Assembly (NCBI RefSeq): GCF_004364435.1
Contig: NZ_SOCT01000001.1
Coordinates: 806,001 to 870,000, forward strand
Direction of reading: 5' to 3'
Length of the DNA stretch: 64,000 nt
Origin: Pseudomonas sp. LP_7_YM
GTDB lineage: Bacteria > Pseudomonadota > Gammaproteobacteria > Pseudomonadales > Pseudomonadaceae
How positions within the stretch are numbered: position 1 is the stretch's first letter; each line of letters begins with the position of its first letter. The notes below the pieces were generated by a model. That model saw only the letters and a list, made by a program, of their open reading frames with translations, did not search any database and was not told where the DNA came from. The translations under genes were made by a program, and so were the position numbers. Positions 1-64,000 of this stretch are shown in pieces.

Positions 1-462
1 TATGCCGTCGGGCGTGGGGATAGCGCCTGCCAGGGCATTGATTTCGATGATCCGTCCCCAGCGCTGTTCACGCATGTACGGCACCACCGCCTGCACGAAG
101 CGAAAGTGGCCCATCTGCAAGACGTTGGCGTGTTCAAGAATGGCTTCCGGAGTAAGGGTGTCCAGATTGCCGCCTCGACCCTGACCGGCGTTGTTCACTA
201 GCACATCGACGCCGCCCCAGGCCTGTGCAACTTCCGAGACAAAGGCCTGCACAGCTGCGCTGTCCGTCACGTCCACCGCCCGGGCGATGACCGCTTGTGC
301 CCGCTCCGTCAGGGCCTGTCCCGCCTCGCGCACGGCTTGCTCGCTGCGTGCGCAAATGGCGACGCGTGCACCTTCGCTGGCAAAAGCCCTGGCAATCGCA
401 AGGCCGATACCCCTTGAGCCTCCCGTGATGATGACGCGTTTGGCGCTCAGGTCGATATTCAT
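1..462 (-). CDS. Short-chain dehydrogenase/reductase, C-terminus cut by window edge
   Basis: Reading leftward from an ATG at 462, 154 codons run open to the window edge. The start is preceded by GAGGAAA at a good distance. The N-terminus begins MNIDLSAKRVIITGG and has the nucleotide-binding TGGSRGIG motif, then VLVNNAG, both typical of classical NAD(P)-dependent SDRs. The Tyr/Lys active site lies beyond the window. It is transcribed away from the DUF1302 operon and shares a 433-bp intergenic region with it that holds one copy of the cluster operator (592-614). The likely role is oxidation or reduction of an alcohol/ketone on the cluster substrate; the substrate cannot be read from sequence. 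Confidence 0.88.
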   Translation of the reverse strand, partial: MNIDLSAKRVIITGGSRGIGLAIARAFASEGARVAICARSEQAVREAGQALTERAQAVIARAVDVTDSAAVQAFVSEVAQAWGGVDVLVNNAGQGRGGNLDTLTPEAILEHANVLQMGHFRFVQAVVPYMREQRWGRIIEINALAGAIPTPDGI

Positions 463-591
463 CAACTTTCCTCTTTTTGTCGTTATGTACCGCATCTGAC
501 GGGGCTTTGAGTCGGTACGGAGCCTGCCTTTGAGCGGTGTTGGAATGCGCGGCGGCCCATGGGCTCGACCTTGGTCTCTGAAACTTTAATT

Positions 592-614
592 GAACATTAA
601 TAAATAATGTGTGC
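592..614 (+). promoter_or_regulatory. Cluster operator site A (GAACAT-N11-GTGTGC)
   Basis: Matches the shared dyad at the ACA-N13-TGT core, but the right arm is weak at its end. TGAACA could serve as -35 with AGTATT (615-620) as -10, 18 bp apart. It lies 130 bp upstream of the SDR start and 280 bp upstream of the DUF1302 start. Confidence 0.5.
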
Positions 615-675
615 AGTATTGCCCTGTCGGCCAACGTGCGCAAGGGCGCCAGGTGATCGAGCTGAACGCAGTAAA

Positions 676-717
676 GAATTCTGTATATAGAACGTAAATC
701 TTTATGTGGAATTCTGT
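676..717 (+). repeat. Direct repeat GAATTCTGT, 33-bp period
   Basis: Two identical 9-bp copies, 676-684 and 709-717, start 33 bp apart, about three helical turns, upstream of the DUF1302 operon. The spacing would suit a dimeric activator binding one DNA face. The function is inferred only. Confidence 0.35.
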
Positions 718-872
718 GAAAAGATCAATTACCTTGAGATTCAGCTGACGAGGTGGCGGCAAGCCGAGGTGGAAATAGCCTCAGGCGCCCATCGTCCGGG
801 CTGCAATCGAAGCGATCTATCCTCGGGGCAGAACGCGAACCAGCAGGGCCCGGATGCACATAAACGACTGAA

Positions 873-883
873 AATAAAAATAA
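873..883 (+). promoter_or_regulatory. CA motif (Hfq/Crc site) of the first DUF1302 gene
   Basis: AATAAAAATAA fits AANAANAANAA and sits just upstream of the AAAAGGT ribosome-binding region and the ATG at 896. Confidence 0.6.
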
Positions 884-895
884 AAGGTAGTTTGC

Positions 896-2557
896 ATGAG
901 AGACATGACCAACCCGGGTCGCGTAGCGTTGACCCATGGTGCGATCACCCTGTTGATGCTGGGATGCGGGCAAGGTGCGATTGCCGCATCCTTCGACCTG
1001 CCTAACCCTGACTACCGTCTGCGCTGGGACAACACCGTGCGATACAACCTGGGCATGCGTACCGACGGCCAGAACAGTCGCATCATGAATACCCCCAACT
1101 ATGACGAGTCGGACGGCAAGTTCGGTCGGGGCGATATCGTGACAAATCGGCTAGATGTGTTAACCGAAATCGACTTCTCCTACCTCAACGACTGGGGCGC
1201 ACGTTTGAGCGCGGCCGGCTGGTACGACCAGGCTTACCATGACGACAACGTCAAAAGTAACGTGCCCGGCTACGCCACCAGCTATCAAAACGATCATTAC
1301 AGCGGCGAGGTGAAACGCTACGTGCAGGGACCGTCGGGTGAGATCCTCGATGCGTTCCTGTGGCGCAACTTTGTCATCGGCGACACGCCGGTCAACGTGA
1401 AGGCTGGTCGGCACACCAACTACTGGGGCGAAGGCCTGTTGTTCGGTGCCCATTCGGTTTCCTATTCCCAGGCCCCGAGCGATGGTGTGAAGGCGGCCAC
1501 CAGCCCTGGCATCGAAACCAAGGAAGTGTTTTTGCCGGTCGGACAGGTGTCGGCCAAGGCACAGGTCACCGACAGTCTGTCGGTCGCCGGTCAGTACTTT
1601 TATGAGTGGGAACCCACCCGGATTCCCTACGGCGGTACTTATTTCGGCGGCGCTGACCCATTGTTCGAGGGGCCTGATCGCCTGCCGCTCGCGGCCAACG
1701 GCTCGGTGTTCCAGCGTCAGAATTCGCGCTTTGGCCGCGACGGCAAGAACTGGGGCGTCATGGCCAAACTCAACGTGGAAGCACTGGAATCGACCATCGG
1801 CGCCTACTACCGCGAGTTCGATGACTACCAGCCCTGGCTTGCGCCGCAGATCAAGGCCTCTTCCGGGTTGTACCGGGTGGTCTATCCACGAGGCGTGAAA
1901 CTGGCGGGCTTGAGTTTTTCCCGGGTGATCAACACTGTCGCGGTCGGTAGCGAGGTGTCCTATCGCATGAACGGCGCCCTGAACGCCACCGGGGTCAGCA
2001 CCGTCGACAACGAGGGTCCGCGCGGCGATACCTTGCACTTCGTGGCCAATGCGGTGTACGGCGTGCCGCGTAACTTCATTTCGGAAAATGCCACGCTGGT
2101 CGGCGAATTCGCCTACAGCCACCTGCTGCGTGTCACTGAACATGACGAGCTGTACAAAGGCGCCGGGACTGCCGCCTGTACCAACGCCCGCACGCCCACC
2201 CTCGCCGGTTCCGGCAGTGAGTCGGACGGCTGCTCTTCGAAAAACTACTACGCGATGGCGGTCAACTACACCCCGCAATACCTCTCGATCTTCCCTTCGT
2301 GGGACCTGGATGTCCCGCTGACCGTCAACTACGGCCTGCACGGTAACGCCCCCACCGCGGGCGGCGGTAACGAAGGCGCGCTGGCCTATTCGGTCGGCGT
2401 CAAGTTCACCTACGCCCAGCTGTATGAATTCGGTCTGCGTTACGCCGACACCGAAGCGCGCTCCAAAAACCTGGGCAACGGGACGATCGCCGGCAACGGT
2501 AACGTCGGCGGCACGGATCGCGGATGGCTGGCGTTCACCTTCAAAACCTCATTCTGA
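896..2557 (+). CDS. DUF1302 family outer-membrane protein (copy 1)
   Basis: Predicted outer-membrane beta-barrel protein of the DUF1302 family, 553 aa. The N-terminus has a hydrophobic stretch (residues about 12-30) ending near AIAASFDL, consistent with export. The mature part opens with RWDNTVRYNLG, and the C-terminus ends in LAFTFKTSF; a terminal Phe is the usual barrel-insertion signal. Start ATG 896 is preceded by AAAAGGT. The second copy at 59377-61032 matches over most of its length, and both are followed by a DUF1329 gene. The family is recurrently encoded beside DUF1329 and RND pumps in clusters for hydrophobic substrates, so a role in moving a lipophilic substrate across the outer membrane is inferred, not proven. 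Confidence 0.88.
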   Translation: MRDMTNPGRVALTHGAITLLMLGCGQGAIAASFDLPNPDYRLRWDNTVRYNLGMRTDGQNSRIMNTPNYDESDGKFGRGDIVTNRLDVLTEIDFSYLNDWGARLSAAGWYDQAYHDDNVKSNVPGYATSYQNDHYSGEVKRYVQGPSGEILDAFLWRNFVIGDTPVNVKAGRHTNYWGEGLLFGAHSVSYSQAPSDGVKAATSPGIETKEVFLPVGQVSAKAQVTDSLSVAGQYFYEWEPTRIPYGGTYFGGADPLFEGPDRLPLAANGSVFQRQNSRFGRDGKNWGVMAKLNVEALESTIGAYYREFDDYQPWLAPQIKASSGLYRVVYPRGVKLAGLSFSRVINTVAVGSEVSYRMNGALNATGVSTVDNEGPRGDTLHFVANAVYGVPRNFISENATLVGEFAYSHLLRVTEHDELYKGAGTAACTNARTPTLAGSGSESDGCSSKNYYAMAVNYTPQYLSIFPSWDLDVPLTVNYGLHGNAPTAGGGNEGALAYSVGVKFTYAQLYEFGLRYADTEARSKNLGNGTIAGNGNVGGTDRGWLAFTFKTSF

Positions 2558-2587
2558 CAAATCCAATAAGAATCGGAGTAAGCCTGT

Positions 2588-3952
2588 ATGAAACGACAAC
2601 TTGCCTTATCCCTCGTGCTGACAGGATTTGCTACCTGCAGCCTGGCTGCGGTGCCGGCCAACGAAGCTGCGGAAATCGGCAAGACCCTGACGCCGTTCGG
2701 TGCGTTGTTGGCCGGCAATGCCGACGGCAGCATTCCCGCCTATACGGGCGGCCTGACCACCGCTCCGGCGGGTTTTAAACCGGACAGCGGTTTCTGGGTC
2801 GATCCGTTCAAGGACGAGAAACCGCTGTTTCGCATCGACTCGAAAAACGTCGACAAGTACGCCGACAAACTCAGCGAGGGCCAGAAAACCCTGCTCAAGA
2901 AATACCCGGATTACTACCTGGACATCTATCCGTCTCATCGCACCACCGCCTACCCCAAGGCCGTGCTGGATGCGACCGCACGCAACGTCACCAGCTGCCG
3001 GATCCTGAAGGACGGCCTGGCGGTCGACACCGCGTGCCGCGGCGGTCTGCCGTTCCCGATTCCCAAGACCGGCAATGAGGTGATGTGGAACCAGCAGCTG
3101 CGCTACAAGATTGGCACCGGTTACTCGACCACATCTTCGTCCAACAGCTGGGTGGTCGACGCCAACGGCTCGGTTACCAAAACCGCCGAACAGGCCACCT
3201 TCGAAGAAACCCCGTACTACCAGGTCACTCAGCAGGACCGCGATCCGATGATGTACGCGCGGGTGTTCTCCCTCAACAACTACCCGGCGCGCCGTTCGGG
3301 GGAAGTGGTGGTGATCAGCGATTACCTGGACCCGCAAGCCAAGGCGCGCCGCTCATTCAGCTATTCGCCGGGCCAGCGTCGGGTAAAGAAGGCGCCTGAA
3401 TTCACCTTCGACACACCGGTGGCCAGTCAGGGCGGCGTCACGCTGTTCGACGAACTGCAGATGTTCTCCGGCAGTCAGGACCGCTTCGATTACAAACTGG
3501 TCGGGCGCAAGGAAATGTACATCCCTTATAACGCCTACAAGTTCTATTTCAGCGCCAAACAGGATGAGCAGTTCAAGCCGCACTTCGCCAATCCGGAGAA
3601 CGAACGCTGGGAGCTGCATCGGGTGTGGGTAGTCGAAGCCACGCTCAAGCCGGGCGAGCGCCACGTGTATGGCAAGCGCACTTATTACCTCGACGAAGAC
3701 ACCTACGGCGTGGGCCTGTATGACGCCTGGGACAAGAGCGGGGCGCTGTATCGCTCTATCTTCCTCAGCGGCGTGCAGCTGTACGACAAGACCATTCCCT
3801 ACAACGTGAAGAACGTGGTCTACGACTTCAACAAAGGCATGTATGCGCTGCTCAACGATGGCCTCAAAGGCGGTTACAAGTTCGTCGACATACCGCTGAC
3901 CGAACGCGACATGAACGAGGAAGCGATCGTCACGCGGGTTACCCAGCGCTGA
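2588..3952 (+). CDS. DUF1329 family exported protein (copy 1)
   Basis: 454 aa with a clear signal peptide (MKRQLALSLVLTGFATCSLA) and probable cleavage before VPANE. It belongs to DUF1329, a family often paired with DUF1302 barrels. Features seen include the early GNADGSIPAYTGGL segment and many aromatic-rich strands, suggesting a periplasmic or outer-membrane-associated beta-rich fold. It starts 30 bp after DUF1302. A CA motif AATAAGAA (2565-2572) overlaps the leader before GGAG, implying Crc/Hfq control. The paralogue at 61083-62456 is strongly similar. It probably helps handle a lipophilic substrate in the envelope; mechanism unknown. Confidence 0.88.
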   Translation: MKRQLALSLVLTGFATCSLAAVPANEAAEIGKTLTPFGALLAGNADGSIPAYTGGLTTAPAGFKPDSGFWVDPFKDEKPLFRIDSKNVDKYADKLSEGQKTLLKKYPDYYLDIYPSHRTTAYPKAVLDATARNVTSCRILKDGLAVDTACRGGLPFPIPKTGNEVMWNQQLRYKIGTGYSTTSSSNSWVVDANGSVTKTAEQATFEETPYYQVTQQDRDPMMYARVFSLNNYPARRSGEVVVISDYLDPQAKARRSFSYSPGQRRVKKAPEFTFDTPVASQGGVTLFDELQMFSGSQDRFDYKLVGRKEMYIPYNAYKFYFSAKQDEQFKPHFANPENERWELHRVWVVEATLKPGERHVYGKRTYYLDEDTYGVGLYDAWDKSGALYRSIFLSGVQLYDKTIPYNVKNVVYDFNKGMYALLNDGLKGGYKFVDIPLTERDMNEEAIVTRVTQR

Positions 3953-4073
3953 TACGTGCAGCCTGATGCAAGGATCGGTCAACGGCGTCACGTCACAGCG
4001 GATGCCGTTGCCTTGGGCGTGAAGCAATACCATCGGGCAACCGTTTCAGGTCGCCCGCATGAGGATAAAAATA

Positions 4074-5225
4074 ATGATTAGCCCTGAACCCCATGCCGCT
4101 TGCCAGGCGGCACAGGCCCCGTTAAAGCCGGCGCGCGCCTGGCCTGCCACCTTTCGTGCCTGCGTGCTCGCTGCCTGCCTGATAAGCGCGATGCACCCGG
4201 TGCACGCCGCCCCCGTCGGTGAGGTACTGGAGACCCCCGCGCAGACCGTCGACGAACGCTTGCCGGTCCCGGTGGTGTCGGTGGCCAGGGCCGGCGAGGC
4301 GCTGATCGGCGTAGGCCCGCACGGCGTCATCCAGCGCTCGGTCGATGCGGGACAGAGCTGGCAGCAGGTCACAAGCCCGGTGTCCAGCGACCTGGTTCAA
4401 GTGCGCTTCATCGATGATCGCAACGGATGGATCGTCGGCCATGACTCCCTGGTCATGCACAGCAGCGATGCCGGGAAAAGCTGGCAGGTGCAGCTCGACG
4501 GTCGCAGCCTGCTCACGCTGTTGCATGATTATTACCAGCCGTTGGCCGACAAGGGCGACGACGCAGCGGCGCAGGTGCTTAACGAAGTCGCCACGGCCAG
4601 CGGCAGCACGGCCACCCCCGGGGTGCTCGCCGCGCCGTTTCTGGATGTGCTGTTCGATGGGCACGGCAATGGCTTCGTCGCCGGTGCCTTTGGCATGCTG
4701 CTGCACAGCACCGACAACGGCGCGCACTGGCAGCCATGGGTCGAACGCAGTGACAACGAACGACGCATGCATTTGTACGGCCTGGCGCAACGGGACGGCG
4801 TGTTCTACATCAGCGGCGAACAGGGCCTGCTGCTCAAACAGGACGTCGCCGGCGAGCGCTTCACCCATATCGAATTGCCCTATGCCGGAACGCTGTTTGG
4901 CGTCGCGGCGCTGAACGATGTGCTGCTGGTCCACGGGCTGCGCGGCAACCTCTACGCCAGCCGCGATGAGGGTCAGCAGTGGCAGAAGATCGACACCGGT
5001 ATTGCCTCCAGCCTGGTGAATATCATCCGTCAGGGTAACCGCTGGCTGGTGGTCGGGCAGGGCGGTGAACTGGTCGGGCTCGACCGCCGGACCCTGGAAG
5101 TGAACACCTTGCCTCGGGTGCCGGGCGGCGAGGTCTATGGCGCCAGCGACAGCGGCAAACCGGGCGAACTGCTGGTGTCGCGCTTCTCAGGCGCCAGGGT
5201 CGTGAATATCGCCACCGCCGAATGA
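4074..5225 (+). CDS. YCF48/BNR-repeat exported protein
   Basis: 383 aa from ATG 4074. This start is preferred over the in-frame ATG at 4059 because GAGGAT (4061-4066) is correctly spaced before it. A long polar N-region precedes a hydrophobic core and a cleavage-like VHA-AP. At least four Asp-box (SxDxGxxW) motifs are visible (SVDAGQSW, SSDAGKSW, STDNGAHW, SRDEGQQW), indicating a YCF48-like beta-propeller. A CA motif AAAAATAA (4067-4074) overlaps the start. Such proteins often lie between DUF1302/DUF1329 and MMPL genes, as here, and may act as a periplasmic adaptor or assembly factor for the pump; that role is inferred. Confidence 0.85.
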   Translation: MISPEPHAACQAAQAPLKPARAWPATFRACVLAACLISAMHPVHAAPVGEVLETPAQTVDERLPVPVVSVARAGEALIGVGPHGVIQRSVDAGQSWQQVTSPVSSDLVQVRFIDDRNGWIVGHDSLVMHSSDAGKSWQVQLDGRSLLTLLHDYYQPLADKGDDAAAQVLNEVATASGSTATPGVLAAPFLDVLFDGHGNGFVAGAFGMLLHSTDNGAHWQPWVERSDNERRMHLYGLAQRDGVFYISGEQGLLLKQDVAGERFTHIELPYAGTLFGVAALNDVLLVHGLRGNLYASRDEGQQWQKIDTGIASSLVNIIRQGNRWLVVGQGGELVGLDRRTLEVNTLPRVPGGEVYGASDSGKPGELLVSRFSGARVVNIATAE

Positions 5226-5292
5226 TCTCGGCAATGCACTGCAACTGCAACGGCCGCTATGGCTGGCACGCATCTTCAACGGGAATGCAGCG

Positions 5293-7800
5293 ATGGTAGA
5301 GCAAAAGTACAACAGCGGAATGCCGGTGATTCCAGACCTCAAGGACTTCGACATGAACTCCGGCGGCCTGCTGGAGCGCGTGATCTTCAACAACCGCATT
5401 CCGGTGATCATCGGCTGCGTGTTGGCGACCCTGATTCTCGGGTTTTTCGCGACCCGCCTTCAGGTCAACGCCAGCTTCGAGAAAATGATTCCCAGCGCCA
5501 GCCCCTATATCAAGAACTACCTGACCTACAAAAGCGAGCTTCCGGGACTGGGCAACACCATCCGCATCGTGGTCGAGAACAAGACTGGCGACATCTACGA
5601 CCCCGAATACCTGCAAACCCTGCAGAAGGTCAACGACACGCTGTACCTGATCCCCGGCGTCGATCGCTCGTGGATGAAGTCGCTGTGGATGCCGATCGTG
5701 CGCTGGAAGGAAGTGACCGAAGAAGGCATCGAGGGCGGCGCCGTGATGCCGGCCGATTACAACGCCAGCGCCGCGTCGATCGACAAGCTGCGGCAGAACA
5801 TTGCCCGCGCCAACATCATGGGCAACCTGGTGGCCAACAACAGCCAGTCGAGCATGATCGTCGCGCCGCTGCTGGAAACCAATCCGCAAACCGGACAGGC
5901 GCTCGATTACGGCGAATTTTCCCGGCAGCTGGAAAGCCAGATCCGTGTGCTGCAAAGCGACAAGGTCGGCATTCACATCGTTGGTTTCAGCAAGCTGGTC
6001 GGTGATCTGATCGACGGCCTGTATGCGGTGATGATGTTCTTCGGCATTTCGGTGGTCATCGCTGCGCTGTTCGTCTACCTCTACACCCGCTGCCTGCGCA
6101 GTACGCTGCTGCTGGTGGGGGTGGCGATTGCCGGGGTGATCTGGCTCCTGGGGCTGATGGAATTGCTGGGTTATTCGCTGGACCCGTATTCGATCCTGGT
6201 GCCGTTTCTGATCTTCGCTATCGGCCTGTCCCATGGCACGCAGAAGATGAACGGCATCCTGCAGGACATCGGTCGCGGCACGCACAAATACATCGCGGCG
6301 CGTTACACTTTTCGCCGCCTGTTCCTCACCGGGCTGACGGCGCTGCTGACCAATATCGTCGGCTTCGCGGTGCTGGTGATCATCGACATTCCGGTGATTC
6401 GAGATCTGGCGCTGACCACCAGCATTGGCGTGGCGGTGTTGATTTTCACCAAGCTGCTGCTGATTCCGGTGGCGCTGTCCTACCTGGGCGTGAGCAAGAA
6501 AGCGGCACGCATCGCCATCGAGAAAGACCGCGCCGGGGAAGCCAACAAAGGCTTGCTGGGCCGTATCTGGCGCGGCCTCGACCGTTTCACCGAGCGCCGC
6601 TGGGCCACGTTGGTGATCGTCGCCTCACTGCTGGTGACCGCTGGCGGCAGCGCGGTGATGATGCACCTGAAGGTGGGTGACCTCGACCCGGGCGCGCCGG
6701 AGTTACGGCCGGATTCGCGCTACAACCTGGACAGCGCCTTCATCTCGAAAAACTACGGGCTTTCCAGTGATCAGTTCGTGGTGATCATGACCACCCCTGA
6801 AGACAGCTGCCGCCTGTACTCTGCGTTGCAGGCCATGGATCGCCTGGCCTGGCGCCTGCGCCAGACGCCTGGGGTGCAGACCACCAGCTCCTTGCCCGAG
6901 GCGGTCAGGTTCATCACCTCCGGCATGGCCGAAGGCAGTGGCAAGTGGCTGACCATCAGCCGAGATCAAGCCATCACCAATGCCTCGGTGGACGCTGCGA
7001 TGATCTCCCAACCCGGCATCACCAATCAGAAATGCTCGGTGACGCCGCTGGTGGCCTACCTGGCCGATCATAAGGCCGACACCCTGAACCGGGTGCTGAC
7101 CGTGGCGCAGGAGTTTGCCGATCAGAGCAAGGCCTCCGGGGTTGCCGATCAACCGCAGTTTTTGCTGGCCGCAGGTAACGCGGGGATTGAAGCGGCGACC
7201 AATATCGAGGTCGAGAAAGGCATCATCACCATGTACTTCGCGGTGTACGGCGCCACGGCGCTGCTGTGCCTGCTGACCTTCCGCAGCTGGCGTGCAACGC
7301 TGGTCGCGCTGATTCCGCTGGTCATGACCACGATCATCTGCAAGGCCTTGATGGTCTGGCTGGGCATCGGCCTGAAGGTCGCGACGTTGCCGGTGATCGC
7401 CGTAGGCGTCGGGGTCGGTGTGGACTACGCCCTGTATTTGCTCAGTGTGCAACTGGCGGTGCAGGCGCGCGGCGGTTCGCTGGCCACGGCCTATCGCCGC
7501 TCGCTGGACTTCACCGGCCGGGTGGTGGCGCTGATCGGCCTGACCATGGCCGCAGGCGTGATCACCTGGGCCTGGTCACCGATCAAGTTCCAGGCCGACA
7601 TGGGCATCCTGCTGACGTTCATGTTCCTGTGGAACATGCTCGGTGCGCTGGTGCTGATTCCTGCGCTGTCGCACTACCTGCTCAACCCCAAGGCGCGCAA
7701 CGACACCGAATTGGACGAAGTGAATGCGCCAGGTTCCAGCGGCACCGTGCTGCCCAAGGATCGTCCGAAAACGCACTCGGCGGCCATCGTCTCCCACTGA
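5293..7800 (+). CDS. MMPL/RND-family transporter
   Basis: 835-aa inner-membrane protein with two halves, each a single membrane helix, a large periplasmic loop and a bundle of about five helices (first helix about residues 36-56; bundles near 240-400 and 645-800). The family is the proton-driven RND/MMPL exporters that move lipids or hydrophobic small molecules. Clear segments include FLIFAIGLSHG and GVGVGVDYALYLL in the transmembrane bundles. It lies 67 bp after the YCF48 gene in the same direction. Together with DUF1302, DUF1329 and YCF48 it probably forms one envelope transport system; direction of transport (uptake or export) cannot be read from sequence. Confidence 0.9.
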   Translation: MVEQKYNSGMPVIPDLKDFDMNSGGLLERVIFNNRIPVIIGCVLATLILGFFATRLQVNASFEKMIPSASPYIKNYLTYKSELPGLGNTIRIVVENKTGDIYDPEYLQTLQKVNDTLYLIPGVDRSWMKSLWMPIVRWKEVTEEGIEGGAVMPADYNASAASIDKLRQNIARANIMGNLVANNSQSSMIVAPLLETNPQTGQALDYGEFSRQLESQIRVLQSDKVGIHIVGFSKLVGDLIDGLYAVMMFFGISVVIAALFVYLYTRCLRSTLLLVGVAIAGVIWLLGLMELLGYSLDPYSILVPFLIFAIGLSHGTQKMNGILQDIGRGTHKYIAARYTFRRLFLTGLTALLTNIVGFAVLVIIDIPVIRDLALTTSIGVAVLIFTKLLLIPVALSYLGVSKKAARIAIEKDRAGEANKGLLGRIWRGLDRFTERRWATLVIVASLLVTAGGSAVMMHLKVGDLDPGAPELRPDSRYNLDSAFISKNYGLSSDQFVVIMTTPEDSCRLYSALQAMDRLAWRLRQTPGVQTTSSLPEAVRFITSGMAEGSGKWLTISRDQAITNASVDAAMISQPGITNQKCSVTPLVAYLADHKADTLNRVLTVAQEFADQSKASGVADQPQFLLAAGNAGIEAATNIEVEKGIITMYFAVYGATALLCLLTFRSWRATLVALIPLVMTTIICKALMVWLGIGLKVATLPVIAVGVGVGVDYALYLLSVQLAVQARGGSLATAYRRSLDFTGRVVALIGLTMAAGVITWAWSPIKFQADMGILLTFMFLWNMLGALVLIPALSHYLLNPKARNDTELDEVNAPGSSGTVLPKDRPKTHSAAIVSH

Positions 7801-7837
7801 CGCAGGCTGGCCACAACACGGCTCAGCGCAGCCAGCC

Positions 7838-7848
7838 AATAACAACAA
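7838..7848 (+). promoter_or_regulatory. CA motif upstream of the VOC gene
   Basis: AATAACAACAA, a perfect extended AANAANAANAA match, about 49 nt before the ATG at 7897. It is further from the start than the other copies. Confidence 0.5.
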
Positions 7849-7896
7849 CCGCTGCCAGGCCAGCGGGACAAGCGAAAAAGCATAAGGGGAAAGGGT

Positions 7897-8862
7897 ATGT
7901 TCGATTTGTTGATGAGTGCCGACATGATGGTGCCGGACCCGGATGCCATGACCGAAAAACTGGTCGATAAGCTCGGCATTCACAAGCATGAGCGCTGGCG
8001 TCAGGCGTTCGATAACCATCCGTACATCGCGCACTTCCTGCGGGTTCACAAGTCGTTGGCCGTGTCGCCGACCCGCGTTGAACCCCAGTGGCACCTGGAC
8101 CGACCGAACCCGGGTGACCCGTTGTTCCATGACTTTCTGGAAAGCCTCAAGGCGTTCCAGGGCCGCCACCGACCGATGATTACCCACTCCATCGTGCTGG
8201 CAATCCACGGCGACAAGTTCAACGCACTGGTGCAAAAACTCATGGAGCGGCGCCTGCCGTTCCGCATGGCCCAGCGTACCGAGGAGATGCCCTTCGATCG
8301 CCTGTGGTTGGGCGTGACCCCGGAAAATCCCGTTTACGAGCCTTCGGTGGACGGTGGCCTGTGCATTGAAATCATGCCCATGGAACCGTTGCAGATGCCA
8401 GCGGACACCTTCGCCCAACCGCCGGTACAGCCCCGCGATCCGAAACCCGGCGATATGATTCGCGTGACCGCCCGCGGGTTTCTGGTGCGTGATCTGGACC
8501 AGACCCTGCGTCGCTGTGCAGCGAACCTGGACTGGGAGCCCAGCGGCGCGGTGCAAACCCTGCAAGAGGAGGGCTACCGCCGCGCCCGCATGGGCTTCAG
8601 CCTGGCCAACAGCGCAACGCTGGACATCATCGAAGCCACGCGCTGGGACAGCGAGGCCGGCGTGTATCTGAACAGCTGGGGCCCCGGCCCGTACTACATC
8701 CGCATCGGCGTGCACGGCCTTGAAGCCAAGGCCGAGGACCTGCGCGCGCGGGGTACGGCGTTCAAATGGATCGAAGCTAGCGAAGCCGTGGGTGGCAAAC
8801 CGCTGATCCGTATCGATCCCAGGGAACTGGACGGCCAGTTGTTTGAGTTCGAGGAGTGCTGA
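7897..8862 (+). CDS. VOC-superfamily (glyoxalase/dioxygenase-like) protein
   Basis: 321 aa, ATG after AAGGGGAAAGGGT. The C-terminal half (about 190-321) has the rhythm of a VOC domain: a predicted beta-alpha-beta start (MIRVTARGFLVRDLDQT), YIRIGVHGLEAKAEDL, and a terminal DGQLFEFEE, where the last Glu is a usual metal-ligand position. The N-terminal half may be a degenerate second VOC module (ITHSIVLAIHGDKFNALVQ). It is not a close match to the DitC-type extradiol enzyme in this window. It sits between the transporter and an enoyl-CoA hydratase gene, so an isomerase, hydrolase-like or lyase role in side-chain or ring breakdown is possible. Confidence 0.7.
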   Translation: MFDLLMSADMMVPDPDAMTEKLVDKLGIHKHERWRQAFDNHPYIAHFLRVHKSLAVSPTRVEPQWHLDRPNPGDPLFHDFLESLKAFQGRHRPMITHSIVLAIHGDKFNALVQKLMERRLPFRMAQRTEEMPFDRLWLGVTPENPVYEPSVDGGLCIEIMPMEPLQMPADTFAQPPVQPRDPKPGDMIRVTARGFLVRDLDQTLRRCAANLDWEPSGAVQTLQEEGYRRARMGFSLANSATLDIIEATRWDSEAGVYLNSWGPGPYYIRIGVHGLEAKAEDLRARGTAFKWIEASEAVGGKPLIRIDPRELDGQLFEFEEC

Positions 8863-8863
8863 G

Positions 8864-9685
8864 ATGAGTGACGAGCCTTTGCAGCCGCAACGAACGACGT
8901 TGATCAACGACGCCGTGACCATCGAGCGCGACGGCGCCGTGGGGTGGCTGGTGCTGACCCGCCCCGGACAGATCAATGCCATCAACGACCAGATTCGTCA
9001 TGGTGCCCCGCAAGCCTTGCGCCTGCTGGACGCCGACCCCGAAGTCAGGGTCATCGTGATTCGCGGCCAGGGTGAGCGCGGGTTTTGTGCCGGTGCCGAT
9101 ATCAAGGAGCGCCGTGGCGAAGAGACCGCGCTGCAGGTGCGCCAGCGGATACAGGGCTCACGCTGGATCAGCAGTCTGGACAGCATCGAGAAGCCAATCA
9201 TTGCGGCGATTCACGGTTATTGCATGGGCGGCGGCCTGGAACTGGCGCTGGCATGCGATATTCGCTTTGCCGCGCCCGATGCTGTCTTCGCCCTGCCGGA
9301 AACCGGTCTGGGTCTTATCCCCGGTGGCGGCGGCACTCAGCGCCTGTCCCGGGTGGTCGCGCCGGGACGCGCGCTGGACATGCTGCTTACGGGCGATCGC
9401 ATGAACGCGCAAGAAGCGCGCAACATCGGCCTGGTCAGTCGCCTGGCCAGTGACGCGACAGCCCTTTTGAGTGAGGTTCTGGCCTTCGCCCAGCGCATTG
9501 CCGCCAAGCCGCCTGCGGCCTCGGCGTCGGTTAAACGAGCGGCCCGGGCGGCGCTGGAGCTGGACCTCAAGAGCGGGCTGGATCTGGAACTTGACCTGTT
9601 CGCGCTGCTGGCGCCGAGCAAGGACGCCAAGGAAGCGGCCCAAGCCTTCGCCGAGCGGCGTGAGCCGCGTTTTACCGGCGAGTGA
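8864..9685 (+). CDS. Enoyl-CoA hydratase/isomerase (crotonase family)
   Basis: 273 aa. ATG 8864 is chosen because GAGGAG lies 7 nt upstream, overlapping the end of the VOC gene. Crotonase features are clear: the CoA/oxyanion segment GFCAGADIKER, then GGGLELALACDIRFA, and the catalytic-Glu region LPETGLGLIPGGGGTQRL. Predicted to hydrate or isomerise an enoyl-CoA intermediate in beta-oxidation of a ring-opened or side-chain product. The tight spacing with its neighbours indicates one operon. Confidence 0.92.
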   Translation: MSDEPLQPQRTTLINDAVTIERDGAVGWLVLTRPGQINAINDQIRHGAPQALRLLDADPEVRVIVIRGQGERGFCAGADIKERRGEETALQVRQRIQGSRWISSLDSIEKPIIAAIHGYCMGGGLELALACDIRFAAPDAVFALPETGLGLIPGGGGTQRLSRVVAPGRALDMLLTGDRMNAQEARNIGLVSRLASDATALLSEVLAFAQRIAAKPPAASASVKRAARAALELDLKSGLDLELDLFALLAPSKDAKEAAQAFAERREPRFTGE

Positions 9686-9715
9686 ACAGCTGACCCATAA
9701 CAAGAAGAGAAGATC

Positions 9716-10546
9716 ATGAGCACAGCAAAGCTTGCAGAACGGGTTGCCATCGTCACCGGTGGCGGCAATGGATTGGGTGCCGAGTGCGCTCGGGTACTGG
9801 CCGGACATGGCGCTCACGTGGTGGTGCTGGACATCGATGGCGAGGCCGCCAGTCGGGTTGCCGACGAAGTCAGCAAACGCGGCGTGCAGTCGATGGCGAT
9901 CCGTTGCGACGTGTCTTCGGAGGACGACGTCAAGGACATGGCGGCGCAGGTCAAGGCGCGTTTTGGCCGCATCGATGTGCTGCACAACAACGCAGCGGTG
10001 CTCAGCGTCGATCAACGCCAGCGTGACCGAGACATCTGCAACCTCGACATGCAGGCCTGGGACCGTGCCATCGCGGTCAACCTGCGCGGTGCAGTGCTGT
10101 GCAGCAAGTACGTGATTCCGGTGATGCTGGAGCGCAAGTCCGGTGCGCTGATCTTTGCAACCTCGGGTCTGGGTATGCAGGGCGACCTGTCGCTGACCGG
10201 TTATGCCTGCTCCAAGGCCGCGCTGATGATGCTGCCCAGAACCATCGCTGCCCAATACGGCAAGCAGGGCATCCGCGCCAACGCCGTGCAGATCGGCCTG
10301 GCACCGGCCGAGAACGCCCATGGCTCGATGCCGGCCGAACTGCTGGAAATCATCCGCGATAACCACCTGACACCCGAACTCGGCACCCCACGGCAGATCG
10401 CCGATGTGGTGGCGTTCCTCGCCTCGGACGAAGCGTCGTTCGTGACCGGCACCACCCTGGTGGCCGACGGCGGGTTCAGCAGCCATACGCCGTCGCTGGT
10501 CGCGATGCGTGCGCTGTTCGAGAAGATGGGCCGTTCGAGCATGTAA
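9716..10546 (+). CDS. Short-chain dehydrogenase/reductase
   Basis: 276-aa classical SDR: nucleotide-binding TGGGNGLG near the N-terminus, VLHNNAA, a serine in FATSGLG, and active-site YACSK. It ends with the usual FVTGTTLVADGG. The leader carries AACAAGAA (9699-9706), a CA motif running into AGAGAAG, the probable ribosome-binding site. It follows the hydratase by 30 bp. It probably oxidises a hydroxyl on the terpenoid skeleton or a hydroxyacyl-CoA; substrate unknown. Confidence 0.92.
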   Translation: MSTAKLAERVAIVTGGGNGLGAECARVLAGHGAHVVVLDIDGEAASRVADEVSKRGVQSMAIRCDVSSEDDVKDMAAQVKARFGRIDVLHNNAAVLSVDQRQRDRDICNLDMQAWDRAIAVNLRGAVLCSKYVIPVMLERKSGALIFATSGLGMQGDLSLTGYACSKAALMMLPRTIAAQYGKQGIRANAVQIGLAPAENAHGSMPAELLEIIRDNHLTPELGTPRQIADVVAFLASDEASFVTGTTLVADGGFSSHTPSLVAMRALFEKMGRSSM

Positions 10547-10639
10547 CGGCTCGCCCCAAGATCCGGCTTTGATGCCCGCGTGACGGTTTGACCTGTGACG
10601 GCGCTGGCTTGCGACCTACCGATGCTGAAGGGATTTGAC

Positions 10640-12223
10640 ATGAATACTGCTGCGCAGAAGTCCGAATACGATGTGGTGATTGTCGGCGGCGGCCATAACG
10701 GCCTGTCAGCCGGGTGCTACCTGGCAGGCCAGGGAAAATCGGTGCTGGTGCTCGAAGCGCTGGACAAGGTTGGCGGCATGGCCTCGTCCGGTTACCTGAT
10801 CCCCGAAGCGCCGAACCATCTGGTGCACCCTTGTGCAGCCGACCTGCTGTCGCTGCGCGCGCACTCGGTGGTCCAGGAGCTGGAACTGGAACGTCATGGC
10901 TTCAAACAGGTCGAGCTGAAACCTGCCTACGTCTACCTGCACCCGGACGGCACCTCGCTGGTGTTCTGGCGCGACCCGCAGAAAACCGCCGATGAGATCC
11001 GCAAGTTCTGTCCTGAAGATGCCGATGCCTACGTCAAGTTCGTCGAGGTGATTTATGCCTTGCTCGACGTGGTGCATCCGATGATGCGCGTGGACCCCGC
11101 GCAGAAGAACCTGGGGGTCAAGTTCAAGGCTTTCCGTACGCTGCGCAGGCACAAGGCAATCAAACCGGACATCATTGCCTTGGCCAGCGGCTCGGCTTAC
11201 GGCGCCGCCGTCGAGCGTTTCGTGCACCCGGTCACCATATCCGCGCTGACCTGCCTGACCGGGGCGGCCGGTCCGGTCAAGGCTGACGGCAGCGGGCTGT
11301 ATTTCGCGGTGCTGGGGTTCCTGCATCGTTTCGGCATTGGCCGGCCCATAGGTGGCATGCAGACCATTCCCGATGCCATGCTGGCGCGTTTCAAGGAATT
11401 GGGCGGCGAGGTCCGCACCCAGGCGCCGGTGGCGGAAATCATCAGCGTTCAGGGCAAGGCCAACGGTGTGCGCCTGCAAAGCGGGGAGGTGATCAAGGCG
11501 CGGGCCGTGGTTGCCAGTTGTCACCCCAAGGTGGCGCTGGACATGGTCACCGCCGGTGAGCTTGAACGCAAATGGCTGACGCGCATCGCCATGGCCCCGG
11601 CCAATGCCCATGGTGGCTCGCCGCTGAAAGTGGACATTGCCCTGAGTGGGCAGATCAGCGTGCCGCTGCATCAGTCCAAACGCAGCGATGGCCTGAACCT
11701 GCGTGGACCGGTGTTGTTGGTAGGGACCGCCGAGGCGGTGATTGAGAACTTCGAATCCGCAGCCCGTGGCGAGGTGCCCAAGCTGCCGTGGATGTGGATC
11801 GCTACGCCCAGCGCCATCGACACCTCACAGACCCCAGAAGGGCAGGACATCGTCTATCTGTATCCACCCGCCATGCCGGTCAATCCAAAGGAGGGTTGGG
11901 AAGCCATTCGCGAGCAGGCAGTGCGCCAGACCATCGAGTTCGCCAGCCAGTACGTGCCCGAAATTGCCAGCCTGGAGATCGGCCGCCGGGTCGAGACAGC
12001 ACCAGAACTGGCCAAGCGCTTGAATGCGCATAACGGTTGCGTGCTGCACATCGACACCTCGATATTCCGTTCCAGCACGATGCGTCCGGCTGCCGGGCTG
12101 GGTGGCGACACCCTGCCGATTGCCGGGCTGTTTTTCGGCGGCGCGGGGATTCATCCTGGCGGTGGCGTGACCGGCATGCCCGGCAAGATCGCGGCCGGAC
12201 GGGTGAAGCGCTTTTTGGGCTGA
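10640..12223 (+). CDS. FAD-dependent oxidoreductase, phytoene-desaturase/PYROXD2-like
   Basis: 527 aa from ATG 10640, preceded by GAAGGGAT; the frame extends upstream to 10595 but no better ribosome-binding site is seen there. The N-terminal Rossmann motif VGGGHNGLSAGCYLA followed by VLVLEA is diagnostic for a GR2-type FAD amine-oxidase/phytoene-desaturase fold, and GGDTLPIAGLFFGGAGIHPGGG near the C-terminus is the second FAD contact. A desaturase or isomerase acting on the polycyclic skeleton is plausible. It is the last gene of the 0.9-12.2 kb operon; the next gene is convergent. Confidence 0.88.
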   Translation: MNTAAQKSEYDVVIVGGGHNGLSAGCYLAGQGKSVLVLEALDKVGGMASSGYLIPEAPNHLVHPCAADLLSLRAHSVVQELELERHGFKQVELKPAYVYLHPDGTSLVFWRDPQKTADEIRKFCPEDADAYVKFVEVIYALLDVVHPMMRVDPAQKNLGVKFKAFRTLRRHKAIKPDIIALASGSAYGAAVERFVHPVTISALTCLTGAAGPVKADGSGLYFAVLGFLHRFGIGRPIGGMQTIPDAMLARFKELGGEVRTQAPVAEIISVQGKANGVRLQSGEVIKARAVVASCHPKVALDMVTAGELERKWLTRIAMAPANAHGGSPLKVDIALSGQISVPLHQSKRSDGLNLRGPVLLVGTAEAVIENFESAARGEVPKLPWMWIATPSAIDTSQTPEGQDIVYLYPPAMPVNPKEGWEAIREQAVRQTIEFASQYVPEIASLEIGRRVETAPELAKRLNAHNGCVLHIDTSIFRSSTMRPAAGLGGDTLPIAGLFFGGAGIHPGGGVTGMPGKIAAGRVKRFLG

Positions 12224-12266
12224 GGCCAGCGCAGCGCTATCGCAACGCTGCCACCGCTCCCCGGCA

Positions 12267-12911
12267 TCAGCTACGGGCTGTGGCAGCAATGCTCGCCAGC
12301 ACGAAATCGACTGAGTGCTCGCGCCACACGTGCAGGCCTTCTTCGGAGTAGGTCGCAAGGCCGGTCAGGGCAGACGTCGAGTAGCGATTGGTAAACCAGC
12401 CCGTGGTCACCAGCGCGGCGGTGGCGAGGAACAGTGGGGCATCGAGTCCGTGCTTGAATTCGCCGGTCTCGGCGCCGCGCTTGAGCAAGGCGTCAAGCTT
12501 GTCGATCAGCCGCGGTGCCAGTTCCAGAAAGTGATTGCGCGGGGTCTGGTGGGCGTCGTGATAGCGGATGCCTTCCAGCGCCAGCGAACCCATCAACGGG
12601 TCATCGCGGTATTGATCGAAAAAATGATTGAGCACCTGACGCATGGCCTGGGTGGGGCTGAGGCTGTCCACGTCCAGGGCCACCAGTTCGGACATGATCT
12701 GATCCGAGGCTTCGTCGAGCACGGCGACGAACAAGCCTTCCTTGGTGCCGTAATAGTGATGAATCAGCTGTTTGGTCACGCCCGCGTCGTGGGCAATGTC
12801 GTCGATGCGTGCACCCGCCAGCCCATGTTCGGAGAAGGCTTGCCGGGCGGCGGCCAGAATGCGCTTGAGGGTGTTGAGCTTGCCGGCTTCGGGTTGTGCA
12901 GGGCTTTTCAC
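12267..12911 (-). CDS. TetR-family transcriptional regulator
   Basis: 214 aa from a GTG at 12911, selected because GGAGAG sits just upstream; an ATG at 12995 is possible but gives a 28-residue extension without family character. The helix-turn-helix is seen in IDDIAHDAGVTKQLIHHYYGTKEGLF (in pieces: IDDIAHDAGVT, then QLIHHYYGTKE). The rest is a helical ligand-binding domain. It diverges from the P450-1 operon, and a short palindrome TGCCG-N4-CGGCA lies 64-77 bp upstream. It likely represses its own gene and/or the P450-1 operon; the main cluster operator is not found here. Confidence 0.9.
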   Translation of the reverse strand: MKSPAQPEAGKLNTLKRILAAARQAFSEHGLAGARIDDIAHDAGVTKQLIHHYYGTKEGLFVAVLDEASDQIMSELVALDVDSLSPTQAMRQVLNHFFDQYRDDPLMGSLALEGIRYHDAHQTPRNHFLELAPRLIDKLDALLKRGAETGEFKHGLDAPLFLATAALVTTGWFTNRYSTSALTGLATYSEEGLHVWREHSVDFVLASIAATARS

Positions 12912-12974
12912 CAGGTCTCTCCATGGGCTGTTCTTGTTATGCCATGGCAGGCCCTTGCCACGGTTCCGACACAC

Positions 12975-12988
12975 TGCCGCCGACGGCA
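12975..12988. promoter_or_regulatory. Short palindrome TGCCG-N4-CGGCA between tetR and P450-1
   Basis: A perfect 5-bp dyad in the 236-bp divergent gap. It could be the TetR operator, but the arms are short and GC-rich so chance is not excluded. Confidence 0.25.
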
Positions 12989-13147
12989 CAAACACGCAAT
13001 GGGCGGATGCACTTTATTGCCTGCGGCGTTTCGTTTGACGCAGCGTCCAACGAATTGAACACGCGCTGGACAGCCTTGTGGATACCATCCGCCAGCACGT
13101 CATTGATCGACAACGCCCATAAAAACGACAACAAAAAGGTAGCAAGC

Positions 13148-14425
13148 ATGAGCAGCGACAGCACCGCCCTGAACCTGGAATCCGCGTACTCCGCCGTCTC
13201 GGACATGTACAAGGGCGCCGACCTGGACATTCACGCTTTGTGTCGAGAGATGCGGCATCGCTCGCCGGTCTACGAAGGCGACTTCATTGCCCAGTTCGGC
13301 GTACCGACCAATGCTGGCATGCAAGCCGGCACCCGTCCGACCTTTGCCTTGTTCAAGTACAAGGATGTGATGGCGGTGCTGCGCGATGGCGCAAGCTTCA
13401 CCAGCGGCTTTATCGCCGAAGGGCTGGGTGCATTTTTCGACGGCCTGATCATTCTGGCCATGGACGGCGAGCAGCACCGCAAGGTGCGGGCCTTGTTGCA
13501 GCCGGCCTTCATGCCGGAAACCGTGAACAAATGGCGGGACAAGATCGATCGGGTGATTCGCGAGCATTTCCTGCTGCCGATGGTGGCCGACAAGCGCGCA
13601 GACCTGATGGATTTCGGGCTGAATTTCCCGATTCGTGAAATGTACGCCCTGATGGGCTTTCCCGAAGACGATCCGCAAACCTACCGCCAGTACGCGGCCT
13701 GGGCGTTGGCGATGGTCGGTGGTAACCAGATCGACCCGGCCAAGGCGCCTGAAGCCCGACGTCTGGCGGGTATTGCCGTGAAAGCGCTGTACGACGAAAT
13801 CCTCAAGGTGGTGATCCAGCGCCGTGCCGACGGCAGCAGTGGCGACGACCTGATCGGGCGCTTGCTGCGGGCCGAGCACGAAGGCCGCCAACTGGATGAC
13901 CATGAGGTCGCCACCTTCGTCCGTTCGCTGTTGCCGGCGGCGGGCGAAACCACCACACGCACCTTCAGCTCGGCGCTGGTCCTGCTGCTGAGCACGCCGG
14001 GTTTGCTGGAGCGTGTTCGTGCCGACCGTAGCTTGATCGGCAAGCTGATCGATGAATCGGTGCGCTATGAACCGGTCGCCACGTTCAAGGTGCGTGAGGC
14101 TGCCCGCGACGTGGAAATCGACGGCGTAAAGATTCCCAAGGGCGCCTTCGTGCAATGCATGGTGGTGTCTGCCAACCGCGACGAGGATGCGTTCGATCAC
14201 CCCGACCAATTCGACATCGACCGCAAGCCCAAACCCTCGTTTGGCTTTGGTTTCGGCCCGCACATGTGCATCGGCCAGTTCGTCGCCAAGGTCGAACTCA
14301 ACTGTGCGATCAACGCCATCCTCGATCTGTTTCCCAATGTGCGCTTCGACCCGTCCCGACCGCAGCCGGTCATCACCGGTGCGCAACTGCGCGGCGCCTC
14401 GAGCCTGCCGGTGATCTGGGACTGA
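13148..14425 (+). CDS. Cytochrome P450 (CYP226A-like), copy 1
   Basis: 425 aa from ATG 13148, preceded by AAAAAGGT; the open frame continues upstream to 12896 but that part overlaps the tetR start and lacks P450 character. P450 signatures are present: I-helix AAGETTTR, K-helix ExxR in ESVRYEP, and heme-binding FGFGPHMCIGQ with Cys374. It is a soluble bacterial class I type needing a ferredoxin and reductase. It is strongly similar to the P450 at 47579-48853, and both recall CYP226A1 (DitQ), which hydroxylates dehydroabietic acid; family assignment is from memory. A CA motif AACAAAAA (13130-13137) sits next to the ribosome-binding site. Confidence 0.92.
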   Translation: MSSDSTALNLESAYSAVSDMYKGADLDIHALCREMRHRSPVYEGDFIAQFGVPTNAGMQAGTRPTFALFKYKDVMAVLRDGASFTSGFIAEGLGAFFDGLIILAMDGEQHRKVRALLQPAFMPETVNKWRDKIDRVIREHFLLPMVADKRADLMDFGLNFPIREMYALMGFPEDDPQTYRQYAAWALAMVGGNQIDPAKAPEARRLAGIAVKALYDEILKVVIQRRADGSSGDDLIGRLLRAEHEGRQLDDHEVATFVRSLLPAAGETTTRTFSSALVLLLSTPGLLERVRADRSLIGKLIDESVRYEPVATFKVREAARDVEIDGVKIPKGAFVQCMVVSANRDEDAFDHPDQFDIDRKPKPSFGFGFGPHMCIGQFVAKVELNCAINAILDLFPNVRFDPSRPQPVITGAQLRGASSLPVIWD

Positions 14426-14480
14426 TCGCCAGCGCTGTGCGTATGAATTCAGACAAAAACAAGAGAGAGACCCCATAGCG

Positions 14481-15512
14481 ATGAAAACTTTCAAGACCAT
14501 CCCTGAACGCGGCGATTTCGGCTTCCAGCAACTGGTCGGCCCGCATAAGGTCACCGGCCCGGCCCTGTCCGGTGAGCGCGGCTTCTTCGGCCTGCAGTTG
14601 AGCAAGAGTGCGCCGTTCGGCTCGGTGCGTGACGAGGAGGGCAACATCTATTCGTTCGTGCGCTCGATCATGGCGCCGACGGGTACGCCCAACCCGACCA
14701 AGTTTTTCTTCATGAGCACCCTGGTCGACGGCAAGCACCTGCGCATGGATCAGGCGCTTATTGCCAAGCAAGCACTGACGCCCAAGCCGGTACAGGTGCT
14801 CGATGGCGACACCATCCGCTGGAGCAGCCAGCCGGACGAGCCGGGCAATGGCTGGGAGATTACCGCCTCCAGCGAGCGCATCACTTACAAGGAAGAGGGC
14901 CTGTTCGAGCTCGAAGGTCGATTGCTGGCGCCGGGATTGCAGTGGTACTTGCCGGGGGTGGAGTGGGGCACGTTCTACGTTTCCCAGGTCTGGGACATCC
15001 ACGGCGTGTGCAACGGTAAACCGGTGAAAGGTGCGATGGCCCTGGACCAGTTCTACATGGCCGAGGGCGGTGCGATCCACTTCAAGAAAGACCTGGTGGT
15101 GAACAACAACAAACACGTGATCTGGTGGACCTTTGCCACGGTCTACAAGGACGGCACCTGGGACACCGGCTCGTTCATGGTGGGTCACGATCATCTGGGC
15201 TACGCGATTTTCGCCAATGAAAAAGGCGAAGTGCGAGTTACCAATGACATCGAAGGCAGCACCGTGCACAAGGAAGGCAGCTACTTCCTCGACAGCGCCC
15301 GGATCGTTCTGGATGGCGACGAAGCGTGGGAGTTCCTGCCGGATCCAAAGGGCGAAATGATCGATTTCGTTGGCGGTTTTCCGGTCACCGCGCAGCAGGA
15401 AGGTCGCTGGCGTCGTGTGGGCGATACCCGCGAGCCGGATCACTGGCTGGCCTGGGGTGAGTCCGACCGGCGCAACGGCCCCTCGCGCAACGTCCAGGGT
15501 TCGGACATCTGA
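14481..15512 (+). CDS. Uncharacterised 343-aa protein in P450-1 operon
   Basis: No catalytic motif was recognised. The protein is soluble-looking, with no signal peptide and no membrane segment. It is rich in Trp, Tyr and short alternating strands (for example VEWGTFYVSQVWDIHG, HVIWWTFATVYKDGTW), suggesting a beta-sandwich or lipocalin-like fold such as the AttH/CrtC hydratase-like proteins; this is only a fold guess. It lies 55 bp after P450-1 and before an SDR. A CA motif AAAAACAA (14455-14462) precedes AAGAGAGAG. The context suggests a cluster enzyme or binding protein for a hydrophobic intermediate. Confidence 0.85.
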   Translation: MKTFKTIPERGDFGFQQLVGPHKVTGPALSGERGFFGLQLSKSAPFGSVRDEEGNIYSFVRSIMAPTGTPNPTKFFFMSTLVDGKHLRMDQALIAKQALTPKPVQVLDGDTIRWSSQPDEPGNGWEITASSERITYKEEGLFELEGRLLAPGLQWYLPGVEWGTFYVSQVWDIHGVCNGKPVKGAMALDQFYMAEGGAIHFKKDLVVNNNKHVIWWTFATVYKDGTWDTGSFMVGHDHLGYAIFANEKGEVRVTNDIEGSTVHKEGSYFLDSARIVLDGDEAWEFLPDPKGEMIDFVGGFPVTAQQEGRWRRVGDTREPDHWLAWGESDRRNGPSRNVQGSDI

Positions 15513-15541
15513 AACCGGCTGTTGAGCGTAAAACCTTGATC

Positions 15542-15567
15542 CTGCGGGCGATGCCCATCGCCCGCAG
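15542..15567 (+). promoter_or_regulatory. Perfect 11-bp stem-loop before SDR gene
   Basis: CTGCGGGCGAT (15542-15552) and ATCGCCCGCAG (15557-15567) are perfect inverted repeats around a GCCC loop. No T-run follows, so it is not a classic terminator. The CA motif begins 3 nt after it. It may stabilise or process the operon mRNA. Confidence 0.5.
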
Positions 15568-15570
15568 CAC

Positions 15571-15584
15571 AACAACAATAACAA
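15571..15584 (+). promoter_or_regulatory. CA motif upstream of SDR (15597)
   Basis: AACAACAATAACAA, five consecutive AAN steps, directly between the stem-loop and the GAGG ribosome-binding site. Confidence 0.65.
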
Positions 15585-15596
15585 TGAGGTGCGTGC

Positions 15597-16388
15597 ATGA
15601 GGTTCAAAGACAAAGTGGTGCTGGTGACTGGCGCCGGGCGGGGCATGGGGCGGGCGATTGCGCTGGCCTTTGCCCGCGAAGGCGCGAAAGTGGTGGTCAG
15701 CGCACGTACTGAAAGCCGCGGGCAGGAAACCGTGGCGCTGATCGAAGCAGGCGGTGGCGCTGCCTGTCTGGTAGGGGGCGATGTCGCTGACCGGGCGGCG
15801 GTCAAAGGCATGGTCGAAGGCGGGGTTGAGGTGTTCGGTGGCCTCGACATTCTGGTGCATTGCGCGGCGGACACCAGCAGCGGGCTGATCGTCGAGATGG
15901 CCGACGAGACCTTTGATCACATCGTGCGCAGCAACGTGCAGGCGTTGTTCTGGCTGGCCAAGGACGCCACGCCGCACCTGGGCAAGTCCGCTGACAAGGG
16001 CCGGCTGATCTACATTTCGTCGGGCGAAGCCAATCGCAAATACACCCCGCGTCTGATCCCGTACAGCTCGACCAAGGCCTTCATGAATGCTTTTGCCCGA
16101 GGCCTTGCGGTAGAACTCGGCGCCCTGAACGTGCTGGTCAACGTGGTCGAGCCAGGCCTGATCGGCACCGATCACATGCACGAAACCCTCGGTCACGAGC
16201 TGCCGGATACACTCGCCGCGAACTTCCCGGTGCCCCGGGTCGGCAGGCCGGAAGAAATTGCCTCGGCCGTGATGTTCCTGGCGTCCAGCGAGGCGTCCTA
16301 TATCACCGGCACTTCGCTGTTGGTCGACGGCGGGGCAACCATGGTCGCGCTGCCGAAGATCGATGCCTCGCTGAAAAACGCCCATTAA
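15597..16388 (+). CDS. Short-chain dehydrogenase/reductase
   Basis: 263-aa classical SDR with TGAGRGMGRAIA, a serine in YISSGEA, and active-site YSSTK, ending in YITGTSLLVDGG. The ribosome-binding site is GAGG, with the ATG at 15597. It lies inside the P450-1 operon, so oxidation of the P450-introduced hydroxyl to a ketone is an attractive role; in abietane degradation a 7-hydroxyl is converted to 7-oxo, but which SDR does this cannot be told from sequence. Confidence 0.92.
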   Translation: MRFKDKVVLVTGAGRGMGRAIALAFAREGAKVVVSARTESRGQETVALIEAGGGAACLVGGDVADRAAVKGMVEGGVEVFGGLDILVHCAADTSSGLIVEMADETFDHIVRSNVQALFWLAKDATPHLGKSADKGRLIYISSGEANRKYTPRLIPYSSTKAFMNAFARGLAVELGALNVLVNVVEPGLIGTDHMHETLGHELPDTLAANFPVPRVGRPEEIASAVMFLASSEASYITGTSLLVDGGATMVALPKIDASLKNAH

Positions 16389-16436
16389 CTTTCGAGGCGT
16401 CGGGAAGCAGTTGAAGTCTGGCGCCGGAGCACGAGC

Positions 16437-17699
16437 ATGAACGTTTTACAGGATTCATTGGCGGGCCAAACCGTCACGGGCGAGTTTCACCGGGGCTGGC
16501 GCATCGTCGTGCTGGGCCTGGCGGGCGTATTGACCAGCACCAGCGCGGCATTGCTGTATGGCTTCGGCACCCTGGTGATTCCGTTGCAGGACGCCTTTGG
16601 CTGGAGCCGTGGCGAACTGCAGACCTCGATCACCTTCCTGTTCGCCGGTGTTGCCATAGGCTCGCAACTGCTGGGCGGACTGTATGCCCGTTACGGCTTG
16701 CGGCGGGTGGCCCTCGTCAGCCTGGTGCTGCAGGTGCTGTGTTATGCGTCGCTAACCCTGCTCGGCGGCAGCATCTACTGGTTGTACCTGGCGTTCTTCC
16801 TTATGCCGCTGCTGGCTGTCGGCACCATCGCCATCACCTGGACGCAACTGGTGAGTCTGTGGTTCGAGCGTAACCGGGGCGTGGCCTTGGCGATCATCCT
16901 CAGTGGCTCGGGCCTGGCCGCGATGGTCATGCCGCCGCTGCTGGCCTGGTCGATTGCGCATGGAGGCTGGCGCTGGGCCTTTCTGCTGCTGGCGGCCATG
17001 CCCTTGTTGCTTACATTACCCATGGCCGTGGCCTGGCTGAAGTTTCCGGCACAACGGTCGACCGCCACAGAGTCCTCCACGACTGAGCCGGTGGTTGAGG
17101 GTACGAGCTTTGCGCTGGCGATTCGCACACGGGTGTTCTGGGGCTGCAACCTGGCGTTGATTCTGTCGGTGTCGCTGATCGTCGGCATGGTGACCACCAT
17201 CGTGCCGTATCTTCAGGACAAGGGCGTGCCGAGCCTCACTGCCAGTCAGGTCTTCAGCAGCTTCGGCATTTCAATCATCGTCGGGCGCCTGCTGGTGGGG
17301 TATCTGCTGGATCGCTTCCCACCGCACCTGATTGCTGCGGCCAGTCTTTGTGTTCCCGCCGTGGGTTGTCTGTTGTTCATGTTCACCGGACCGCAGGCTA
17401 TCGGGGTATTGGTGCTGGCGACGGTGTGCATCGGTTTCAGCGCCGGGGCCGAGTTCGACATTGCCGCATTTCTCATCGCCCGGTATTTCGGGCTACGGGA
17501 CTATGCGCGGATCTTTGGCCTGCACCTGGGTCTGGTGACGGTCATTTCCGGTCTGGCACCGGCGATGTTCGGGCACTTGTTTACCCTGTTTGGCAACTAC
17601 AACCCGGTGCTGTTCTATTGCCTGGGTTGTGCCGTCGTCGCACCGCTGGTGATGCTGACCCTCGGGTCCGCGCCGCTGTATCGCAAGGTTTCGGTCTGA
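16437..17699 (+). CDS. Major facilitator superfamily transporter (12 TM)
   Basis: 420 aa with about twelve hydrophobic segments. It resembles the oxalate/formate-antiporter/monocarboxylate-type MFS group: the N-terminus has GLAGVLTSTSAALLYGFG and PLQDAFGWSRGELQT, shared almost position for position with the MFS at 25836-27116. GGAG precedes the ATG. It probably carries a resin-acid-like carboxylate or a breakdown product across the inner membrane. No CA motif was seen in its leader. Confidence 0.9.
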   Translation: MNVLQDSLAGQTVTGEFHRGWRIVVLGLAGVLTSTSAALLYGFGTLVIPLQDAFGWSRGELQTSITFLFAGVAIGSQLLGGLYARYGLRRVALVSLVLQVLCYASLTLLGGSIYWLYLAFFLMPLLAVGTIAITWTQLVSLWFERNRGVALAIILSGSGLAAMVMPPLLAWSIAHGGWRWAFLLLAAMPLLLTLPMAVAWLKFPAQRSTATESSTTEPVVEGTSFALAIRTRVFWGCNLALILSVSLIVGMVTTIVPYLQDKGVPSLTASQVFSSFGISIIVGRLLVGYLLDRFPPHLIAAASLCVPAVGCLLFMFTGPQAIGVLVLATVCIGFSAGAEFDIAAFLIARYFGLRDYARIFGLHLGLVTVISGLAPAMFGHLFTLFGNYNPVLFYCLGCAVVAPLVMLTLGSAPLYRKVSV

Positions 17700-17718
17700 G
17701 TTTCTTTGGAGGTTAATC

Positions 17719-18072
17719 ATGAGTGTTCCCGATCAACAGAGCATCGAGCATTTCCTGCACGGGCAGGTGGCGTGCTGGAACGCAGGCGACAAGGAAGGCT
17801 TCTTCGCGCATTACCGCCGGGTCGCCAGCAAGGGCTTGAGCATCGAGTACGTGGGCCAGGCCGAACGGGACGCCTGGCAGGTGCTGGAAGGCATGTGGGC
17901 GCAACAGCAATCGCGGATCCGCATCGAAGTGAAGCTGACAGTGGTCAAGGGCGCCGAGGCCGCGTGTCATCATCGCAATGCGTTCGTCGGTGCCGAGGGC
18001 GGTATCGAAACCATCGAGCTTTATCGATTCGAGGACGGCTTGTTGTCAGTGCGCTATTTCATTGCCGGGTGA
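17719..18072 (+). CDS. SnoaL/NTF2-like small protein
   Basis: 117 aa, ATG behind GGAGG, 19 bp after the MFS gene. The sequence has the NTF2-like cone-fold pattern: an N-terminal helix with CWNAGDKEGFFAHY, then FVGAEGGIETIELYRFEDG and a final strand VRYFIAG. Such proteins act as polyketide cyclases, ketosteroid-type isomerases, dehydratases or non-catalytic binders. It is the last gene of the P450-1 operon. A double-bond isomerase or dehydratase role on a ring ketone is possible. Confidence 0.78.
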   Translation: MSVPDQQSIEHFLHGQVACWNAGDKEGFFAHYRRVASKGLSIEYVGQAERDAWQVLEGMWAQQQSRIRIEVKLTVVKGAEAACHHRNAFVGAEGGIETIELYRFEDGLLSVRYFIAG

Positions 18073-18287
18073 GTGATTGTGCGCCGAGCCGCTCGCGGGG
18101 CATGACTGTTGATGCCTTTGCAACCCAGTCTGGGGGCAGCGTCGCAAGCTGATTGCCGGTTCTGGGAGGCTTTGAAGGATTTATTGCCGAACGTCCGTTT
18201 TCAGGACGCCTTTTGGGCCAGTGCTGCCGATCGGGCGTCGTTAGACTGTTCGGCATCATGAGGGCTTGATCGAGGGACGCGCAGTTC

Positions 18288-19025
18288 ATGGAAGCTCTGG
18301 GGATGGATTACAGGCATGGCGAGTGGATCGGTCGTCATTGCCACGCCGAGGATCAGTTGATCTACGCCACCCAAGGGGTGATGCAGGTGCGCACCGAACG
18401 GGGCAACTGGATTATCCCGAGCGGGCATGCGCTGTGGGTGCCCGCTGGCGTGGGCCATGAAATCCGCATGAGCGGTGACGTGTGCATGCGCACGCTGTTG
18501 TTGCCCGCGCAGGAACGGCCCTGCCAGGTCATCGAGGTGCCAGCCTTGCTGCGCGAACTGATTCTTGCGGCGCAGCGCCTGCTCCTCCCGGATTCCACGC
18601 CCTTGGCCGGGCATCTCCGCGCGCTGGTGCTGCACGAACTGGTCAACGCCAGGCGCGTCGTCTCGCACATTCCCATGCCGCGTCTGCCACGCTTGCTGCA
18701 ACTGTGCGAGCGCTTTCTCGACGATCCGGCGCAGGACGTGTCGCTGGACGAGTGCGGCGTACGTTTGAACATGAGCGCACGCACGGTGGCGCGGCTGTTC
18801 CAGCGCGAGCTGGGCATGACCTTCGCGGAATGGCGGACCCACGCCCGCATGATCCTCAGTCAGCAACGCCTGGCGGACGGTGCGCCCATCCTCCATGTGG
18901 CGCTCGAACATGGTTATCAGAGCGCCAGCGCATTTGCCGCCGTGTTCAAGCGCGTGCTGGGCTACACGCCGCGCGACTGTCGCGCAGGCAGACGTGAAGC
19001 GCCCCGAGCCGCGTCGCTGCATTGA
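18288..19025 (+). CDS. AraC-family regulator with N-terminal cupin
   Basis: 245 aa. Residues about 8-60 form a cupin-type sensing domain (GRHCHAEDQLIYATQG, IIPSGHALWVPAGVGHE). The C-terminal 100 residues carry two helix-turn-helix units (MSARTVARLFQRELGMTF and the ALEHGYQSASAFAAVFKR motif). ATG 18288 follows GAGGGA; a downstream ATG at 18303 is also possible. It sits directly upstream of, and parallel to, the tripartite efflux operon. Two AGGTTGTC repeats 21 bp apart in that gap are plausible binding sites, so it probably controls the pump. Confidence 0.9.
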   Translation: MEALGMDYRHGEWIGRHCHAEDQLIYATQGVMQVRTERGNWIIPSGHALWVPAGVGHEIRMSGDVCMRTLLLPAQERPCQVIEVPALLRELILAAQRLLLPDSTPLAGHLRALVLHELVNARRVVSHIPMPRLPRLLQLCERFLDDPAQDVSLDECGVRLNMSARTVARLFQRELGMTFAEWRTHARMILSQQRLADGAPILHVALEHGYQSASAFAAVFKRVLGYTPRDCRAGRREAPRAASLH

Positions 19026-19080
19026 CCTCGCACGCCAGCAGAGCCGTACCGGTCGCTTGCCGAGCCCTCCCAGGCTGATC

Positions 19081-19109
19081 AGGTTGTCTTGATCACGCGC
19101 AAGGTTGTC
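19081..19109 (+). promoter_or_regulatory. Direct repeats AGGTTGTC, 21-bp period (candidate AraC site)
   Basis: Identical 8-mers at 19081-19088 and 19102-19109, two helical turns apart, lie 70-98 bp upstream of the efflux operon and just after the araC-type gene. Tandem direct half-sites at this spacing are the normal AraC-family target layout. Confidence 0.45.
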
Positions 19110-19178
19110 CGGTTTCGAGCAGAACGGGCCCGATTTGCTCGCTAGTCTGGCTGTCCATTCTTCAGGCGCTTACTCGCA

Positions 19179-20672
19179 ATGCCCGAACCTCAACCTTGCT
19201 TGCGCCTGGCCTGGTCGCCAGTTGTTGTGACGCTGGCGCTGACCCTGTGCGGCTGTGCCACGCCAACCGCACCTGGGGCGTCCCTTGGCACGGCGTCGGT
19301 CAATCCGTTGCTGTCGCTGCCGGCGGGCGTCAGCCATCAACCGCTGCCAGCCCGCTGGTGGCAACTGTATGAGGACCCGACATTGAATCACTGGGTCCAG
19401 CAAGCCTTGGCGCATAACCAGGACCTGGCCGCCGCCCAGGCCAACGTGCAGGCCATGCTCGCTGGCATCGGCGAATTCGAAGGCCAGCGCTGGCCGGCGA
19501 CTTCGCTGGGCGTGGCGGCGGTGTACGGCAGGACCGCCGATGACCAGACACTGGCCCAGGCACGCGGTCGGCAGGCGCCCGCGCAGTGGGAGTTCAACCC
19601 CGGCGCGGAGCTGGCGTATCAGCTGGACGTTTGGGGTCAGGTGCGCAATTCGATAACGCGTGCACAGGTTCAGGCCCAGGCAGCCAGCGAAGCCTACGAC
19701 CTGCTGCGCATCAACGTGGCCAGCCAAACCAGCCGCGCGTATATCGAGCAATGCACAATGGGTGCGCGCATTGAGGTGACACGACGCTCATTGCAAACCC
19801 TGGACCGAAGTGGGGCGTTGAGCGAGCGCCAGCGTCAGGCCGGGATTGCCACCGAGCTGGACGGCGCACGCTTGCGAAGCCTGCGTGAGCAGGTCAGTGC
19901 CGAATTGCCCCTGCTCCAAGCACATCAGCGCATGGCGCAGTACGAACTGACGATGCTCAGCGGCCAGTCCGATGCGCCCTCGGACGCCGAATCCGCAGCC
20001 TGCAAGACCATCCCAGCGCTTAACAGGCCATTGCCCGGCGGTGACGGTTGGCACCTGCTGCAGCAACGCCCCGATGTGCGCCAGGCCGAGCGCGAACTGT
20101 CGGCGAGCCTTCTGGAGGTCGACATCGTCAAGGCTGACCTTTATCCCAAGGTCAGCTTCGGCGCGTCGCTGACCTCGTCCAGCCATCGGCTTAACGGGCT
20201 GGGCGACAGCCATGCGGTGATGTTTGGCATTGGTCCGTTGATCAGTTGGCAATTCCCCAATCTGCACGCCAATCGTGCCCGGGTCGGCAAGGCTCAGGCG
20301 CTGGCAGAGAGCCAACAGGCGACCTTCCACAGCGTGGTGCTGGCCGCTTTGAAAGACGTGCGGCAGGCATTGGCGCTGTATGACGGCGAGCGGCAGCGCC
20401 AGCAGGCCTTGACCCTGGCCTTGCAGCAAAGCCAGCGCAGCTATGAATTGGCCGAGGATGGCCTGCGCGCCGGCAGCGTGGATGGCCTCGCACTGCTCGA
20501 CAGCGAGCGCGATCTGATTGCCGTCCGCGCTCGTACAATCGATGCGCAAGGGCGCCTGGCCCTCAGCGAAATCAACCTGTTCAAAGCCTTGGGCGGCAGC
20601 TGGCAGAGCGACGCCCGACTGGGCGTGGCATCGCCTGCGGCCCTCATTCACGCTGCCGGAAACCCGCCATGA
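19179..20672 (+). CDS. Outer-membrane efflux lipoprotein (NodT/OprM type)
   Basis: 497 aa. The signal sequence ends in LTLCGC with a lipid-attachment Cys26. It has the repeated structure of outer-membrane factor proteins (two OEP repeats): LNHWVQQALAHNQDLAAAQANV at the start of the first, and QQRPDVRQAERELSASLLEVDIVKADLYPKVSFG, read in parts, at the start of the second. It forms the outer-membrane channel of a tripartite pump. Its stop overlaps the start of the fusion-protein gene (ATGA, 20669-20672), so translation is coupled. Confidence 0.93.
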   Translation: MPEPQPCLRLAWSPVVVTLALTLCGCATPTAPGASLGTASVNPLLSLPAGVSHQPLPARWWQLYEDPTLNHWVQQALAHNQDLAAAQANVQAMLAGIGEFEGQRWPATSLGVAAVYGRTADDQTLAQARGRQAPAQWEFNPGAELAYQLDVWGQVRNSITRAQVQAQAASEAYDLLRINVASQTSRAYIEQCTMGARIEVTRRSLQTLDRSGALSERQRQAGIATELDGARLRSLREQVSAELPLLQAHQRMAQYELTMLSGQSDAPSDAESAACKTIPALNRPLPGGDGWHLLQQRPDVRQAERELSASLLEVDIVKADLYPKVSFGASLTSSSHRLNGLGDSHAVMFGIGPLISWQFPNLHANRARVGKAQALAESQQATFHSVVLAALKDVRQALALYDGERQRQQALTLALQQSQRSYELAEDGLRAGSVDGLALLDSERDLIAVRARTIDAQGRLALSEINLFKALGGSWQSDARLGVASPAALIHAAGNPP

Positions 20673-21820
20673 ACATTGCTGTGGAAAAAGACCCTGTTGT
20701 CGGCCCGGGCACTGCGTCGCGCGCCGATCTCCGCCCGAGCCGCCAGCGCTGGTGGATGCTGGGCGGCGCTTGCCTGGCCGGTTTGGGCATCCTGGCGTGG
20801 GGCTTTTATTGGTTCGTCAGTGGGCAGCATTTGCAGACCACCGACGATGCTTATGTGCGCGCCGACTGGGTGGCGGTCAGTGCGCGGGTCAGCGGCTATG
20901 TCGCGCAGGTAGAGGTGACCGACGATCAGCCGGTCAAGGCGGGCGATGTACTGGTGCGTCTTGAAACCCGCGACTACCAGGCAATCTACGAGCAGGCCCA
21001 AGCCGTGGTCGCCGAGGCCGAGGGTGCGCTGCTGGCGGCGCAAGCCCGGCAGCAAGTGGCTGCCGAGCGTGTCGAGCAACAGCGCGAGGCCATCGCCCAG
21101 GCCCGGGCCGCGGTACAAAGTGCGACTGCCGAAGACCGGCGCAGCCAGCTGGACGTGCAACGCTACCGGGGTCTGGTAAGGGACAATGCCGCCACGCAAC
21201 AGCGCCTGGAAACCGCCGATGCCCAGGCGCAGCAGGCACACGCGGCGCTCCAGGGCGCCCAGGCGCGGTTGCGCGAACAACAGGCGTTGCTGGCCGTGAC
21301 GCAAGCGCAGGCCCGATTGGCGGACGTACAGATCAAAGCACGGGCGGCTGCTCAGGCCAGTGCTTTGGCCCGCCGCACGCTGGCGCAGCAGAATCGGCAA
21401 GACACGGTGATTCGTGCGCCGGTCGATGGGGTGGTCGGCCAGCGGCAGGTGCGCAGCGGTCAATACGTGGTTCCCGGCCAGCCGATGCTGGCGGTGGTAC
21501 CGGTGCACCAGACCTATGTGGTGGCCAACTACAAGGAAACCCAGTTGACGCATATGCAGCCAGGTCAGCCCGCGATCATTCACGTCGACAGTTTCCCTGA
21601 CCAGGCACTGCGTGGTCACGTAGCCAGTTTCTCCCCGGGCTCAGGCAACGTGTTTGCCTTGCTGCCTTCGGACAACGCCACTGGCAACTTCACCAAGATC
21701 GTCCAGCGCTTTGCCGTGCGGATTGTCCTGGATGAGCCGCAGGCGATTGAGGTCTTGCCGGGCATGTCCGTGACCACCACGGTCGATACCCGCCGTGAGG
21801 CAGGCGCCGATGAGCAGTGA
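20669..21820 (+). CDS. HlyD/EmrA-type membrane fusion protein
   Basis: 383 aa with one N-terminal membrane anchor (about residues 30-52), then DDAYVRADWVAVSARVSGYVAQVEV, typical of EmrA-type lipoyl domains when read in parts. A long Gln/Ala-rich coiled-coil hairpin (about 110-235) follows, then VIRAPVDGVVGQR and a beta-barrel. It bridges the inner-membrane MFS pump to the outer-membrane channel. Its 3' end overlaps the next gene by 11 bp. Confidence 0.93.
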   Translation: MNIAVEKDPVVGPGTASRADLRPSRQRWWMLGGACLAGLGILAWGFYWFVSGQHLQTTDDAYVRADWVAVSARVSGYVAQVEVTDDQPVKAGDVLVRLETRDYQAIYEQAQAVVAEAEGALLAAQARQQVAAERVEQQREAIAQARAAVQSATAEDRRSQLDVQRYRGLVRDNAATQQRLETADAQAQQAHAALQGAQARLREQQALLAVTQAQARLADVQIKARAAAQASALARRTLAQQNRQDTVIRAPVDGVVGQRQVRSGQYVVPGQPMLAVVPVHQTYVVANYKETQLTHMQPGQPAIIHVDSFPDQALRGHVASFSPGSGNVFALLPSDNATGNFTKIVQRFAVRIVLDEPQAIEVLPGMSVTTTVDTRREAGADEQ

Positions 21821-23315
21821 GTTCGCCGTCTCCAAGCGTGCCTGGGTCGCGGTGATCGGTGGCCTGTTCGGCTGTTTCATGGCGGGCATGAACGTGCACG
21901 TCACCAGTGCGGCGCTCCCGGAAATCGAGGGGTCGCTGGGGGCCACGTTCGAGGAAGGTTCGTGGATATCCACCGCGTACCTGGTGGCCGAAATCGTGAT
22001 GATCCCGCTGACCGCCTGGCTGGTCGAAGTGTTTTCGATGCGGCGCGTGATGTGGCTCGGCTCATTCATTTTTTTGCTGGCCTCGGTCGCCTGTTCCTGG
22101 GCGCCGAACCTGCAAGCGATGATCGTTATCCGGGTGATCCAGGGGGCCGCCGGGGCGGTGCTCATCCCACTGTCTTTCCAACTGATCATTACCGAGTTGC
22201 CGCCCGCGAAAATGGCGCTGGGCATGGCGCTGTTCAGCCTGGCCAACAGTGTCGCGCAAGCGGCGGGGCCCTCGATTGGCGGCTGGCTGACCGACACCTA
22301 TTCCTGGCGCTGGATCTTTTACCTGCAGTTGATTCCGGGGGTCGCGCTGCTCCTGGCCATCGCCTGGTCCATCGACGCCAAGCCGATGAAACTCGAACTG
22401 CTGCAGCGCGCCGACTGGTTCGGTATCAGCGCCATGGTCATCGGCCTGGGCAGTTTGCAGATCGTCCTCGAAGAGGGCGGACGCAAGGACTGGTTCGGCT
22501 CCAGCTATATCCTCGGTATGTCGATCATCGCTGGCGTAGCGCTGAGCGGATTCGTGCTGGCGCAGCTGTATGGCTCGCGTGCCTTTATCAACCTGCGACT
22601 GCTGCGGCGCTACAATTTTGGCGTCGCCAGTGTGGCCATGTTCACCTTCGGCGCCGCTACGTATGGGCTAGTGTTTCTGGTGCCCAACTATCTGTCGTTT
22701 CTGCAGCACTACAACGCAGGTGAAATCGGCATCACGCTGATCGCCTACGGCATGGTGCAGCTGCTGTTGGCGCCCCTGATGCCGCGCCTGATGCGCTGGT
22801 CCAGTCCCAGGATAATGGTGGCCAGTGGTTTCGCAATCATGGCCCTGGGCTGCTGGCTGGGCGCGCACCTGAACGCTGACAGCGCGGCCAACGTCATCAT
22901 TCCCTCCACAGTGGTGCGCGGTATGGGGCAGCCCTTGATCATGGTGGCGTTGTCGGTTCTGGCCGTCGCCGGGCTGGAAAAAAGCGAGGCGGGGGCTGCT
23001 TCGGCGTTGTTCTCCATGCTGCGTAATCTGGGCGGGGCTGTCGGTACCGCTGCTTTGACCCAGATCGTCGCGATGCGCGAGCGCTTCCATTCCGAGCGGC
23101 TGAGCGAGCATGTCAACGTCTTTTCCCCTGGCGTGCAGGAGCGCCTGGGCCAGGTGGTGCATACCTGGCTGCCCGCGCAACAGCAAGCCCTCGGCGCACT
23201 GGCCGTGACCATCAGGCGCGAAGCGTATTTGATGGCGTACAGCGATGCGTTTTACCTGGCCTGTCTGGCATTGGCGGGGTGTGCGCTGGCGACCGCGATG
23301 ATGCGCCAGCGTTGA
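21810..23315 (+). CDS. EmrB-type MFS drug/proton antiporter (DHA2, 14 TM)
   Basis: 501 aa from ATG 21810 behind GAGGCAG; a GTG at 21795 is less well placed. It has about fourteen hydrophobic segments and the DHA2 hallmarks SWISTAYLVAEI in helix 2 and VIQGAAGAVLIPLS in helix 4/5. With the two upstream genes it forms an EmrAB-TolC-like pump. In this setting it probably expels toxic diterpenoids or acidic intermediates; no CA motif is present, unlike the catabolic genes. Confidence 0.92.
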   Translation: MSSEFAVSKRAWVAVIGGLFGCFMAGMNVHVTSAALPEIEGSLGATFEEGSWISTAYLVAEIVMIPLTAWLVEVFSMRRVMWLGSFIFLLASVACSWAPNLQAMIVIRVIQGAAGAVLIPLSFQLIITELPPAKMALGMALFSLANSVAQAAGPSIGGWLTDTYSWRWIFYLQLIPGVALLLAIAWSIDAKPMKLELLQRADWFGISAMVIGLGSLQIVLEEGGRKDWFGSSYILGMSIIAGVALSGFVLAQLYGSRAFINLRLLRRYNFGVASVAMFTFGAATYGLVFLVPNYLSFLQHYNAGEIGITLIAYGMVQLLLAPLMPRLMRWSSPRIMVASGFAIMALGCWLGAHLNADSAANVIIPSTVVRGMGQPLIMVALSVLAVAGLEKSEAGAASALFSMLRNLGGAVGTAALTQIVAMRERFHSERLSEHVNVFSPGVQERLGQVVHTWLPAQQQALGALAVTIRREAYLMAYSDAFYLACLALAGCALATAMMRQR

Positions 23316-23330
23316 TCGCGTTGGCCGGAC

Positions 23331-24185
23331 TCAGTTTTGGGGGCCGGTGGACCAGTCACCGTCGGTCGAGCAGGACAGTGTCTGCCAGCGTTCGATTTCA
23401 GTGCCCATGTGTGCCAGCTTGGCGCTGACCTGAGTGTAGGCGTCGCTGCCGGCCAGAAAACGCAAAGGCGGTGTTTCGCAGTTGGCCAGCGTCACCAAGG
23501 CGTGGCCCAGTTTCGCCGGGTCTCCCGCTTGCTGGTGATTGCCAGCGGCGCAAGAGGCCTGCAGTTTGTCTACCAGCGCCGCGTAGTCGGCGATCTGCAC
23601 ACTGCCGAACGCCAGCGAGCTGCTGTCGAGGAAATCAGTGCGGAAAACCCCGGGTTCCACCAGCGTGACGCGAATACCGTAACCGGCGACTTCCTGAGCC
23701 AATGCTTCACTGAAGCCTTCAACCGCGAACTTTGAGGCGCTGTATAAGGAAGCGCCGCCCATGCCGATCAGTCCGCCCACCGAAGACAGGTTGAACACAT
23801 GACCGCGACGCTGGGTACGCATCAGCGGGAGCACCGCCCGGCACAGGTTGAACACGCCAAAGACGTTGGTCTGGAACTGCCGCTCGACGTCGGCCTGGGT
23901 GTTGGTTTCAAAAGGGCCGAGCTGACCGTAGCCAGCGTTGTTGACCAGTACGTCAATCGCGCCGAAGCGGGTCAGCGCCGCGTCCACTACCGCACTGGCC
24001 TGGGCTTGGTCGGTGACGTCCAGCGCCTGTTTGAGCACCCGGTCCGCGTCGCCGGTAAACAGCGAGTCCAGGGCATGCAGGTTGCGTGCGGTGACCACGA
24101 CCCGGTCGCCTGCCGACAACGCAGCCTGGGCGATGTGCGCGCCTAGTCCCCTTGAGGCCCCGGTTATCATCCAGACTTTATTCAT
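23331..24185 (-). CDS. Short-chain dehydrogenase/reductase
   Basis: 284-aa classical SDR: TGASRGLGAHIA, VLVNNAGYGQLGPFE, NLSSVGG and active-site YSASK. The start at 24185 overlaps the stop of the reductase gene (ATGA on the minus strand), so it is translationally coupled and last in the minus-strand operon MFS-ferredoxin-reductase-SDR. The extended C-terminus resembles the broad-specificity oxidoreductase SDRs. Substrate unknown. Confidence 0.92.
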   Translation of the reverse strand: MNKVWMITGASRGLGAHIAQAALSAGDRVVVTARNLHALDSLFTGDADRVLKQALDVTDQAQASAVVDAALTRFGAIDVLVNNAGYGQLGPFETNTQADVERQFQTNVFGVFNLCRAVLPLMRTQRRGHVFNLSSVGGLIGMGGASLYSASKFAVEGFSEALAQEVAGYGIRVTLVEPGVFRTDFLDSSSLAFGSVQIADYAALVDKLQASCAAGNHQQAGDPAKLGHALVTLANCETPPLRFLAGSDAYTQVSAKLAHMGTEIERWQTLSCSTDGDWSTGPQN

Positions 24186-25417
24186 GGTCGATTGGCCGCT
24201 TCCCATGCCTTGAGTTCGAACCCCGGTTCTGCTGCTTGCGCCGCCGTCAGCTGGGGGGCGCGAGCCAGGATCTTGCGCGCCGCCATGTGATCGCCCGGCC
24301 GATTGCAGGACTCCACGGTGATCAGTTGATCATTGCGAAAACACAGTACCGACAGCTGCGAGGTTTCCGGCGAGCCCACCATAACGCTGCTGTCATAGCC
24401 GGTAGACAGCCCGGCGATTTGTAACTTGAGCGGGCCCTGATCGGTCCAGAACCACGGCAGGGCCTCATAGGCAGCGGGCTTGCCCATCAGCCGCGCGGCG
24501 ATGCAGCGCGCCTGATCGATGGCGTTCTGCACCGACTCCAGCCGAATGGGCTGCTGATCGTTATGCAGGCACGGGAAGCAGGCCACGTCGCCAACGGCAG
24601 AAATCTGCGGGTCGCTGGTCAGCAGGTGGGCGTCGACCTTGATGCCGTTTTCGATGTCCAGCCCGGCCTCAGTGGCGATTTGCACGTTGGCGATCACGCC
24701 GATACCGAACACCACCAGGTCCGCCGGCAGCCGCCGACCGTCGCTGGTGGTCACGGCGCAGACCCTGCCGTTGTCGCCTTCGATGGCGGCCAGCCCCTGG
24801 CGAAAATCGAAATGCACGCCCCAGCCTTCATGGGCCTTGCGAAACACCTCGGACATTTCCCGCGATACCGCACGCGCCATTGGACGATCGCCCAGTTCCA
24901 GCACGTGCACATTGGCCCCCAGCGCGGCGGCCACCCCGGCGAACTCCAGGCCAATGAACCCGGCGCCGACCACCACGACATTGCGCGCCTGATGCACTAA
25001 AGGCGCGAGGGTGTCGGCGTGCAGCTTGGTCTTGATGCCGAATACGCCCTCCAGTTGCGCCCCCGGCACTGCCAGCGGACGGTTATGTGCGCCGGTGGCC
25101 AGCACCAGATGGTCGTAGCTCACGACGTTGCCGGAGGCCAGCAGCACCCGTCGGTTGAGTCTGTCGATGGCGGTCGCCTGATCATGCAGCAACTCGATAT
25201 TCTGGCTGGCGAAAAAATCTGCCGGGCGAAACAGCAGCGCCGTTTCGGCGATCTTGCCGAGCAGGTAGGCCTTGGACAACGGTGGACGCTGATAGGGCAG
25301 GCCGGGCTCGTCGCCGATCAGGACGATACGCCCGGTATGGCCTTCCTGGCGCAGCGAGGCGGCGACCTGATAACCCGCCTGACCTGCGCCGACGATCACG
25401 ATTGAGGACAGTGACAT
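24182..25417 (-). CDS. FAD-dependent ferredoxin reductase (putidaredoxin-reductase type)
   Basis: 411 aa. ATG 25417 is chosen because AAGGAG lies 6 nt upstream. Two Rossmann motifs are visible, FAD IVIVGAGQAGYQVA and NAD VVVVGAGFIGLEFAG, plus the FAD-binding AVGDVACFP; length and layout match PdR/RubB/BphA4-like reductases. It should pass electrons from NADH to the adjacent [2Fe-2S] ferredoxin and on to the P450s. It is the only such reductase in the window, so it may also serve the DitA dioxygenase through the ditA3 ferredoxin; that is inference. Confidence 0.93.
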   Translation of the reverse strand: MSLSSIVIVGAGQAGYQVAASLRQEGHTGRIVLIGDEPGLPYQRPPLSKAYLLGKIAETALLFRPADFFASQNIELLHDQATAIDRLNRRVLLASGNVVSYDHLVLATGAHNRPLAVPGAQLEGVFGIKTKLHADTLAPLVHQARNVVVVGAGFIGLEFAGVAAALGANVHVLELGDRPMARAVSREMSEVFRKAHEGWGVHFDFRQGLAAIEGDNGRVCAVTTSDGRRLPADLVVFGIGVIANVQIATEAGLDIENGIKVDAHLLTSDPQISAVGDVACFPCLHNDQQPIRLESVQNAIDQARCIAARLMGKPAAYEALPWFWTDQGPLKLQIAGLSTGYDSSVMVGSPETSQLSVLCFRNDQLITVESCNRPGDHMAARKILARAPQLTAAQAAEPGFELKAWEAANRP

Positions 25418-25452
25418 GACAACTCCTTCGACTGAGTCCATGAGCGCAAGGC

Positions 25453-25773
25453 TCAGTACTGGGATTGCGGCAAACGCAGCACCAGACCGTCCAGCGCATC
25501 GCTGACGATCAACTGGCAGGTCAGGCGGCTGTTGTCGCTGCGACCGCAGGCGTATTCGAGCATGTCCGATTCGGCCTCTTCGGCGGCCGGCACGCGTGCC
25601 AGCCAGGCATCATCGACGAACGCATGGCAGGTGGCGCAACTGCACGCGCCGCCGCAATCGGCCTGCAGGCCGGGAACACTGGCGAAATTGGCGGCCTGCA
25701 TCACCGACTGACCGACATCTGCTTTGACGCGATGTTCGGTGCCGTTGAATTCGATCAGGGTCAGAACTGGCAT
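25453..25773 (-). CDS. [2Fe-2S] ferredoxin, adrenodoxin/putidaredoxin type
   Basis: 106 aa from ATG 25773 behind GAGGAAA. The cluster ligands follow the adrenodoxin pattern C40-x5-C46-x2-C49 and C86; extra cysteines at 44 and 76 are not expected ligands. The MLEYACG and RLTCQL segments are typical of the P450-reducing branch. The gene lies 35 bp from the reductase gene, and together they make a standard class I P450 redox chain for the two P450s elsewhere in the window. An 11-nt CA motif stands just before its ribosome-binding site. Confidence 0.94.
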   Translation of the reverse strand: MPVLTLIEFNGTEHRVKADVGQSVMQAANFASVPGLQADCGGACSCATCHAFVDDAWLARVPAAEEAESDMLEYACGRSDNSRLTCQLIVSDALDGLVLRLPQSQY

Positions 25774-25785
25774 AGGGATTTCCTC

Positions 25786-25796
25786 TTGTTTTTGTT
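25786..25796 (-). promoter_or_regulatory. CA motif of the [2Fe-2S] ferredoxin gene
   Basis: On the minus strand AACAAAAACAA, immediately followed by GAGGAAA and the ATG at 25773. Confidence 0.65.
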
Positions 25797-25835
25797 GTGG
25801 GCGGGGCATTGCCGCAGGTGCATCGCGGCAGGCCT

Positions 25836-27116
25836 TCAGGTGGGTGCCGCCATGGCCGCGCCGTGGAAGCGCGGCGCGCGGCCCAGCATGAGCAGGAGCA
25901 AGGGGCCGATCAGGCAGCAGACCATGCAATACACCAGCATCGCAGAGTAGTCGCCGTTGCGACTGAGCATGAAGGCGAACAGCAGCGGTGCCAGGGCCGA
26001 GGCCACGGTATTGAGGCCCTGATGCACGCCAAACAGACGGCCGTACTCACGCAGACCGAAATAGCGGGCCACCAGGAATGCCGCGATGTCGAACTCGGCA
26101 CCCGCGCCGAAGCCTACCAGCATGGCGGCCATCAGCAGCATCTGGAAATCCGTGGTGCCGCTCAGGTAAATCATGCAGCCCACCGCGGGCATCATCAGGC
26201 TGGCGGCAGCCACAGCGGGCGGCCAGAGACGGTCGAGCAGGTAGCCGATCAGCATCCGGCCCACGATCAGCGAGATGCCGAAACCGCTGAAGATCAGCCC
26301 GGCATCGGCCGCGCTGAGCCCTTTGGACTGCAGCAGCGGGATGGTGCTGGTGACCATGCCGACCACCGACGATACCACCAGGGACAGTGCCAGGTTGCAG
26401 ATCCAGAACTTGCCCGAGCGCATGCCCTGGCGAAAACTCATGCCGGGCAGGGCGAGCAGCAGGTCATCCGCCGTATGCTCGCTGTGGGTCGCAGGGCGAC
26501 CGACGACCTCGGGCAGCCGGAACCACAGCAGGGTCAGCGGCAGCAGCACCACCAGATTGAGGATGGCGAGGATGATGAACGCCGCGCGCCAGTCCCACTG
26601 TTCGATGCCCCAGGTCATCAGGCGCGGGATGATCGCTGCGGTCAGCCCGGTGCCCGACAGGCCGATGGCCAGCGCCAGGCCACGGTTGCGCTCGTACCAA
26701 AGGCTCAACAGCTGCGTCCAGGTCACCGCCAGGGTGCCCATACCAACGATGGGTAACAACGCAAATGCCAGGTACATCGACCAGATCGACGGGGTCAGTT
26801 GGGTGGTCGCCAGATAACCGAGCACCAGCAACAGCAGCGAGACCACCGTTACGCGCTTGATGCCATAACGAAGGTTGAACCAGCCGACCAACTGCAAGGA
26901 AATGACCGCGCCGCCGAACAGAAAGGTGATACACGCCTGCAATTCCGGCTTGGTCCAGCCGAACGCCTGATTGAGCGGCACCACCAGCGTGCCGAAGCCA
27001 TACAGCAATGCGGCGTTGATGCTGACAGCAACACCGGCGAGGGACAGGATGAGGATTTTCCAGGCGCTTCGAAATTCGGTGAAATCGATCGCCGCTTCGT
27101 TTTTCGAAGGGGTCAT
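25836..27116 (-). CDS. Major facilitator superfamily transporter (12 TM)
   Basis: 426 aa, ATG behind AAGGAAG. About twelve hydrophobic segments. It is a paralogue of the MFS at 16437-17699 (shared AALLYGFGTLV and PL-AFGW motifs, and the same AGAEFDIAAFL-ARYFGLR block near residues 320-340). First gene of the minus-strand operon and divergent from ditA3, with two operator copies in the shared gap. It probably imports the acidic substrate or a pathway intermediate. Confidence 0.91.
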   Translation of the reverse strand: MTPSKNEAAIDFTEFRSAWKILILSLAGVAVSINAALLYGFGTLVVPLNQAFGWTKPELQACITFLFGGAVISLQLVGWFNLRYGIKRVTVVSLLLLVLGYLATTQLTPSIWSMYLAFALLPIVGMGTLAVTWTQLLSLWYERNRGLALAIGLSGTGLTAAIIPRLMTWGIEQWDWRAAFIILAILNLVVLLPLTLLWFRLPEVVGRPATHSEHTADDLLLALPGMSFRQGMRSGKFWICNLALSLVVSSVVGMVTSTIPLLQSKGLSAADAGLIFSGFGISLIVGRMLIGYLLDRLWPPAVAAASLMMPAVGCMIYLSGTTDFQMLLMAAMLVGFGAGAEFDIAAFLVARYFGLREYGRLFGVHQGLNTVASALAPLLFAFMLSRNGDYSAMLVYCMVCCLIGPLLLLMLGRAPRFHGAAMAAPT

Positions 27117-27278
27117 GAATTGGCTTCCTTATAGGTTTTGTTGAGCCAAACGGTATAGCGGTTTCAACTCAAAGAACGGCTGTGGGCGTTCTCGGACAAG
27201 AATCGGGTACGCAATCGAGAATATGGCAGGTCGAAGGGGGCTGTCCAGCGACCTGAGTCGCACGGTCGACGAAATAAT

Positions 27279-27301
27279 AGACATAAATCGAATATATGTT
27301 C
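27279..27301 (-). promoter_or_regulatory. Cluster operator site B (AGACAT-N11-ATGTTC on +)
   Basis: Read on the minus strand it forms TGAACA, 18 bp, then ATTATT (27278-27273), a -35/-10 pair aimed at the MFS operon. The dyad arms occupy the -35 and the end of the spacer. Confidence 0.6.
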
Positions 27302-27437
27302 ATATATATGACCGATAAAGGGGTCGTTAAGGGCATCCGTAGCGACGCGCTGCAACACGAAAATCAGGTATACACCGGCAAGCTCACGCTTTTACAGGCC
27401 TCTTTTCGGCAGGGGATTGACGCTTGCGATGAAATAT

Positions 27438-27460
27438 TTACACATGAATAGAAAGTGTTC
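27438..27460 (+). promoter_or_regulatory. Cluster operator site C (TTACAC-N11-GTGTTC)
   Basis: TTTACA as -35 and ATTATT (27461-27466) as -10 with an 18-bp spacer, 38 bp upstream of the ditA3 start. The dyad would place a bound repressor on the ditA3 promoter. Confidence 0.6.
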
Positions 27461-27497
27461 ATTATTGGCCGAACTGAACCTACAAGGGAGACAAGAA

Positions 27498-27734
27498 ATG
27501 AGTTCAGACAAACCGCAATTCAAAGTCGTCGCCGACCGTTCGCGTTGCTGCGGCTATGGCCTGTGCGCAGCCGTATGCCCAAGCCTTTACAAGCTTGATG
27601 ACGATGGTCTGGTTTATCTTGACGATGACCGGGTGCCACCTGAGCTTGAAGAGGAGGCACGCGAAGGCGCTGCCGCCTGTCCTGCCGAAGCGATCTGGCT
27701 GGAGCCCCTGGATACCCCCGAAAACGCTGCCTGA
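27498..27734 (+). CDS. ditA3: Ferredoxin of aromatic-ring dioxygenase, [3Fe-4S]/[4Fe-4S] type
   Basis: 78 aa from ATG 27498 behind AAGGGAG; the frame extends upstream to 27417 but that region is the promoter. Cysteines 17, 23, 27 and 61 (C-x5-C-x3-CP...CP) give a [3Fe-4S] or atypical [4Fe-4S] site: the second canonical ligand position holds Tyr20, while an extra Cys18 sits beside Cys17. This differs from the Rieske or plant-type ferredoxins of most ring-hydroxylating dioxygenases and matches what is known of DitA3 in Pseudomonas abietaniphila. It should donate electrons to DitA1A2. It heads an operon with an SDR, ditC, an FAH protein and an MFS. Confidence 0.88.
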   Translation: MSSDKPQFKVVADRSRCCGYGLCAAVCPSLYKLDDDGLVYLDDDRVPPELEEEAREGAAACPAEAIWLEPLDTPENAA

Positions 27735-27806
27735 AACCTTGCCTGACGTCGCCACTGGCGACGGCAATTTCATAACCGTGCGTGCACATTTCGGGAGAAT
27801 CACAGG

Positions 27807-28568
27807 ATGACAGGTCGTTTGCAGAACAAAGTGGTGCTGATCACCGGTACCGGTGGCGGGCAGGGTCGCGTTGCGGCACTGCGATTCGCCCGCGAAGGCG
27901 CCATCGTCGTGGGCTGTGACACCAACGCCAGCGCCCACGAAGAGACAGCCGCTTTGCTGGCCAGTGAAGGCTTGCAGTTGTCGGGATCCGCTCCGGTCGA
28001 CCTAGGCGATCCCGCTCAAGCCAAGGCATGGATAGACGCGGCCGTGGCCCAGCATGGTCGTATCGACGTACTGTACAACAATGCCTCGGCGGCCAAATTC
28101 GGTCCGGTGAACACGCTGTCCATCGAGGACTGGCAGTTCACGATGCGCAATGAGATCGATCTGCTGTTCTACACCACCAAGTACGCTTGGGATCACCTGG
28201 CCGAACAGCGTGGGGTGATCATCAATATCTCCTCCACGGCTGGCTGGGGCGGCTCCAAAGTCGCAGGCATCAGCGCGCACGCCGCCGCCAAGGGCGCAGT
28301 CATTGCCTTTACCCGTCAGCTGGCCGTGGAAGGCGCGCCGGTGGGCATCCGCGCAGTCAGCATCAGCCCCGGTTTCATCGCCACGCCAGGCACTGCAGCG
28401 TTCATGGAAAATCCCAAGGTGCGCGCAGCGCTGCTCGACGGCGTGCTGATGGACCGACCGGGAGAACCGGAAGAGGTCGTGGCCATGGCGTTGTTCGTCG
28501 CCTCCGCCGAGGCTTCCTTCATCACCGGTTCGGACATCGTCATCGACGGCGGCCTGCTCGCGGTCTGA
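27807..28568 (+). CDS. SDR-family dehydrogenase with His in place of active-site Tyr
   Basis: 253 aa, starting TGRLQNKVVLITGTGGGQG with the glycine motif intact, VLYNNAS, NISSTAG, then His158-Ala-Ala-Ala-Lys162 where classical SDRs have YxxxK. The C-terminus ITGSDIVIDGG is normal. By position between ditA3 and ditC it corresponds to the probable dihydrodiol dehydrogenase of the cluster (ditB in the known order, from memory), which would turn the DitA dihydrodiol into a catechol for DitC. The Tyr-to-His change may alter chemistry or reflect a subfamily. Confidence 0.88.
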   Translation: MTGRLQNKVVLITGTGGGQGRVAALRFAREGAIVVGCDTNASAHEETAALLASEGLQLSGSAPVDLGDPAQAKAWIDAAVAQHGRIDVLYNNASAAKFGPVNTLSIEDWQFTMRNEIDLLFYTTKYAWDHLAEQRGVIINISSTAGWGGSKVAGISAHAAAKGAVIAFTRQLAVEGAPVGIRAVSISPGFIATPGTAAFMENPKVRAALLDGVLMDRPGEPEEVVAMALFVASAEASFITGSDIVIDGGLLAV

Positions 28569-28581
28569 GCAACGCCCACCC

Positions 28582-28592
28582 AACAAGAACAA
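28582..28592 (+). promoter_or_regulatory. CA motif of ditC
   Basis: AACAAGAACAA sits 14 nt before the ditC ATG, next to the AATAGGTG ribosome-binding region. Confidence 0.6.
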
Positions 28593-28605
28593 TAGGTGCA
28601 CTCAC

Positions 28606-29547
28606 ATGGACATCATCGGTATTGGTTACCTGGGGTTCGAAACCCCTAGCCTTGACGCCTGGCGCGAATACGGGCCGCAGGTCATGGGCTTTGGCATTGC
28701 GCCGTCGCCGGCCAGCGACAGTCAATCGCTGTATTTCAAGATCGACGACCGCCGCCATCGCTTCGCCTTTCACCCCGGCCAGGTCGACCGCCTGGCCTAC
28801 ATCGGCTGGGAGGCCATGGGCCGCCAGGCCTTCGACGCCGCGATCAAGACCTTTGAAGCCAACAACGTGGAGGTCACCCGCGGCGATGCGGCGCTGTGCG
28901 AGCAACGCGGCGTGCGCGAACTGATTCGTTTCCGCGACCCGGTGGGCTATCAGCACGAGCTGTTTTACGGCCAGAAATGGACCCCGCGTTCATTCCTGCC
29001 GGGGCGCCCTCACGGGGGGTTTTTGGCCAACGAACGTGGCGCTGGTCACGTGGTGGTCATTACCCCCGAATACACCGATGAACTGGAAGATTTCCTGACC
29101 CGGATCATGGGCTTCCACTGGTACGGCGCTGGCGCCGGGAAGGGACGTACCGGCTTCTTCCGCTCCAAACTCAATCATCACACCAGCCATGACATTGCTT
29201 ACGGTCACGGCGCAGGACGCATGGGCGTGCAGCACGTCGGCCTGTTCGTGAACAGCATTCGCGACGTCGGCGAAACCTACGACATCGTGAAAAAGCATCA
29301 ACTGCCAATGATGATGACCCTGGGTCAGCACACACAGGATCCGCACCTGTCGTTCTATCATTACACGCCGTCCGGTTTTGCCATCGAAACCATTGCCGAG
29401 ATCGAGCCTTGGCAGGGCGATCCGTTCGAGCTCAATCCCGAGTGCCTGAGCCTGTGGGGGCATGAGATGGTCGGGCCGATTCTGGGGCCGAGCGTCAAGA
29501 CGCCCGAAGAGGTGCTCGACCCGGAATACCTGGCGAGCAAGCGCTGA
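28606..29547 (+). CDS. ditC: Extradiol ring-cleavage dioxygenase
   Basis: 313-aa type I (VOC-fold) extradiol dioxygenase. The 2-His-1-carboxylate iron ligands are clear: His148 (GAGHVVV), His210 (GVQHVGLF) and Glu261 (FAIETI), almost the same numbering as BphC; SFYHYTPSGFAIE is the family signature. It should cleave the catechol made by DitA1A2A3 and the dihydrodiol dehydrogenase; in abietane degraders this is 7-oxo-11,12-dihydroxy-dehydroabietate, an assignment from known work on P. abietaniphila. The next gene starts 1 bp after its stop. Confidence 0.93.
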   Translation: MDIIGIGYLGFETPSLDAWREYGPQVMGFGIAPSPASDSQSLYFKIDDRRHRFAFHPGQVDRLAYIGWEAMGRQAFDAAIKTFEANNVEVTRGDAALCEQRGVRELIRFRDPVGYQHELFYGQKWTPRSFLPGRPHGGFLANERGAGHVVVITPEYTDELEDFLTRIMGFHWYGAGAGKGRTGFFRSKLNHHTSHDIAYGHGAGRMGVQHVGLFVNSIRDVGETYDIVKKHQLPMMMTLGQHTQDPHLSFYHYTPSGFAIETIAEIEPWQGDPFELNPECLSLWGHEMVGPILGPSVKTPEEVLDPEYLASKR

Positions 29548-29548
29548 G

Positions 29549-30430
29549 ATGCGGCTGATCCGGGTCGAGTACCGCAACGAAAGCTTCTGGGGTTTGCTCG
29601 ACTTGGAGGCGACCTGCCTGCAGCGCATTCGTGCGCCGTTCGCGCAGTGGGCGCCAGCGCTGGCGACCCAAGGCGTGGACGCACTGAGCCTGGACAAGGT
29701 CGGCATTATGCTGGAGCAATGCCGCGTCCTGCCGCCGCTGGAACCCGGCGCACGGGTCTTCGGCGTGGGCCTTAACTACCTCAGCCATCTGCAGCGCCTG
29801 GGCAGCGTCGCGCCCGAGCACCCACTGGGTTATATCAAGCCGGCCTCGGCACTGGTGGGTGCCAGCGACGATATCCAGTACCCGGCGCTGACCGCGCAAT
29901 TGGATTATGAAGTCGAGCTGGTCGCGGTGGTCGCCAGAGCGTTGGGCGAAGAGCCCCACGCCAGTGCCTGCCTGCTGGGCTACACCTGTGGCAATGACAT
30001 CAGCGCACGGGATGCCGGCAAGCGTATTGCCCGCCTGGATCTGCTGACCCAGAAGGCCATGGACCGCACCACGCCGGTCGGGCCGTGGATCGTCACTCTC
30101 GACGAGTTCGCTGGCGGACAACCGCAGCTCGACATCGAACTTAGGGTCAATGACGAGCGGCGCCAGTTCGACAACACCCGGCACATGCTGTTTCCCATCG
30201 ATGAACTACTCGATTTCGTCGACGCCAGAATCACCTTGCAGCCGGGTGACCTGCTGTTCACTGGGTCCACTCACGGCGTAGGCCTGGAAGACGGGCGCTT
30301 TCTGCAACCTGGCGATCAGGTCGACGCATGTATTGAAGGCATCGGGCGTCTGAGCAACCGCGTCAGCGAAGCGCGCATTTTGTCGACCGCCCGTTCCGGA
30401 GGCAGGCTGGGCTGGCCCGTGCTCCCATGA
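29549..30430 (+). CDS. Fumarylacetoacetate hydrolase (FAH) family protein
   Basis: 293 aa from ATG 29549 directly after ditC. The C-terminal FAH domain begins near residue 70 (VFGVGLNYLSH) with the metal-binding ExE in DYEVELVAVV, then GYTCGNDISARD, and ends with GDLLFTGSTHGVG. The family hydrolyses C-C bonds of diketo acids, or acts as hydratase, decarboxylase or isomerase on 2-oxo-enoates. Coming right after the extradiol dioxygenase it probably processes the meta-cleavage product. Its 3' end overlaps the MFS start (ATGA at 30427-30430). Confidence 0.92.
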   Translation: MRLIRVEYRNESFWGLLDLEATCLQRIRAPFAQWAPALATQGVDALSLDKVGIMLEQCRVLPPLEPGARVFGVGLNYLSHLQRLGSVAPEHPLGYIKPASALVGASDDIQYPALTAQLDYEVELVAVVARALGEEPHASACLLGYTCGNDISARDAGKRIARLDLLTQKAMDRTTPVGPWIVTLDEFAGGQPQLDIELRVNDERRQFDNTRHMLFPIDELLDFVDARITLQPGDLLFTGSTHGVGLEDGRFLQPGDQVDACIEGIGRLSNRVSEARILSTARSGGRLGWPVLP

Positions 30431-32049
30431 GCGAGGTGTCCGAGAAGCCCGAAGTCAGGCGAGCGGCGATCAATGCTCAGCCGACCTCTGCCTGGTCGCC
30501 CTTGGCCAACCGCAGCTTTCGCTGGCTCTGGTGTGCCGGTGCAATGGTCAATCTGGCCATCTGGATGCAGACGGTGGGCGCGGCCTGGATCATGACGCTG
30601 CTGTCGACATCGCCGCTGATGGTGTCGCTGGTGCAAACGGCGATATCGTTACCCGCGTTCCTGTTCGGTTTGCCCGGTGGGGTCATCGCTGACCTGGTCG
30701 ACCGACGCAAATGGCTGATGCTGACTCAGGGCATCATGCTCATCGCTGCCGTGTCTCTGAGCGCGTTGTCCTATGCCGACCTGCTGACCGACTGGTCGCT
30801 GCTGTTGTTCACCTTTCTATTGGGCACCGGCAGTGCGCTGAGCATGTCGGCCTGGATGGTAACCATCGTCTCGGTGCTGTCCCGCGATCAGGTTCCGGCG
30901 GCGGTTTCCCTCAACGGTATTTCCACCAATGCGGCGCGGGCTTTGGGCCCGGCCATTGCCGGGGGATTGATCGCCTACTGGAATGCCGCCTCGGTGTTCA
31001 TGATCATCACCATCAGTCTGGCGCTGGTCATCGTGCTGGTTGCGATGTTCACCCCACGCCACATAGCGCATGGGCTGCCCTCGGAGAACTTCGCGGCCGG
31101 CCTGCGCAGCGGCGTGCGCTACATCCGCCATTCGGCGGTGCTGGTCAGCGCCTTGAAGGAAGTGTTTATCTTTACCCTGAGTGCCAGTGCGCTGTGGGCA
31201 CTGATGCCCTTGGTGGCCAAGCATGAGCTGGGCATGGACGCCGGCGGGTACGGGCTGCTGATGGGGTTTCTGGGGGCAGGCGCGGTGATCGGCGCGTTCA
31301 ACCTCACCAAACTCTATCGGCGTTTCACTCTGCGGGTGCTGATCATTGCGGGCACGCTGGGTTTTGCCCTGGCGACACTGACGGCGGCACTCTCCCACAG
31401 CCGGGTCGCGGTGTGCGCCATGTTGATGATCGCGGGAATGTCCTGGATGGCGGTCAACGCGACCATTTCGACAGTGGTGCAGACCTGTGCGGCGAACTGG
31501 GTACGGGCGCGGGTCGCTTCGATGTACCTGCTGATGCTCATGGGCGCGATGGCCATCGGCGGCGCCATCTGGGGGGCTCTGGCCCAGTACTTCGGCTTGC
31601 AACACAGCTTGACGCTGGCGGGAATAACGCTAGTGCTGGGGCTGCTGTTGACGCGCAACGGCAAGCTGGCGCTGGGGCAAGAGGCCGACTACGCCATGGC
31701 GATCCAACCGACTGACCGGCTGTTGCTCCCGGAAGAGTCGATCCCCGGAGCCGGGCCGGTTTCCATTGAACTGGCCTACCGGGTCGCTCCAGCCGGTCGG
31801 GCGCATTTCATCGAGATCGCCTATGCGGTCGGCCAGTCCCGGCGTCGCAACGGGGCGAAGAACTGGCGGCTCTATCACGACCTGGATGAAAACGGTCACT
31901 TCGTCGAGCGCTTCATCATCGAATCCTGGCTGGATTATTTGCGTCAGGAGTCGCGCATCACCCAGGCCGACCAAGCGCTTGAGGCCAGGCTGAACCACTA
32001 TCGCTGCGCAGCGCAGCCCCAGAGACGCTACATTCATCAGCCGCCCTGA
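30427..32049 (+). CDS. MFS_3-type permease with C-terminal soluble domain
   Basis: 540 aa: about ten to twelve membrane helices in residues 20-420 (with PLMVSLVQTAISLPAFLFGLPGG, read in parts, and NGISTNAARALGPAIAG), then a soluble tail of about 110 residues containing VSIELAYRVAP and FVERFIIESWLDYLRQ, which looks like a dimeric alpha/beta-barrel (ABM/NIPSNAP-like) domain. By position between ditC/FAH and ditR it fits the permease ditE reported near the known cluster; I leave the symbol open because three other MFS genes exist here. It may export or import a diterpenoid or its acid. Confidence 0.88.
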   Translation: MSEVSEKPEVRRAAINAQPTSAWSPLANRSFRWLWCAGAMVNLAIWMQTVGAAWIMTLLSTSPLMVSLVQTAISLPAFLFGLPGGVIADLVDRRKWLMLTQGIMLIAAVSLSALSYADLLTDWSLLLFTFLLGTGSALSMSAWMVTIVSVLSRDQVPAAVSLNGISTNAARALGPAIAGGLIAYWNAASVFMIITISLALVIVLVAMFTPRHIAHGLPSENFAAGLRSGVRYIRHSAVLVSALKEVFIFTLSASALWALMPLVAKHELGMDAGGYGLLMGFLGAGAVIGAFNLTKLYRRFTLRVLIIAGTLGFALATLTAALSHSRVAVCAMLMIAGMSWMAVNATISTVVQTCAANWVRARVASMYLLMLMGAMAIGGAIWGALAQYFGLQHSLTLAGITLVLGLLLTRNGKLALGQEADYAMAIQPTDRLLLPEESIPGAGPVSIELAYRVAPAGRAHFIEIAYAVGQSRRRNGAKNWRLYHDLDENGHFVERFIIESWLDYLRQESRITQADQALEARLNHYRCAAQPQRRYIHQPP

Positions 32050-32147
32050 ATACCTGCAAAACAACGCTTGGGTTTCGGTATTAAACTTTAAACAGGCTGT
32101 CGTTCTCAGGTTAGAATGCCGCATCGCTCGCCTAACCGGTATTCCCG

Positions 32148-32957
32148 ATGCCTCGCACCAAGACCGACAACACAGGTTCACAGTCCCCTGATACGCCCGA
32201 TAACCAGAAGGGCGCGGTCAGTGTCAAACCGGTTTCAAACGCCATCCGCATCCTTCGCCACCTCAGTCAGGCCGGAACCCCCGAGCGTTCCGTGGACCTG
32301 GCGCGTATTCTGGGGATCAACCCCAGCACCTGTTTCAATATCCTGCGCACGCTGGTCATGGAAGACGTGGTCGATTTCAACCCGCTGTCCAAGCGCTATT
32401 CGGCAGGGCTGGGCCTGGCCAGGCTGGTCGAGCAATGGGTGACTCAGGGCCAGCGCGTGGCCTTCGCCAAGCCGCTGTTGCAGGATCTGGCCGCGCGCAT
32501 GCGGGTCACCGTGACCTTGTGGCGGCGTATGGGTGCGGACCGCATCGTGATCGTCAGCTCGGCAGCAAGTCCCACCGACGTGCGCATCGACATGGCCGAA
32601 GGGCAGCGTCTGCCGATTCTGATGGGCGCCAGCGGACGGTTGTTCGCCACCCAGCTGGACATGCAGGACGCCCAGGTCAGGGAGGATTTCGAGACCATTC
32701 GCTGGGCCAGGCCCTTGCCGTTCGAGGTCTATCGGGTTGAGGTGGCGCTGGCCGTGGAACGCGGTTGGGCGGTGGATGACGGCTATTTCTCGGTGGGCAT
32801 CCTGGCAATCGCGGCGCCGGTTTATTCGCTGTCCGGCAACATCGATTTCACCGTGTCCGCCGTGTTGTTCAGGGGCCAGCGCGATGAGGAAGGGATCGAA
32901 GAGATCGGCGCCGCATTGGTAGCGTTCTGCGCCGAGCTGAGCAAGGTGCTGTTCTAG
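32148..32957 (+). CDS. ditR: IclR-family transcriptional regulator
   Basis: 269 aa. The N-terminal winged helix-turn-helix spans about residues 25-88 (AIRILRHLSQAG, DLARILGINPSTCFNILRTL). The C-terminal IclR effector domain follows (ADRIVIVSSAASP, LPILMGASGRLFA). Known DitR of P. abietaniphila is an inducer-dependent activator of ditA3, and this gene holds the matching position downstream of the ditA3 operon. No copy of the cluster dyad was found in its own 98-bp upstream gap. Confidence 0.88.
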   Translation: MPRTKTDNTGSQSPDTPDNQKGAVSVKPVSNAIRILRHLSQAGTPERSVDLARILGINPSTCFNILRTLVMEDVVDFNPLSKRYSAGLGLARLVEQWVTQGQRVAFAKPLLQDLAARMRVTVTLWRRMGADRIVIVSSAASPTDVRIDMAEGQRLPILMGASGRLFATQLDMQDAQVREDFETIRWARPLPFEVYRVEVALAVERGWAVDDGYFSVGILAIAAPVYSLSGNIDFTVSAVLFRGQRDEEGIEEIGAALVAFCAELSKVLF

Positions 32958-32990
32958 GCACGCTGCCCGGCCCGTAGGGAGACGGGCGTG

Positions 32991-34184
32991 TCAGTCTTTG
33001 ACGAGCAACAGGCTGCCGCCCAGCGGGCCGCCCCCGGCCGCGACCGCCGTGACCGTGTGCGGTCGGGTCTGGCGACCTTCAGCGCGGCCCCATAACTGCA
33101 GGCAGGCTTCATGCACATAGCCCAGACCGTGCGTGCGCCCGCCGGACAATTGCCCGCCATTGGTATTAATCGGTAGCTGCCCGGTCAGCGCAATGCGCTG
33201 ACCCCCTTCGACGAATGCGCCGCTTTCTCCCTCCGGGCACAGGCCGAGCGCCTCCATCCAGATCATGGTCAGAATCGAAAAGCCGTCATACAGCTGTGCC
33301 GAACCGACATCGGAGGGCGCGTAATCGGTGCGTGCCCACATCATTCGGGCGACATCGAACGCCGCCATCTGCGTCAGGGAAATTTGATCCCACGACCAGG
33401 GCTGATTCAGGGCTGCGCCCAAGGCCTCGATGCGAATCGGTTGCTGGCGCGTGTCTTTGGCGACATCGCGGCGAGACAATACGATGGCGGTGGACGCATC
33501 ACAGTGCACATCACAATCGAACATGCGCAGCGGTGAGGAAATCATCCTCGAGGTCATGTAATCGTCCAGGGTCATGGGTGAGCGATAAATGGCCTTGGGA
33601 TTACGCTGCGCATTGGCACGGCAGGTCATGGCAATCTGCGCCAGTTGTTCAGGCCGGGTGCCGTACTCGTGGAAATGGCGCTGCGCGTACAGGGCCATCA
33701 GGTTGATACCCGAGTGCACGTTGAATGGCGTGAACCACTGCCAGGCATGACTGCTGTCGCGGCCCTGCGTTTTGGCACTCAAGGCCCCGGCCTGTTTGTT
33801 GTGCACCCTGGCCGAGGCCTCGGTGATGGTGCGGAACACCAGCACATGCCTGCACAGACCCGCAGCGATGGCCATCGCACCGTTTATCACCCCGGCCAGC
33901 GGTCCGGGGCCTTCGTAGCCGGCGCCGAACCAGTTGACGTTCAACCCGAGCACGCTCTTCAAAGCGCTCGGGCCTACAGGAGAAAACGGGTCGCCATTGT
34001 TGTTGTCCCCTGGCCAGCAGGCCACCCCGTCGATGTCTTCGCGAGTCAATCCGGCATCGGCGATGGCTTCAAGGCACGCATCCAGAGTCAGGCGCATGGC
34101 CGATTTGCTGGAGGGGCGGCCCACCTCGGACTGACCGATACCGGTAATGGCGACGTCTTTCTCATAGCGATGATCGAACATCAT
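32991..34184 (-). CDS. Thiolase-like protein (SCP-x/Ltp2 type)
   Basis: 397 aa. Overall thiolase-fold character: VAITGIGQSEVGR, DIDGVACWPG, and late QLPINTNGGQLSGGRTHGLG (read in parts). No nucleophilic Cys is found where thiolases have CASG: the region reads GYEGPGPLAGV. It overlaps the DUF35 gene by ATGA. In steroid degraders, Ltp2-type thiolase-like proteins paired with a DUF35 partner act as retro-aldolases removing side-chain pieces; the same job is inferred here. In the known dit order this place belongs to ditF, described as SCP-x-like; not certain. Confidence 0.88.
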   Translation of the reverse strand: MMFDHRYEKDVAITGIGQSEVGRPSSKSAMRLTLDACLEAIADAGLTREDIDGVACWPGDNNNGDPFSPVGPSALKSVLGLNVNWFGAGYEGPGPLAGVINGAMAIAAGLCRHVLVFRTITEASARVHNKQAGALSAKTQGRDSSHAWQWFTPFNVHSGINLMALYAQRHFHEYGTRPEQLAQIAMTCRANAQRNPKAIYRSPMTLDDYMTSRMISSPLRMFDCDVHCDASTAIVLSRRDVAKDTRQQPIRIEALGAALNQPWSWDQISLTQMAAFDVARMMWARTDYAPSDVGSAQLYDGFSILTMIWMEALGLCPEGESGAFVEGGQRIALTGQLPINTNGGQLSGGRTHGLGYVHEACLQLWGRAEGRQTRPHTVTAVAAGGGPLGGSLLLVKD

Positions 34185-34579
34185 TGATCCTTCTCGAACA
34201 GGGGAAGCCAGACATCCTCGATGTTTTCGAATGCCACTTGCACACGCATGCCGATACTGACCGACAACGGGTCACAACCAATGACATTGCTGAGAAAGCG
34301 CAGCCCGGGCTGTTCAGGCAACTCGATGATTGCCACGACGAACGGGGTGTTGAGGTCGGGCGTCCATTGCTGATAGTTCACCGTGAAGCTGATCACCGAG
34401 CCTTTGCCGGACACTGCCTGTGGCTTGACATCGAAACTGGCGCAGCACGGGCAGATGGGCGAGGGCGGGTGGAAGAAGCGCGCGCAGGCGTCGCAATGAT
34501 GAATGAGCAACTGACCGTGCTCGCCACCTTGCCAGAAGGCACGGTTGTCGGCAGTCAGGGCAGGCAGTTTTCTGAGCAT
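34181..34579 (-). CDS. DUF35 OB-fold/zinc-ribbon protein
   Basis: 132 aa. An N-terminal helix is followed by a rubredoxin-like zinc ribbon with four Cys (HHCDACARFF and ICPCC) and then an OB-fold (GKGSVISFTVNYQQW). This is the standard DUF35 layout, an obligate partner of thiolase-like proteins: it helps bind acyl-CoA and completes the active site. It is first gene of the minus-strand pair. The divergent gap to the SDR at 34727 contains operator site D. Confidence 0.91.
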   Translation of the reverse strand: MLRKLPALTADNRAFWQGGEHGQLLIHHCDACARFFHPPSPICPCCASFDVKPQAVSGKGSVISFTVNYQQWTPDLNTPFVVAIIELPEQPGLRFLSNVIGCDPLSVSIGMRVQVAFENIEDVWLPLFEKDQ

Positions 34580-34638
34580 TAGCGTCGATATCCGGATGGT
34601 TTTTATTGATTCCAGTCAACGAGAGCACAGTATCATCT

Positions 34639-34661
34639 GTACATATTTTAAAAAAGTGTCT
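34639..34661 (+). promoter_or_regulatory. Cluster operator site D (GTACAT-N11-GTGTCT)
   Basis: TGTACA as -35 and TATATT (34662-34667) as -10, 18 bp apart, pointing at the SDR-FAH pair; the dyad also faces the DUF35/thiolase-like pair. Confidence 0.6.
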
Positions 34662-34703
34662 TATATTGTCGCCACGCCTCGCTTCCCCGCAGAGGGCAGC
34701 GCC

Positions 34704-34714
34704 AACAACAATAA
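34704..34714 (+). promoter_or_regulatory. CA motif of SDR (34727)
   Basis: AACAACAATAA joins directly to GAGGA, the ribosome-binding site. Confidence 0.65.
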
Positions 34715-34726
34715 GAGGAATCAGCG

Positions 34727-35461
34727 ATGTACAGTTCTGATCAGGTCGCAGTGCGTCAAGACGCGCCGTTGCACGCAAAAGTCATCGTCGTTACCGGCGG
34801 CTTTGGTGTCCTTGGACGGGCACTCGGTCAGCATTTGCGTTCCCGTGGCGCCAAGGTTGCACTGCTGGACCGGGCCGAGTCGACTCAGGCAACCGTCGAC
34901 GACAGTGGGGATGTGCTGTCATTGGGGGGCGTCGACCTGACCTTGATCGAGTCGGCCACAGCGGCCTTCGCACAGGTGGCCGAGCATTTCTCGCGTATCG
35001 ATGGCCTGGTCAATGTCGCCGGAGGCTTTGCCTGGGAAACCCTCGAAGCCGGTAGCCTGGCGACCTGGGACCGTCTCTATCAGATGAACCTGCGGACCGC
35101 CGTCGTGGCCTCGCAGGTAGTCCTCGCGCATCTGTCTGCCGCGCAGAGCGGACGCATCGTTAACGTCAGTGCCCAGGCGAGCCTCAAGGCAGGGTTGGGC
35201 ATGGGCGCTTACGCCGCGTCCAAGGCTGGCGTTGCGCGCTTGACCGAAGCGCTGGCCGAGGAGGTCAAGGACCGCAACATCACGGTCAACGCGGTCTTGC
35301 CGAGCATCATCGACACGCCGAGCAACCGCAGCGACATGCCTGACGCCGATTTCAGCCGCTGGGTCAGCCCCGCGCAGCTCGCTTCGGTTATCGCCTTTCT
35401 GCTGTCCGAGGAGGCCAGTGCGGTGACCGGCGCGTGCCTGCCCGTGAGTGGTCGCGTATGA
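34727..35461 (+). CDS. Short-chain dehydrogenase/reductase
   Basis: 244-aa SDR. The cofactor motif TGGFGVLGRAL is slightly unusual (Phe-Gly-Val where many have xxxGIG), followed by DGLVNVAGGF in place of NNAG, NVSAQAS and active-site YAASK. Start ATG 34727 behind AAGAGGA. Its stop overlaps the start of the FAH gene (ATGA, 35458-35461). With that gene it forms a small operon just upstream of ditA1, under operator site D. Confidence 0.91.
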   Translation: MYSSDQVAVRQDAPLHAKVIVVTGGFGVLGRALGQHLRSRGAKVALLDRAESTQATVDDSGDVLSLGGVDLTLIESATAAFAQVAEHFSRIDGLVNVAGGFAWETLEAGSLATWDRLYQMNLRTAVVASQVVLAHLSAAQSGRIVNVSAQASLKAGLGMGAYAASKAGVARLTEALAEEVKDRNITVNAVLPSIIDTPSNRSDMPDADFSRWVSPAQLASVIAFLLSEEASAVTGACLPVSGRV

Positions 35462-36447
35462 GACTGGTCACCTTTACCCATGCGGATGGCGTCGAGCGTG
35501 CCGGCGCCTTGTTCGATAACGATCAACTGGTCCTCGACCTGCAGGCGGCTCACCGCAACGTCCAGGGTGGTGAAAGCGCCGCCCTGAGCAGCGTGCTGAA
35601 GCTGGTGGAAGGTGGCGAGCAAGCCCTGGACCTGGCGCGCACGCTGCTTGGCAAGTCGCCAAGCGCCAGTGTCATCTCGCGTAACGAGGTCAGGCTCCGT
35701 GCGCCGATTCAGCCACCGCCGCAGATGCGCGACTGTTCGTGTTTCGAGTTGCACCTGCGCCAGGCGTTCGCGGCCGCGCGGCGTGCCCGGGCATTGCGCA
35801 CCGACGATCCTGAGGCCGCGTTAAAGGCCATGAACACCCGCGCCGACGACCGGGTCATTGAGACCTTTAATCGCCAGCCCATCTATTACAAGTGCAACCG
35901 TTTTGCGGTGATTGGTGCCGACGACGAATTTCTCTGGCCTTCCTTCAGCAAAGCGCTGGACTTCGAGCTGGAGTTCGGTTGCTACATCGGCAAGAAAGGC
36001 AAGGACATCTCCCGGGACGCTGCCCGCGAGCACATCGTGGGTTTCACCATTTTCAACGACATGAGCGCCCGTGACGCCCAGGCCGCCGAGATGCCTGGCA
36101 TGCTCGGCCCGGCCAAAAGCAAGGACTTTGACACGGCCAACATCATGGGGCCGTGCCTGGTGACCGCCGACGAGCTGGGCGATCCCTATGACCTGAACAT
36201 GGTCGCCAGGGTCAACGGCGAAGAATGGGGCCGTGGCAATACCCGGGACATGCGCTGGCACTTCGAAGATGTCATTGCTCACGTGTCCCGCTCCGAAACG
36301 CTGTATCCGGGCGAGTTTCTGGGCTCCGGGACCGTGGGCAACGGCTGCGGCCTGGAGCAGTTGCGCTACCTGAAACCCGGCGATCGGGTGGAGCTGGAAG
36401 TCGAGGGTATCGGGGTGCTGCGCACTGAGGTGGGAAGCCCGCAGTGA
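35458..36447 (+). CDS. Fumarylacetoacetate hydrolase family protein (long form)
   Basis: 329 aa from ATG 35458. The C-terminal FAH core carries ExE in FELEFGCYIG, then FNDMSARDAQ and GSGTVGNGCG. The longer N-terminal domain and GNGCG motif resemble FAH itself rather than the short YcgM-like proteins. It probably cleaves a 1,3-diketo or 2-oxo acid made after ring opening. It lies between the SDR and ditA1, not co-oriented by overlap with ditA1: 122 bp with a promoter-like site separate them. Confidence 0.91.
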   Translation: MRLVTFTHADGVERAGALFDNDQLVLDLQAAHRNVQGGESAALSSVLKLVEGGEQALDLARTLLGKSPSASVISRNEVRLRAPIQPPPQMRDCSCFELHLRQAFAAARRARALRTDDPEAALKAMNTRADDRVIETFNRQPIYYKCNRFAVIGADDEFLWPSFSKALDFELEFGCYIGKKGKDISRDAAREHIVGFTIFNDMSARDAQAAEMPGMLGPAKSKDFDTANIMGPCLVTADELGDPYDLNMVARVNGEEWGRGNTRDMRWHFEDVIAHVSRSETLYPGEFLGSGTVGNGCGLEQLRYLKPGDRVELEVEGIGVLRTEVGSPQ

Positions 36448-36496
36448 GCCGTGTGCCGGACGCTGAATGATTTGCCGTCAAGACAAACGACTTCCT

Positions 36497-36519
36497 ATAC
36501 ATTCTTTTTGATTCTGTCT
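36497..36519 (+). promoter_or_regulatory. Cluster operator site E (ATACAT-N11-CTGTCT)
   Basis: TATACA as -35 and TATATT (36520-36525) as -10, 18 bp apart, about 45 bp upstream of the ditA1 start; the sequence after the dyad (TTATATT) is the same as at site D. Confidence 0.58.
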
Positions 36520-36569
36520 TATATTCAACCGGCTCGTAGTAGCCGTGACACCCTGAACTGGAGGCCAAT

Positions 36570-37979
36570 ATGCTAACAAGAACAAGCCCCGTACTGTCTG
36601 ATGGAACCAAGGTCGCTGACCTGATTTATCCTTCTACACGCGAAGTGCAGATGCGCGTGCTGTCGGACCGTGAAATCTACGAAATCGAGATGGAAAAGAT
36701 CTTCGGCAAGATCTGGGTCCTGCTGGGCCATGAATCCGAGATTCCGAATTCCGGTGACTTCATGGTCCGCGACCTGGGCTCGGATTCGGTCATCATCGCT
36801 CGCGATAAGGAAGGCGAGGTGCATGTAACCCTCAATGTCTGCCCTCATCGCGGCATGCGCATCAGCACTGCCGATTGCGGCAACACGCAAATCCATAAAT
36901 GCATCTATCACGGCTGGGCGTTCCGTCCCAACGGTGACTTCATCGGCTCGCCGGTCGAGCGCGAGTGCATGCACGGCAAGATGCTCCCCAAGGAGCAACT
37001 GGGCCTGAAAAAAGCCAGGGTCACGCTGTACGGCGGCTTGGTGTTTGCCACATGGAACGTTGACGGGCCATCTTTCGACGAATTCCTCGGCGATGCCAAG
37101 TGGTACTACGACATGCTGTTCCTGCGCACCGACAAAGGCATGGAAGTGCTCGGCCCGCCGCAGCGCTTCATCGTCAACGCCAACTGGAAGACCGCCGGTG
37201 AGCAGTCTGCTGCCGATGGTTTCCATACCCTGACGCTGCATCGCTGGCTGGGCGAGGTCGGTAACTATGCCAAGAAGGATGAGAACGGCCAGAGCGCTGA
37301 TCTGAGTCCTGAAATGTACGGTGTCGAGATCAGCTCGCCTCATGGTCACGCACTGCGGTGCATCGACCTGGCACGCAAGATCAAGCGCCTGACCGGGCTG
37401 GACCCCGAATCGCTGACGGTCGAGCAGAAGCTTCAGGCGCTGCCGCCCGCCGGGATGACCGCCGGGATGGTCGAACAGCTGGCGCGTAATCTCAGTGAGG
37501 ACCAGCTCAAGGTCCTGACCAGCATGCCTCCGCAGGTCGGCGGCATGTTTCCGAACATTCTCTTTGGCTTTGTTTATATCCCGCAGCCAGACGGCACCGT
37601 GGTCGGTTCGATGACCCTGCACGCCTATGTGCCCCAGGGGCCGGACAAACTGGAGTTCGTGAACTGGATCTTCGCCGAAAAAGACGCGCCGCCCGAACTG
37701 CGGGAAAAAATGCTCAGGCAGACCATTCAGTTGTTCGGTACTTCCGGCATGGTCGAGCAGGACGACTCCGACACCTGGCCGCACATGACGCTCGCCGCCA
37801 AGGGTGCGATGGGTCGCAAGAGTACGCTCAAATACCAGGCCGTGTTCGAAACCGGCGCCCCGCAAGGCTGGCCTGGGCCGGGCATTGTCAACGAGGGCTT
37901 CACCAAGGACGACACCCAGTGGCATTGGTGGCTGTACTGGCACGAGCTGATGACCGCGCCCGTGGATGAGCCGCAGTAA
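36570..37979 (+). CDS. ditA1: Ring-hydroxylating dioxygenase, alpha subunit
   Basis: 469-aa Rieske oxygenase. The [2Fe-2S] site is C91-x-H93-x17-C111-x2-H114; the mononuclear iron site is H219 and H224 (ADGFHTLTLH, with bridging Asp216) and an Asp in the EQDDSDTW segment. Together with the beta subunit it makes DitA, which in P. abietaniphila hydroxylates 7-oxodehydroabietate at C11/C12. ATG 36570 follows GGAGG. A CA motif AACAAGAACAA lies inside codons 2-6, an unusual place that would still block initiation. The upstream site E carries a promoter. Confidence 0.94.
   Translation: MLTRTSPVLSDGTKVADLIYPSTREVQMRVLSDREIYEIEMEKIFGKIWVLLGHESEIPNSGDFMVRDLGSDSVIIARDKEGEVHVTLNVCPHRGMRISTADCGNTQIHKCIYHGWAFRPNGDFIGSPVERECMHGKMLPKEQLGLKKARVTLYGGLVFATWNVDGPSFDEFLGDAKWYYDMLFLRTDKGMEVLGPPQRFIVNANWKTAGEQSAADGFHTLTLHRWLGEVGNYAKKDENGQSADLSPEMYGVEISSPHGHALRCIDLARKIKRLTGLDPESLTVEQKLQALPPAGMTAGMVEQLARNLSEDQLKVLTSMPPQVGGMFPNILFGFVYIPQPDGTVVGSMTLHAYVPQGPDKLEFVNWIFAEKDAPPELREKMLRQTIQLFGTSGMVEQDDSDTWPHMTLAAKGAMGRKSTLKYQAVFETGAPQGWPGPGIVNEGFTKDDTQWHWWLYWHELMTAPVDEPQ
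36575..36585 (+). promoter_or_regulatory. CA motif inside the first ditA1 codons
   Basis: AACAAGAACAA starts 5 nt after the ATG begins; the encoded residues are Leu-Thr-Arg-Thr-Ser. Hfq/Crc binding here would mask the start. Confidence 0.55.
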
Positions 37980-37993
37980 ACGCACCGGCACTC

Positions 37994-38004
37994 AACAACA
38001 ATAA
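37994..38004 (+). promoter_or_regulatory. CA motif of ditA2
   Basis: AACAACAATAA lies in the 42-bp gap between ditA1 and ditA2, 17 nt before the ditA2 ATG. Confidence 0.65.
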
Positions 38005-38021
38005 GATTCGGGGATACATCC

Positions 38022-38627
38022 ATGTCTGACACTCAATTGGCGCAGCGACCGTCGGTCGACGTCCAGCAGCGCGGCACCGAGCACGTACAGCCCGGTTCAC
38101 CGCTGGGCATCGAACGTGTGCCGGTCGGCTCGCCAGTCTACAACCAGGTGGTTACCTTCCTTTATGAAGAGGCCACGCTGCTGGATCAGATCCGCTTGCA
38201 GGAGTGGGCTTCGCGCCTGGCGACCGATCTCATCTATACGGTGCCGCTGCGCCACACCCGCACCGCCGCAGAGCTGTCCACCACCATCGTACGCAGCGTT
38301 CAGCATTACCACGATGACTACCGCTCGATCATGGGTCGCATCTTGCGGCTTTCAGGCAAGAGCGCCTGGGCTGAGGATCCGCCATCGCGCACGCGGCGAC
38401 TGGTGACCAACGTGTTCGTCGAGAAAACCGCCAAGGCCGATGAGTTCATCGTCACCAGTTACCTGCTGCTGACCCGCAGCCGTTTCAAGGAACATCACGT
38501 CGACATCATCAGCGGCGAACGCCGCGATCTGCTGCGTGTGGAGGGCGACAGTTTCAAGCTGGCCAGACGCGAAGTCATCCTCGATCAGGCGGTATTGGGC
38601 ACCCCGAACCTGGCGGTATTCCTCTAA
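38022..38627 (+). CDS. ditA2: Ring-hydroxylating dioxygenase, beta subunit
   Basis: 201 aa. It shows the NTF2-like beta-subunit pattern: VTFLYEEATLLDQIRLQEW near residue 45 (read in parts), YTVPLRHTR, then RRLVTNVFVE, and YLLLTRSR. Length and order behind ditA1 fit the family; it has a structural role in the alpha3beta3 oxygenase. A strong terminator follows at 38668-38698, so ditA1A2 form a unit with no ferredoxin; ditA3 is encoded 9 kb upstream. Confidence 0.92.
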   Translation: MSDTQLAQRPSVDVQQRGTEHVQPGSPLGIERVPVGSPVYNQVVTFLYEEATLLDQIRLQEWASRLATDLIYTVPLRHTRTAAELSTTIVRSVQHYHDDYRSIMGRILRLSGKSAWAEDPPSRTRRLVTNVFVEKTAKADEFIVTSYLLLTRSRFKEHHVDIISGERRDLLRVEGDSFKLARREVILDQAVLGTPNLAVFL

Positions 38628-38667
38628 ACCCCAAGTCTGCCGAAAACGTTCATTGTGTCGCACCTTT

Positions 38668-38698
38668 AGCCTGCTGATCTGTGTCAGCAGGCTTTTTT
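38668..38698 (+). terminator. Rho-independent terminator after ditA2
   Basis: AGCCTGCTGA (38668-38677) pairs perfectly with TCAGCAGGCT (38684-38693) around a 6-nt loop, followed by a run of six T. Confidence 0.9.
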
Positions 38699-38760
38699 AC
38701 GTGCGTTTTCAGGCAGGGCCCCTGGTTGCAAGTGCTTGAGAGCTACGAGAGTTATAAGCG

Positions 38761-39510
38761 CTACGAGGACGCCTGACTGCGCGCCTTCAACCAGGCCTGA
38801 TCAGTGGAGCACAGCGCCTCGTTGCTGGCGATATCCCAGGTCGATCCCTTCATGCGCCGTGCCTGCGGCGCGCGCAGCGATTGCTGGCTGTAGCAGCGGT
38901 CAGTGCTGGAGGCGTGAATCTGCTCATCCAGATGATGGGTCTTGCCAATGGAGATCATGGTGCAGCGCCGCAACAGCAGCGCCGCTTCTGCAAGCTCGGG
39001 GTCCAGGGTATTGAGCGCCCAGCGCGCCATTCCTTCGCGAATGTTTACCGCAGTGAATGGCGAGGGGCCCTCGATGATTGCGCCCTGAACCTGCCATTCC
39101 AGCAGCAGCTCGCCGTTCAACTGCAGCAGGGGCCTTGTCCGCCCCTCCACGCGCAGTGGAACCTGGATATCGTAGCGTCTGGATTGCGCGGGCCGCAGCG
39201 TTGCCGCCAGCGCCAGACCGGCCAGATCCAGCAGATGCGTGCATTGATGCCGGGCGTCAGTCTGACGAGTTACTGAATGTGCAATGGGCGAAAGCGCCAT
39301 GCCCACCAGCGCATGCAAGGGCTCAATGGCTTCGGGACAGGCGGTGTAGGGGTACCTCAAGGCCTGGCCGGTAATGTGCGTCAGGATCCCCTGCTGATGA
39401 TGCAGACTCACTCGAAAGTGATGAAAGTCGTCTTCCAGGGCGGCGCGAACTTCGCCACCGTCTGCCTGGCCACTGGAAACGATCTCGACGCGGCGGCGAA
39501 ACGTACTCAT
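38761..39510 (-). CDS. DUF2889 family protein
   Basis: 249 aa. The N-terminus (FRRRVEIVSSGQADGG) and ALEDDFHHFRVSLHH are the DUF2889 signature. No catalytic motif or membrane segment is known to me for this family; homologues occur in aromatic and steroid catabolic clusters. It is transcribed towards ditA2 and divergently from the SDR at 39636, with operator site F between them, so it belongs to the same regulon. No function can be assigned. Confidence 0.85.
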   Translation of the reverse strand: MSTFRRRVEIVSSGQADGGEVRAALEDDFHHFRVSLHHQQGILTHITGQALRYPYTACPEAIEPLHALVGMALSPIAHSVTRQTDARHQCTHLLDLAGLALAATLRPAQSRRYDIQVPLRVEGRTRPLLQLNGELLLEWQVQGAIIEGPSPFTAVNIREGMARWALNTLDPELAEAALLLRRCTMISIGKTHHLDEQIHASSTDRCYSQQSLRAPQARRMKGSTWDIASNEALCSTDQAWLKARSQASS

Positions 39511-39562
39511 CCGGCTTATCCTTCCTGTCTGGCTGAGTGTGCACTTTTTATCGGTTTTATTT

Positions 39563-39585
39563 GGACACTATATCGGATAATGTTC
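39563..39585. promoter_or_regulatory. Cluster operator site F (GGACAC-N11-ATGTTC)
   Basis: Lies between divergent DUF2889 and SDR genes. On the minus strand TGAACA and AAATAA (39562-39557) stand 18 bp apart, and on the plus strand TGGACA is followed by ACATATAC (39586 on), so both directions are possible. Confidence 0.58.
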
Positions 39586-39612
39586 ACATATACAGTGATG
39601 AAATGCCTTTCC

Positions 39613-39626
39613 AACAACAACAAAAA
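39613..39626 (+). promoter_or_regulatory. CA motif of SDR (39636)
   Basis: AACAACAACAAAAA, the longest AAN run beside 15571 and 59352, runs straight into GGAG. Confidence 0.68.
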
Positions 39627-39635
39627 GGAGCGGCT

Positions 39636-40436
39636 ATGGGCCTGCTGCAAGAACAAGTGGCGCTGATTACCGGCGCCGGTGGGGGTATCGGGCGGGGTGT
39701 GGCATTGAGCTTCGCCAAGCAGGGCGCTGCCGTGGTAGTGGCGGAGCTCGACGAGGTCAGCGGCGCGGCGGTGGTCGAGGAACTCAAGGCGTTGGGCGCG
39801 CAAGCCTTGTTCATCAAGACCGACGTCAGTTGCAAGGCGGACATTCAGGCGGCGGTCGATGCCGCGGTCGAGCATTTCGGCGGTCTGGACATTCTGGTCA
39901 ATAATGCCTTCGCGCCAACCCCCAATGTGCTTCTCGAAGAAAAGACCGACGACATGCTGGAGCGCACGCTGAACTCCACGGTCTGGGCGGCCTGGTGGTC
40001 GATGAAAGCCGCATTCGCGCCGATGCAGGCGCGCGGTGGTGGCAAGATCATCAACTTTTACTCCATCGATACCGAAGTCGGCGCGTGGCTGCACGGCGAC
40101 TACAACACGGCCAAATCGGCCGTGGTGGGGCTGACGCGCAGCGCTGCTTCGGAATGGGGACGCTTCAACATTCGGGTCAATGCCATTGCGCCGACCGCAA
40201 TGGGCGCGACCTTTCACAAGCTGGCGAAGGAGAATCCGGGGTTTGCTGAAATGTCTGCCGGCTTGCGCCCTCTGGGGCGTTGTGGCGATCCGGAAGAAGA
40301 TATCGGTCCGGTGGTGGTGTTTCTGGCCTGCGAAATGTCTCGCTTCGTCACCGGAGAAACCCTGCACGTGGACGGCGGTTTGCACCTGCCAGGCTACAAC
40401 TCGCGGCCTGCGCACATTCCTGCGCGCGAGTACTGA
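39636..40436 (+). CDS. Short-chain dehydrogenase/reductase
   Basis: 266 aa from ATG 39636 behind AAGGAG; upstream in-frame ATGs (39537, 39603) lie in the promoter and CA motif. Features: TGAGGGIGRGVA, ILVNNAF in place of NNAG, active-site YNTAK, FVTGETLHVDGG. It is monocistronic, convergent with the CoA ligase. A hydroxy-diterpenoid dehydrogenase role is likely; substrate unknown. Confidence 0.92.
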   Translation: MGLLQEQVALITGAGGGIGRGVALSFAKQGAAVVVAELDEVSGAAVVEELKALGAQALFIKTDVSCKADIQAAVDAAVEHFGGLDILVNNAFAPTPNVLLEEKTDDMLERTLNSTVWAAWWSMKAAFAPMQARGGGKIINFYSIDTEVGAWLHGDYNTAKSAVVGLTRSAASEWGRFNIRVNAIAPTAMGATFHKLAKENPGFAEMSAGLRPLGRCGDPEEDIGPVVVFLACEMSRFVTGETLHVDGGLHLPGYNSRPAHIPAREY

Positions 40437-40480
40437 TCGGCCCAAAGAGTTGCGGCGTGCCGGGCACGCCGCATGGCCTT

Positions 40481-42124
40481 TCAGCGTTTGGCCACTTTGA
40501 TGTCAGTGTCGTCAAGATCCCAAGTGGTGGCGGTCTTGCCCTCATCACGCAGCAGGTACTTGAGCACCCGGCCCTGGGGGTTTTTCGGCAGGCTGGTGCG
40601 AAACTCGATGTAGCGGGGTAGCGCATAGTACGGCACGGTATCCGCCGCCCAGTGGAACAGTGCTTCGGGCGCGAGCTGAGTATTGGCATGCAACACTGCG
40701 GTCACCTTGACGTCATCCTCGCCCTTGTCCGAAGGCACCGCATGCACCGCCACTTCGGACAGCGCCGGGTGGGTGGCGAACGCTGCTTCCATCTCGAAAC
40801 TGGAGATGTTCTCGCCGCGGCGTCGCAGGTAATCCTTCTTGCGGTCGACGAAGTAGAAGAAGCCGTCATCATCGAATTTACCGACGTCGCCGGTGTGGAA
40901 CCACATGTTGCGCATCAGTTTGTGTGTGTCCTCGGGGCGGCGCCAGTAACCCTGGAACATGATGTCCGGGCGCTGGGGTCTGACCACGATCTCACCCGGT
41001 GTGCCGGCCGTTACTTCGTTGTCCTGTTCATCGACGATCCGCACGTCGAAATCAGCGATGCGCTTGCCCGATGAGCCTGGCGCCGCGTATTCGCCCGCCG
41101 CCAGCGAGGTCACCACGCAGGCCTCGGTCAGCCCGTAGCCGTTGCCACCGACCAGCTTGCTGCCGAAGCGCTCCCGCCAGATTTTCTTGGTCTCTTCGGT
41201 GTAGGGGTTGCCGCGTGCGGTATGAATCTGCCCGCGGCAGCGCAGCATGGCGTCGTTATCGGGGGCTTGAGCGAGCAGGCCACCCATGCCGCCGAGGATT
41301 GAGGCGATGGTCGCGCCGGAGCGCTCGACTTCCGGCCAAAAGTTGGACACGGAAAAGCGCGGCAGAATCGCGGCGCGGGCACCGACCAGAATGCTGGCAA
41401 TGATGCTCACGCAAAGGGCGTTCATGTGAAACAGCGGCAGCGGGGTGATAGTAACGTCGTCCTCGCTCGCAGGGCCGGCGCGCAACTGGAGTCGGGCAAG
41501 GTTGCACATGAAGTTGTAGCTGATCATGCAGCCCTTCGATGGGCCGGTGGTGCCCGAGGTGTAGATCAGGCAAGCGAGATCCGATGGCTGGGGCTTGCGT
41601 TCGAATGCCGAATCATCCTCGCCACGATGGGCGTCCAGAGCCGCGATGGGGAACGCACAGGTCGGTAAATCACCGCTCTGCTGGCCAGGCGCGGTGCGGA
41701 ACAGTACACGCTTCACATCAGTGAGTTGACCGGCGATGGCTACCATGCGTGGCAGGTAGTCGGCTTCACAGATCACCAGGTGCGTGCCGGTGTCGGCAAT
41801 CTGGTGACGCAGGAATTCACCCTTCAGCGCCGTGTTGATCGGCACGCTCACGGCGCACAGCTTGTTGATGGCCAGCCAGGTGATGACCGCGTCGATGTTG
41901 TTGTCGAGCATGGTCAGTACCGTGGCACCGGCGGTGACCCCCAGATCGGCCAGTGCATGGGCCATTCTGTTGGAAAGCTGGTCAACTTCCCGGTATGTGT
42001 ACAAGGTTCCGATGAAATCCAGTAAAACCTTATCTGGAGCCCTTGCTACCGCTCGCTCCAGCGCTGAAATAACCGTGTCTCGTTCACCTACCGTCCAGGC
42101 TTCGGGGTTCCCGGTACCACTCAT
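40481..42124 (-). CDS. AMP-dependent acyl-CoA synthetase/ligase
   Basis: 547 aa from ATG 42124 behind AAGGAGAT. Adenylate-forming motifs are present: P-loop CLIYTSGTTGPSKG, GNGYGLTEA, FHTGDVGKFDDDGF, DRKKDYLRRRGENIS and the C-terminal catalytic Lys in NPQGRVLKYLL. It resembles CaiC-type ligases. In a diterpenoid pathway it would activate the resin-acid carboxyl or a ring-cleavage acid to the CoA thioester, a step needed before beta-oxidation. It is transcribed leftward, divergent from the TetR gene at 42307, and convergent with the SDR. Confidence 0.93.
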   Translation of the reverse strand: MSGTGNPEAWTVGERDTVISALERAVARAPDKVLLDFIGTLYTYREVDQLSNRMAHALADLGVTAGATVLTMLDNNIDAVITWLAINKLCAVSVPINTALKGEFLRHQIADTGTHLVICEADYLPRMVAIAGQLTDVKRVLFRTAPGQQSGDLPTCAFPIAALDAHRGEDDSAFERKPQPSDLACLIYTSGTTGPSKGCMISYNFMCNLARLQLRAGPASEDDVTITPLPLFHMNALCVSIIASILVGARAAILPRFSVSNFWPEVERSGATIASILGGMGGLLAQAPDNDAMLRCRGQIHTARGNPYTEETKKIWRERFGSKLVGGNGYGLTEACVVTSLAAGEYAAPGSSGKRIADFDVRIVDEQDNEVTAGTPGEIVVRPQRPDIMFQGYWRRPEDTHKLMRNMWFHTGDVGKFDDDGFFYFVDRKKDYLRRRGENISSFEMEAAFATHPALSEVAVHAVPSDKGEDDVKVTAVLHANTQLAPEALFHWAADTVPYYALPRYIEFRTSLPKNPQGRVLKYLLRDEGKTATTWDLDDTDIKVAKR

Positions 42125-42306
42125 GAATATCTCCTTTTGTAAGGCGCACAATGAAGAGGGCGCCCAAATCTTGTTTTGATGAGAGAACTGGATTCTATGG
42201 AAAGATTTTGGAAAAGTCTCTAGCCGGAAGTTGAACAAATTCCGCGCGAAATGCTTAATTCGTATGCTACCTTGGCCCATCGAAATGTCCACGAGTCTGC
42301 TTATCC

Positions 42307-43056
42307 ATGCCAAGACCTCCAAAACAACAGGCCAAACCCGTCGGGCCAAAGGCCGTCAGTGTCGCAAAGGAGACCCCCGCCGCTCCCGCCAAGATCGCGC
42401 GTACAGCCGCCAAGGCGCCTGCTTCGAAAAGTGCTGGCAGCAAAGGTGCGGCAGTGCCGGGCAAGGTCAAACCCAATCGCCGGTCGGAAGAAACCATTGC
42501 CAATATCCTGGTTGCCACCGAAGAGGTGGTGCTGCAGTCGGGTGCCGACCGCATCTCGATTCTCGACGTGTGCAAGGTCGCAGGTGTGTCACGTGGCACT
42601 TTCTATCGTTATTTCTCTTCTCAGGAAGATCTGCTCGATACGTTTTCGCGGCACAAGCGTGACAGCTTCCACGTCTCGCTGACCGAGGCGCTCGTGCATA
42701 TAAAAGACCCCGAGGCGCGGCTCAACGCCTTGTTCGTGTATCTGGACAATTACCTCGAACAGAGCCGTGCACGCCGCTTGCTCGTGGTCGCGCCGGAGTA
42801 CGCACTGGGTTTTTTCAGGCGCATCTTTCATGACTCGATCGTGCGCTTTCAGGACGTGCTGAACATCGTCTTCGACGACTGGGACGAGAAGCTCGGCGTG
42901 CGTCTGGACCGAGAGTTGTTGTGTGAAATGATCATCCGCTATGTCTTGAGCGAAATCCTGGTGCCGGAAAGTGCCAGCCGCCGCCTGTTGCCGATAAGGG
43001 TGAAGAAGCTGGCCGCCGCCATGACCATGGGGTCGACTTCACGCACCCGGCGCTGA
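42307..43056 (+). CDS. TetR-family regulator with basic N-terminal tail
   Basis: 249 aa. Residues 1-55 are a low-complexity Lys/Ala/Pro tail (many AK, KP and PAK runs). The helix-turn-helix follows near 75-110 (ISILDVCKVAGVSRGTFYRYF). The rest is a helical effector domain. It is divergent from the CoA-ligase gene, 182 bp apart; that gap lacks a good cluster dyad but has TTGAACA and an imperfect palindrome ATTCCGCGCGAAAT near 42238-42252. It probably controls the ligase and/or itself. A strong terminator follows. Confidence 0.88.
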   Translation: MPRPPKQQAKPVGPKAVSVAKETPAAPAKIARTAAKAPASKSAGSKGAAVPGKVKPNRRSEETIANILVATEEVVLQSGADRISILDVCKVAGVSRGTFYRYFSSQEDLLDTFSRHKRDSFHVSLTEALVHIKDPEARLNALFVYLDNYLEQSRARRLLVVAPEYALGFFRRIFHDSIVRFQDVLNIVFDDWDEKLGVRLDRELLCEMIIRYVLSEILVPESASRRLLPIRVKKLAAAMTMGSTSRTRR

Positions 43057-43086
43057 AGCGCTTATTTAGACACTTTCATAAAAAAT

Positions 43087-43124
43087 AAAACCGACCCCTG
43101 GGATTACAGGGGTCGGTTTTTTTT
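43087..43124 (+). terminator. Rho-independent terminator after tetR (42307)
   Basis: AAAACCGACCCCTG pairs perfectly with CAGGGGTCGGTTTT around GGATTA; eight T follow the GC stem. A-run on the other side makes it usable in both directions. Confidence 0.93.
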
Positions 43125-43240
43125 GCCTTCAAATTGCCAAATGTGCAGTTTTTTCCGGGTTATCCATACAAGTCGAGCCTGTAGAGCAGGGCGAGGAGCG
43201 CTCTGGCCCGGTCCTCAACGCCAGGTTATGAAATTAATCT

Positions 43241-43263
43241 GAACACTATTTTGATTTATGACT
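43241..43263 (+). promoter_or_regulatory. Cluster operator site G (GAACAC-N11-ATGACT)
   Basis: One base off the TGT core (TGA). TGAACA with AAATTA (43264-43269) at 18 bp is a possible promoter for the 43.4-48.9 kb operon. Confidence 0.5.
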
Positions 43264-43409
43264 AAATTAATTTTATGCTTCGATCAGACCGAAGCCGATT
43301 GAGCTGACTTGCCGGGCCGCCCGTCGAGGGCTCCAGGCGCCGTGCTTTGGGAAGCGCAACACCCAGAACAATCACAAAAAACAGAGTTTCCACGTAGAGG
43401 TCCCGGATT

Positions 43410-44489
43410 ATGCTTATTGATCTTCACGCTCACGCGCCGCTCCCTGGCTATTACAACCAGCACCCACATTGGGGTCCGTTTTTCGAACAATGCGATGACG
43501 GCGATATCCGCCTGCGCGTCGGCAAATGGCAATTGACCCTCGGCTCGCCGGAGCGCAAGGCTGCCGTGCGTGCCGGCAAGGGACTCAAACTTGAGGAATA
43601 CATGGCCAAGTGGGCCGATCCGAAAGTCCGCTTGGCGGGGATGGATGCCGCTGGTCAAAACCTGCAGGTGGTCTCGGTTCCGTCCCACTGCTACATGTAC
43701 TGGACCGAGGCCGAATACGCCGTCCCGTATGCCCGCACGGTGAATGACACCTTTGCCGAATACTGCTCGGCCGCCCCGGACCGCCTGATGTTCTGGGCGC
43801 ACGCACCGCTCAATGCCCCTGAAGCCGCCGCCGTGGAACTGCGCCGTGCCTGCACCGAGCTGGGCGCCAAAGGCCTCTCTGCTGGCGGCGCCAATTTCGG
43901 CGGGCTGGAATTCGACTCCCCGGAACTCGATGTGGTCTGGAAGACCCTCTGCGATCTCGACCTGCCGATGTTCATCCACGGCTATAACCAGTCGGTGACC
44001 TGGGGCGATCGCGCCAACGAAGACCGTTACGAAACCACGGCGATCGTCGGCATGCAGTACGACGAAACCCGCTGTTTCTGGAACCTGATCTGCGGTGGTG
44101 TGCTTGATCGCTTCCCGGACCTGAAGGTCTACATCACCCACGGTGGTGGCTATGTCCCGTACCAATTGGGCCGCCTGGCGCAGACCAACAAGAACCTGGA
44201 CGTGGTGCACAACAAACGCCCGGTGCTCGATTACATGAAGAACTTCTATTTCGACGTCGAACTGCATGAGCTGCCGATGCGCCAGGCGCTGATTGAAGTC
44301 ATTGGTGCCGACCAGATGGTCTACGGCAGCAATTTCGGTGGCAGCGATGCCGTGCGCCATGACCTGACCGAAGGCCTGAAACTCAGCGATACCGACCTGC
44401 AGAAAATCCGTTGGCAGAACGCTTGCAAGTTGCTGCATCTGGATCCGGCTCGTGTTGGCCAGGTGACCTCTGCCAAGGAAGCAGTCTGA
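43410..44489 (+). CDS. Amidohydrolase_2 (ACMSD-like) family protein
   Basis: 359 aa, a TIM-barrel metal-dependent hydrolase/decarboxylase. Metal ligands are expected at His6 and His8 (DLHAHAP), a His in MFIHGYN and a His in ITHGGGY. The strand-8 Asp normally in GSDxP is replaced by Asn308 in YGSNFGG (an Asp occurs five residues later). Family members decarboxylate or hydrolyse unsaturated oxo acids and CoA derivatives. First gene in an operon with FAH, hydroxyacyl-CoA dehydrogenase, thiolase and P450-2. Operator site G lies upstream. Confidence 0.88.
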   Translation: MLIDLHAHAPLPGYYNQHPHWGPFFEQCDDGDIRLRVGKWQLTLGSPERKAAVRAGKGLKLEEYMAKWADPKVRLAGMDAAGQNLQVVSVPSHCYMYWTEAEYAVPYARTVNDTFAEYCSAAPDRLMFWAHAPLNAPEAAAVELRRACTELGAKGLSAGGANFGGLEFDSPELDVVWKTLCDLDLPMFIHGYNQSVTWGDRANEDRYETTAIVGMQYDETRCFWNLICGGVLDRFPDLKVYITHGGGYVPYQLGRLAQTNKNLDVVHNKRPVLDYMKNFYFDVELHELPMRQALIEVIGADQMVYGSNFGGSDAVRHDLTEGLKLSDTDLQKIRWQNACKLLHLDPARVGQVTSAKEAV

Positions 44490-45358
44490 TGAAACTGGCC
44501 CGCTGTTCCTATTTCGAGAGCGGCGTGTTCTGGGCGGTGGTCGATGCGCAGCAGGACATGGTCACGCCGATTGCGGGTGATTTTCGCGAGTGGGCACCGA
44601 AAGTTGCGCAGGGTGCCGGTATCAGCGCACTGCGTTTCTCCGGTCCTCCGTTGCCTTTATCCCGGGTCACGCTGTTGCCACCGGTCGAGCCCATCAATCG
44701 CGTGGTGGTGGCGGGCGCCAATTACGCCAAGCATCTGGTCGAGTTCGGACTGGCTGCACCGTCACAGCCGGTGGCGTTTCTCAAGGCATACGGTGCGCTG
44801 ATTGGCGCCCACGACCCGATCCGCTTTCCACCGCTGACAGCCGAACTCGACCACGAGGTCGAGCTGGTGGCGGTAATCGGTACCGATGAGATCGATCTCG
44901 ATGATCCACTGGCCTGCGTATTGGGCTACACCGTCGGCAACGACGTCAGCGCCCGCGACCTTCAGCGCAGTGGTCCCAAGGGCATCGGCATGGATCTGTT
45001 CGCGGCCAAAAGCCAGGACAAGACCACCGGGTTGGGTCCATGGATTTTGACCAAGGACGAACTTCCCGCCGGTTCGCCCAAGTTACGCTTGCTGTTGAAG
45101 GTTAACGGTCAGGTCCGCCAGGACGGCAACACGGCCGACATGACCTGGAATGTGGGTGAGCTGATCGCCTTCGTTCAGCAGCGCTCGAGTTTCGCCTGTG
45201 GCGACGTGCTCTTCACCGGCTCTCCGGCCGGGGTTGGCATGGGTACCGGCATCTTCCTTAATCCGGGCGACGTGGTTGAGGCCAGCGTTGAGGGGATCGG
45301 CACCTTGCGCAATGTCGTGGGCGAAAAGTCATTGGTCCAATCAAAGGTCTCGGCATGA
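44489..45358 (+). CDS. Fumarylacetoacetate hydrolase family protein
   Basis: 289 aa. ATG 44489 overlaps the amidohydrolase stop (TGATG). FAH core: VVVAGANYAKHL, ExE in DHEVELVAVIG, YTVGNDVSARD and GDVLFTGSPAGVG. A third, short-form FAH paralogue of the cluster. It may hydrolyse or tautomerise a 2-oxo acid following the amidohydrolase step. Its end overlaps the next gene (ATGA), so three genes are coupled. Confidence 0.92.
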   Translation: MKLARCSYFESGVFWAVVDAQQDMVTPIAGDFREWAPKVAQGAGISALRFSGPPLPLSRVTLLPPVEPINRVVVAGANYAKHLVEFGLAAPSQPVAFLKAYGALIGAHDPIRFPPLTAELDHEVELVAVIGTDEIDLDDPLACVLGYTVGNDVSARDLQRSGPKGIGMDLFAAKSQDKTTGLGPWILTKDELPAGSPKLRLLLKVNGQVRQDGNTADMTWNVGELIAFVQQRSSFACGDVLFTGSPAGVGMGTGIFLNPGDVVEASVEGIGTLRNVVGEKSLVQSKVSA

Positions 45359-46260
45359 GTATCGATAAAAACAACAAAGTGGTCGTCGTAGGAGCGGGGC
45401 TGATGGGCACCGGGATCGCCCACGGCTTCGTCAGCGCTGGGCTGCAAACAGTGCTGGTCGACACCAATGCCCAGTCATTGACCAAGGCCCGCGGTGCCAT
45501 CGAAGCGATTCTCAACACGGGTGTGTCCTTGGGCAAAATCAGTACCGTGCAGGCCGAGGCTGCGCTGGCCAGGCTAAGCACAGCCAGCGACCTGAGCGAG
45601 GCGGCCAGCGGTGCGAACTGGCTGGTGGAGACGGTTTCCGAGCAACTGGCGATCAAAAAGGCCATCGTCGCCCAAGCGGCGCCGTTGCTGGCGCCCGATG
45701 CCATTATTGCGACCAACACTTCGGCGCTGAGCGTTACCGAGATCGCGGCGTCGATAGACAGTGCAGACCGTGTCATCGGCATGCACTTCTTCAACCCTGT
45801 GCACAAGATGAAGCTGGTCGAACTGGTGCGCGGCCTGGCCACCAGCGATGAAACCGTGGCCCGCACGCGGGATTTGTGCGATGCCATGGGCAAGACATCG
45901 ATCACCGTCAACGAGTCGCCGGGGCTGACCACAAGCCGCATGTCGGCGATGCTCGGCAACGAAGCGATGTACATGCTCCAGGAAGGCATCGCCACGGCAG
46001 AAGACATCGACACCGCGCTGCGCATGGGTTTCAACCATCCCATGGGGCCGCTGGAGTTGGGCGACCTCACCGGCTGGGACACGCGATTGTCGGTGTTGCG
46101 TTATCTGCACCAGACCTTGGGCGAGAAATTCAGGCCATGCCCGTTGATCATCAAAATGGTGGCGGCGGGGCGTCTGGGTCGCAAGACCGGGCATGGGGTC
46201 TATCGCTATGAAGACAACAAGGCAGTGCTTGGCAGCGGCCTGAAAGGGAGCGTGTTATGA
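45355..46260 (+). CDS. 3-hydroxyacyl-CoA dehydrogenase
   Basis: 301 aa, FadB/Hbd type. N-terminal Rossmann fold VVVVGAGLMGTGIAHG; then IATNTSALSVTEIAA, GMHFFNPVHKMKLVE (the His-containing active-site segment) and the helical C-terminal domain GFNHPMGPLELGDLTG. It oxidises L-3-hydroxyacyl-CoA to 3-oxoacyl-CoA with NAD. Coupled to the FAH gene upstream and to the thiolase downstream by ATGA overlaps, making a clear beta-oxidation block. Confidence 0.94.
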   Translation: MSIDKNNKVVVVGAGLMGTGIAHGFVSAGLQTVLVDTNAQSLTKARGAIEAILNTGVSLGKISTVQAEAALARLSTASDLSEAASGANWLVETVSEQLAIKKAIVAQAAPLLAPDAIIATNTSALSVTEIAASIDSADRVIGMHFFNPVHKMKLVELVRGLATSDETVARTRDLCDAMGKTSITVNESPGLTTSRMSAMLGNEAMYMLQEGIATAEDIDTALRMGFNHPMGPLELGDLTGWDTRLSVLRYLHQTLGEKFRPCPLIIKMVAAGRLGRKTGHGVYRYEDNKAVLGSGLKGSVL

Positions 46261-47432
46261 AAGAGGTCGTGATCATCGACGCCTTGCGCACGCCCGTGGG
46301 CCGGTTCCGTGGCAGCCTCGCCAGCGTGCGCGCCGATCACCTGGGAGCGTTGTTGATCAACGCTTTGGTGGAGCGTAATGACCTTTCGCCGGGGGTGGTG
46401 GATGACGTGATCTTCGGTTGCGTCACCCAGATCGGCGAGCAATCGGCCAACATTGCGCGTACGGCGTTGCTCGGTGCCGGCTGGCCGGAGAGTGTGCCGG
46501 GCCTGACCCTGGACCGCAAATGCGGCTCAGGCGAGGCGGCGGTGCATGTCGGCGCAGGCTTCATTGCCGCCGGGATGGCCGACATTATTGTGGCAGGCGG
46601 TGCAGAAAACATGAGCCGCGTGCCCATGGGCAGCAATCGCGACCTGCACGGCGAGGCGTTCGGCTGGATGGCCAGCGAGCGTTACGAACTGACCAGTCAG
46701 GGCGAGGCGGCCGAGCGCATCGCTGACCGCTGGAACCTTAGTCGCGACGATCTGGACGATTACGCCATCACCAGTCATCAGCGCGCCGCACAGGCCAGCG
46801 ACGCTGGCTATTTCGACAGTCAGCTGGTGCCAGTGCCGGTCCAGGCGTTGCGCGAAAAGAACGATGCGCAGGTAGCTGCGGATTTGCTGTCGGACGAAAC
46901 CATACGCCGCGATACCTCACGCGAGAAACTGTCCACCCTCAAAACCAGCTTCCGCCCGGACAACGGCAAGGTCACCGCAGGCAACTCGTCGCAAATCTCC
47001 GATGGCGCTGCGGCGCTGTTGCTGATGGACGCTGAAGCGGCCCGACGCCAGGGTTTGAAACCTCGGGCACGGATCGTTGCGTTCGCCACGGTAGGGGCTG
47101 ACCCGACGCTGATGCTCACCGGGCCCATCGCTGCCACGGCCAAAGTCCTGAAGAAAGCCGGGCTGCACATCAACGACATCGACCTGTTCGAAGTCAACGA
47201 GGCGTTCGCCCCGGTGCCGCTGGTATGGATGAAGGAAACCGGCGTGGCGCACGACCGCCTCAACGTCAATGGCGGCGCTATCGCGTTGGGTCATCCGCTG
47301 GGTGCCAGCGGCGCACGGTTGATGACCACGTTGCTGCATGAACTCGAGCGAAGAGGCGCCCGCTATGGCCTGCAGGCCATCTGCTGCGCTGGCGGCATGG
47401 GCACTGCGACCATCATTGAGCGACTGGATTGA
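46257..47432 (+). CDS. Acetyl-CoA acetyltransferase/thiolase
   Basis: 391-aa canonical thiolase with both active-site parts: nucleophile Cys89 (DRKCGSGEAAVH), His346 (ALGHPLGASGA) and Cys377 (ICCAGGMGTA). It should cleave the 3-oxoacyl-CoA made by the upstream dehydrogenase. In contrast to the thiolase-like protein at 32991, all catalytic residues are present. It is separated from P450-2 by 146 bp that contain an inverted repeat. Confidence 0.94.
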   Translation: MKEVVIIDALRTPVGRFRGSLASVRADHLGALLINALVERNDLSPGVVDDVIFGCVTQIGEQSANIARTALLGAGWPESVPGLTLDRKCGSGEAAVHVGAGFIAAGMADIIVAGGAENMSRVPMGSNRDLHGEAFGWMASERYELTSQGEAAERIADRWNLSRDDLDDYAITSHQRAAQASDAGYFDSQLVPVPVQALREKNDAQVAADLLSDETIRRDTSREKLSTLKTSFRPDNGKVTAGNSSQISDGAAALLLMDAEAARRQGLKPRARIVAFATVGADPTLMLTGPIAATAKVLKKAGLHINDIDLFEVNEAFAPVPLVWMKETGVAHDRLNVNGGAIALGHPLGASGARLMTTLLHELERRGARYGLQAICCAGGMGTATIIERLD

Positions 47433-47481
47433 ATACCTGGCCGGAGCTGATTCGGCCTCATTGAGGGCTTATCGAGTCAGA

Positions 47482-47521
47482 TTCAGCCAATACGTTCAGC
47501 ATTTCGCCTATATTGGCTGAA
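47482..47521. promoter_or_regulatory. Inverted repeat TTCAGCCAATA...TATTGGCTGAA
   Basis: Perfect 11-bp arms (47482-47492 and 47511-47521) separated by 18 bp, in the thiolase-P450-2 gap. No T-run follows. Could be an operator or an RNA stem-loop. Confidence 0.5.
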
Positions 47522-47578
47522 CCTGGTCTTGGCGCCGGGCGTATCGACCCATAATAAACAACAAGAGAGGAGATGATC

Positions 47579-48853
47579 ATGTCCGTTCAGGCGCAAAGCA
47601 ATCTGAACAGGGAGTTCGCCAACGTCGCCAGCAATTACCGTGGCAGCGATGTTGACTTGCAAGCGGTCTATGCCGAGATGCGCAAGACCCAACCGATCCT
47701 CGAAGGCAACTTCATGGCCAGCCTTGGCGTGCCGTCGATTGCCGGCCTGGACCCGAATCGTCCGACCTTTACGCTGTTCAAGTACGACGACGTAATGGCG
47801 GTAATGCGCGACGCGAAGAACTTCACCAGCGGGTTTATCGCCGAAGGGCTGGGGGCGTTCTTCGACGGGCTGATTCTCACGGCGATGGACGGCGATGCGC
47901 ACAAGAACATCCGCAATCTGCTGCAGCCGGTGTTCATGCCGGAGACCGTCAACCGCTGGAAGGAAACCAAGATCGACCGGGTGATTCGCGACGAATACAT
48001 CAAGCCGATGGTAGCGGCCAAGTCTGCCGACCTGATGGATTTCGGCCTGTATTTCCCGATCCGGGTCATCTACGCGCTGATTGGTTTTCCGGAGGACAAG
48101 CCCGAAGAAATCGAGCAATACGCCGCTTGGGCACTGGCTATTCTCGCGGGCCCGCAGGTCGACCCTGAAAAGGCAGCCGCTGCGCGCGGCGCCGCCATGC
48201 ATGCCGCCCAGGCGCTGTATGACGTGGTCAAGGTGGTGGTAGCCGAGCGCCGCGCACGGGGAGCAGACGGCGACGACCTGATTAGCCGCTTGATCAGCGC
48301 CGAGTACCAGGGCCGTTCACTGGACGACCATGAAATCGCCACCTTTGTCCGGTCCTTGCTGCCAGCGGCCAGCGAAACCACGACGCGTACCTTCGGCACC
48401 TTGATCACCTTGCTGCTGCAGAACCCGCAGACGCTGGAAAGGGTACGTAATGACCGCAGCCTGGTGAACAAGGCCATTGATGAAGCGGTGCGGTTCGAGC
48501 CCGTAGCGACCTTTAAAGTACGTCAGACCGCGCAGGACACTGAAATCCGTGGTGTGAAGATTCCCAAAGGGGCGATGGTGCAATGCATTGTGTCGTCGGC
48601 CAACCGTGACGAAGACGCGTTCGAAAACGCTGATCGTTTCGATATCGATCGTAAGCCACGACCTTCATTCGGGTTTGGCTTTGGCCCGCACATGTGCATT
48701 GGCCAGTTCGTCGCCAAAACCGAGATCAACTGCGCAGTCAACGCGATTCTCGATCTGATGCCCAATATTCGCCTGGACCCTGACAAACCCGCGCCGCAGA
48801 TCGTCGGCGCGCAGCTGCGTGGTCCTCATGAGGTCCACGTGATCTGGGATTGA
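47579..48853 (+). CDS. Cytochrome P450 (CYP226A-like), copy 2
   Basis: 424 aa from ATG 47579 behind GAGAGGAG. Motifs: ASETTTRTF in the I-helix (Ser where copy 1 has Gly), ExxR in EAVRFEP, heme FGFGPHMCIGQ with Cys373. Strong similarity to copy 1 throughout (for example FTSGFIAEGLGAFFDGLI in both). Known CYP226A pairs in diterpenoid degraders (DitQ and DitU in another genus) act on different ring positions or substrates; which this is cannot be decided. CA motif AACAACAA at 47557-47564. Electron donor probably the ferredoxin/reductase at 24-26 kb. Confidence 0.92.
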   Translation: MSVQAQSNLNREFANVASNYRGSDVDLQAVYAEMRKTQPILEGNFMASLGVPSIAGLDPNRPTFTLFKYDDVMAVMRDAKNFTSGFIAEGLGAFFDGLILTAMDGDAHKNIRNLLQPVFMPETVNRWKETKIDRVIRDEYIKPMVAAKSADLMDFGLYFPIRVIYALIGFPEDKPEEIEQYAAWALAILAGPQVDPEKAAAARGAAMHAAQALYDVVKVVVAERRARGADGDDLISRLISAEYQGRSLDDHEIATFVRSLLPAASETTTRTFGTLITLLLQNPQTLERVRNDRSLVNKAIDEAVRFEPVATFKVRQTAQDTEIRGVKIPKGAMVQCIVSSANRDEDAFENADRFDIDRKPRPSFGFGFGPHMCIGQFVAKTEINCAVNAILDLMPNIRLDPDKPAPQIVGAQLRGPHEVHVIWD

Positions 48854-48880
48854 GCCACGGCCAACCGCTGTCGATCCGCC

Positions 48881-48911
48881 AAACCCGCGCCCGCCAAGGT
48901 GCGGGTTTTTT
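48881..48911 (+). terminator. Rho-independent terminator after P450-2
   Basis: AAACCCGC and GCGGGTTT form an 8-bp stem with a 12-nt loop, followed by a T-run. Confidence 0.82.
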
Positions 48912-48954
48912 ATGCGCGTGCGGACAAAGCACTGCGTTTCATCTGAATTTATAT

Positions 48955-48977
48955 GAACACAATCAAATAAAGTGTTT
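48955..48977 (+). promoter_or_regulatory. Cluster operator site H (GAACAC-N11-GTGTTT)
   Basis: AT-rich spacer; TGAACA and AATTTA (48978-48983) are 18 bp apart, 68 bp upstream of the amidohydrolase ATG. Confidence 0.58.
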
Positions 48978-49044
48978 AATTTAGCCCGGTGGTGATCTAT
49001 GATTCAGGCACAACAACAAACCACCCGTTGAGAAGGGAAGAACA

Positions 49045-50352
49045 ATGAAAATTGATGATCTGATTCTCGTCAGCGTCGACGACCACGCCATCGAACCGCC
49101 AGACGCGTTCGCCCGTCACATGCCTGCACGCTTCAAGGGGCGCGAGCCGCATGTGGTGAAAACCGGTGACCGGGATGTCTGGGTCTTCGAGGAACAGGCG
49201 ACCGGATACATGGGCCTGAACTCGGTGGTCGGCCGTCCTAAAGAAGAATATGGCATGGAGCCCCTGGGTTACGACCAGATGCGTCGTGGCACCTGGAACA
49301 TCAAGGATCGCGTGGATGACATGAGCGCCAACGGTGTGTTGGGCTCGCTGTGCTTCCCGACCTTCCCAGGCTTTGCCGGGCAACGCTTCCAGGTCCACAA
49401 CGACCGGGATGTGTCGTTCGCAGCGATCCAGGCCTACAACGATTGGCACCTGCATGACTGGTGCAATGCTGCACCGGGCCGTTTCATCCCCTTGATGCTG
49501 GTGCCATGGTGGGACATGCAGGCCGCCGCCGCCGAAGTCAACCGCATGGCCAAGCAGGGCGTGCATGCCTTGTCGCTGTCCGACAACCCGGCCATCCACG
49601 GTTACCCATCGATCCACAGCGACTACTGGGATCCGCTGTGGAAAGCCTGTTCCGACAACAAGGTGGTGATCTGCTGCCACATTGGCACTGGCGTCAAAGC
49701 CAACCATGCCTCGGATCTGTCGCCAATCGATGCGTGGATCACCTCCATGCCGATCTCCATCGCCAACTCTGCGGCAGACTGGATCTGGGCGCCGATGTGG
49801 AAGAAATTCCCCGACCTGCGCATGGCGCTGTCCGAAGGCAGCATCGGTTGGGTGCCCTACCTGCTCGAACGTGCCGACTTCACCCATCGCCATCACAAGG
49901 CCTGGACCAATTCCAACTTCGGTGGGCAGATGCCGAGCGATATCTTCCACAAGCACATCATCACCTGCTTCATTGAAGACAAGTTCGGTTTGCAGAACCT
50001 GAGCTTCATGAATGAGGACATGGTCACTTGGGAGAGCGATTACCCGCATTCCGACTGCACCTGGCCGGAGTCGCCGGAAACCGCGTGGGATGGCCTCAAG
50101 CATCTGCCCGACCAGACTATCAATAAGCTGACTCACCTCAACGCGATGCGCGAGTTCTCGTACGACCCGTTCTCTATCCTGGGACGCGAAAACTGCACCG
50201 TTGGCGCCCTGCGCGCGCAGGCCACTCACGTCAAAGTCGAGCCGGCCCTGGGCCTTGGCGGCGCCGACCATGGTCGTGAAGACGGCAAACCGGTGACCTC
50301 CGGCGACATCAACGCGATGTTCGAAAAAGCCGACGCGCAAACCGCGCTGTAA
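49045..50352 (+). CDS. Amidohydrolase_2 family protein (long form)
   Basis: 435 aa. The start SVDDHAIEPP is the DxH metal motif of this group, with later ligand candidates in VICCHIGTG and the strand-8 Asp in ESDYPHSDCTWP (intact, unlike the paralogue at 43410). Such enzymes are hydrolases or decarboxylases of unsaturated acids or CoA esters. Leader: AACAACAA (49012-49019) and a second AAGAACAA (49038-49045) overlapping the ATG, two CA motifs. First gene of the 49-55 kb operon, under operator site H. Confidence 0.9.
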   Translation: MKIDDLILVSVDDHAIEPPDAFARHMPARFKGREPHVVKTGDRDVWVFEEQATGYMGLNSVVGRPKEEYGMEPLGYDQMRRGTWNIKDRVDDMSANGVLGSLCFPTFPGFAGQRFQVHNDRDVSFAAIQAYNDWHLHDWCNAAPGRFIPLMLVPWWDMQAAAAEVNRMAKQGVHALSLSDNPAIHGYPSIHSDYWDPLWKACSDNKVVICCHIGTGVKANHASDLSPIDAWITSMPISIANSAADWIWAPMWKKFPDLRMALSEGSIGWVPYLLERADFTHRHHKAWTNSNFGGQMPSDIFHKHIITCFIEDKFGLQNLSFMNEDMVTWESDYPHSDCTWPESPETAWDGLKHLPDQTINKLTHLNAMREFSYDPFSILGRENCTVGALRAQATHVKVEPALGLGGADHGREDGKPVTSGDINAMFEKADAQTAL

Positions 50353-50468
50353 GTACCGCGACGTTGGTTCCCGACCTGCCACGCACAGTTCGGGAACCAA
50401 CGACACGGTCACGCACGTCCTGCGGATGTCTTTTCCGCGTTTTGCATGCCCAGTTTTCGAGAGCATTC

Positions 50469-51617
50469 ATGGCCATCAATGAATTTACCTACAGCCGGAT
50501 TCCTGCTGAGGCCGAAGCGTTGCGCGCCGAGGTGCGCCGCTTTCTCGCTGACGCGCTGGCCGATTATCCGCCGGCGCTGCGAGCACAATCCTGGATGGGC
50601 TTCGACGCCAGCTTCAGCAAGGCGCTGGGCGCCAAAGGCTGGCTCGGCATGGCGCTGCCCAAGGAATACGGAGGCAATCAGGCCGGTTTCTTTGCGCGCT
50701 ACGTCGTCAGTGAAGAGTTGCTCGCGGCGGGCGCACCGGTGTCGGCGCACTGGATCGCCGACCGGCAGAGCGGGCCGCTGATCAATAAATTCGGTACCCA
50801 TGCGCAGCGAGACCGCTACCTGCCGGCGATCTGTCGCGGCGAGAGCTATTTCTGCATCGGCATGAGCGAACCCGGCTCAGGCTCCGATCTGGCCTCAATT
50901 CGCTCCACGGCAGTGCGTGACGGCGAGGGTTGGCGAGTCAACGGTCAGAAAGTCTGGACCACCAACGCTCACCACTCCCATTACATGATTGCTTTGCTGC
51001 GCACTGGCGATAAGCAGAACGGGCGGCATGAAGGCATGTCGCAATTTATCGTCGACCTGCGATTGCCCGGCATCACCGTGCGGCCGATTCGCGATCTGGC
51101 GGGCGGCGAGCATTTCAACGAGGTGTTTTTCGACGATGTCTTGCTGGCTGACGATGCGCTGATCGGCAACGAAGGCAAGGGCTGGGAGCAGGTCACGGCC
51201 GAGCTGGCTTTCGAGCGCAGCGGCCCTGAGCGTTTTCTCAGTTCCATGGCGCTGATCAAAACCATGATCAACGCCATCGGCAGCCAGCCCGACGCGTTGC
51301 AGGCGTCTGAAGTCGGTCGCCTCACGGCAAGGCTCGCGACACTGCGCAACATGTCGCTGGCGGTCACGGCGCAACTGGCCAAGGGCGAGCACCCGGCGTG
51401 GGCCGCGTCCTGCGTCAAGGATCTGGGTAACGCTTTCGAGCAGGACATTCCCGAGCTTGCGCAGCGATTGCTGGACATCGAACCGCGGCAGCAGGGTGGT
51501 GGCGATCACGCACAGGTTCTGGCCTATCTCACGCAGATGGCGCCTTCTTTTTCATTGCGCGGCGGCACTCGCGAGATCCTTCGCGGGATCATCGCCCGTG
51601 GCCTGGGGTTGCGATAA
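50469..51617 (+). CDS. Acyl-CoA dehydrogenase, catalytic-type subunit
   Basis: 382 aa from ATG 50469; the frame opens earlier but the ACAD fold begins here. Recognisable FAD/substrate segments: IGMSEPGSGSDLASIRS and VNGQKVWTTNAHHS. Glu249 in ELAFERSG is a good candidate catalytic base. It is followed 2 bp later by another ACAD-like gene that lacks this Glu. Adjacent unequal ACAD genes in steroid degraders make alpha2beta2 enzymes; the same is inferred here. Confidence 0.91.
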   Translation: MAINEFTYSRIPAEAEALRAEVRRFLADALADYPPALRAQSWMGFDASFSKALGAKGWLGMALPKEYGGNQAGFFARYVVSEELLAAGAPVSAHWIADRQSGPLINKFGTHAQRDRYLPAICRGESYFCIGMSEPGSGSDLASIRSTAVRDGEGWRVNGQKVWTTNAHHSHYMIALLRTGDKQNGRHEGMSQFIVDLRLPGITVRPIRDLAGGEHFNEVFFDDVLLADDALIGNEGKGWEQVTAELAFERSGPERFLSSMALIKTMINAIGSQPDALQASEVGRLTARLATLRNMSLAVTAQLAKGEHPAWAASCVKDLGNAFEQDIPELAQRLLDIEPRQQGGGDHAQVLAYLTQMAPSFSLRGGTREILRGIIARGLGLR

Positions 51618-51619
51618 TC

Positions 51620-52675
51620 ATGCGCGAATTATTTGAATCCACCATCGAGCGCCTGCTCAGCGATGGCGCAGACAGCGAAACGGTCAACGCCAGCGAGGGC
51701 GGCGTGTGGGCCGCGACATTGTGGGACGCCATCGAAGACTCCGGCTTTACCCTGGCCGCTGCGCCTGAATTCCTGGGTGGCGCCGACGCTGGTTGGGCTG
51801 ATCTTTACGTGATCGCACGAGCGGCGGGGCGATTTGCCGTTCCGCTGCCGTTGACCGAGGCGCTGTTAGCCAACTGGTTGTTGGGCTGCTGCGGGCTTGA
51901 GCCGCGAACGGGGAGCTTGAGCATCTGCGCCAGGCCCCGGCTTTTGCTCAATGACGATAGGGTGAGCGGGGTGTTGCCTGACGTTCCGTGGGGCCGGCAT
52001 GTCGAGTCGGTTGTTGCCATTGCCGATAGCGATGACGGCGGTCCCACGCTGGTGGTGCTGCCACGCGCGCAGGCTCAACGCATCGAGCAGAGCTTGAACA
52101 TTGCCGGAGAGCCCCGGGATGCACTGTTTTTCAGCGAAGCCACGGTGCTGGATCGCGCGCCGCTGCCAAGCGGACTGAACAGCGAAGCACTGCAGACCGG
52201 CGGGGCACTGATGCGCAGCGCACAGATTGCCGGCGCCTTGAGCACATTGCTGGACATGACCGCAGAGTACGCCGGCCAACGCAATCAGTTTGGCAAACCT
52301 ATCGGTGCGTTTCAGGCGATCCAGCAGCAACTGGCGGTGTTCGCCGAACAGGCTGCGGCTGCCAACAGCGCCGCAGAAGCGGCGTTTGCCGAATCTGACC
52401 GGGCATTGAACTGGTTTTCGGTTGCCGTGGCCAAGGTCACCACGGCAGAAGCTGCCACCCAGGGCGCGAATATCGCCCACGCCGTCCACGGCGCCATCGG
52501 CTTTACCCAGGAATACGCCTTGCAGTTGTACACCCGTAGATTGTGGGCCTGGCGTGGCGAGTTCGGCTCGACCACGCACTGGAGCCAGATGATAGGCAAA
52601 CAGGTCTGCGCGGCAGGTGCCGAGGGTTTCTGGCCATTGATGACTGACAACTCAAGCTGTGGAGCATCGGCATGA
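51620..52675 (+). CDS. Acyl-CoA dehydrogenase-like partner subunit
   Basis: 351 aa, ACAD fold but divergent: the FAD-contact loop and the catalytic Glu position are not conserved (GALMRSAQIAGALS where its neighbour has ELAFERSG). It keeps the C-terminal helical domain (YAGQRNQFGKPIGAFQAIQ and GAIGFTQEYALQLYTRR). Shorter than usual. It probably forms a heteromer with the 50469 product. Its stop overlaps the enoyl-CoA hydratase start. Confidence 0.88.
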   Translation: MRELFESTIERLLSDGADSETVNASEGGVWAATLWDAIEDSGFTLAAAPEFLGGADAGWADLYVIARAAGRFAVPLPLTEALLANWLLGCCGLEPRTGSLSICARPRLLLNDDRVSGVLPDVPWGRHVESVVAIADSDDGGPTLVVLPRAQAQRIEQSLNIAGEPRDALFFSEATVLDRAPLPSGLNSEALQTGGALMRSAQIAGALSTLLDMTAEYAGQRNQFGKPIGAFQAIQQQLAVFAEQAAAANSAAEAAFAESDRALNWFSVAVAKVTTAEAATQGANIAHAVHGAIGFTQEYALQLYTRRLWAWRGEFGSTTHWSQMIGKQVCAAGAEGFWPLMTDNSSCGASA

Positions 52676-53472
52676 CCGCGTTTCTGCACATCGAGCGTGA
52701 CGGCCCTGTCGTGACCGTGCGCATGAATCACCCGGACACTCGCAATGCACTGACTTCGCCGGAGCAAATAGAAGAGTTCGTGCAACTGTGCGCGAACCTG
52801 CGCCGTGACCGCTCGGCGCGCGTGATGGTGCTGACCGGCAATGGCAGTGCGTTCTGCGCCGGCGGCAACGTCAAGGACATGCGCGAGCGCAGTGGCATCT
52901 TCGCCGGTCAGCCTTATGAACTGCGCGACACGTACCGCGACGGCATCCAGCGTATTCCGCTGGCGTTGTACGAGCTGGACATCCCGATCATCGCCGCCGT
53001 CAACGGTCCGGCCATTGGTGCCGGACTGGACCTGGCCTGCATGTGCGATATCCGCCTGGCATCGCCCACTGCGGTGTTCGCCGAGAGTTTCGTGCGCCTG
53101 GGCATCGTCCCAGGTGACGGTGGCGCCTGGCTGTTGCCGCGCATCATCGGCATACCGAAAGCCAGCCTGATGGCCTTTACCGGCGACCCCATCGATGCCG
53201 CCAAGGCGCTGGACTGGGGCTTGGTGGAGCAGGTCTGCACCCATGAAACCCTGCAGTCCGAAGCTCAGGCGCTGGCCAAGCGCATTGCCAGTAATCCGGG
53301 CCACGCCTTGCGCCTGTGCAAACGGCTGCTGCGCGAAGGTCAGCACATGCGTCTGGATTCGCTGCTCGAACTGTCGGCCGCCTATCAGTCCATCGCTCAC
53401 CACACCGCCGACCATGAGGAAGCCGTGGCCGCCTTCGTCGAGAAGCGCGCGCCCAGCTACCAGGACAAGTAA
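52672..53472 (+). CDS. Enoyl-CoA hydratase/isomerase
   Basis: 266-aa crotonase. AFCAGGNVKDMRER gives the oxyanion/CoA segment, GAGLDLACMCDIRLAS the second oxyanion segment, and VRLGIVPGDGGAWLLPRIIG the active-site region, where Asp replaces one of the two classical Glu positions. ATGA overlap with the ACAD gene. Probable hydratase or isomerase for the enoyl-CoA made by the paired dehydrogenases. Confidence 0.92.
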   Translation: MTAFLHIERDGPVVTVRMNHPDTRNALTSPEQIEEFVQLCANLRRDRSARVMVLTGNGSAFCAGGNVKDMRERSGIFAGQPYELRDTYRDGIQRIPLALYELDIPIIAAVNGPAIGAGLDLACMCDIRLASPTAVFAESFVRLGIVPGDGGAWLLPRIIGIPKASLMAFTGDPIDAAKALDWGLVEQVCTHETLQSEAQALAKRIASNPGHALRLCKRLLREGQHMRLDSLLELSAAYQSIAHHTADHEEAVAAFVEKRAPSYQDK

Positions 53473-53478
53473 CTGCAC

Positions 53479-53489
53479 AACAATAAGAA
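53479..53489 (+). promoter_or_regulatory. CA motif of acyl-CoA dehydrogenase (53508)
   Basis: AACAATAAGAA, a perfect extended AAN match, just upstream of AAGGGGAG. Confidence 0.62.
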
Positions 53490-53507
53490 GGTAAGGGGAG
53501 AACCGTC

Positions 53508-54632
53508 ATGCGCCGCGTCTTTCGTGAAGATCACAACATGTTCCGTGATCAGGCCCGCCGTTTCGTCGAGCGGGAAATCGTGCCGCATCTGCATGAGTGG
53601 GAAAAAAACGGCATCGTGCCCAAGGAGCTGTGGCTCAAGGCCGGCGAAACGGGCTTGCTCTGCTCGACCGTGCCTGAGGAATATGGCGGCTCGGGGGGCG
53701 ACTTTGGGCATTCGGCGGTAATGATCGAGGAATTGGCCCGTGCCAATGCCACGGCTGTGGGCTTCACCACTCACTCGGAGATCGTCACGCCGTACATCGT
53801 TGCCTATGGCAGCGAGGAGCAGAAACAGAAGTGGCTGCCATGCATGGTCAGCGGTGAGTTAATCGGCGTGATTGCCATGAGTGAACCGGGCATCGGCAGC
53901 GACCTGCGCTCGATGCGCACCTCGTTGCGCCGCGAGGATGACGAGTACATCGTCAACGGGCAGAAAACCTTCATCACCAACGGTGGCAATGCCGGCCTTG
54001 TGGTCACCGCGACCAAGCTCGATCCCATCGCCAAAGAACTGACCCTGGTGTGCGTCGAAGAAGATCGTCCGGGGTTCTCCAAGGGCCGCTTGCTGGAAAA
54101 GATCGGTCTGAAAGGCCAAGACACCTCGGAGTTGTTTTTCGATCAAGTGCGTGTGCCCGTCGGCAATCGCCTGGGCGAGGAGGGCATGGGTTTCAAATAC
54201 CTCACCCATCAGCTGGCGTGGGAACGCTTGATCATCGCCATTCGCGCCGCGCAGTCGATCGACACCCTGCTGGAGGAAACCATCGAGTACACCCGTGAGC
54301 GCAAGGTGTTTGGCAAACCGGTACTGGACTTTCAGAACACCCGTTTCAAGCTGGCCGAGGCCAAGGCTCAGGCAACCATGCTGCGGGTATTCGTCGACGA
54401 TTGTCTGGACAAGGTCATGCGTGGTGAATTGACGCCGGACATCGCCGCCATGGCCAAACTGCTGGGTTCGGAGATGCAAGGCAAATTACTCGATGAGTTT
54501 TTGCAATTGCACGGCGGTTACGGCTTCATGAGCGAGTACAAAATCAGCAGGGCCTGGGTTGATGCCCGCGTTGCGCGGATTTACGGCGGCACTTCGGAAA
54601 TTATGAAAGAAATTATTGGTCGCACGCTTTAA
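53508..54632 (+). CDS. Acyl-CoA dehydrogenase, IVD/LCAD-like
   Basis: 374 aa. Usual domains: helical N-terminus, IAMSEPGIGSDLRSMRTS and INGGNAG-like FAD loops (FITNGGNAG), C-terminal GGYGFMSEY. Glu239 in QLAWERLIIA matches the helix-G catalytic base of isovaleryl/long-chain enzymes, while the SCAD-type position near the C-terminus is Gly (IYGGTSE). Works alone, probably as homotetramer. 35 bp after the hydratase, so in the same operon. Confidence 0.93.
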   Translation: MRRVFREDHNMFRDQARRFVEREIVPHLHEWEKNGIVPKELWLKAGETGLLCSTVPEEYGGSGGDFGHSAVMIEELARANATAVGFTTHSEIVTPYIVAYGSEEQKQKWLPCMVSGELIGVIAMSEPGIGSDLRSMRTSLRREDDEYIVNGQKTFITNGGNAGLVVTATKLDPIAKELTLVCVEEDRPGFSKGRLLEKIGLKGQDTSELFFDQVRVPVGNRLGEEGMGFKYLTHQLAWERLIIAIRAAQSIDTLLEETIEYTRERKVFGKPVLDFQNTRFKLAEAKAQATMLRVFVDDCLDKVMRGELTPDIAAMAKLLGSEMQGKLLDEFLQLHGGYGFMSEYKISRAWVDARVARIYGGTSEIMKEIIGRTL

Positions 54633-54686
54633 GGTGTGTCCTGACATGACCACCGGTCAAAGCACCCACCATTGAAGGAGACAGGC

Positions 54687-55232
54687 ATGAGCACTTCGCT
54701 GTACGACATCCCGCTGAAACAGATCGACGGCACTTCCAGCAATCTGGGTCAGTACAAAGGCAAGGTTCTGCTGCTGGTCAATGTGGCCTCCAAATGCGGC
54801 CTGACCCCGCAATACGAAGGGCTGGAGAAGCTGTACCAGAGTAAGCATGGCGAGGGCCTGGAAGTGCTGGGCTTTCCGGCGAACAACTTCAAGGAACAGG
54901 AACCTGGCAGCGACAGCGAAATCCAGTCGTTCTGCTCCACCACCTACGACGTGCACTTCCCCTTGTTCTCGAAAATCTCGGTTGCTGGCGCTGACAAGCA
55001 TCCCCTGTACAGCGAGCTGACCGCCGCCCAGCCTTCCGCCACCGGCGATGGCCCGTTCCGCGAGCGTTTGAAGGGCTATGGCATCGAGAGCGGCAACCGG
55101 CAGGAAGTGCTGTGGAATTTCGAAAAGTTTCTGGTCGGTCGCGATGGCAAGGTCATCGGTCGTTTTGCACCGGATGTCGCCGCAGATGACTCACGTTTGA
55201 CAGCCGCCATCGACGAGGCGCTGAAGGCCTGA
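54687..55232 (+). CDS. Glutathione peroxidase (BtuE-like)
   Basis: 181 aa from ATG 54687 behind AAGGAG. Catalytic residues: Cys37 (NVASKCGLT), Gln71 (FKEQEPG) and Trp143 (LWNFEKF). Reduces hydrogen peroxide or lipid hydroperoxides with thiols. It is the last gene of the operon, 54 bp after the ACAD, without a CA motif. A role in removing peroxides formed by flavin dehydrogenases or uncoupled P450 is plausible, or it may be a bystander. Confidence 0.93.
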   Translation: MSTSLYDIPLKQIDGTSSNLGQYKGKVLLLVNVASKCGLTPQYEGLEKLYQSKHGEGLEVLGFPANNFKEQEPGSDSEIQSFCSTTYDVHFPLFSKISVAGADKHPLYSELTAAQPSATGDGPFRERLKGYGIESGNRQEVLWNFEKFLVGRDGKVIGRFAPDVAADDSRLTAAIDEALKA

Positions 55233-55267
55233 TCCTCGCCCAGGCATCTGGTTGCCACTAAGAACAA

Positions 55268-55291
55268 GGCTCTGAACCTGCGTTCAGGGCC
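55268..55291 (+). terminator. Hairpin after glutathione peroxidase
   Basis: GGCTCTGAAC and GTTCAGGGCC pair with one wobble around CTGC. The tail ATTCTTTG is only moderately T-rich, so termination is possible but not certain. Confidence 0.5.
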
Positions 55292-55361
55292 ATTCTTTGA
55301 GTGGCACGTACATAGCCAGTCGCTTGGGCCTACCGCTCGGAAGCGTTCGATGGCAAGCCAC

Positions 55362-55979
55362 TCACATTTCGGGCCAGACCCCGTCGCTCATCAGGGCGTT
55401 GAAGTGGTCGCTGATTTGCGCAGGGTTATGGCAATAATCCTGGCGTACCCACCATAACCACATGGCAAGCAGCCCTCCGACCAAGCTGCGCACGGCGATC
55501 TCGCCGCGCAGCTCATCACCCCGGTAGGTCCCATACCGCTTCAGGTGTTCGCGGACCTGAATGATCAGCAGGTTTTCGAGATGGGCAAGGACGATTTCCC
55601 GCGAGGCGCCGCCCATCAACGAAGTGGTCAGCGCTGCATGGGTGCGGGTGGCCACGAATAACCATCCGCACACGTCTAGCACCACCCGCGGCCGGCCGTT
55701 GCCCGTGCCGGGCTTGACGACCGGATCGCCCATAACGCCGTAGCCTGCGACCAGCAGGTCCTCCTTGTCCCGAAAGTGGGCATAGAACGTCGACCGCGCG
55801 ACACCTGAGCGGTCCAGCAGGTCTTGCACGGTAATTTCCCGATAGTCCTTTTCCAGTGCCAGCTGGTACATCGTGGTCAACATCAGATCCCGCGTGCGTT
55901 GGGCACGCCGGGTATGTCGGTCGGCGCTGGGGTCAAAGGATTCAGGCCATTGGTTCTGCGAGGGGCTGTATTGATTCAT
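55362..55979 (-). CDS. TetR-family regulator; candidate cluster regulator
   Basis: 205 aa from ATG 55979 (MNQYSPSQ); an upstream ATG at 56093 would add 38 poorly supported residues across the operator. Helix-turn-helix: ITVQDLLDRSGVARSTFYAHFRDKEDLL in pieces (ITVQDLLDRSG, STFYAHFRDKE). C-terminal helical domain follows. It is divergent from the GMC operon, and the best dyad of the whole set (site I, 56026-56048) sits 47-69 bp upstream of its start, so autoregulation is likely and control of the other sites is a reasonable guess. Confidence 0.89.
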   Translation of the reverse strand: MNQYSPSQNQWPESFDPSADRHTRRAQRTRDLMLTTMYQLALEKDYREITVQDLLDRSGVARSTFYAHFRDKEDLLVAGYGVMGDPVVKPGTGNGRPRVVLDVCGWLFVATRTHAALTTSLMGGASREIVLAHLENLLIIQVREHLKRYGTYRGDELRGEIAVRSLVGGLLAMWLWWVRQDYCHNPAQISDHFNALMSDGVWPEM

Positions 55980-56025
55980 GGGGGGAATCTCTACGTCAGA
56001 GGCGCGGTTAATTTTTAGAGTTATT

Positions 56026-56048
56026 GGACATATTCTCGAAGAATGTCT
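56026..56048 (-). promoter_or_regulatory. Cluster operator site I (GGACAT-N11-ATGTCT)
   Basis: The most symmetric copy. On the minus strand AAGACA and AATAAC (56025-56020) are 18 bp apart, directed at the TetR gene; it also lies upstream of the GMC operon. Confidence 0.62.
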
Positions 56049-56213
56049 TTTTCGCACGGGTTCCAGACTGGCACAGGCGTCTAGGTCGAGCAAGAAAAGG
56101 GGCTAGACCCTGTTCAACAAATTGCCAGCGCCAGTCGCCGAACAGATCCGCATATCTGTCCGTTGTGCACGGGGTGGTGCAGTTCTACAGTCCTCGCACA
56201 CCTCGCAACGCAG

Positions 56214-56224
56214 AATAATAAAAA
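56214..56224 (+). promoter_or_regulatory. CA motif of the GMC oxidoreductase gene
   Basis: AATAATAAAAA reaches into the first base of the ATG; no Shine-Dalgarno sequence is visible, so the motif occupies its place. Confidence 0.6.
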
Positions 56225-57843
56225 TGCTCAAAACCTATGACTACATCATTGTGGGTGCGGGTTCGGCTGGCTGCGTCATGGCAAACCGGCTGTCCCACAA
56301 TCCAGGTGTCTCGGTGTTGTTGATCGAGAGTGGCCCGGAACACTCCAGCCCGTTGATCTCGATGCCGCGTGGCATTGGCAAGTTGCTCGCAGCCGGTAAC
56401 CCGCACGTTTGGGACTATCAGGCCTCGCGTGGTGAGGGGATGGCCGATGAGCTGTGGCTCAAGGGCAGGGCGATCGGCGGTTCCAGTTCGGTCAACGGCA
56501 TGGTCTACGTACGAGGGGCTCCGGCCGATTACGATGCCTGGGAGGCGCAAGGCTGCGAGGGCTGGGGCTGGAAGGACATCGGACGGCAGTTCGTGGCGCT
56601 GGAAGACCATCAACTGGGCAGCGCACAGTGGCGCGGCACGGGCGGCCCGTTGAAGGTCAGCATTCACCCCGCCAACGACGAATTGTGCGACGCCGTCATC
56701 GCCGCCGCCGGGCAGGCCGGGATACCGCGTGTGGCCGATACCAACGATGTCGACGCGGTGGGTCATGGCGGATTTGGCTATCAGCCTCAAACCACCTGGG
56801 GCGGTCAACGCTTCAGCGCAGCCAAGGCGTTTCTTGACCCCGTGCGTGACCGCCCCAACCTGACGGTGATGACGGCCAGTACCGTGCAGCGCATCGAATT
56901 CGAAGGTGACCGCGCAGTGGCCGTTCAGGTGCGCAATACCTCAGGGCTGCACAGCATTGGCATCAGGCGCGAGGCGGTCCTATGCGCCGGTGCCATCGAG
57001 ACACCAAAGCTCTTGCAGCTATCAGGCATCGGCCCAGCCGAATTGCTTTCCGGGCTTGGCATCCAGGTCGTCAGCGATTCGGCCAATGTCGGCCGCAATC
57101 TGCGCGAGCACCTGTATATCGCGATGCAGTATCGGGTGACGCGTGGAAGTTTTAACCATTGCTTCGCCGGCTTCGGGCTGGTGCGGTCGTTGCTCAACTA
57201 TTTTGTCCGCAAGAAAGGTCCGATGACCCATGCGGCCCACGAGGCCGGGGGGTTCGTCAAAACCCGCACAGGCCTGGAGCGGCCCGACGCGCAAATCGGC
57301 GTCAGCCTGTATTCGATGCTCGGTGATGGCAACCGGGTGATGATCGATAAGGAACCCGGCCTGACCCTCGGCGGTTATTTTCTACAACCGCAAAGTCAGG
57401 GCGAGATACGTATCCAGTCGACGGACCCGGCGGTCCCGCCGCTGATCGATGCCAATTACCTGAGTGCCGAAATCGATCGCGTGGCCGGCGTCGCGTTGGT
57501 GCGCTGGCTACGTCGATTGGCGGCCCAGCCTGCGCTCAAGCCTTTCATCGTCGCTGAGTTGACCCCGGGTATCGAGGCGCAGACCGACGAGCAGATCCTG
57601 GGCGCTTTGCGGCACTACGGGCAGACCGCCTTTCACGTCAGCGGGACGTGTCGCATGGGCGCCGATACCGATTCGGTGGTCGATCTGCAGCTCAAGGTGC
57701 GCGGGGTCAAAGGGTTGCGGGTGGTCGACACCTCGGTCATGCCCACCCTGGTCTCCGGCAACACCAACGCCCCGGCCATGGCCATCGCCATGCGCGCGGC
57801 GGAAATCATCACCGGCCGCCTTGAAGGAGCAGCGCACCCATGA
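56224..57843 (+). CDS. GMC-family FAD oxidoreductase (choline-dehydrogenase-like)
   Basis: 539 aa from ATG 56224 (MLKTYDYIIVGAGSAG). GMC signatures: the N-terminal dinucleotide motif, GGSSSVNGMVYVRG, GAIETPKLLQLSGIG, and catalytic His471 (FHVSGTCRMG) and Asn515 (GNTNAPAM), the 44-residue spacing of choline oxidase. It probably oxidises a primary alcohol to an aldehyde for the adjoining aldehyde dehydrogenase, whose start overlaps its stop (ATGA). Such a pair could turn a diterpene alcohol into the resin acid. The leader has no obvious ribosome-binding site. Confidence 0.92.
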   Translation: MLKTYDYIIVGAGSAGCVMANRLSHNPGVSVLLIESGPEHSSPLISMPRGIGKLLAAGNPHVWDYQASRGEGMADELWLKGRAIGGSSSVNGMVYVRGAPADYDAWEAQGCEGWGWKDIGRQFVALEDHQLGSAQWRGTGGPLKVSIHPANDELCDAVIAAAGQAGIPRVADTNDVDAVGHGGFGYQPQTTWGGQRFSAAKAFLDPVRDRPNLTVMTASTVQRIEFEGDRAVAVQVRNTSGLHSIGIRREAVLCAGAIETPKLLQLSGIGPAELLSGLGIQVVSDSANVGRNLREHLYIAMQYRVTRGSFNHCFAGFGLVRSLLNYFVRKKGPMTHAAHEAGGFVKTRTGLERPDAQIGVSLYSMLGDGNRVMIDKEPGLTLGGYFLQPQSQGEIRIQSTDPAVPPLIDANYLSAEIDRVAGVALVRWLRRLAAQPALKPFIVAELTPGIEAQTDEQILGALRHYGQTAFHVSGTCRMGADTDSVVDLQLKVRGVKGLRVVDTSVMPTLVSGNTNAPAMAIAMRAAEIITGRLEGAAHP

Positions 57844-59327
57844 GCATTCCATTCACTCAACTCGACAAACTGTACATCGCGGGGCAGTGGGTTGCGGTCC
57901 GGGACACCGAGGCGGTGCTTAACCCTGCAACCGAGGCGGTGATCGGCCATGCGCCGCTGGGCGATCACAGCAGTGCTGACGCCGCCATCGATGCCGCACG
58001 GCAAGCGTTCGACCGGGGCCCCTGGCCGCAACTGTCGACTTTCGAGCGGGCGGGATATTTGCGCCGCCTGCACGCCGAACTGGTAACCGAGCGCGACGCC
58101 ATCGCCGCGCTGATCATCGCAGAGGTCGGCTGTTCTCAAGGCGTCACGTATGGCATGCAGGTGGATATGCCGTTGCGTCATGTGTTGACCGCTATCGATC
58201 AATCGTTGAGCGATCAACCGCGACCGATTGCTACTCAGACGGCGGTGAATCCATTCAACCCCGGCGGTCCTCTGTTGCTGGGCAGCGGCAGTATCGAGCG
58301 TGAGCCCATAGGCGTCGTGGCGGGCATCACCGGCTACAACTTCCCGTTCCTGCTTAATCTGGCGAAGATCTTTCCGGCTTTGCTGGCAGGCAATACCTTG
58401 GTGCTCAAACCTTCACCCTTCACTCCGTATTCGGCGCTGTTGTTCGGGCAACTGGCCGAGCGCATCGGCTTGCCGGCCGGGGTGCTGAATATTGTCACGG
58501 GTGGGCCTCAGGTCGGTGCCATGCTCAGCACTGATCCGCGGGTGGACATGGTCTCGTTTACCGGCTCCGAGGCGGTCGGCATCAGCATCATGAGTCAGGC
58601 GTCTGCGACGCTCAAGCGCGTACATCTGGAATTGGGCGGTAAATCGGCACTGATCGTGCGTGCCGACGCAGATATCCAGACCGCCGGCATGGCCGCGGTC
58701 GGTGGCCTGACCGTGAATGCGGGGCAGGGCTGCGCACTGTTGACCCGCTTCGTCGTGCACGAGTCGATTCGCTCCGCGTTCATTCAGACCGCACAGGCTA
58801 TCGCCAGCCAAATCAAGATCGGCGACCCCAGCGACCCGACGGTGATGATGGGGCCGCTGATACGGGAGTCGCAGCGCGCCAAGGTTCAAGGCTTCATTGA
58901 CCGGGGACGCGACAGCGGGGCCACCCTGGTCTGCGGCGGCGGGCGTCCTGCGCACCTGTCCCAAGGCTATTTCAGCGACATCACGCTGTTTGACGATGTG
59001 CGCAACGACATGGAAATCGCTCAGGAAGAAATCTTCGGCCCGGTGGGCGTGACGATTGGGTTCGACACCGACGAAGAGGCCCTGAGCATTGCCAACGATT
59101 CGCGCTTCGGCCTCAACGGCGGGGTGTACACCGCCGATGCTGCGGTGGGACTGGACATGGCGCGGCGGATCCGCGCCGGCAGCGTGTACCTCAATGGCGG
59201 TGGCGGGCAGATGCCCTATGCCCCCATCGGCGGCTACAAACGCTCGGGCATCGGCCGCGAATTCGGACCCGACTGGCTCAAAGAGTTCACCCAGGAAAAA
59301 TCCATCATCTACCCCATCGGGCGCTAA
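57840..59327 (+). CDS. NAD(P)-dependent aldehyde dehydrogenase
   Basis: 495-aa ALDH. Catalytic Glu in HLELGGKSALIV and Cys298 in NAGQGCALL; IGVVAGITGYNFPFLLN and SVYLNGGGGQ are standard family segments. It is coupled to the GMC gene by ATGA. It should oxidise the aldehyde product to a carboxylate, feeding the CoA ligase. Downstream 49 bp later lies the second DUF1302 gene. Confidence 0.94.
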   Translation: MSIPFTQLDKLYIAGQWVAVRDTEAVLNPATEAVIGHAPLGDHSSADAAIDAARQAFDRGPWPQLSTFERAGYLRRLHAELVTERDAIAALIIAEVGCSQGVTYGMQVDMPLRHVLTAIDQSLSDQPRPIATQTAVNPFNPGGPLLLGSGSIEREPIGVVAGITGYNFPFLLNLAKIFPALLAGNTLVLKPSPFTPYSALLFGQLAERIGLPAGVLNIVTGGPQVGAMLSTDPRVDMVSFTGSEAVGISIMSQASATLKRVHLELGGKSALIVRADADIQTAGMAAVGGLTVNAGQGCALLTRFVVHESIRSAFIQTAQAIASQIKIGDPSDPTVMMGPLIRESQRAKVQGFIDRGRDSGATLVCGGGRPAHLSQGYFSDITLFDDVRNDMEIAQEEIFGPVGVTIGFDTDEEALSIANDSRFGLNGGVYTADAAVGLDMARRIRAGSVYLNGGGGQMPYAPIGGYKRSGIGREFGPDWLKEFTQEKSIIYPIGR

Positions 59328-59351
59328 GCAGAGCGAGCCGACAGAGCCATC

Positions 59352-59365
59352 AATAATAAAAATAA
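59352..59365 (+). promoter_or_regulatory. CA motif of the second DUF1302 gene
   Basis: AATAATAAAAATAA, five AAN steps, before AAAAGGTAAAACG and the ATG at 59377. The leader closely resembles that of the first DUF1302 gene. Confidence 0.65.
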
Positions 59366-59376
59366 AAGGTAAAACG

Positions 59377-61032
59377 ATGAAAGACATAACCAGATTTGAC
59401 CGCAGGGTGGTGACCCGTAGCGCTATTACGCTACTGATGCTGGGGGCCGGAGGAACGGTGCGCGCCGACTCCATCGACCTGGCTAACCCCGATTATCAGC
59501 TGCGCTGGGACAACACGGTGCGCTACACGCTGGGGGTGCGTGCCGAGAAGCAGGACAGCCGGATCATGAACAACCCGAACTATGACGAATCCGACGGCAA
59601 GTTCGACAAGGGTGACGTGGTGACCAATCGCGTGGATGTGCTCAGCGAGGTGGATTTCTCTTACCTCAACGACTGGGGCGCACGCGTCAGTGGCGCAGGC
59701 TGGTATGACCAGGCGTACCACGATCATGACGTCGAGCCGAGCAACCCGGCCTACGGCACCAGCTACAAGAACGACCACTACAGCTCCCAGGTCAGCCGGT
59801 ACGTCAACGGTCCTTCGGCGGAGTTGCTTGACGCGTTCGTCTGGAAGAACTTTTCCCTGGCCGGTGCCCTGGTCAACGTCAAGGTCGGGCGGCAAACCAA
59901 CTATTGGGGGGAGGGGTTGTTATTTGCAGCGCATGCCATTTCCTATTCACAGGCACCGACCGATGGGGTGAAGGCGGTGACCAGTCCCGGCATCGAGATC
60001 AAGGAAGTTTTTCTGCCGGTTGGGCAGATCTCCGCCAGGGCCCAGGTCACCGACTCGCTGACGCTGGCGGCGCAGTATTTTTATGAGTGGGACAACACCC
60101 GCTTGCCCTATGGCGGAACCTATTTCGCGCCCGCCGACCCGTTTTTCGAGGGCACGGATCGGCTACCGCTAGGGGATGGGCAGTACCTCAATCATGCGTC
60201 GTCGAAGTTCGGTCGCGACGGCGCCAACTGGGGTGTCATGGCGAAGCTGAATGTCGAATCCCTGGAATCCAACTTTGGCGCCTACTATCGCCAGTTCGAC
60301 GATTACCAGCCATGGCTGGCGCCAGAGCTGCGCCTGGCGCAGGGCGACTATCTGCTGGTCTATCCGCGTAGTGTGAAACTGGCCGGTTTGAGTTTCTCCA
60401 GGGTGATCAATTCCGTCGCCGTGGGCAGTGATCTTTCATACCGCATGAACGGCGCGTTGAATGCCACGGGCGTTGACCCTACCGACGACGAAGGGCCACG
60501 TGGCGACAGCCTGCACTTCATCATCAATGGCGTTTACATGATGCCGCGCAGCTTTCTCGCAGAGAACGCGACGGTAGTGGGTGAATTCGCCTACAGCCAT
60601 CTGGAGCGCATCACTGAGCACAAGGAACTCTACAACGGCGAAGGCCACCCCGGCTGTGTCGATCAACGGACCGGTGTTGCTGGCTCCGGGGGCGTCTCGG
60701 ACGGCTGCTCGACGCGCGATTACTACGGCGTCGCGCTCAATTTCACGCCCAGCTATCTGTCGGTGTTTCCGTCCTGGGATCTGGACGTTCCGATCACCCT
60801 CAATTACGGCTTGCATGGCAACGCCGCAGTGGCCGGTGGTGGTAACGAGGGGGCGTTGTTGTGGTCCGCCGGACTCAAGGCGACCTACGCACAACGGTAT
60901 GAATTCGGCCTGCGTTACGCAGATACCACCGCGCAATCGAAAACCCTGGCTAGCAATACCGTAGGGGGCAATGGTGGCGTGGGCGGCACGGATCGCGGCT
61001 GGCTGGCGTTCACCTTCAAGACCTCTTTTTAG
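59377..61032 (+). CDS. DUF1302 family outer-membrane protein (copy 2)
   Basis: 551 aa from ATG 59377 behind AAAAGGT; an earlier in-frame ATG lies within the aldehyde dehydrogenase gene and is rejected. Hydrophobic N-terminus, processed near VRADSIDL. The mature part repeats motifs of copy 1 (RWDNTVRY, NYDESDGKF, SYLNDWGAR) and ends with the same LAFTFKTSF. Probable lipophilic-substrate barrel protein. It belongs to the GMC-ALDH operon. Confidence 0.88.
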   Translation: MKDITRFDRRVVTRSAITLLMLGAGGTVRADSIDLANPDYQLRWDNTVRYTLGVRAEKQDSRIMNNPNYDESDGKFDKGDVVTNRVDVLSEVDFSYLNDWGARVSGAGWYDQAYHDHDVEPSNPAYGTSYKNDHYSSQVSRYVNGPSAELLDAFVWKNFSLAGALVNVKVGRQTNYWGEGLLFAAHAISYSQAPTDGVKAVTSPGIEIKEVFLPVGQISARAQVTDSLTLAAQYFYEWDNTRLPYGGTYFAPADPFFEGTDRLPLGDGQYLNHASSKFGRDGANWGVMAKLNVESLESNFGAYYRQFDDYQPWLAPELRLAQGDYLLVYPRSVKLAGLSFSRVINSVAVGSDLSYRMNGALNATGVDPTDDEGPRGDSLHFIINGVYMMPRSFLAENATVVGEFAYSHLERITEHKELYNGEGHPGCVDQRTGVAGSGGVSDGCSTRDYYGVALNFTPSYLSVFPSWDLDVPITLNYGLHGNAAVAGGGNEGALLWSAGLKATYAQRYEFGLRYADTTAQSKTLASNTVGGNGGVGGTDRGWLAFTFKTSF

Positions 61033-61082
61033 ACCCCCCGACACTTCACCTGACCAACAATAACCCTTCAGGAGAAACGCCT

Positions 61083-62456
61083 ATGCGCCACTCACTTTCA
61101 ACATTCGTCATCGGTCTCGCATTCGTAGGCTATACATTGCCGGGCAGCGCCGCCGTGACTGCTCAGGAGGCTTCCGCGCTGGGCAAGGATCTGACGCTCT
61201 TCGGCGCCATACAGGCGGGCAATGCCGATGGCTCGATCCCGGCCTATGACGGTGGCCTGCACAAATCACCTGCAGGCTTCACTGCGGACAGCGGGTTCTG
61301 GGTCGACCCCTTCAAAGAGGAAAAACCGCTGCTGCGCATCGACGGCAAGAATGTCGACAAATACGCCGACAAACTCAGCGAAGGGCAAAAGACGCTGCTT
61401 AAGAAATACCCGGACTACTACCTGGACATCTACCCAAGCCATCGCACAACGGCGTACCCCAAAGAAGTTCTCGACGCCACGGTACGCAATGCCAGCGGAT
61501 GTACGACGCGCAACAATGGGCTGGCTGTCGATCCAGTCTGCAGGGGAGGGCTGCCATTCCCGATTCCGAAAAACGGCAACGAAGTGATGTGGAACCAGCA
61601 GTTGCGCTACAAGATCGGCCCCGGTTATTCAACGACTTCGTCGTCCAACAGCTGGGTCATCGATGCCAACGGGTCGGTCACCAAGACGGCCGAGCAACGC
61701 ACCTTCGAAGAGCAGCCTTTCTATCAGGTCAAGCAGGCCGACCGGGATCCGGAGATGTATGCCCGGGTGTACGCCCTGGATAAATACCCCGCGCGCAGTG
61801 CCGGCCAGCTGATTGTGCTGGACGATTACCTCGATCCGATCGCCAAGCCTCGCCGTGCCTGGAGCTATACACCTGGCCAGCGGCGCATCAAACTGGCGCC
61901 CGAGTTCGGCTACGACACGCCGGTCTCCAACCAGGGCGGGGTCAACCTGTTCGATGAATTGCAGATGTTCTCCGGCGCCCAGGACCGCTTCGACTACAAG
62001 CTGGTAGGCCGCAAGGAAATGTACCTTCCCTACAACGCCTACAAGTTTTACTTCGACTGCAAGCAGGAAGACCAATTTCTGGCGCATCACGCCAACCCGG
62101 CCTGCGAGCGCTGGGAGCTGCACCGGGTCTGGGTAGTGGAAGCCACCCTCAAGCCGGGCATGCGCCACGTGTACAGCAAGCGCACTTACTACCTGGACGA
62201 AGACACTTTCGGCATTGGCCTGTATGACGCCTGGGATGCCAGTGGCGCGCTGTACCGCTCCCTGTTTCTCAGCGGCGTGCAGCTGTACGACAAGGACCTG
62301 CCGTACAACGTGAAAAACGTCAGCTATGACTTCAACAAGGGCATGTGGGCGTTGGTTAACGACGGGCTCAAAGGCGGCTACAAGTTCTTCAGCACACCGC
62401 GCTCGGAGCTGCAAATGAACGCCGAGGCGATCGTTTCCCAGGAAACCCAGCGCTAA
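61083..62456 (+). CDS. DUF1329 family exported protein (copy 2)
   Basis: 457 aa with signal peptide ending near GSAA-VTA. It parallels copy 1 closely (GNADGSIPAYDGGL; KYADKLSEGQKTLLKKYPDYY in pieces; LSGVQLYDK). CA motif AACAATAA (61056-61063) precedes CAGGAG. Last gene of the island; no strong terminator was seen after it. Unlike copy 1 there is no YCF48 or MMPL gene downstream, so if the pair works alone or shares the pump at 5.3 kb is open. Confidence 0.88.
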   Translation: MRHSLSTFVIGLAFVGYTLPGSAAVTAQEASALGKDLTLFGAIQAGNADGSIPAYDGGLHKSPAGFTADSGFWVDPFKEEKPLLRIDGKNVDKYADKLSEGQKTLLKKYPDYYLDIYPSHRTTAYPKEVLDATVRNASGCTTRNNGLAVDPVCRGGLPFPIPKNGNEVMWNQQLRYKIGPGYSTTSSSNSWVIDANGSVTKTAEQRTFEEQPFYQVKQADRDPEMYARVYALDKYPARSAGQLIVLDDYLDPIAKPRRAWSYTPGQRRIKLAPEFGYDTPVSNQGGVNLFDELQMFSGAQDRFDYKLVGRKEMYLPYNAYKFYFDCKQEDQFLAHHANPACERWELHRVWVVEATLKPGMRHVYSKRTYYLDEDTFGIGLYDAWDASGALYRSLFLSGVQLYDKDLPYNVKNVSYDFNKGMWALVNDGLKGGYKFFSTPRSELQMNAEAIVSQETQR

Positions 62457-63009
62457 CTCTCTTCAGGGAAGCGGAACAGCTCTGGTAGGAACAGCTCTGG
62501 TAGCAAAGCGCAGAGTCTATTGTCGTGACGGCGGAGCTTAGGCTGTATGCGCCGCCGTCTTTCACCGACGGGCTCTGCACATCCTGATCATCGCTCTGGC
62601 GCAGGAGGAAGGTATTGCGGTGGTGCTCTCAACCATGACTTCGAATCAACTCCCGCCCATGAGGTTATCGTCGAGCGCTTATGTAAACAGCAAACCCTGG
62701 GCCGACATAATGAAGCTCGCGGCAATGCCCATAGCGCCGAAGGACTTACTGACGCTGATGGCCACGACCCAGGACATGTACGTCCTGGGCGGATATCGCG
62801 GATTGCCGGCCAGCGGTCAGGTTCGGCTCTGACTCAGGGGATGTGAGAGGCTTGTCGGGGACTATAACGAATGAAAGAAGCCACGCACTTGGAGCGTCCG
62901 CCTAACAGGCGTGCCGGGTTTGATTGCTTAATGAGGAGTGACCCGAGTGGACGGAGCTCTGGCACCTGGGTTAGGTTTCGTATCCGTTTATATTTTGGGC
63001 TCCACAACC
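62457..63009. other. Sparse region at the end of the island
   Basis: 553 bp with a tandem 15-bp repeat at 62473-62502. An open stretch from about 62542 to 62832 encodes a protein-like run (HILIIALAQEEGIAVVLST then NSKPWADIMKLAAMP) with no good start codon or ribosome-binding site; it may be a gene remnant. Not assigned. Confidence 0.4.
62473..62502 (+). repeat. Tandem 15-bp direct repeat
   Basis: GGAACAGCTCTGGTA occurs twice without gap, 17 bp after the DUF1329 stop. Probably a small slippage duplication. Confidence 0.7.
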
Positions 63010-63402
63010 ATGACTGATCGTCAGATCATCGTTCCAGACGGCATGCAATTGCTTTGCGATCATGCTGGTTATGCGCCAGCTGTAAAGGTAGGAAAAACTC
63101 TCTACTGCGCTGGTCAGGTAGGCAGGACGCCGGAATTATCAGTTATCGAAGATCCTGAACAGCAGTTTTTGGCAGCGTGGGAGAATGTGCGGCTTGTCTT
63201 GGCAGCCGGTGGCTGCGAATTTGAGGATGTCGTCGAAATGACGACTTATCACGTCGATATGCAACGCCACATGCCAATCTTTAGACAAGTGAAGGATGAA
63301 GTCTTTCCTAGGAGCACTTGTGCATGGACATGCATAGGTGTCGGTGAACTGGCCCGACCGGGGCTCCTCGTGGAGATCAAATGCATCGCCGTGCAGCGAT
63401 AA
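63010..63402 (+). CDS. RidA/YjgF-family protein
   Basis: 130 aa from ATG 63010, matching the usual size; an upstream GTG (62938) would add 24 residues before the family fold, although GAGG stands near it. Features: TLYCAGQVGRTPE, EQQFLAAWENVRLVLAAGGCEFEDV (in pieces), a FPRST segment containing the conserved Arg, and LLVEIKCIAV. Rid proteins hydrolyse reactive enamine/imine intermediates; the subgroup here is uncertain. Lower GC than the island genes, and no CA motif; likely flank. Confidence 0.85.
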   Translation: MTDRQIIVPDGMQLLCDHAGYAPAVKVGKTLYCAGQVGRTPELSVIEDPEQQFLAAWENVRLVLAAGGCEFEDVVEMTTYHVDMQRHMPIFRQVKDEVFPRSTCAWTCIGVGELARPGLLVEIKCIAVQR

Positions 63403-63514
63403 TTTTTCAGATAGGCAAGTGAACATGTAAATCATAGATGGGGGTCCATCTATGCGGCAGTAGATCTGAAATCTCACTCGCCCTCATTCGATGATGTCTG
63501 AAAGCGCTGATTTA

Positions 63515-64000
63515 TTAGCGGTCAACCTCCGCTGCAATGAACACCGATAGCTCTCTAAAAGCCTGCTCGCGGTTCTTCTCTAACACCAGCATGTGAGTGG
63601 CCTCGCTTAGGGTCACGAGACGCTTGAACGGCGCCTTCACCGCGCGTTTGAAATACTTCATTCCTGCCTCTGGTGGTACGTCGATGTCCCACTCGCCCAG
63701 TACCAACAAAAGAGGCACCTCAATCTCGGCGGGTTCATAAAGCGGCTTGCCTGCCGACCAGTATTCTCGAACGTCTGCAATGGGGCCATTGCTTGCTACA
63801 AAAGACTGTTCGGCGCGAAGTGTCTTGTCCGGCTCTGAAGCGACAGTGTTTTCGAGCCAAGCTTCGAAGCCGCCGTCAGGAATCAGCGTCTCACGTTTTT
63901 CTTCAGGCGCAGCGCCTATCCAGCGTGTTCTCGCGGCACTCGCGTTCACCACTCGGTGGGCATGCAACTGACCGCCAGCGTCCAGAGGTATCGGCAAATC
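63515..64000 (-). CDS. Alpha/beta hydrolase, C-terminal part (runs off window)
   Basis: The frame is open through the right edge, so the N-terminus is missing. Visible C-terminal features of an alpha/beta hydrolase: VPLLLVLGEWDIDVPPEAG with the acid Asp, and SEATHMLVLEKN with the catalytic His; the nucleophile lies outside. About 161 residues visible. It is AT-richer than the catabolic genes and convergent with the RidA gene. Substrate unknown. Confidence 0.82.
   Translation of the reverse strand, partial: DLPIPLDAGGQLHAHRVVNASAARTRWIGAAPEEKRETLIPDGGFEAWLENTVASEPDKTLRAEQSFVASNGPIADVREYWSAGKPLYEPAEIEVPLLLVLGEWDIDVPPEAGMKYFKRAVKAPFKRLVTLSEATHMLVLEKNREQAFRELSVFIAAEVDR

Follow-up and report, generated by a model that had tools for sequence, protein, structure and literature searches.

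A recurrent dyad marks most operons of a predicted resin-acid degradation cluster and is a candidate operator of the TetR-family protein DitK

Introduction

The resin-acid (dit) pathway is known mainly by its enzymes and by the regulator DitR. For polycyclic substrates more broadly, the TetR repressors KstR and KstR2 control steroid catabolism in actinobacteria, and the operator motif of KstR is TnnAACnnGTTnnA. In the available excerpts of PMC8700777, KstR and KstR2 respond to CoA-thioester effectors, and the promoters of an estrogen ring-degradation cluster in Caenibius share a putative palindrome associated with the TetR repressor EdcR, with a weaker copy at the promoter of EdcR itself. The EdcR operator, given there as TnnCnnTACnAnTnGTAnnGnnA, overlaps the -10 box. 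A double TetR repressor, Mce3R, carries two fused TetR domains and has two nonpalindromic operator sites 53 bp apart, according to the accessible part of PMC11667970. Outside the TetR family, group 2 of the IclR family uses the half-sites TGRAACA and TGTTYCA, spaced by 1-2 bp in the portion of PMC8222616 consulted. No dit-cluster operator is mentioned in the available portions of PMC10710418, PMC13063091 and PMC12628601, and literature searches showed no described dit operator or DitK function among the matches listed.

Here we analyze a 64,000-nucleotide stretch of DNA from Pseudomonas sp. LP_7_YM (the window), which holds ditA1 with neighbouring dit genes, the mark of a dit abietane cluster, and is predicted to encode resin-acid (diterpenoid) degradation. 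Its closest described counterpart is the abietane diterpenoid cluster of Pseudomonas abietaniphila, where ditA1 is 97% identical, the neighbouring genes are present in the 21-kb locus L002, and sites of the dyad described below lie at matching places. As in the KstR systems, a TetR repressor would govern a polycyclic catabolic regulon, and the KstR-DNA structure (5fmp) is among the fold matches of DitK; the bacteria and the operator, however, are different. The EdcR arrangement of a shared putative palindrome over catabolic promoters, with a weaker copy at the regulator's own, resembles the one proposed here for DitK, but the EdcR half-sites are closer together (PMC8700777, in part). The fused domains and paired sites of Mce3R recall a triple fusion found in two related loci (L060/L061), which differs in having three DitK-like domains and palindromic sites (PMC11667970, in part).

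Results

The dyad stands before most operons of the predicted resin-acid cluster. The sequence-only reading had aligned nine 23-bp sites by eye, and all nine 23-mers are found where it placed them, eight with the form ACA-N13-TGT and one, at 43241, with ACA-N13-TGA. All are intergenic, provided that the ATG starts at 39636 (SDR gene) and 55979 (TetR3) and that of the left-edge SDR gene hold. On the forward strand, the first site (592..614) precedes a DUF1302/DUF1329/RND operon beginning at 896, and its orthologue in a related cluster, G027, scores 16.7. The second (27279..27301) lies between an MFS gene (25836-27116, reverse strand), which it probably serves, and ditA3, and is also present in loci L001-L003. 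The third (27438..27460) is 37 bp upstream of a forward-strand ORF encoding a 78-residue ferredoxin-like protein (27498..27734; Pfam Fer4_15, 6.1e-15), the first gene after the site and ditA3 by position. The best match of the nine (34639..34661) could serve both directions, flanked as it is by reverse-strand OB-fold/thiolase genes and forward-strand SDR/FAH genes. The site at 36497..36519 lies 50 bp upstream of ditA1 (36570..37979, forward), which encodes the alpha subunit of a ring-hydroxylating dioxygenase (Pfam Rieske), and the site at 39563..39585 precedes the SDR gene that starts at 39636. The TGA variant (43241..43263) separates a forward-strand TetR gene, TetR2 (42307..43056), from an amidohydrolase operon beginning at 43410. 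The site at 48955..48977 precedes an amidohydrolase/acyl-CoA dehydrogenase operon (from 49045) and has orthologues in G027 and a second related cluster, G064. The last (56026..56048), which scores lowest of the nine with matrices built from relatives, lies between TetR3 (55362..56093, reverse strand, likely ATG at 55979; Pfam TetR_N) and a divergent GMC/ALDH operon on the forward strand. A further site occurs just beyond the window, at contig position 801503, 51 bp upstream of a zinc-binding dehydrogenase gene.

Within the intergenic DNA of the window (27 stretches, 5,676 bp, after shortening two over-long ORF starts and masking bases 1-469 for the left-edge SDR gene), the ACA-N13-TGT dyad occurs eight times against 1.0 expected (z 6.9), ranking first among 64 words at 26 spacings and exceeding the largest z (6.47) of 200 order-1 Markov simulations. 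The consensus first proposed, RRACAY-N11-RTGTYY, captures this geometry and is too loose as written, giving 56 matches at up to two mismatches against 50.8 in shuffles; among the nine sites themselves it fits four exactly, three with one mismatch and two with two. The shorter RACAY-N11-RTGTY occurs at 59 places genome-wide compared to 28 for a reversed control. Missing from the earlier consensus was a T immediately 5' of the site and an A or T immediately 3' of it, each present in 9/9. The AT-rich core and the leading T matter for defining the site, which we refine to T-GWACA-N-WWWT-N3-AWWW-N-TGTYY.

At the genome level, we combined pattern searches with a matrix scan of a 400-kb sample. A 23-column matrix built from the nine sites returns exactly those nine in the window at a threshold of 16, a circular result for the window, and nothing in 400 kb elsewhere in the same genome; at a threshold of 14 the 400-kb sample again contains no match. 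The same nine are recovered by a matrix from 71 non-Pseudomonadaceae sites, themselves chosen with the window matrix. Five of the matches outside the cluster were examined and are taken as chance or unexplained: C6:213844 falls in a gap between cytochrome b561-like and transaldolase-like genes (named by eye) with no such catabolic genes nearby, C10:6885, C10:45587 and C16:912 lie inside automatically called ORFs away from catabolic genes of the dit kind, and 875110, in the right flank, has no adjacent genes of that kind. Matrix and pattern matches are concentrated within the dit cluster, with no such accumulation in the sampled genomic DNA, and the proposal of a candidate regulon operator for the cluster is supported.

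The sites also recur across related dit clusters, upstream of the same operons. Using the window ditA1 as query, we collected 80 ditA1 loci, most of which carry sites at the same promoters, in Pseudomonas, Burkholderiales, Thauera relatives and marine gammaproteobacteria. De novo dyad counting in the non-Pseudomonadaceae promoters again ranks the same dyad first (32/50 against 3 expected). Among distinct upstream regions, sites scoring at least 14 precede the OB (48/51), SDR (46/47), ditA1 (55/69, leaving 14 below threshold), second SDR (56/67) and amidohydrolase (54/59) genes, which are likely the first genes of operons; the 600-bp upstream regions of SDR_27807 carry a site in 42/44 by raw count. 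Three internal genes have none in 68, 61 and 59 upstream regions, FAH has one in 4/55, and ditR has a site directly upstream in 1/42.

The dyad is probably the operator of the DitK orthologue encoded by TetR2, which is predicted to repress the dit operons together. TetR2 is the best candidate binder; it carries a TetR_N domain (PF00440, 1.2e-10, residues 67-111) and is 73% identical to a protein (P0016) named DitK. Its structural model (mean pLDDT 75) is helical from residue 58 to 243 and disordered over residues 1-53. Foldseek searches with the model return TetR proteins as best matches (best E 3.1e-4), with RolR and KstR-DNA among modest ones; in a PDB sequence search the matches fall largely on the HTH region (best E 5.5e-8). 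A DitK orthologue is present at 72 of the 80 ditA1 loci; for five of the remaining eight it is encoded elsewhere in the genome (52-78%), and for one it is a contig-end fragment, bringing the count to 78/80. Two metagenome bins, L050 and L058, have sites and no DitK better than 34% identity, and these bins may be incomplete. Exactly three of 79 same-genus genomes encode DitK (E ≤ 1e-30), and these contain 7, 8 and 8 forward matches to the AT-core pattern, compared to no more than 4 in any of the 76 genomes without it and to 2, 3 and 1 for the reversed pattern in the same three; 6/7, 7/8 and 6/8 of the matches lie in stretches of 54, 83 and 44 kb around ditK, respectively.

The sequence-only reading had noticed no site at the CoA-ligase/TetR promoter. 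That stands for strong sites; a weak one (42199..42221, forward, score 12.6) occupies the divergent promoter of the CoA-ligase gene and TetR2, is stronger in some relatives, and makes ditK a candidate for autoregulation. Upstream of ditK, 21 of 60 distinct regions carry a site of at least 14 and 39 score below it, compared to 2.2/63 with permuted matrices. When ditK stands apart from ditA1, as in five genomes, such a site precedes it in L081 and L083 and not in L082, L084 or L085.

An unlikely alternative is that the dyad serves DitR, identified by family and place as the IclR-type regulator at 32148..32957 (forward; Pfam HTH_IclR, IclR_C), which would then either activate or repress the dit operons. 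DitR orthologues occur in 51 of the 80 loci; of the loci with no DitR nearby, 14 had their genomes tested, 11 of which encode one (58-66%), and 15 fall outside the test. In addition, the IclR group-2 half-sites resemble the TGWACA/TGTWCA of the dyad. The spacing between published IclR half-sites, however, is 1-2 bp or W3-4, whereas the dyad has 13 bp (PMC8222616, in part), and ditR itself is rarely preceded directly by a site, though it may be co-transcribed with the preceding gene. Three of 17 genomes that keep sites contain no orthologue above 28% identity: L077, L079 and L080 each have four sites of at least 14 with the window-only matrix, and their draft genomes contain no good DitR, the best matches being at E 1.4e-5, none, and 28% identity at 5.9e-33, respectively. 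Presence across genomes favours the TetR protein at 42307-43056 over DitR as the predicted binder, since DitK accompanies 78/80 loci whereas these three genomes retain sites without a comparable DitR. Co-occurrence does not entirely set DitK apart from the rest of the cluster's members.

We consider it very improbable that the binder is a LysR-type regulator whose gene lies 2 kb beyond the left edge of the window (L101:17532-18455). This protein is conserved in many dit clusters, with a match at E ≤ 1e-50 in 20/21 genomes, and 76% identical orthologues adjoin the G027 and G064 clusters. In the metagenome bin L059, however, no match reaches E ≤ 1e-50, and in 6/21 genomes the match is only 43-47%; the 43% seen in L077 is what paralogues show (41-43%) where the true orthologue is present as well. 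No site lies within 300 bp upstream of lysR in its own genome, G027 or G064, and LysR boxes have the form T-N11-A, unlike ACA-N13-TGT.

Recognition by TetR3 or by TetR1 (12267-12995) is more improbable still. Site 56026 lies 46 bp upstream of the TetR3 start and is possibly its own operator; G027 has a TetR3 orthologue (57%) and, at a comparable position, a weak site scoring 15.0, and TetR1 orthologues (65%) occur in the G027 and G064 clusters. Yet TetR3 orthologues (58-65%) are found in 2 of 17 genomes tested when all 17 loci carry sites, and TetR1 lacks a site at the promoter of its gene and is absent from the 80 ditA1 loci. Finally, that the dyad reflects only AT-rich promoters in a GC-rich genome is scarcely credible: the sites do overlap promoter-like sequence and the first consensus was not enriched, but the fixed spacing ranks top among all dyads in both the window and the non-Pseudomonadaceae promoters, internal genes lack upstream sites, and 400 kb of the same genome are empty at threshold 14.

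Discussion

We propose that DitK would bind the dyads upstream of the dit operons and keep the genes off until substrate arrives. Judged from promoter architecture, bound DitK would likely repress by blocking RNA polymerase: the first half-site is similar to a -35 hexamer, and downstream of the site comes a hexamer like a -10 box. This -10-like hexamer occurs at +23..27 in 138/175 sites, compared to 96 (maximum 113) in shuffled flanks; the mirror-side upstream flank also has one in 125/175, a count taken without a shuffled control. Since ditK adjoins a CoA-ligase gene, a diterpenoid or its CoA-thioester may release DitK.

The 16-bp spacing of the half-sites is unusual for a single TetR dimer and may require two dimers or basic N-terminal arms. 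In L060/L061, DitK is a fusion of three TetR domains, and these loci have the most sites (11 and 9, compared to at most 8 in others) and the most close site pairs (5 and 4, compared to at most 2); each of L077-L080, whose DitK has a single domain, likewise contains one close pair (32-46 bp). Speculatively, and with rather low confidence, DitK may form a TetR subfamily that reads half-sites 16 bp apart, through basic N-terminal arms on the AT-rich core or as two dimers, with the single three-TetR chain of some Burkholderiales clamping paired operators. The three-domain DitK, present in Pseudoduganella, is a naturally occurring case in which to study DNA recognition by fused TetR repressors.

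With these results, the dit pathway gains a candidate cluster-wide operator and, in DitK, a named candidate regulator. The matrix lets regulon members be listed in any dit-bearing genome, including genes beyond the known cluster, and would offer a diterpenoid sensor.

A 23-bp dyad marks the dit cluster and recurs just left of the window

Nine 23-bp dyads are present in the window, at 592, 27279, 27438, 34639, 36497, 39563, 43241, 48955, and 56026, exactly where the sequence-only reading had placed them. The invariant geometry that it described, ACA-N13-TGT, holds at eight of the nine, with the variant ACA-N13-TGA at 43241. Its written consensus, RRACAY-N11-RTGTYY, proved too loose, fitting only four of the nine exactly and, at up to two mismatches, occurring at 56 places versus 50.8 in shuffled sequence. 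ACA-N13-TGT occurs eight times in the intergenic DNA (27 stretches, 5,676 bp) against 1.0 expected, ranks first among all inverted trinucleotides at spacings of 0–25, and exceeds the best value in any of 200 simulations. For this count, two ORFs (39537, 55362) whose automatic starts overlapped a site were shortened to ATGs present in the sequence, and bases 1–469 were masked as a left-edge gene. The base directly 5′ of the site is T and the base directly 3′ is A or T in all nine, and a larger site set gives the consensus T-GWACA-N-WWWT-N3-AWWW-N-TGTYY-W. As had been claimed, the AraC/efflux genes (18288–23315; AraC regulator, outer-membrane factor, HlyD, and MFS) carry no dyad site. This block is probably an insertion into the cluster, since orthologues of its flanking genes are adjacent in two same-genus genomes with DitK, G027 and G064.

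A weight-matrix scan of the kind proposed recovered the nine window sites at threshold 16, and 20 sampled stretches elsewhere in the genome, 400 kb in total, held no site of that score. The same outcome was given by matrices built on the window sites, on 193 distinct sites of relatives, and on 71 sites outside Pseudomonadaceae, although the relatives' sites were chosen with the window matrix and the latter two are thus not fully independent of it; score cut-offs were our choice. With the 193-site matrix, 43068 is found as well, a one-sided stretch 3′ of the TetR2 stop. When a degenerate pattern was fitted to the nine, it matched the 5.44-Mb genome exactly at 10 distinct positions, eight of them inside the window, where the result is circular. 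A palindrome outside the fit lies 4.5 kb left of the window (contig 801503–801525, L101:15503–15525), with a score of 22.5 and one pattern mismatch. A zinc-binding dehydrogenase gene starts 51 bp after it, with MFS, LysR, and amidohydrolase genes nearby, which indicates that the cluster and its putative regulon extend leftward past the window edge. Far from the cluster, another strong dyad (C6:213844, L102:5844; score 21) resembles site 43241 and lies in the gap that precedes a transaldolase-like gene.

Sites recur before matching genes in related loci

Relatives were the best 80 of 141 loci from one scan with ditA1 (36570–37979); their sequences are related, so the counts below are not independent. 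All 80 contain a site scoring at least 14 (median six per locus) with the 193-site matrix, whose own sites come from these loci. The window-only matrix places sites before the matching genes in 48/51 distinct upstreams for OB/thiolase, 46/47 for SDR, 55/69 for ditA1, 56/67 for a second SDR, 54/59 for the amidohydrolase, and 42/44 for SDR/ditA3 (600 bp scanned), bearing out the proposal of a cluster operator that should reappear in related dit clusters. The same matrix found a site in 4/55 FAH and 1/42 ditR upstreams and in none of 68, 61, and 59 upstreams of internal genes; column-permuted matrices score 14 in 0.1–4.2 sequences per upstream set. Gene names lacking a Pfam match or named record are presumptive, resting in part on position, and taxonomic names follow record titles in part.

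A matrix-free recount used non-Pseudomonadaceae upstreams of three genes, 85 thinned to 50 by similarity. ACA-N13-TGT again came first (32/50 versus 3.0, z 18.2; no more than 5.1 in 150 shuffles). The maps of G027 and G064 mostly reproduce the window's site order. In Burkholderiales loci L045–L049, L060, L061, and L076, overlapping dyads 19 bp apart mostly have one GTAC in common, giving three consecutive half-sites.

DitK is the favoured candidate binder

The window encodes the regulators TetR1 (12267–12995), AraC (18288–19025), the IclR-type DitR (32148–32957), TetR2 (42307–43056), and TetR3 (55362–56093), and a LysR gene lies to its left. TetR2 is the DitK orthologue, 73% identical to P0016, a protein named DitK in its public record. 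DitK is present in 72 of the 80 loci; five of the other eight genomes have an orthologue elsewhere (52–78%), a sixth has a fragment where a contig ends, and two metagenome bins (L050, L058) have no DitK match above 34% in the genome, yet carry sites. DitR is found in 51 of the 80 loci; a search covering 14 of the remaining 29 genomes found it in 11. Three genomes (L077, L079, and L080) have no DitR orthologue above 28% identity, and their loci keep four sites each (window-only matrix), which favours DitK over DitR as the candidate binder. A LysR match at 1e-50 occurs in 20 of 21 genomes, at only 43–47% in six of these and at paralogue level in the L077 genome; a TetR3 orthologue occurs in just 2 of 17.

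DitK is encoded by three of 79 genomes of the same genus, an even sample of a larger group. These three have 7, 8, and 8 forward matches to an AT-core pattern, concentrated around ditK, versus at most four in the others; by plain count the chance of the same top three is 1 in 79,079, although relatedness among the genomes means that the draws are not independent. By this contrast, the sites accompany the cluster. A conserved sequence, ACACAAAAACAATAACTGTCC, occurs at G027:C1:5813028 and in many other same-genus genomes, and it fits the pattern in many that lack DitK.

DitK is predicted to adopt a TetR fold preceded by 53 disordered N-terminal residues, which look Lys/Ala/Pro-rich by eye. Across 56 sequences, three residues at the first helix (N57, R59, and S60) and the segment S95–Y100 are invariant. 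To our knowledge, the half-site spacing of the dyad is uncommon for TetR-type regulators.

Single open frames with three tandem DitK-like TetR domains occur at L061:15437–17560 and L060:13581–16427, and another protein, P0007, has two such domains. L060 and L061 also hold the most sites (9 and 11; other loci, at most 8) and the most close site pairs (4 and 5, versus no more than 2 elsewhere), spaced 19, 34, 41, and 66–67 bp apart. This match hints at DitK as the binder but is only suggestive, because the two loci are related and one or two close pairs (32–74 bp) also occur in each of L077–L080, whose DitK has a single domain.

A putative repressor operator for resin-acid catabolism

Of 175 sites, 91% agree with the −35 hexamer at four or more of six bases in positions 0–5 (T-G-W-A-C-A), an agreement that is partly by construction. 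In 138 of the 175, a −10-like hexamer begins at +23 to +27; shuffled flanks give 96 on average and 113 at most. Since the mirror side gives 125/175 without a shuffled control, this supports, but does not prove, a predicted overlap of the sites with a −35/−10 promoter. A protein bound to the dyad would cover the −35 element and spacer and would therefore repress; at 34639, between divergent operons, it could act on both. The adjoining CoA-ligase gene and the parallel with KstR/KstR2 (PMC8700777) suggest that a CoA-thioester or the free resin acid may be the inducer.

The cluster corresponds to the known dit cluster (PMC10710418, PMC13063091, PMC12628601). No dit operator is described among the matches listed in our literature search, which did not cover the founding dit paper. 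IclR motifs have half-sites closer together than the window dyad (PMC8222616), and the EdcR palindrome also differs from it (PMC8700777). The dyad would define a TetR-type catabolic regulon.
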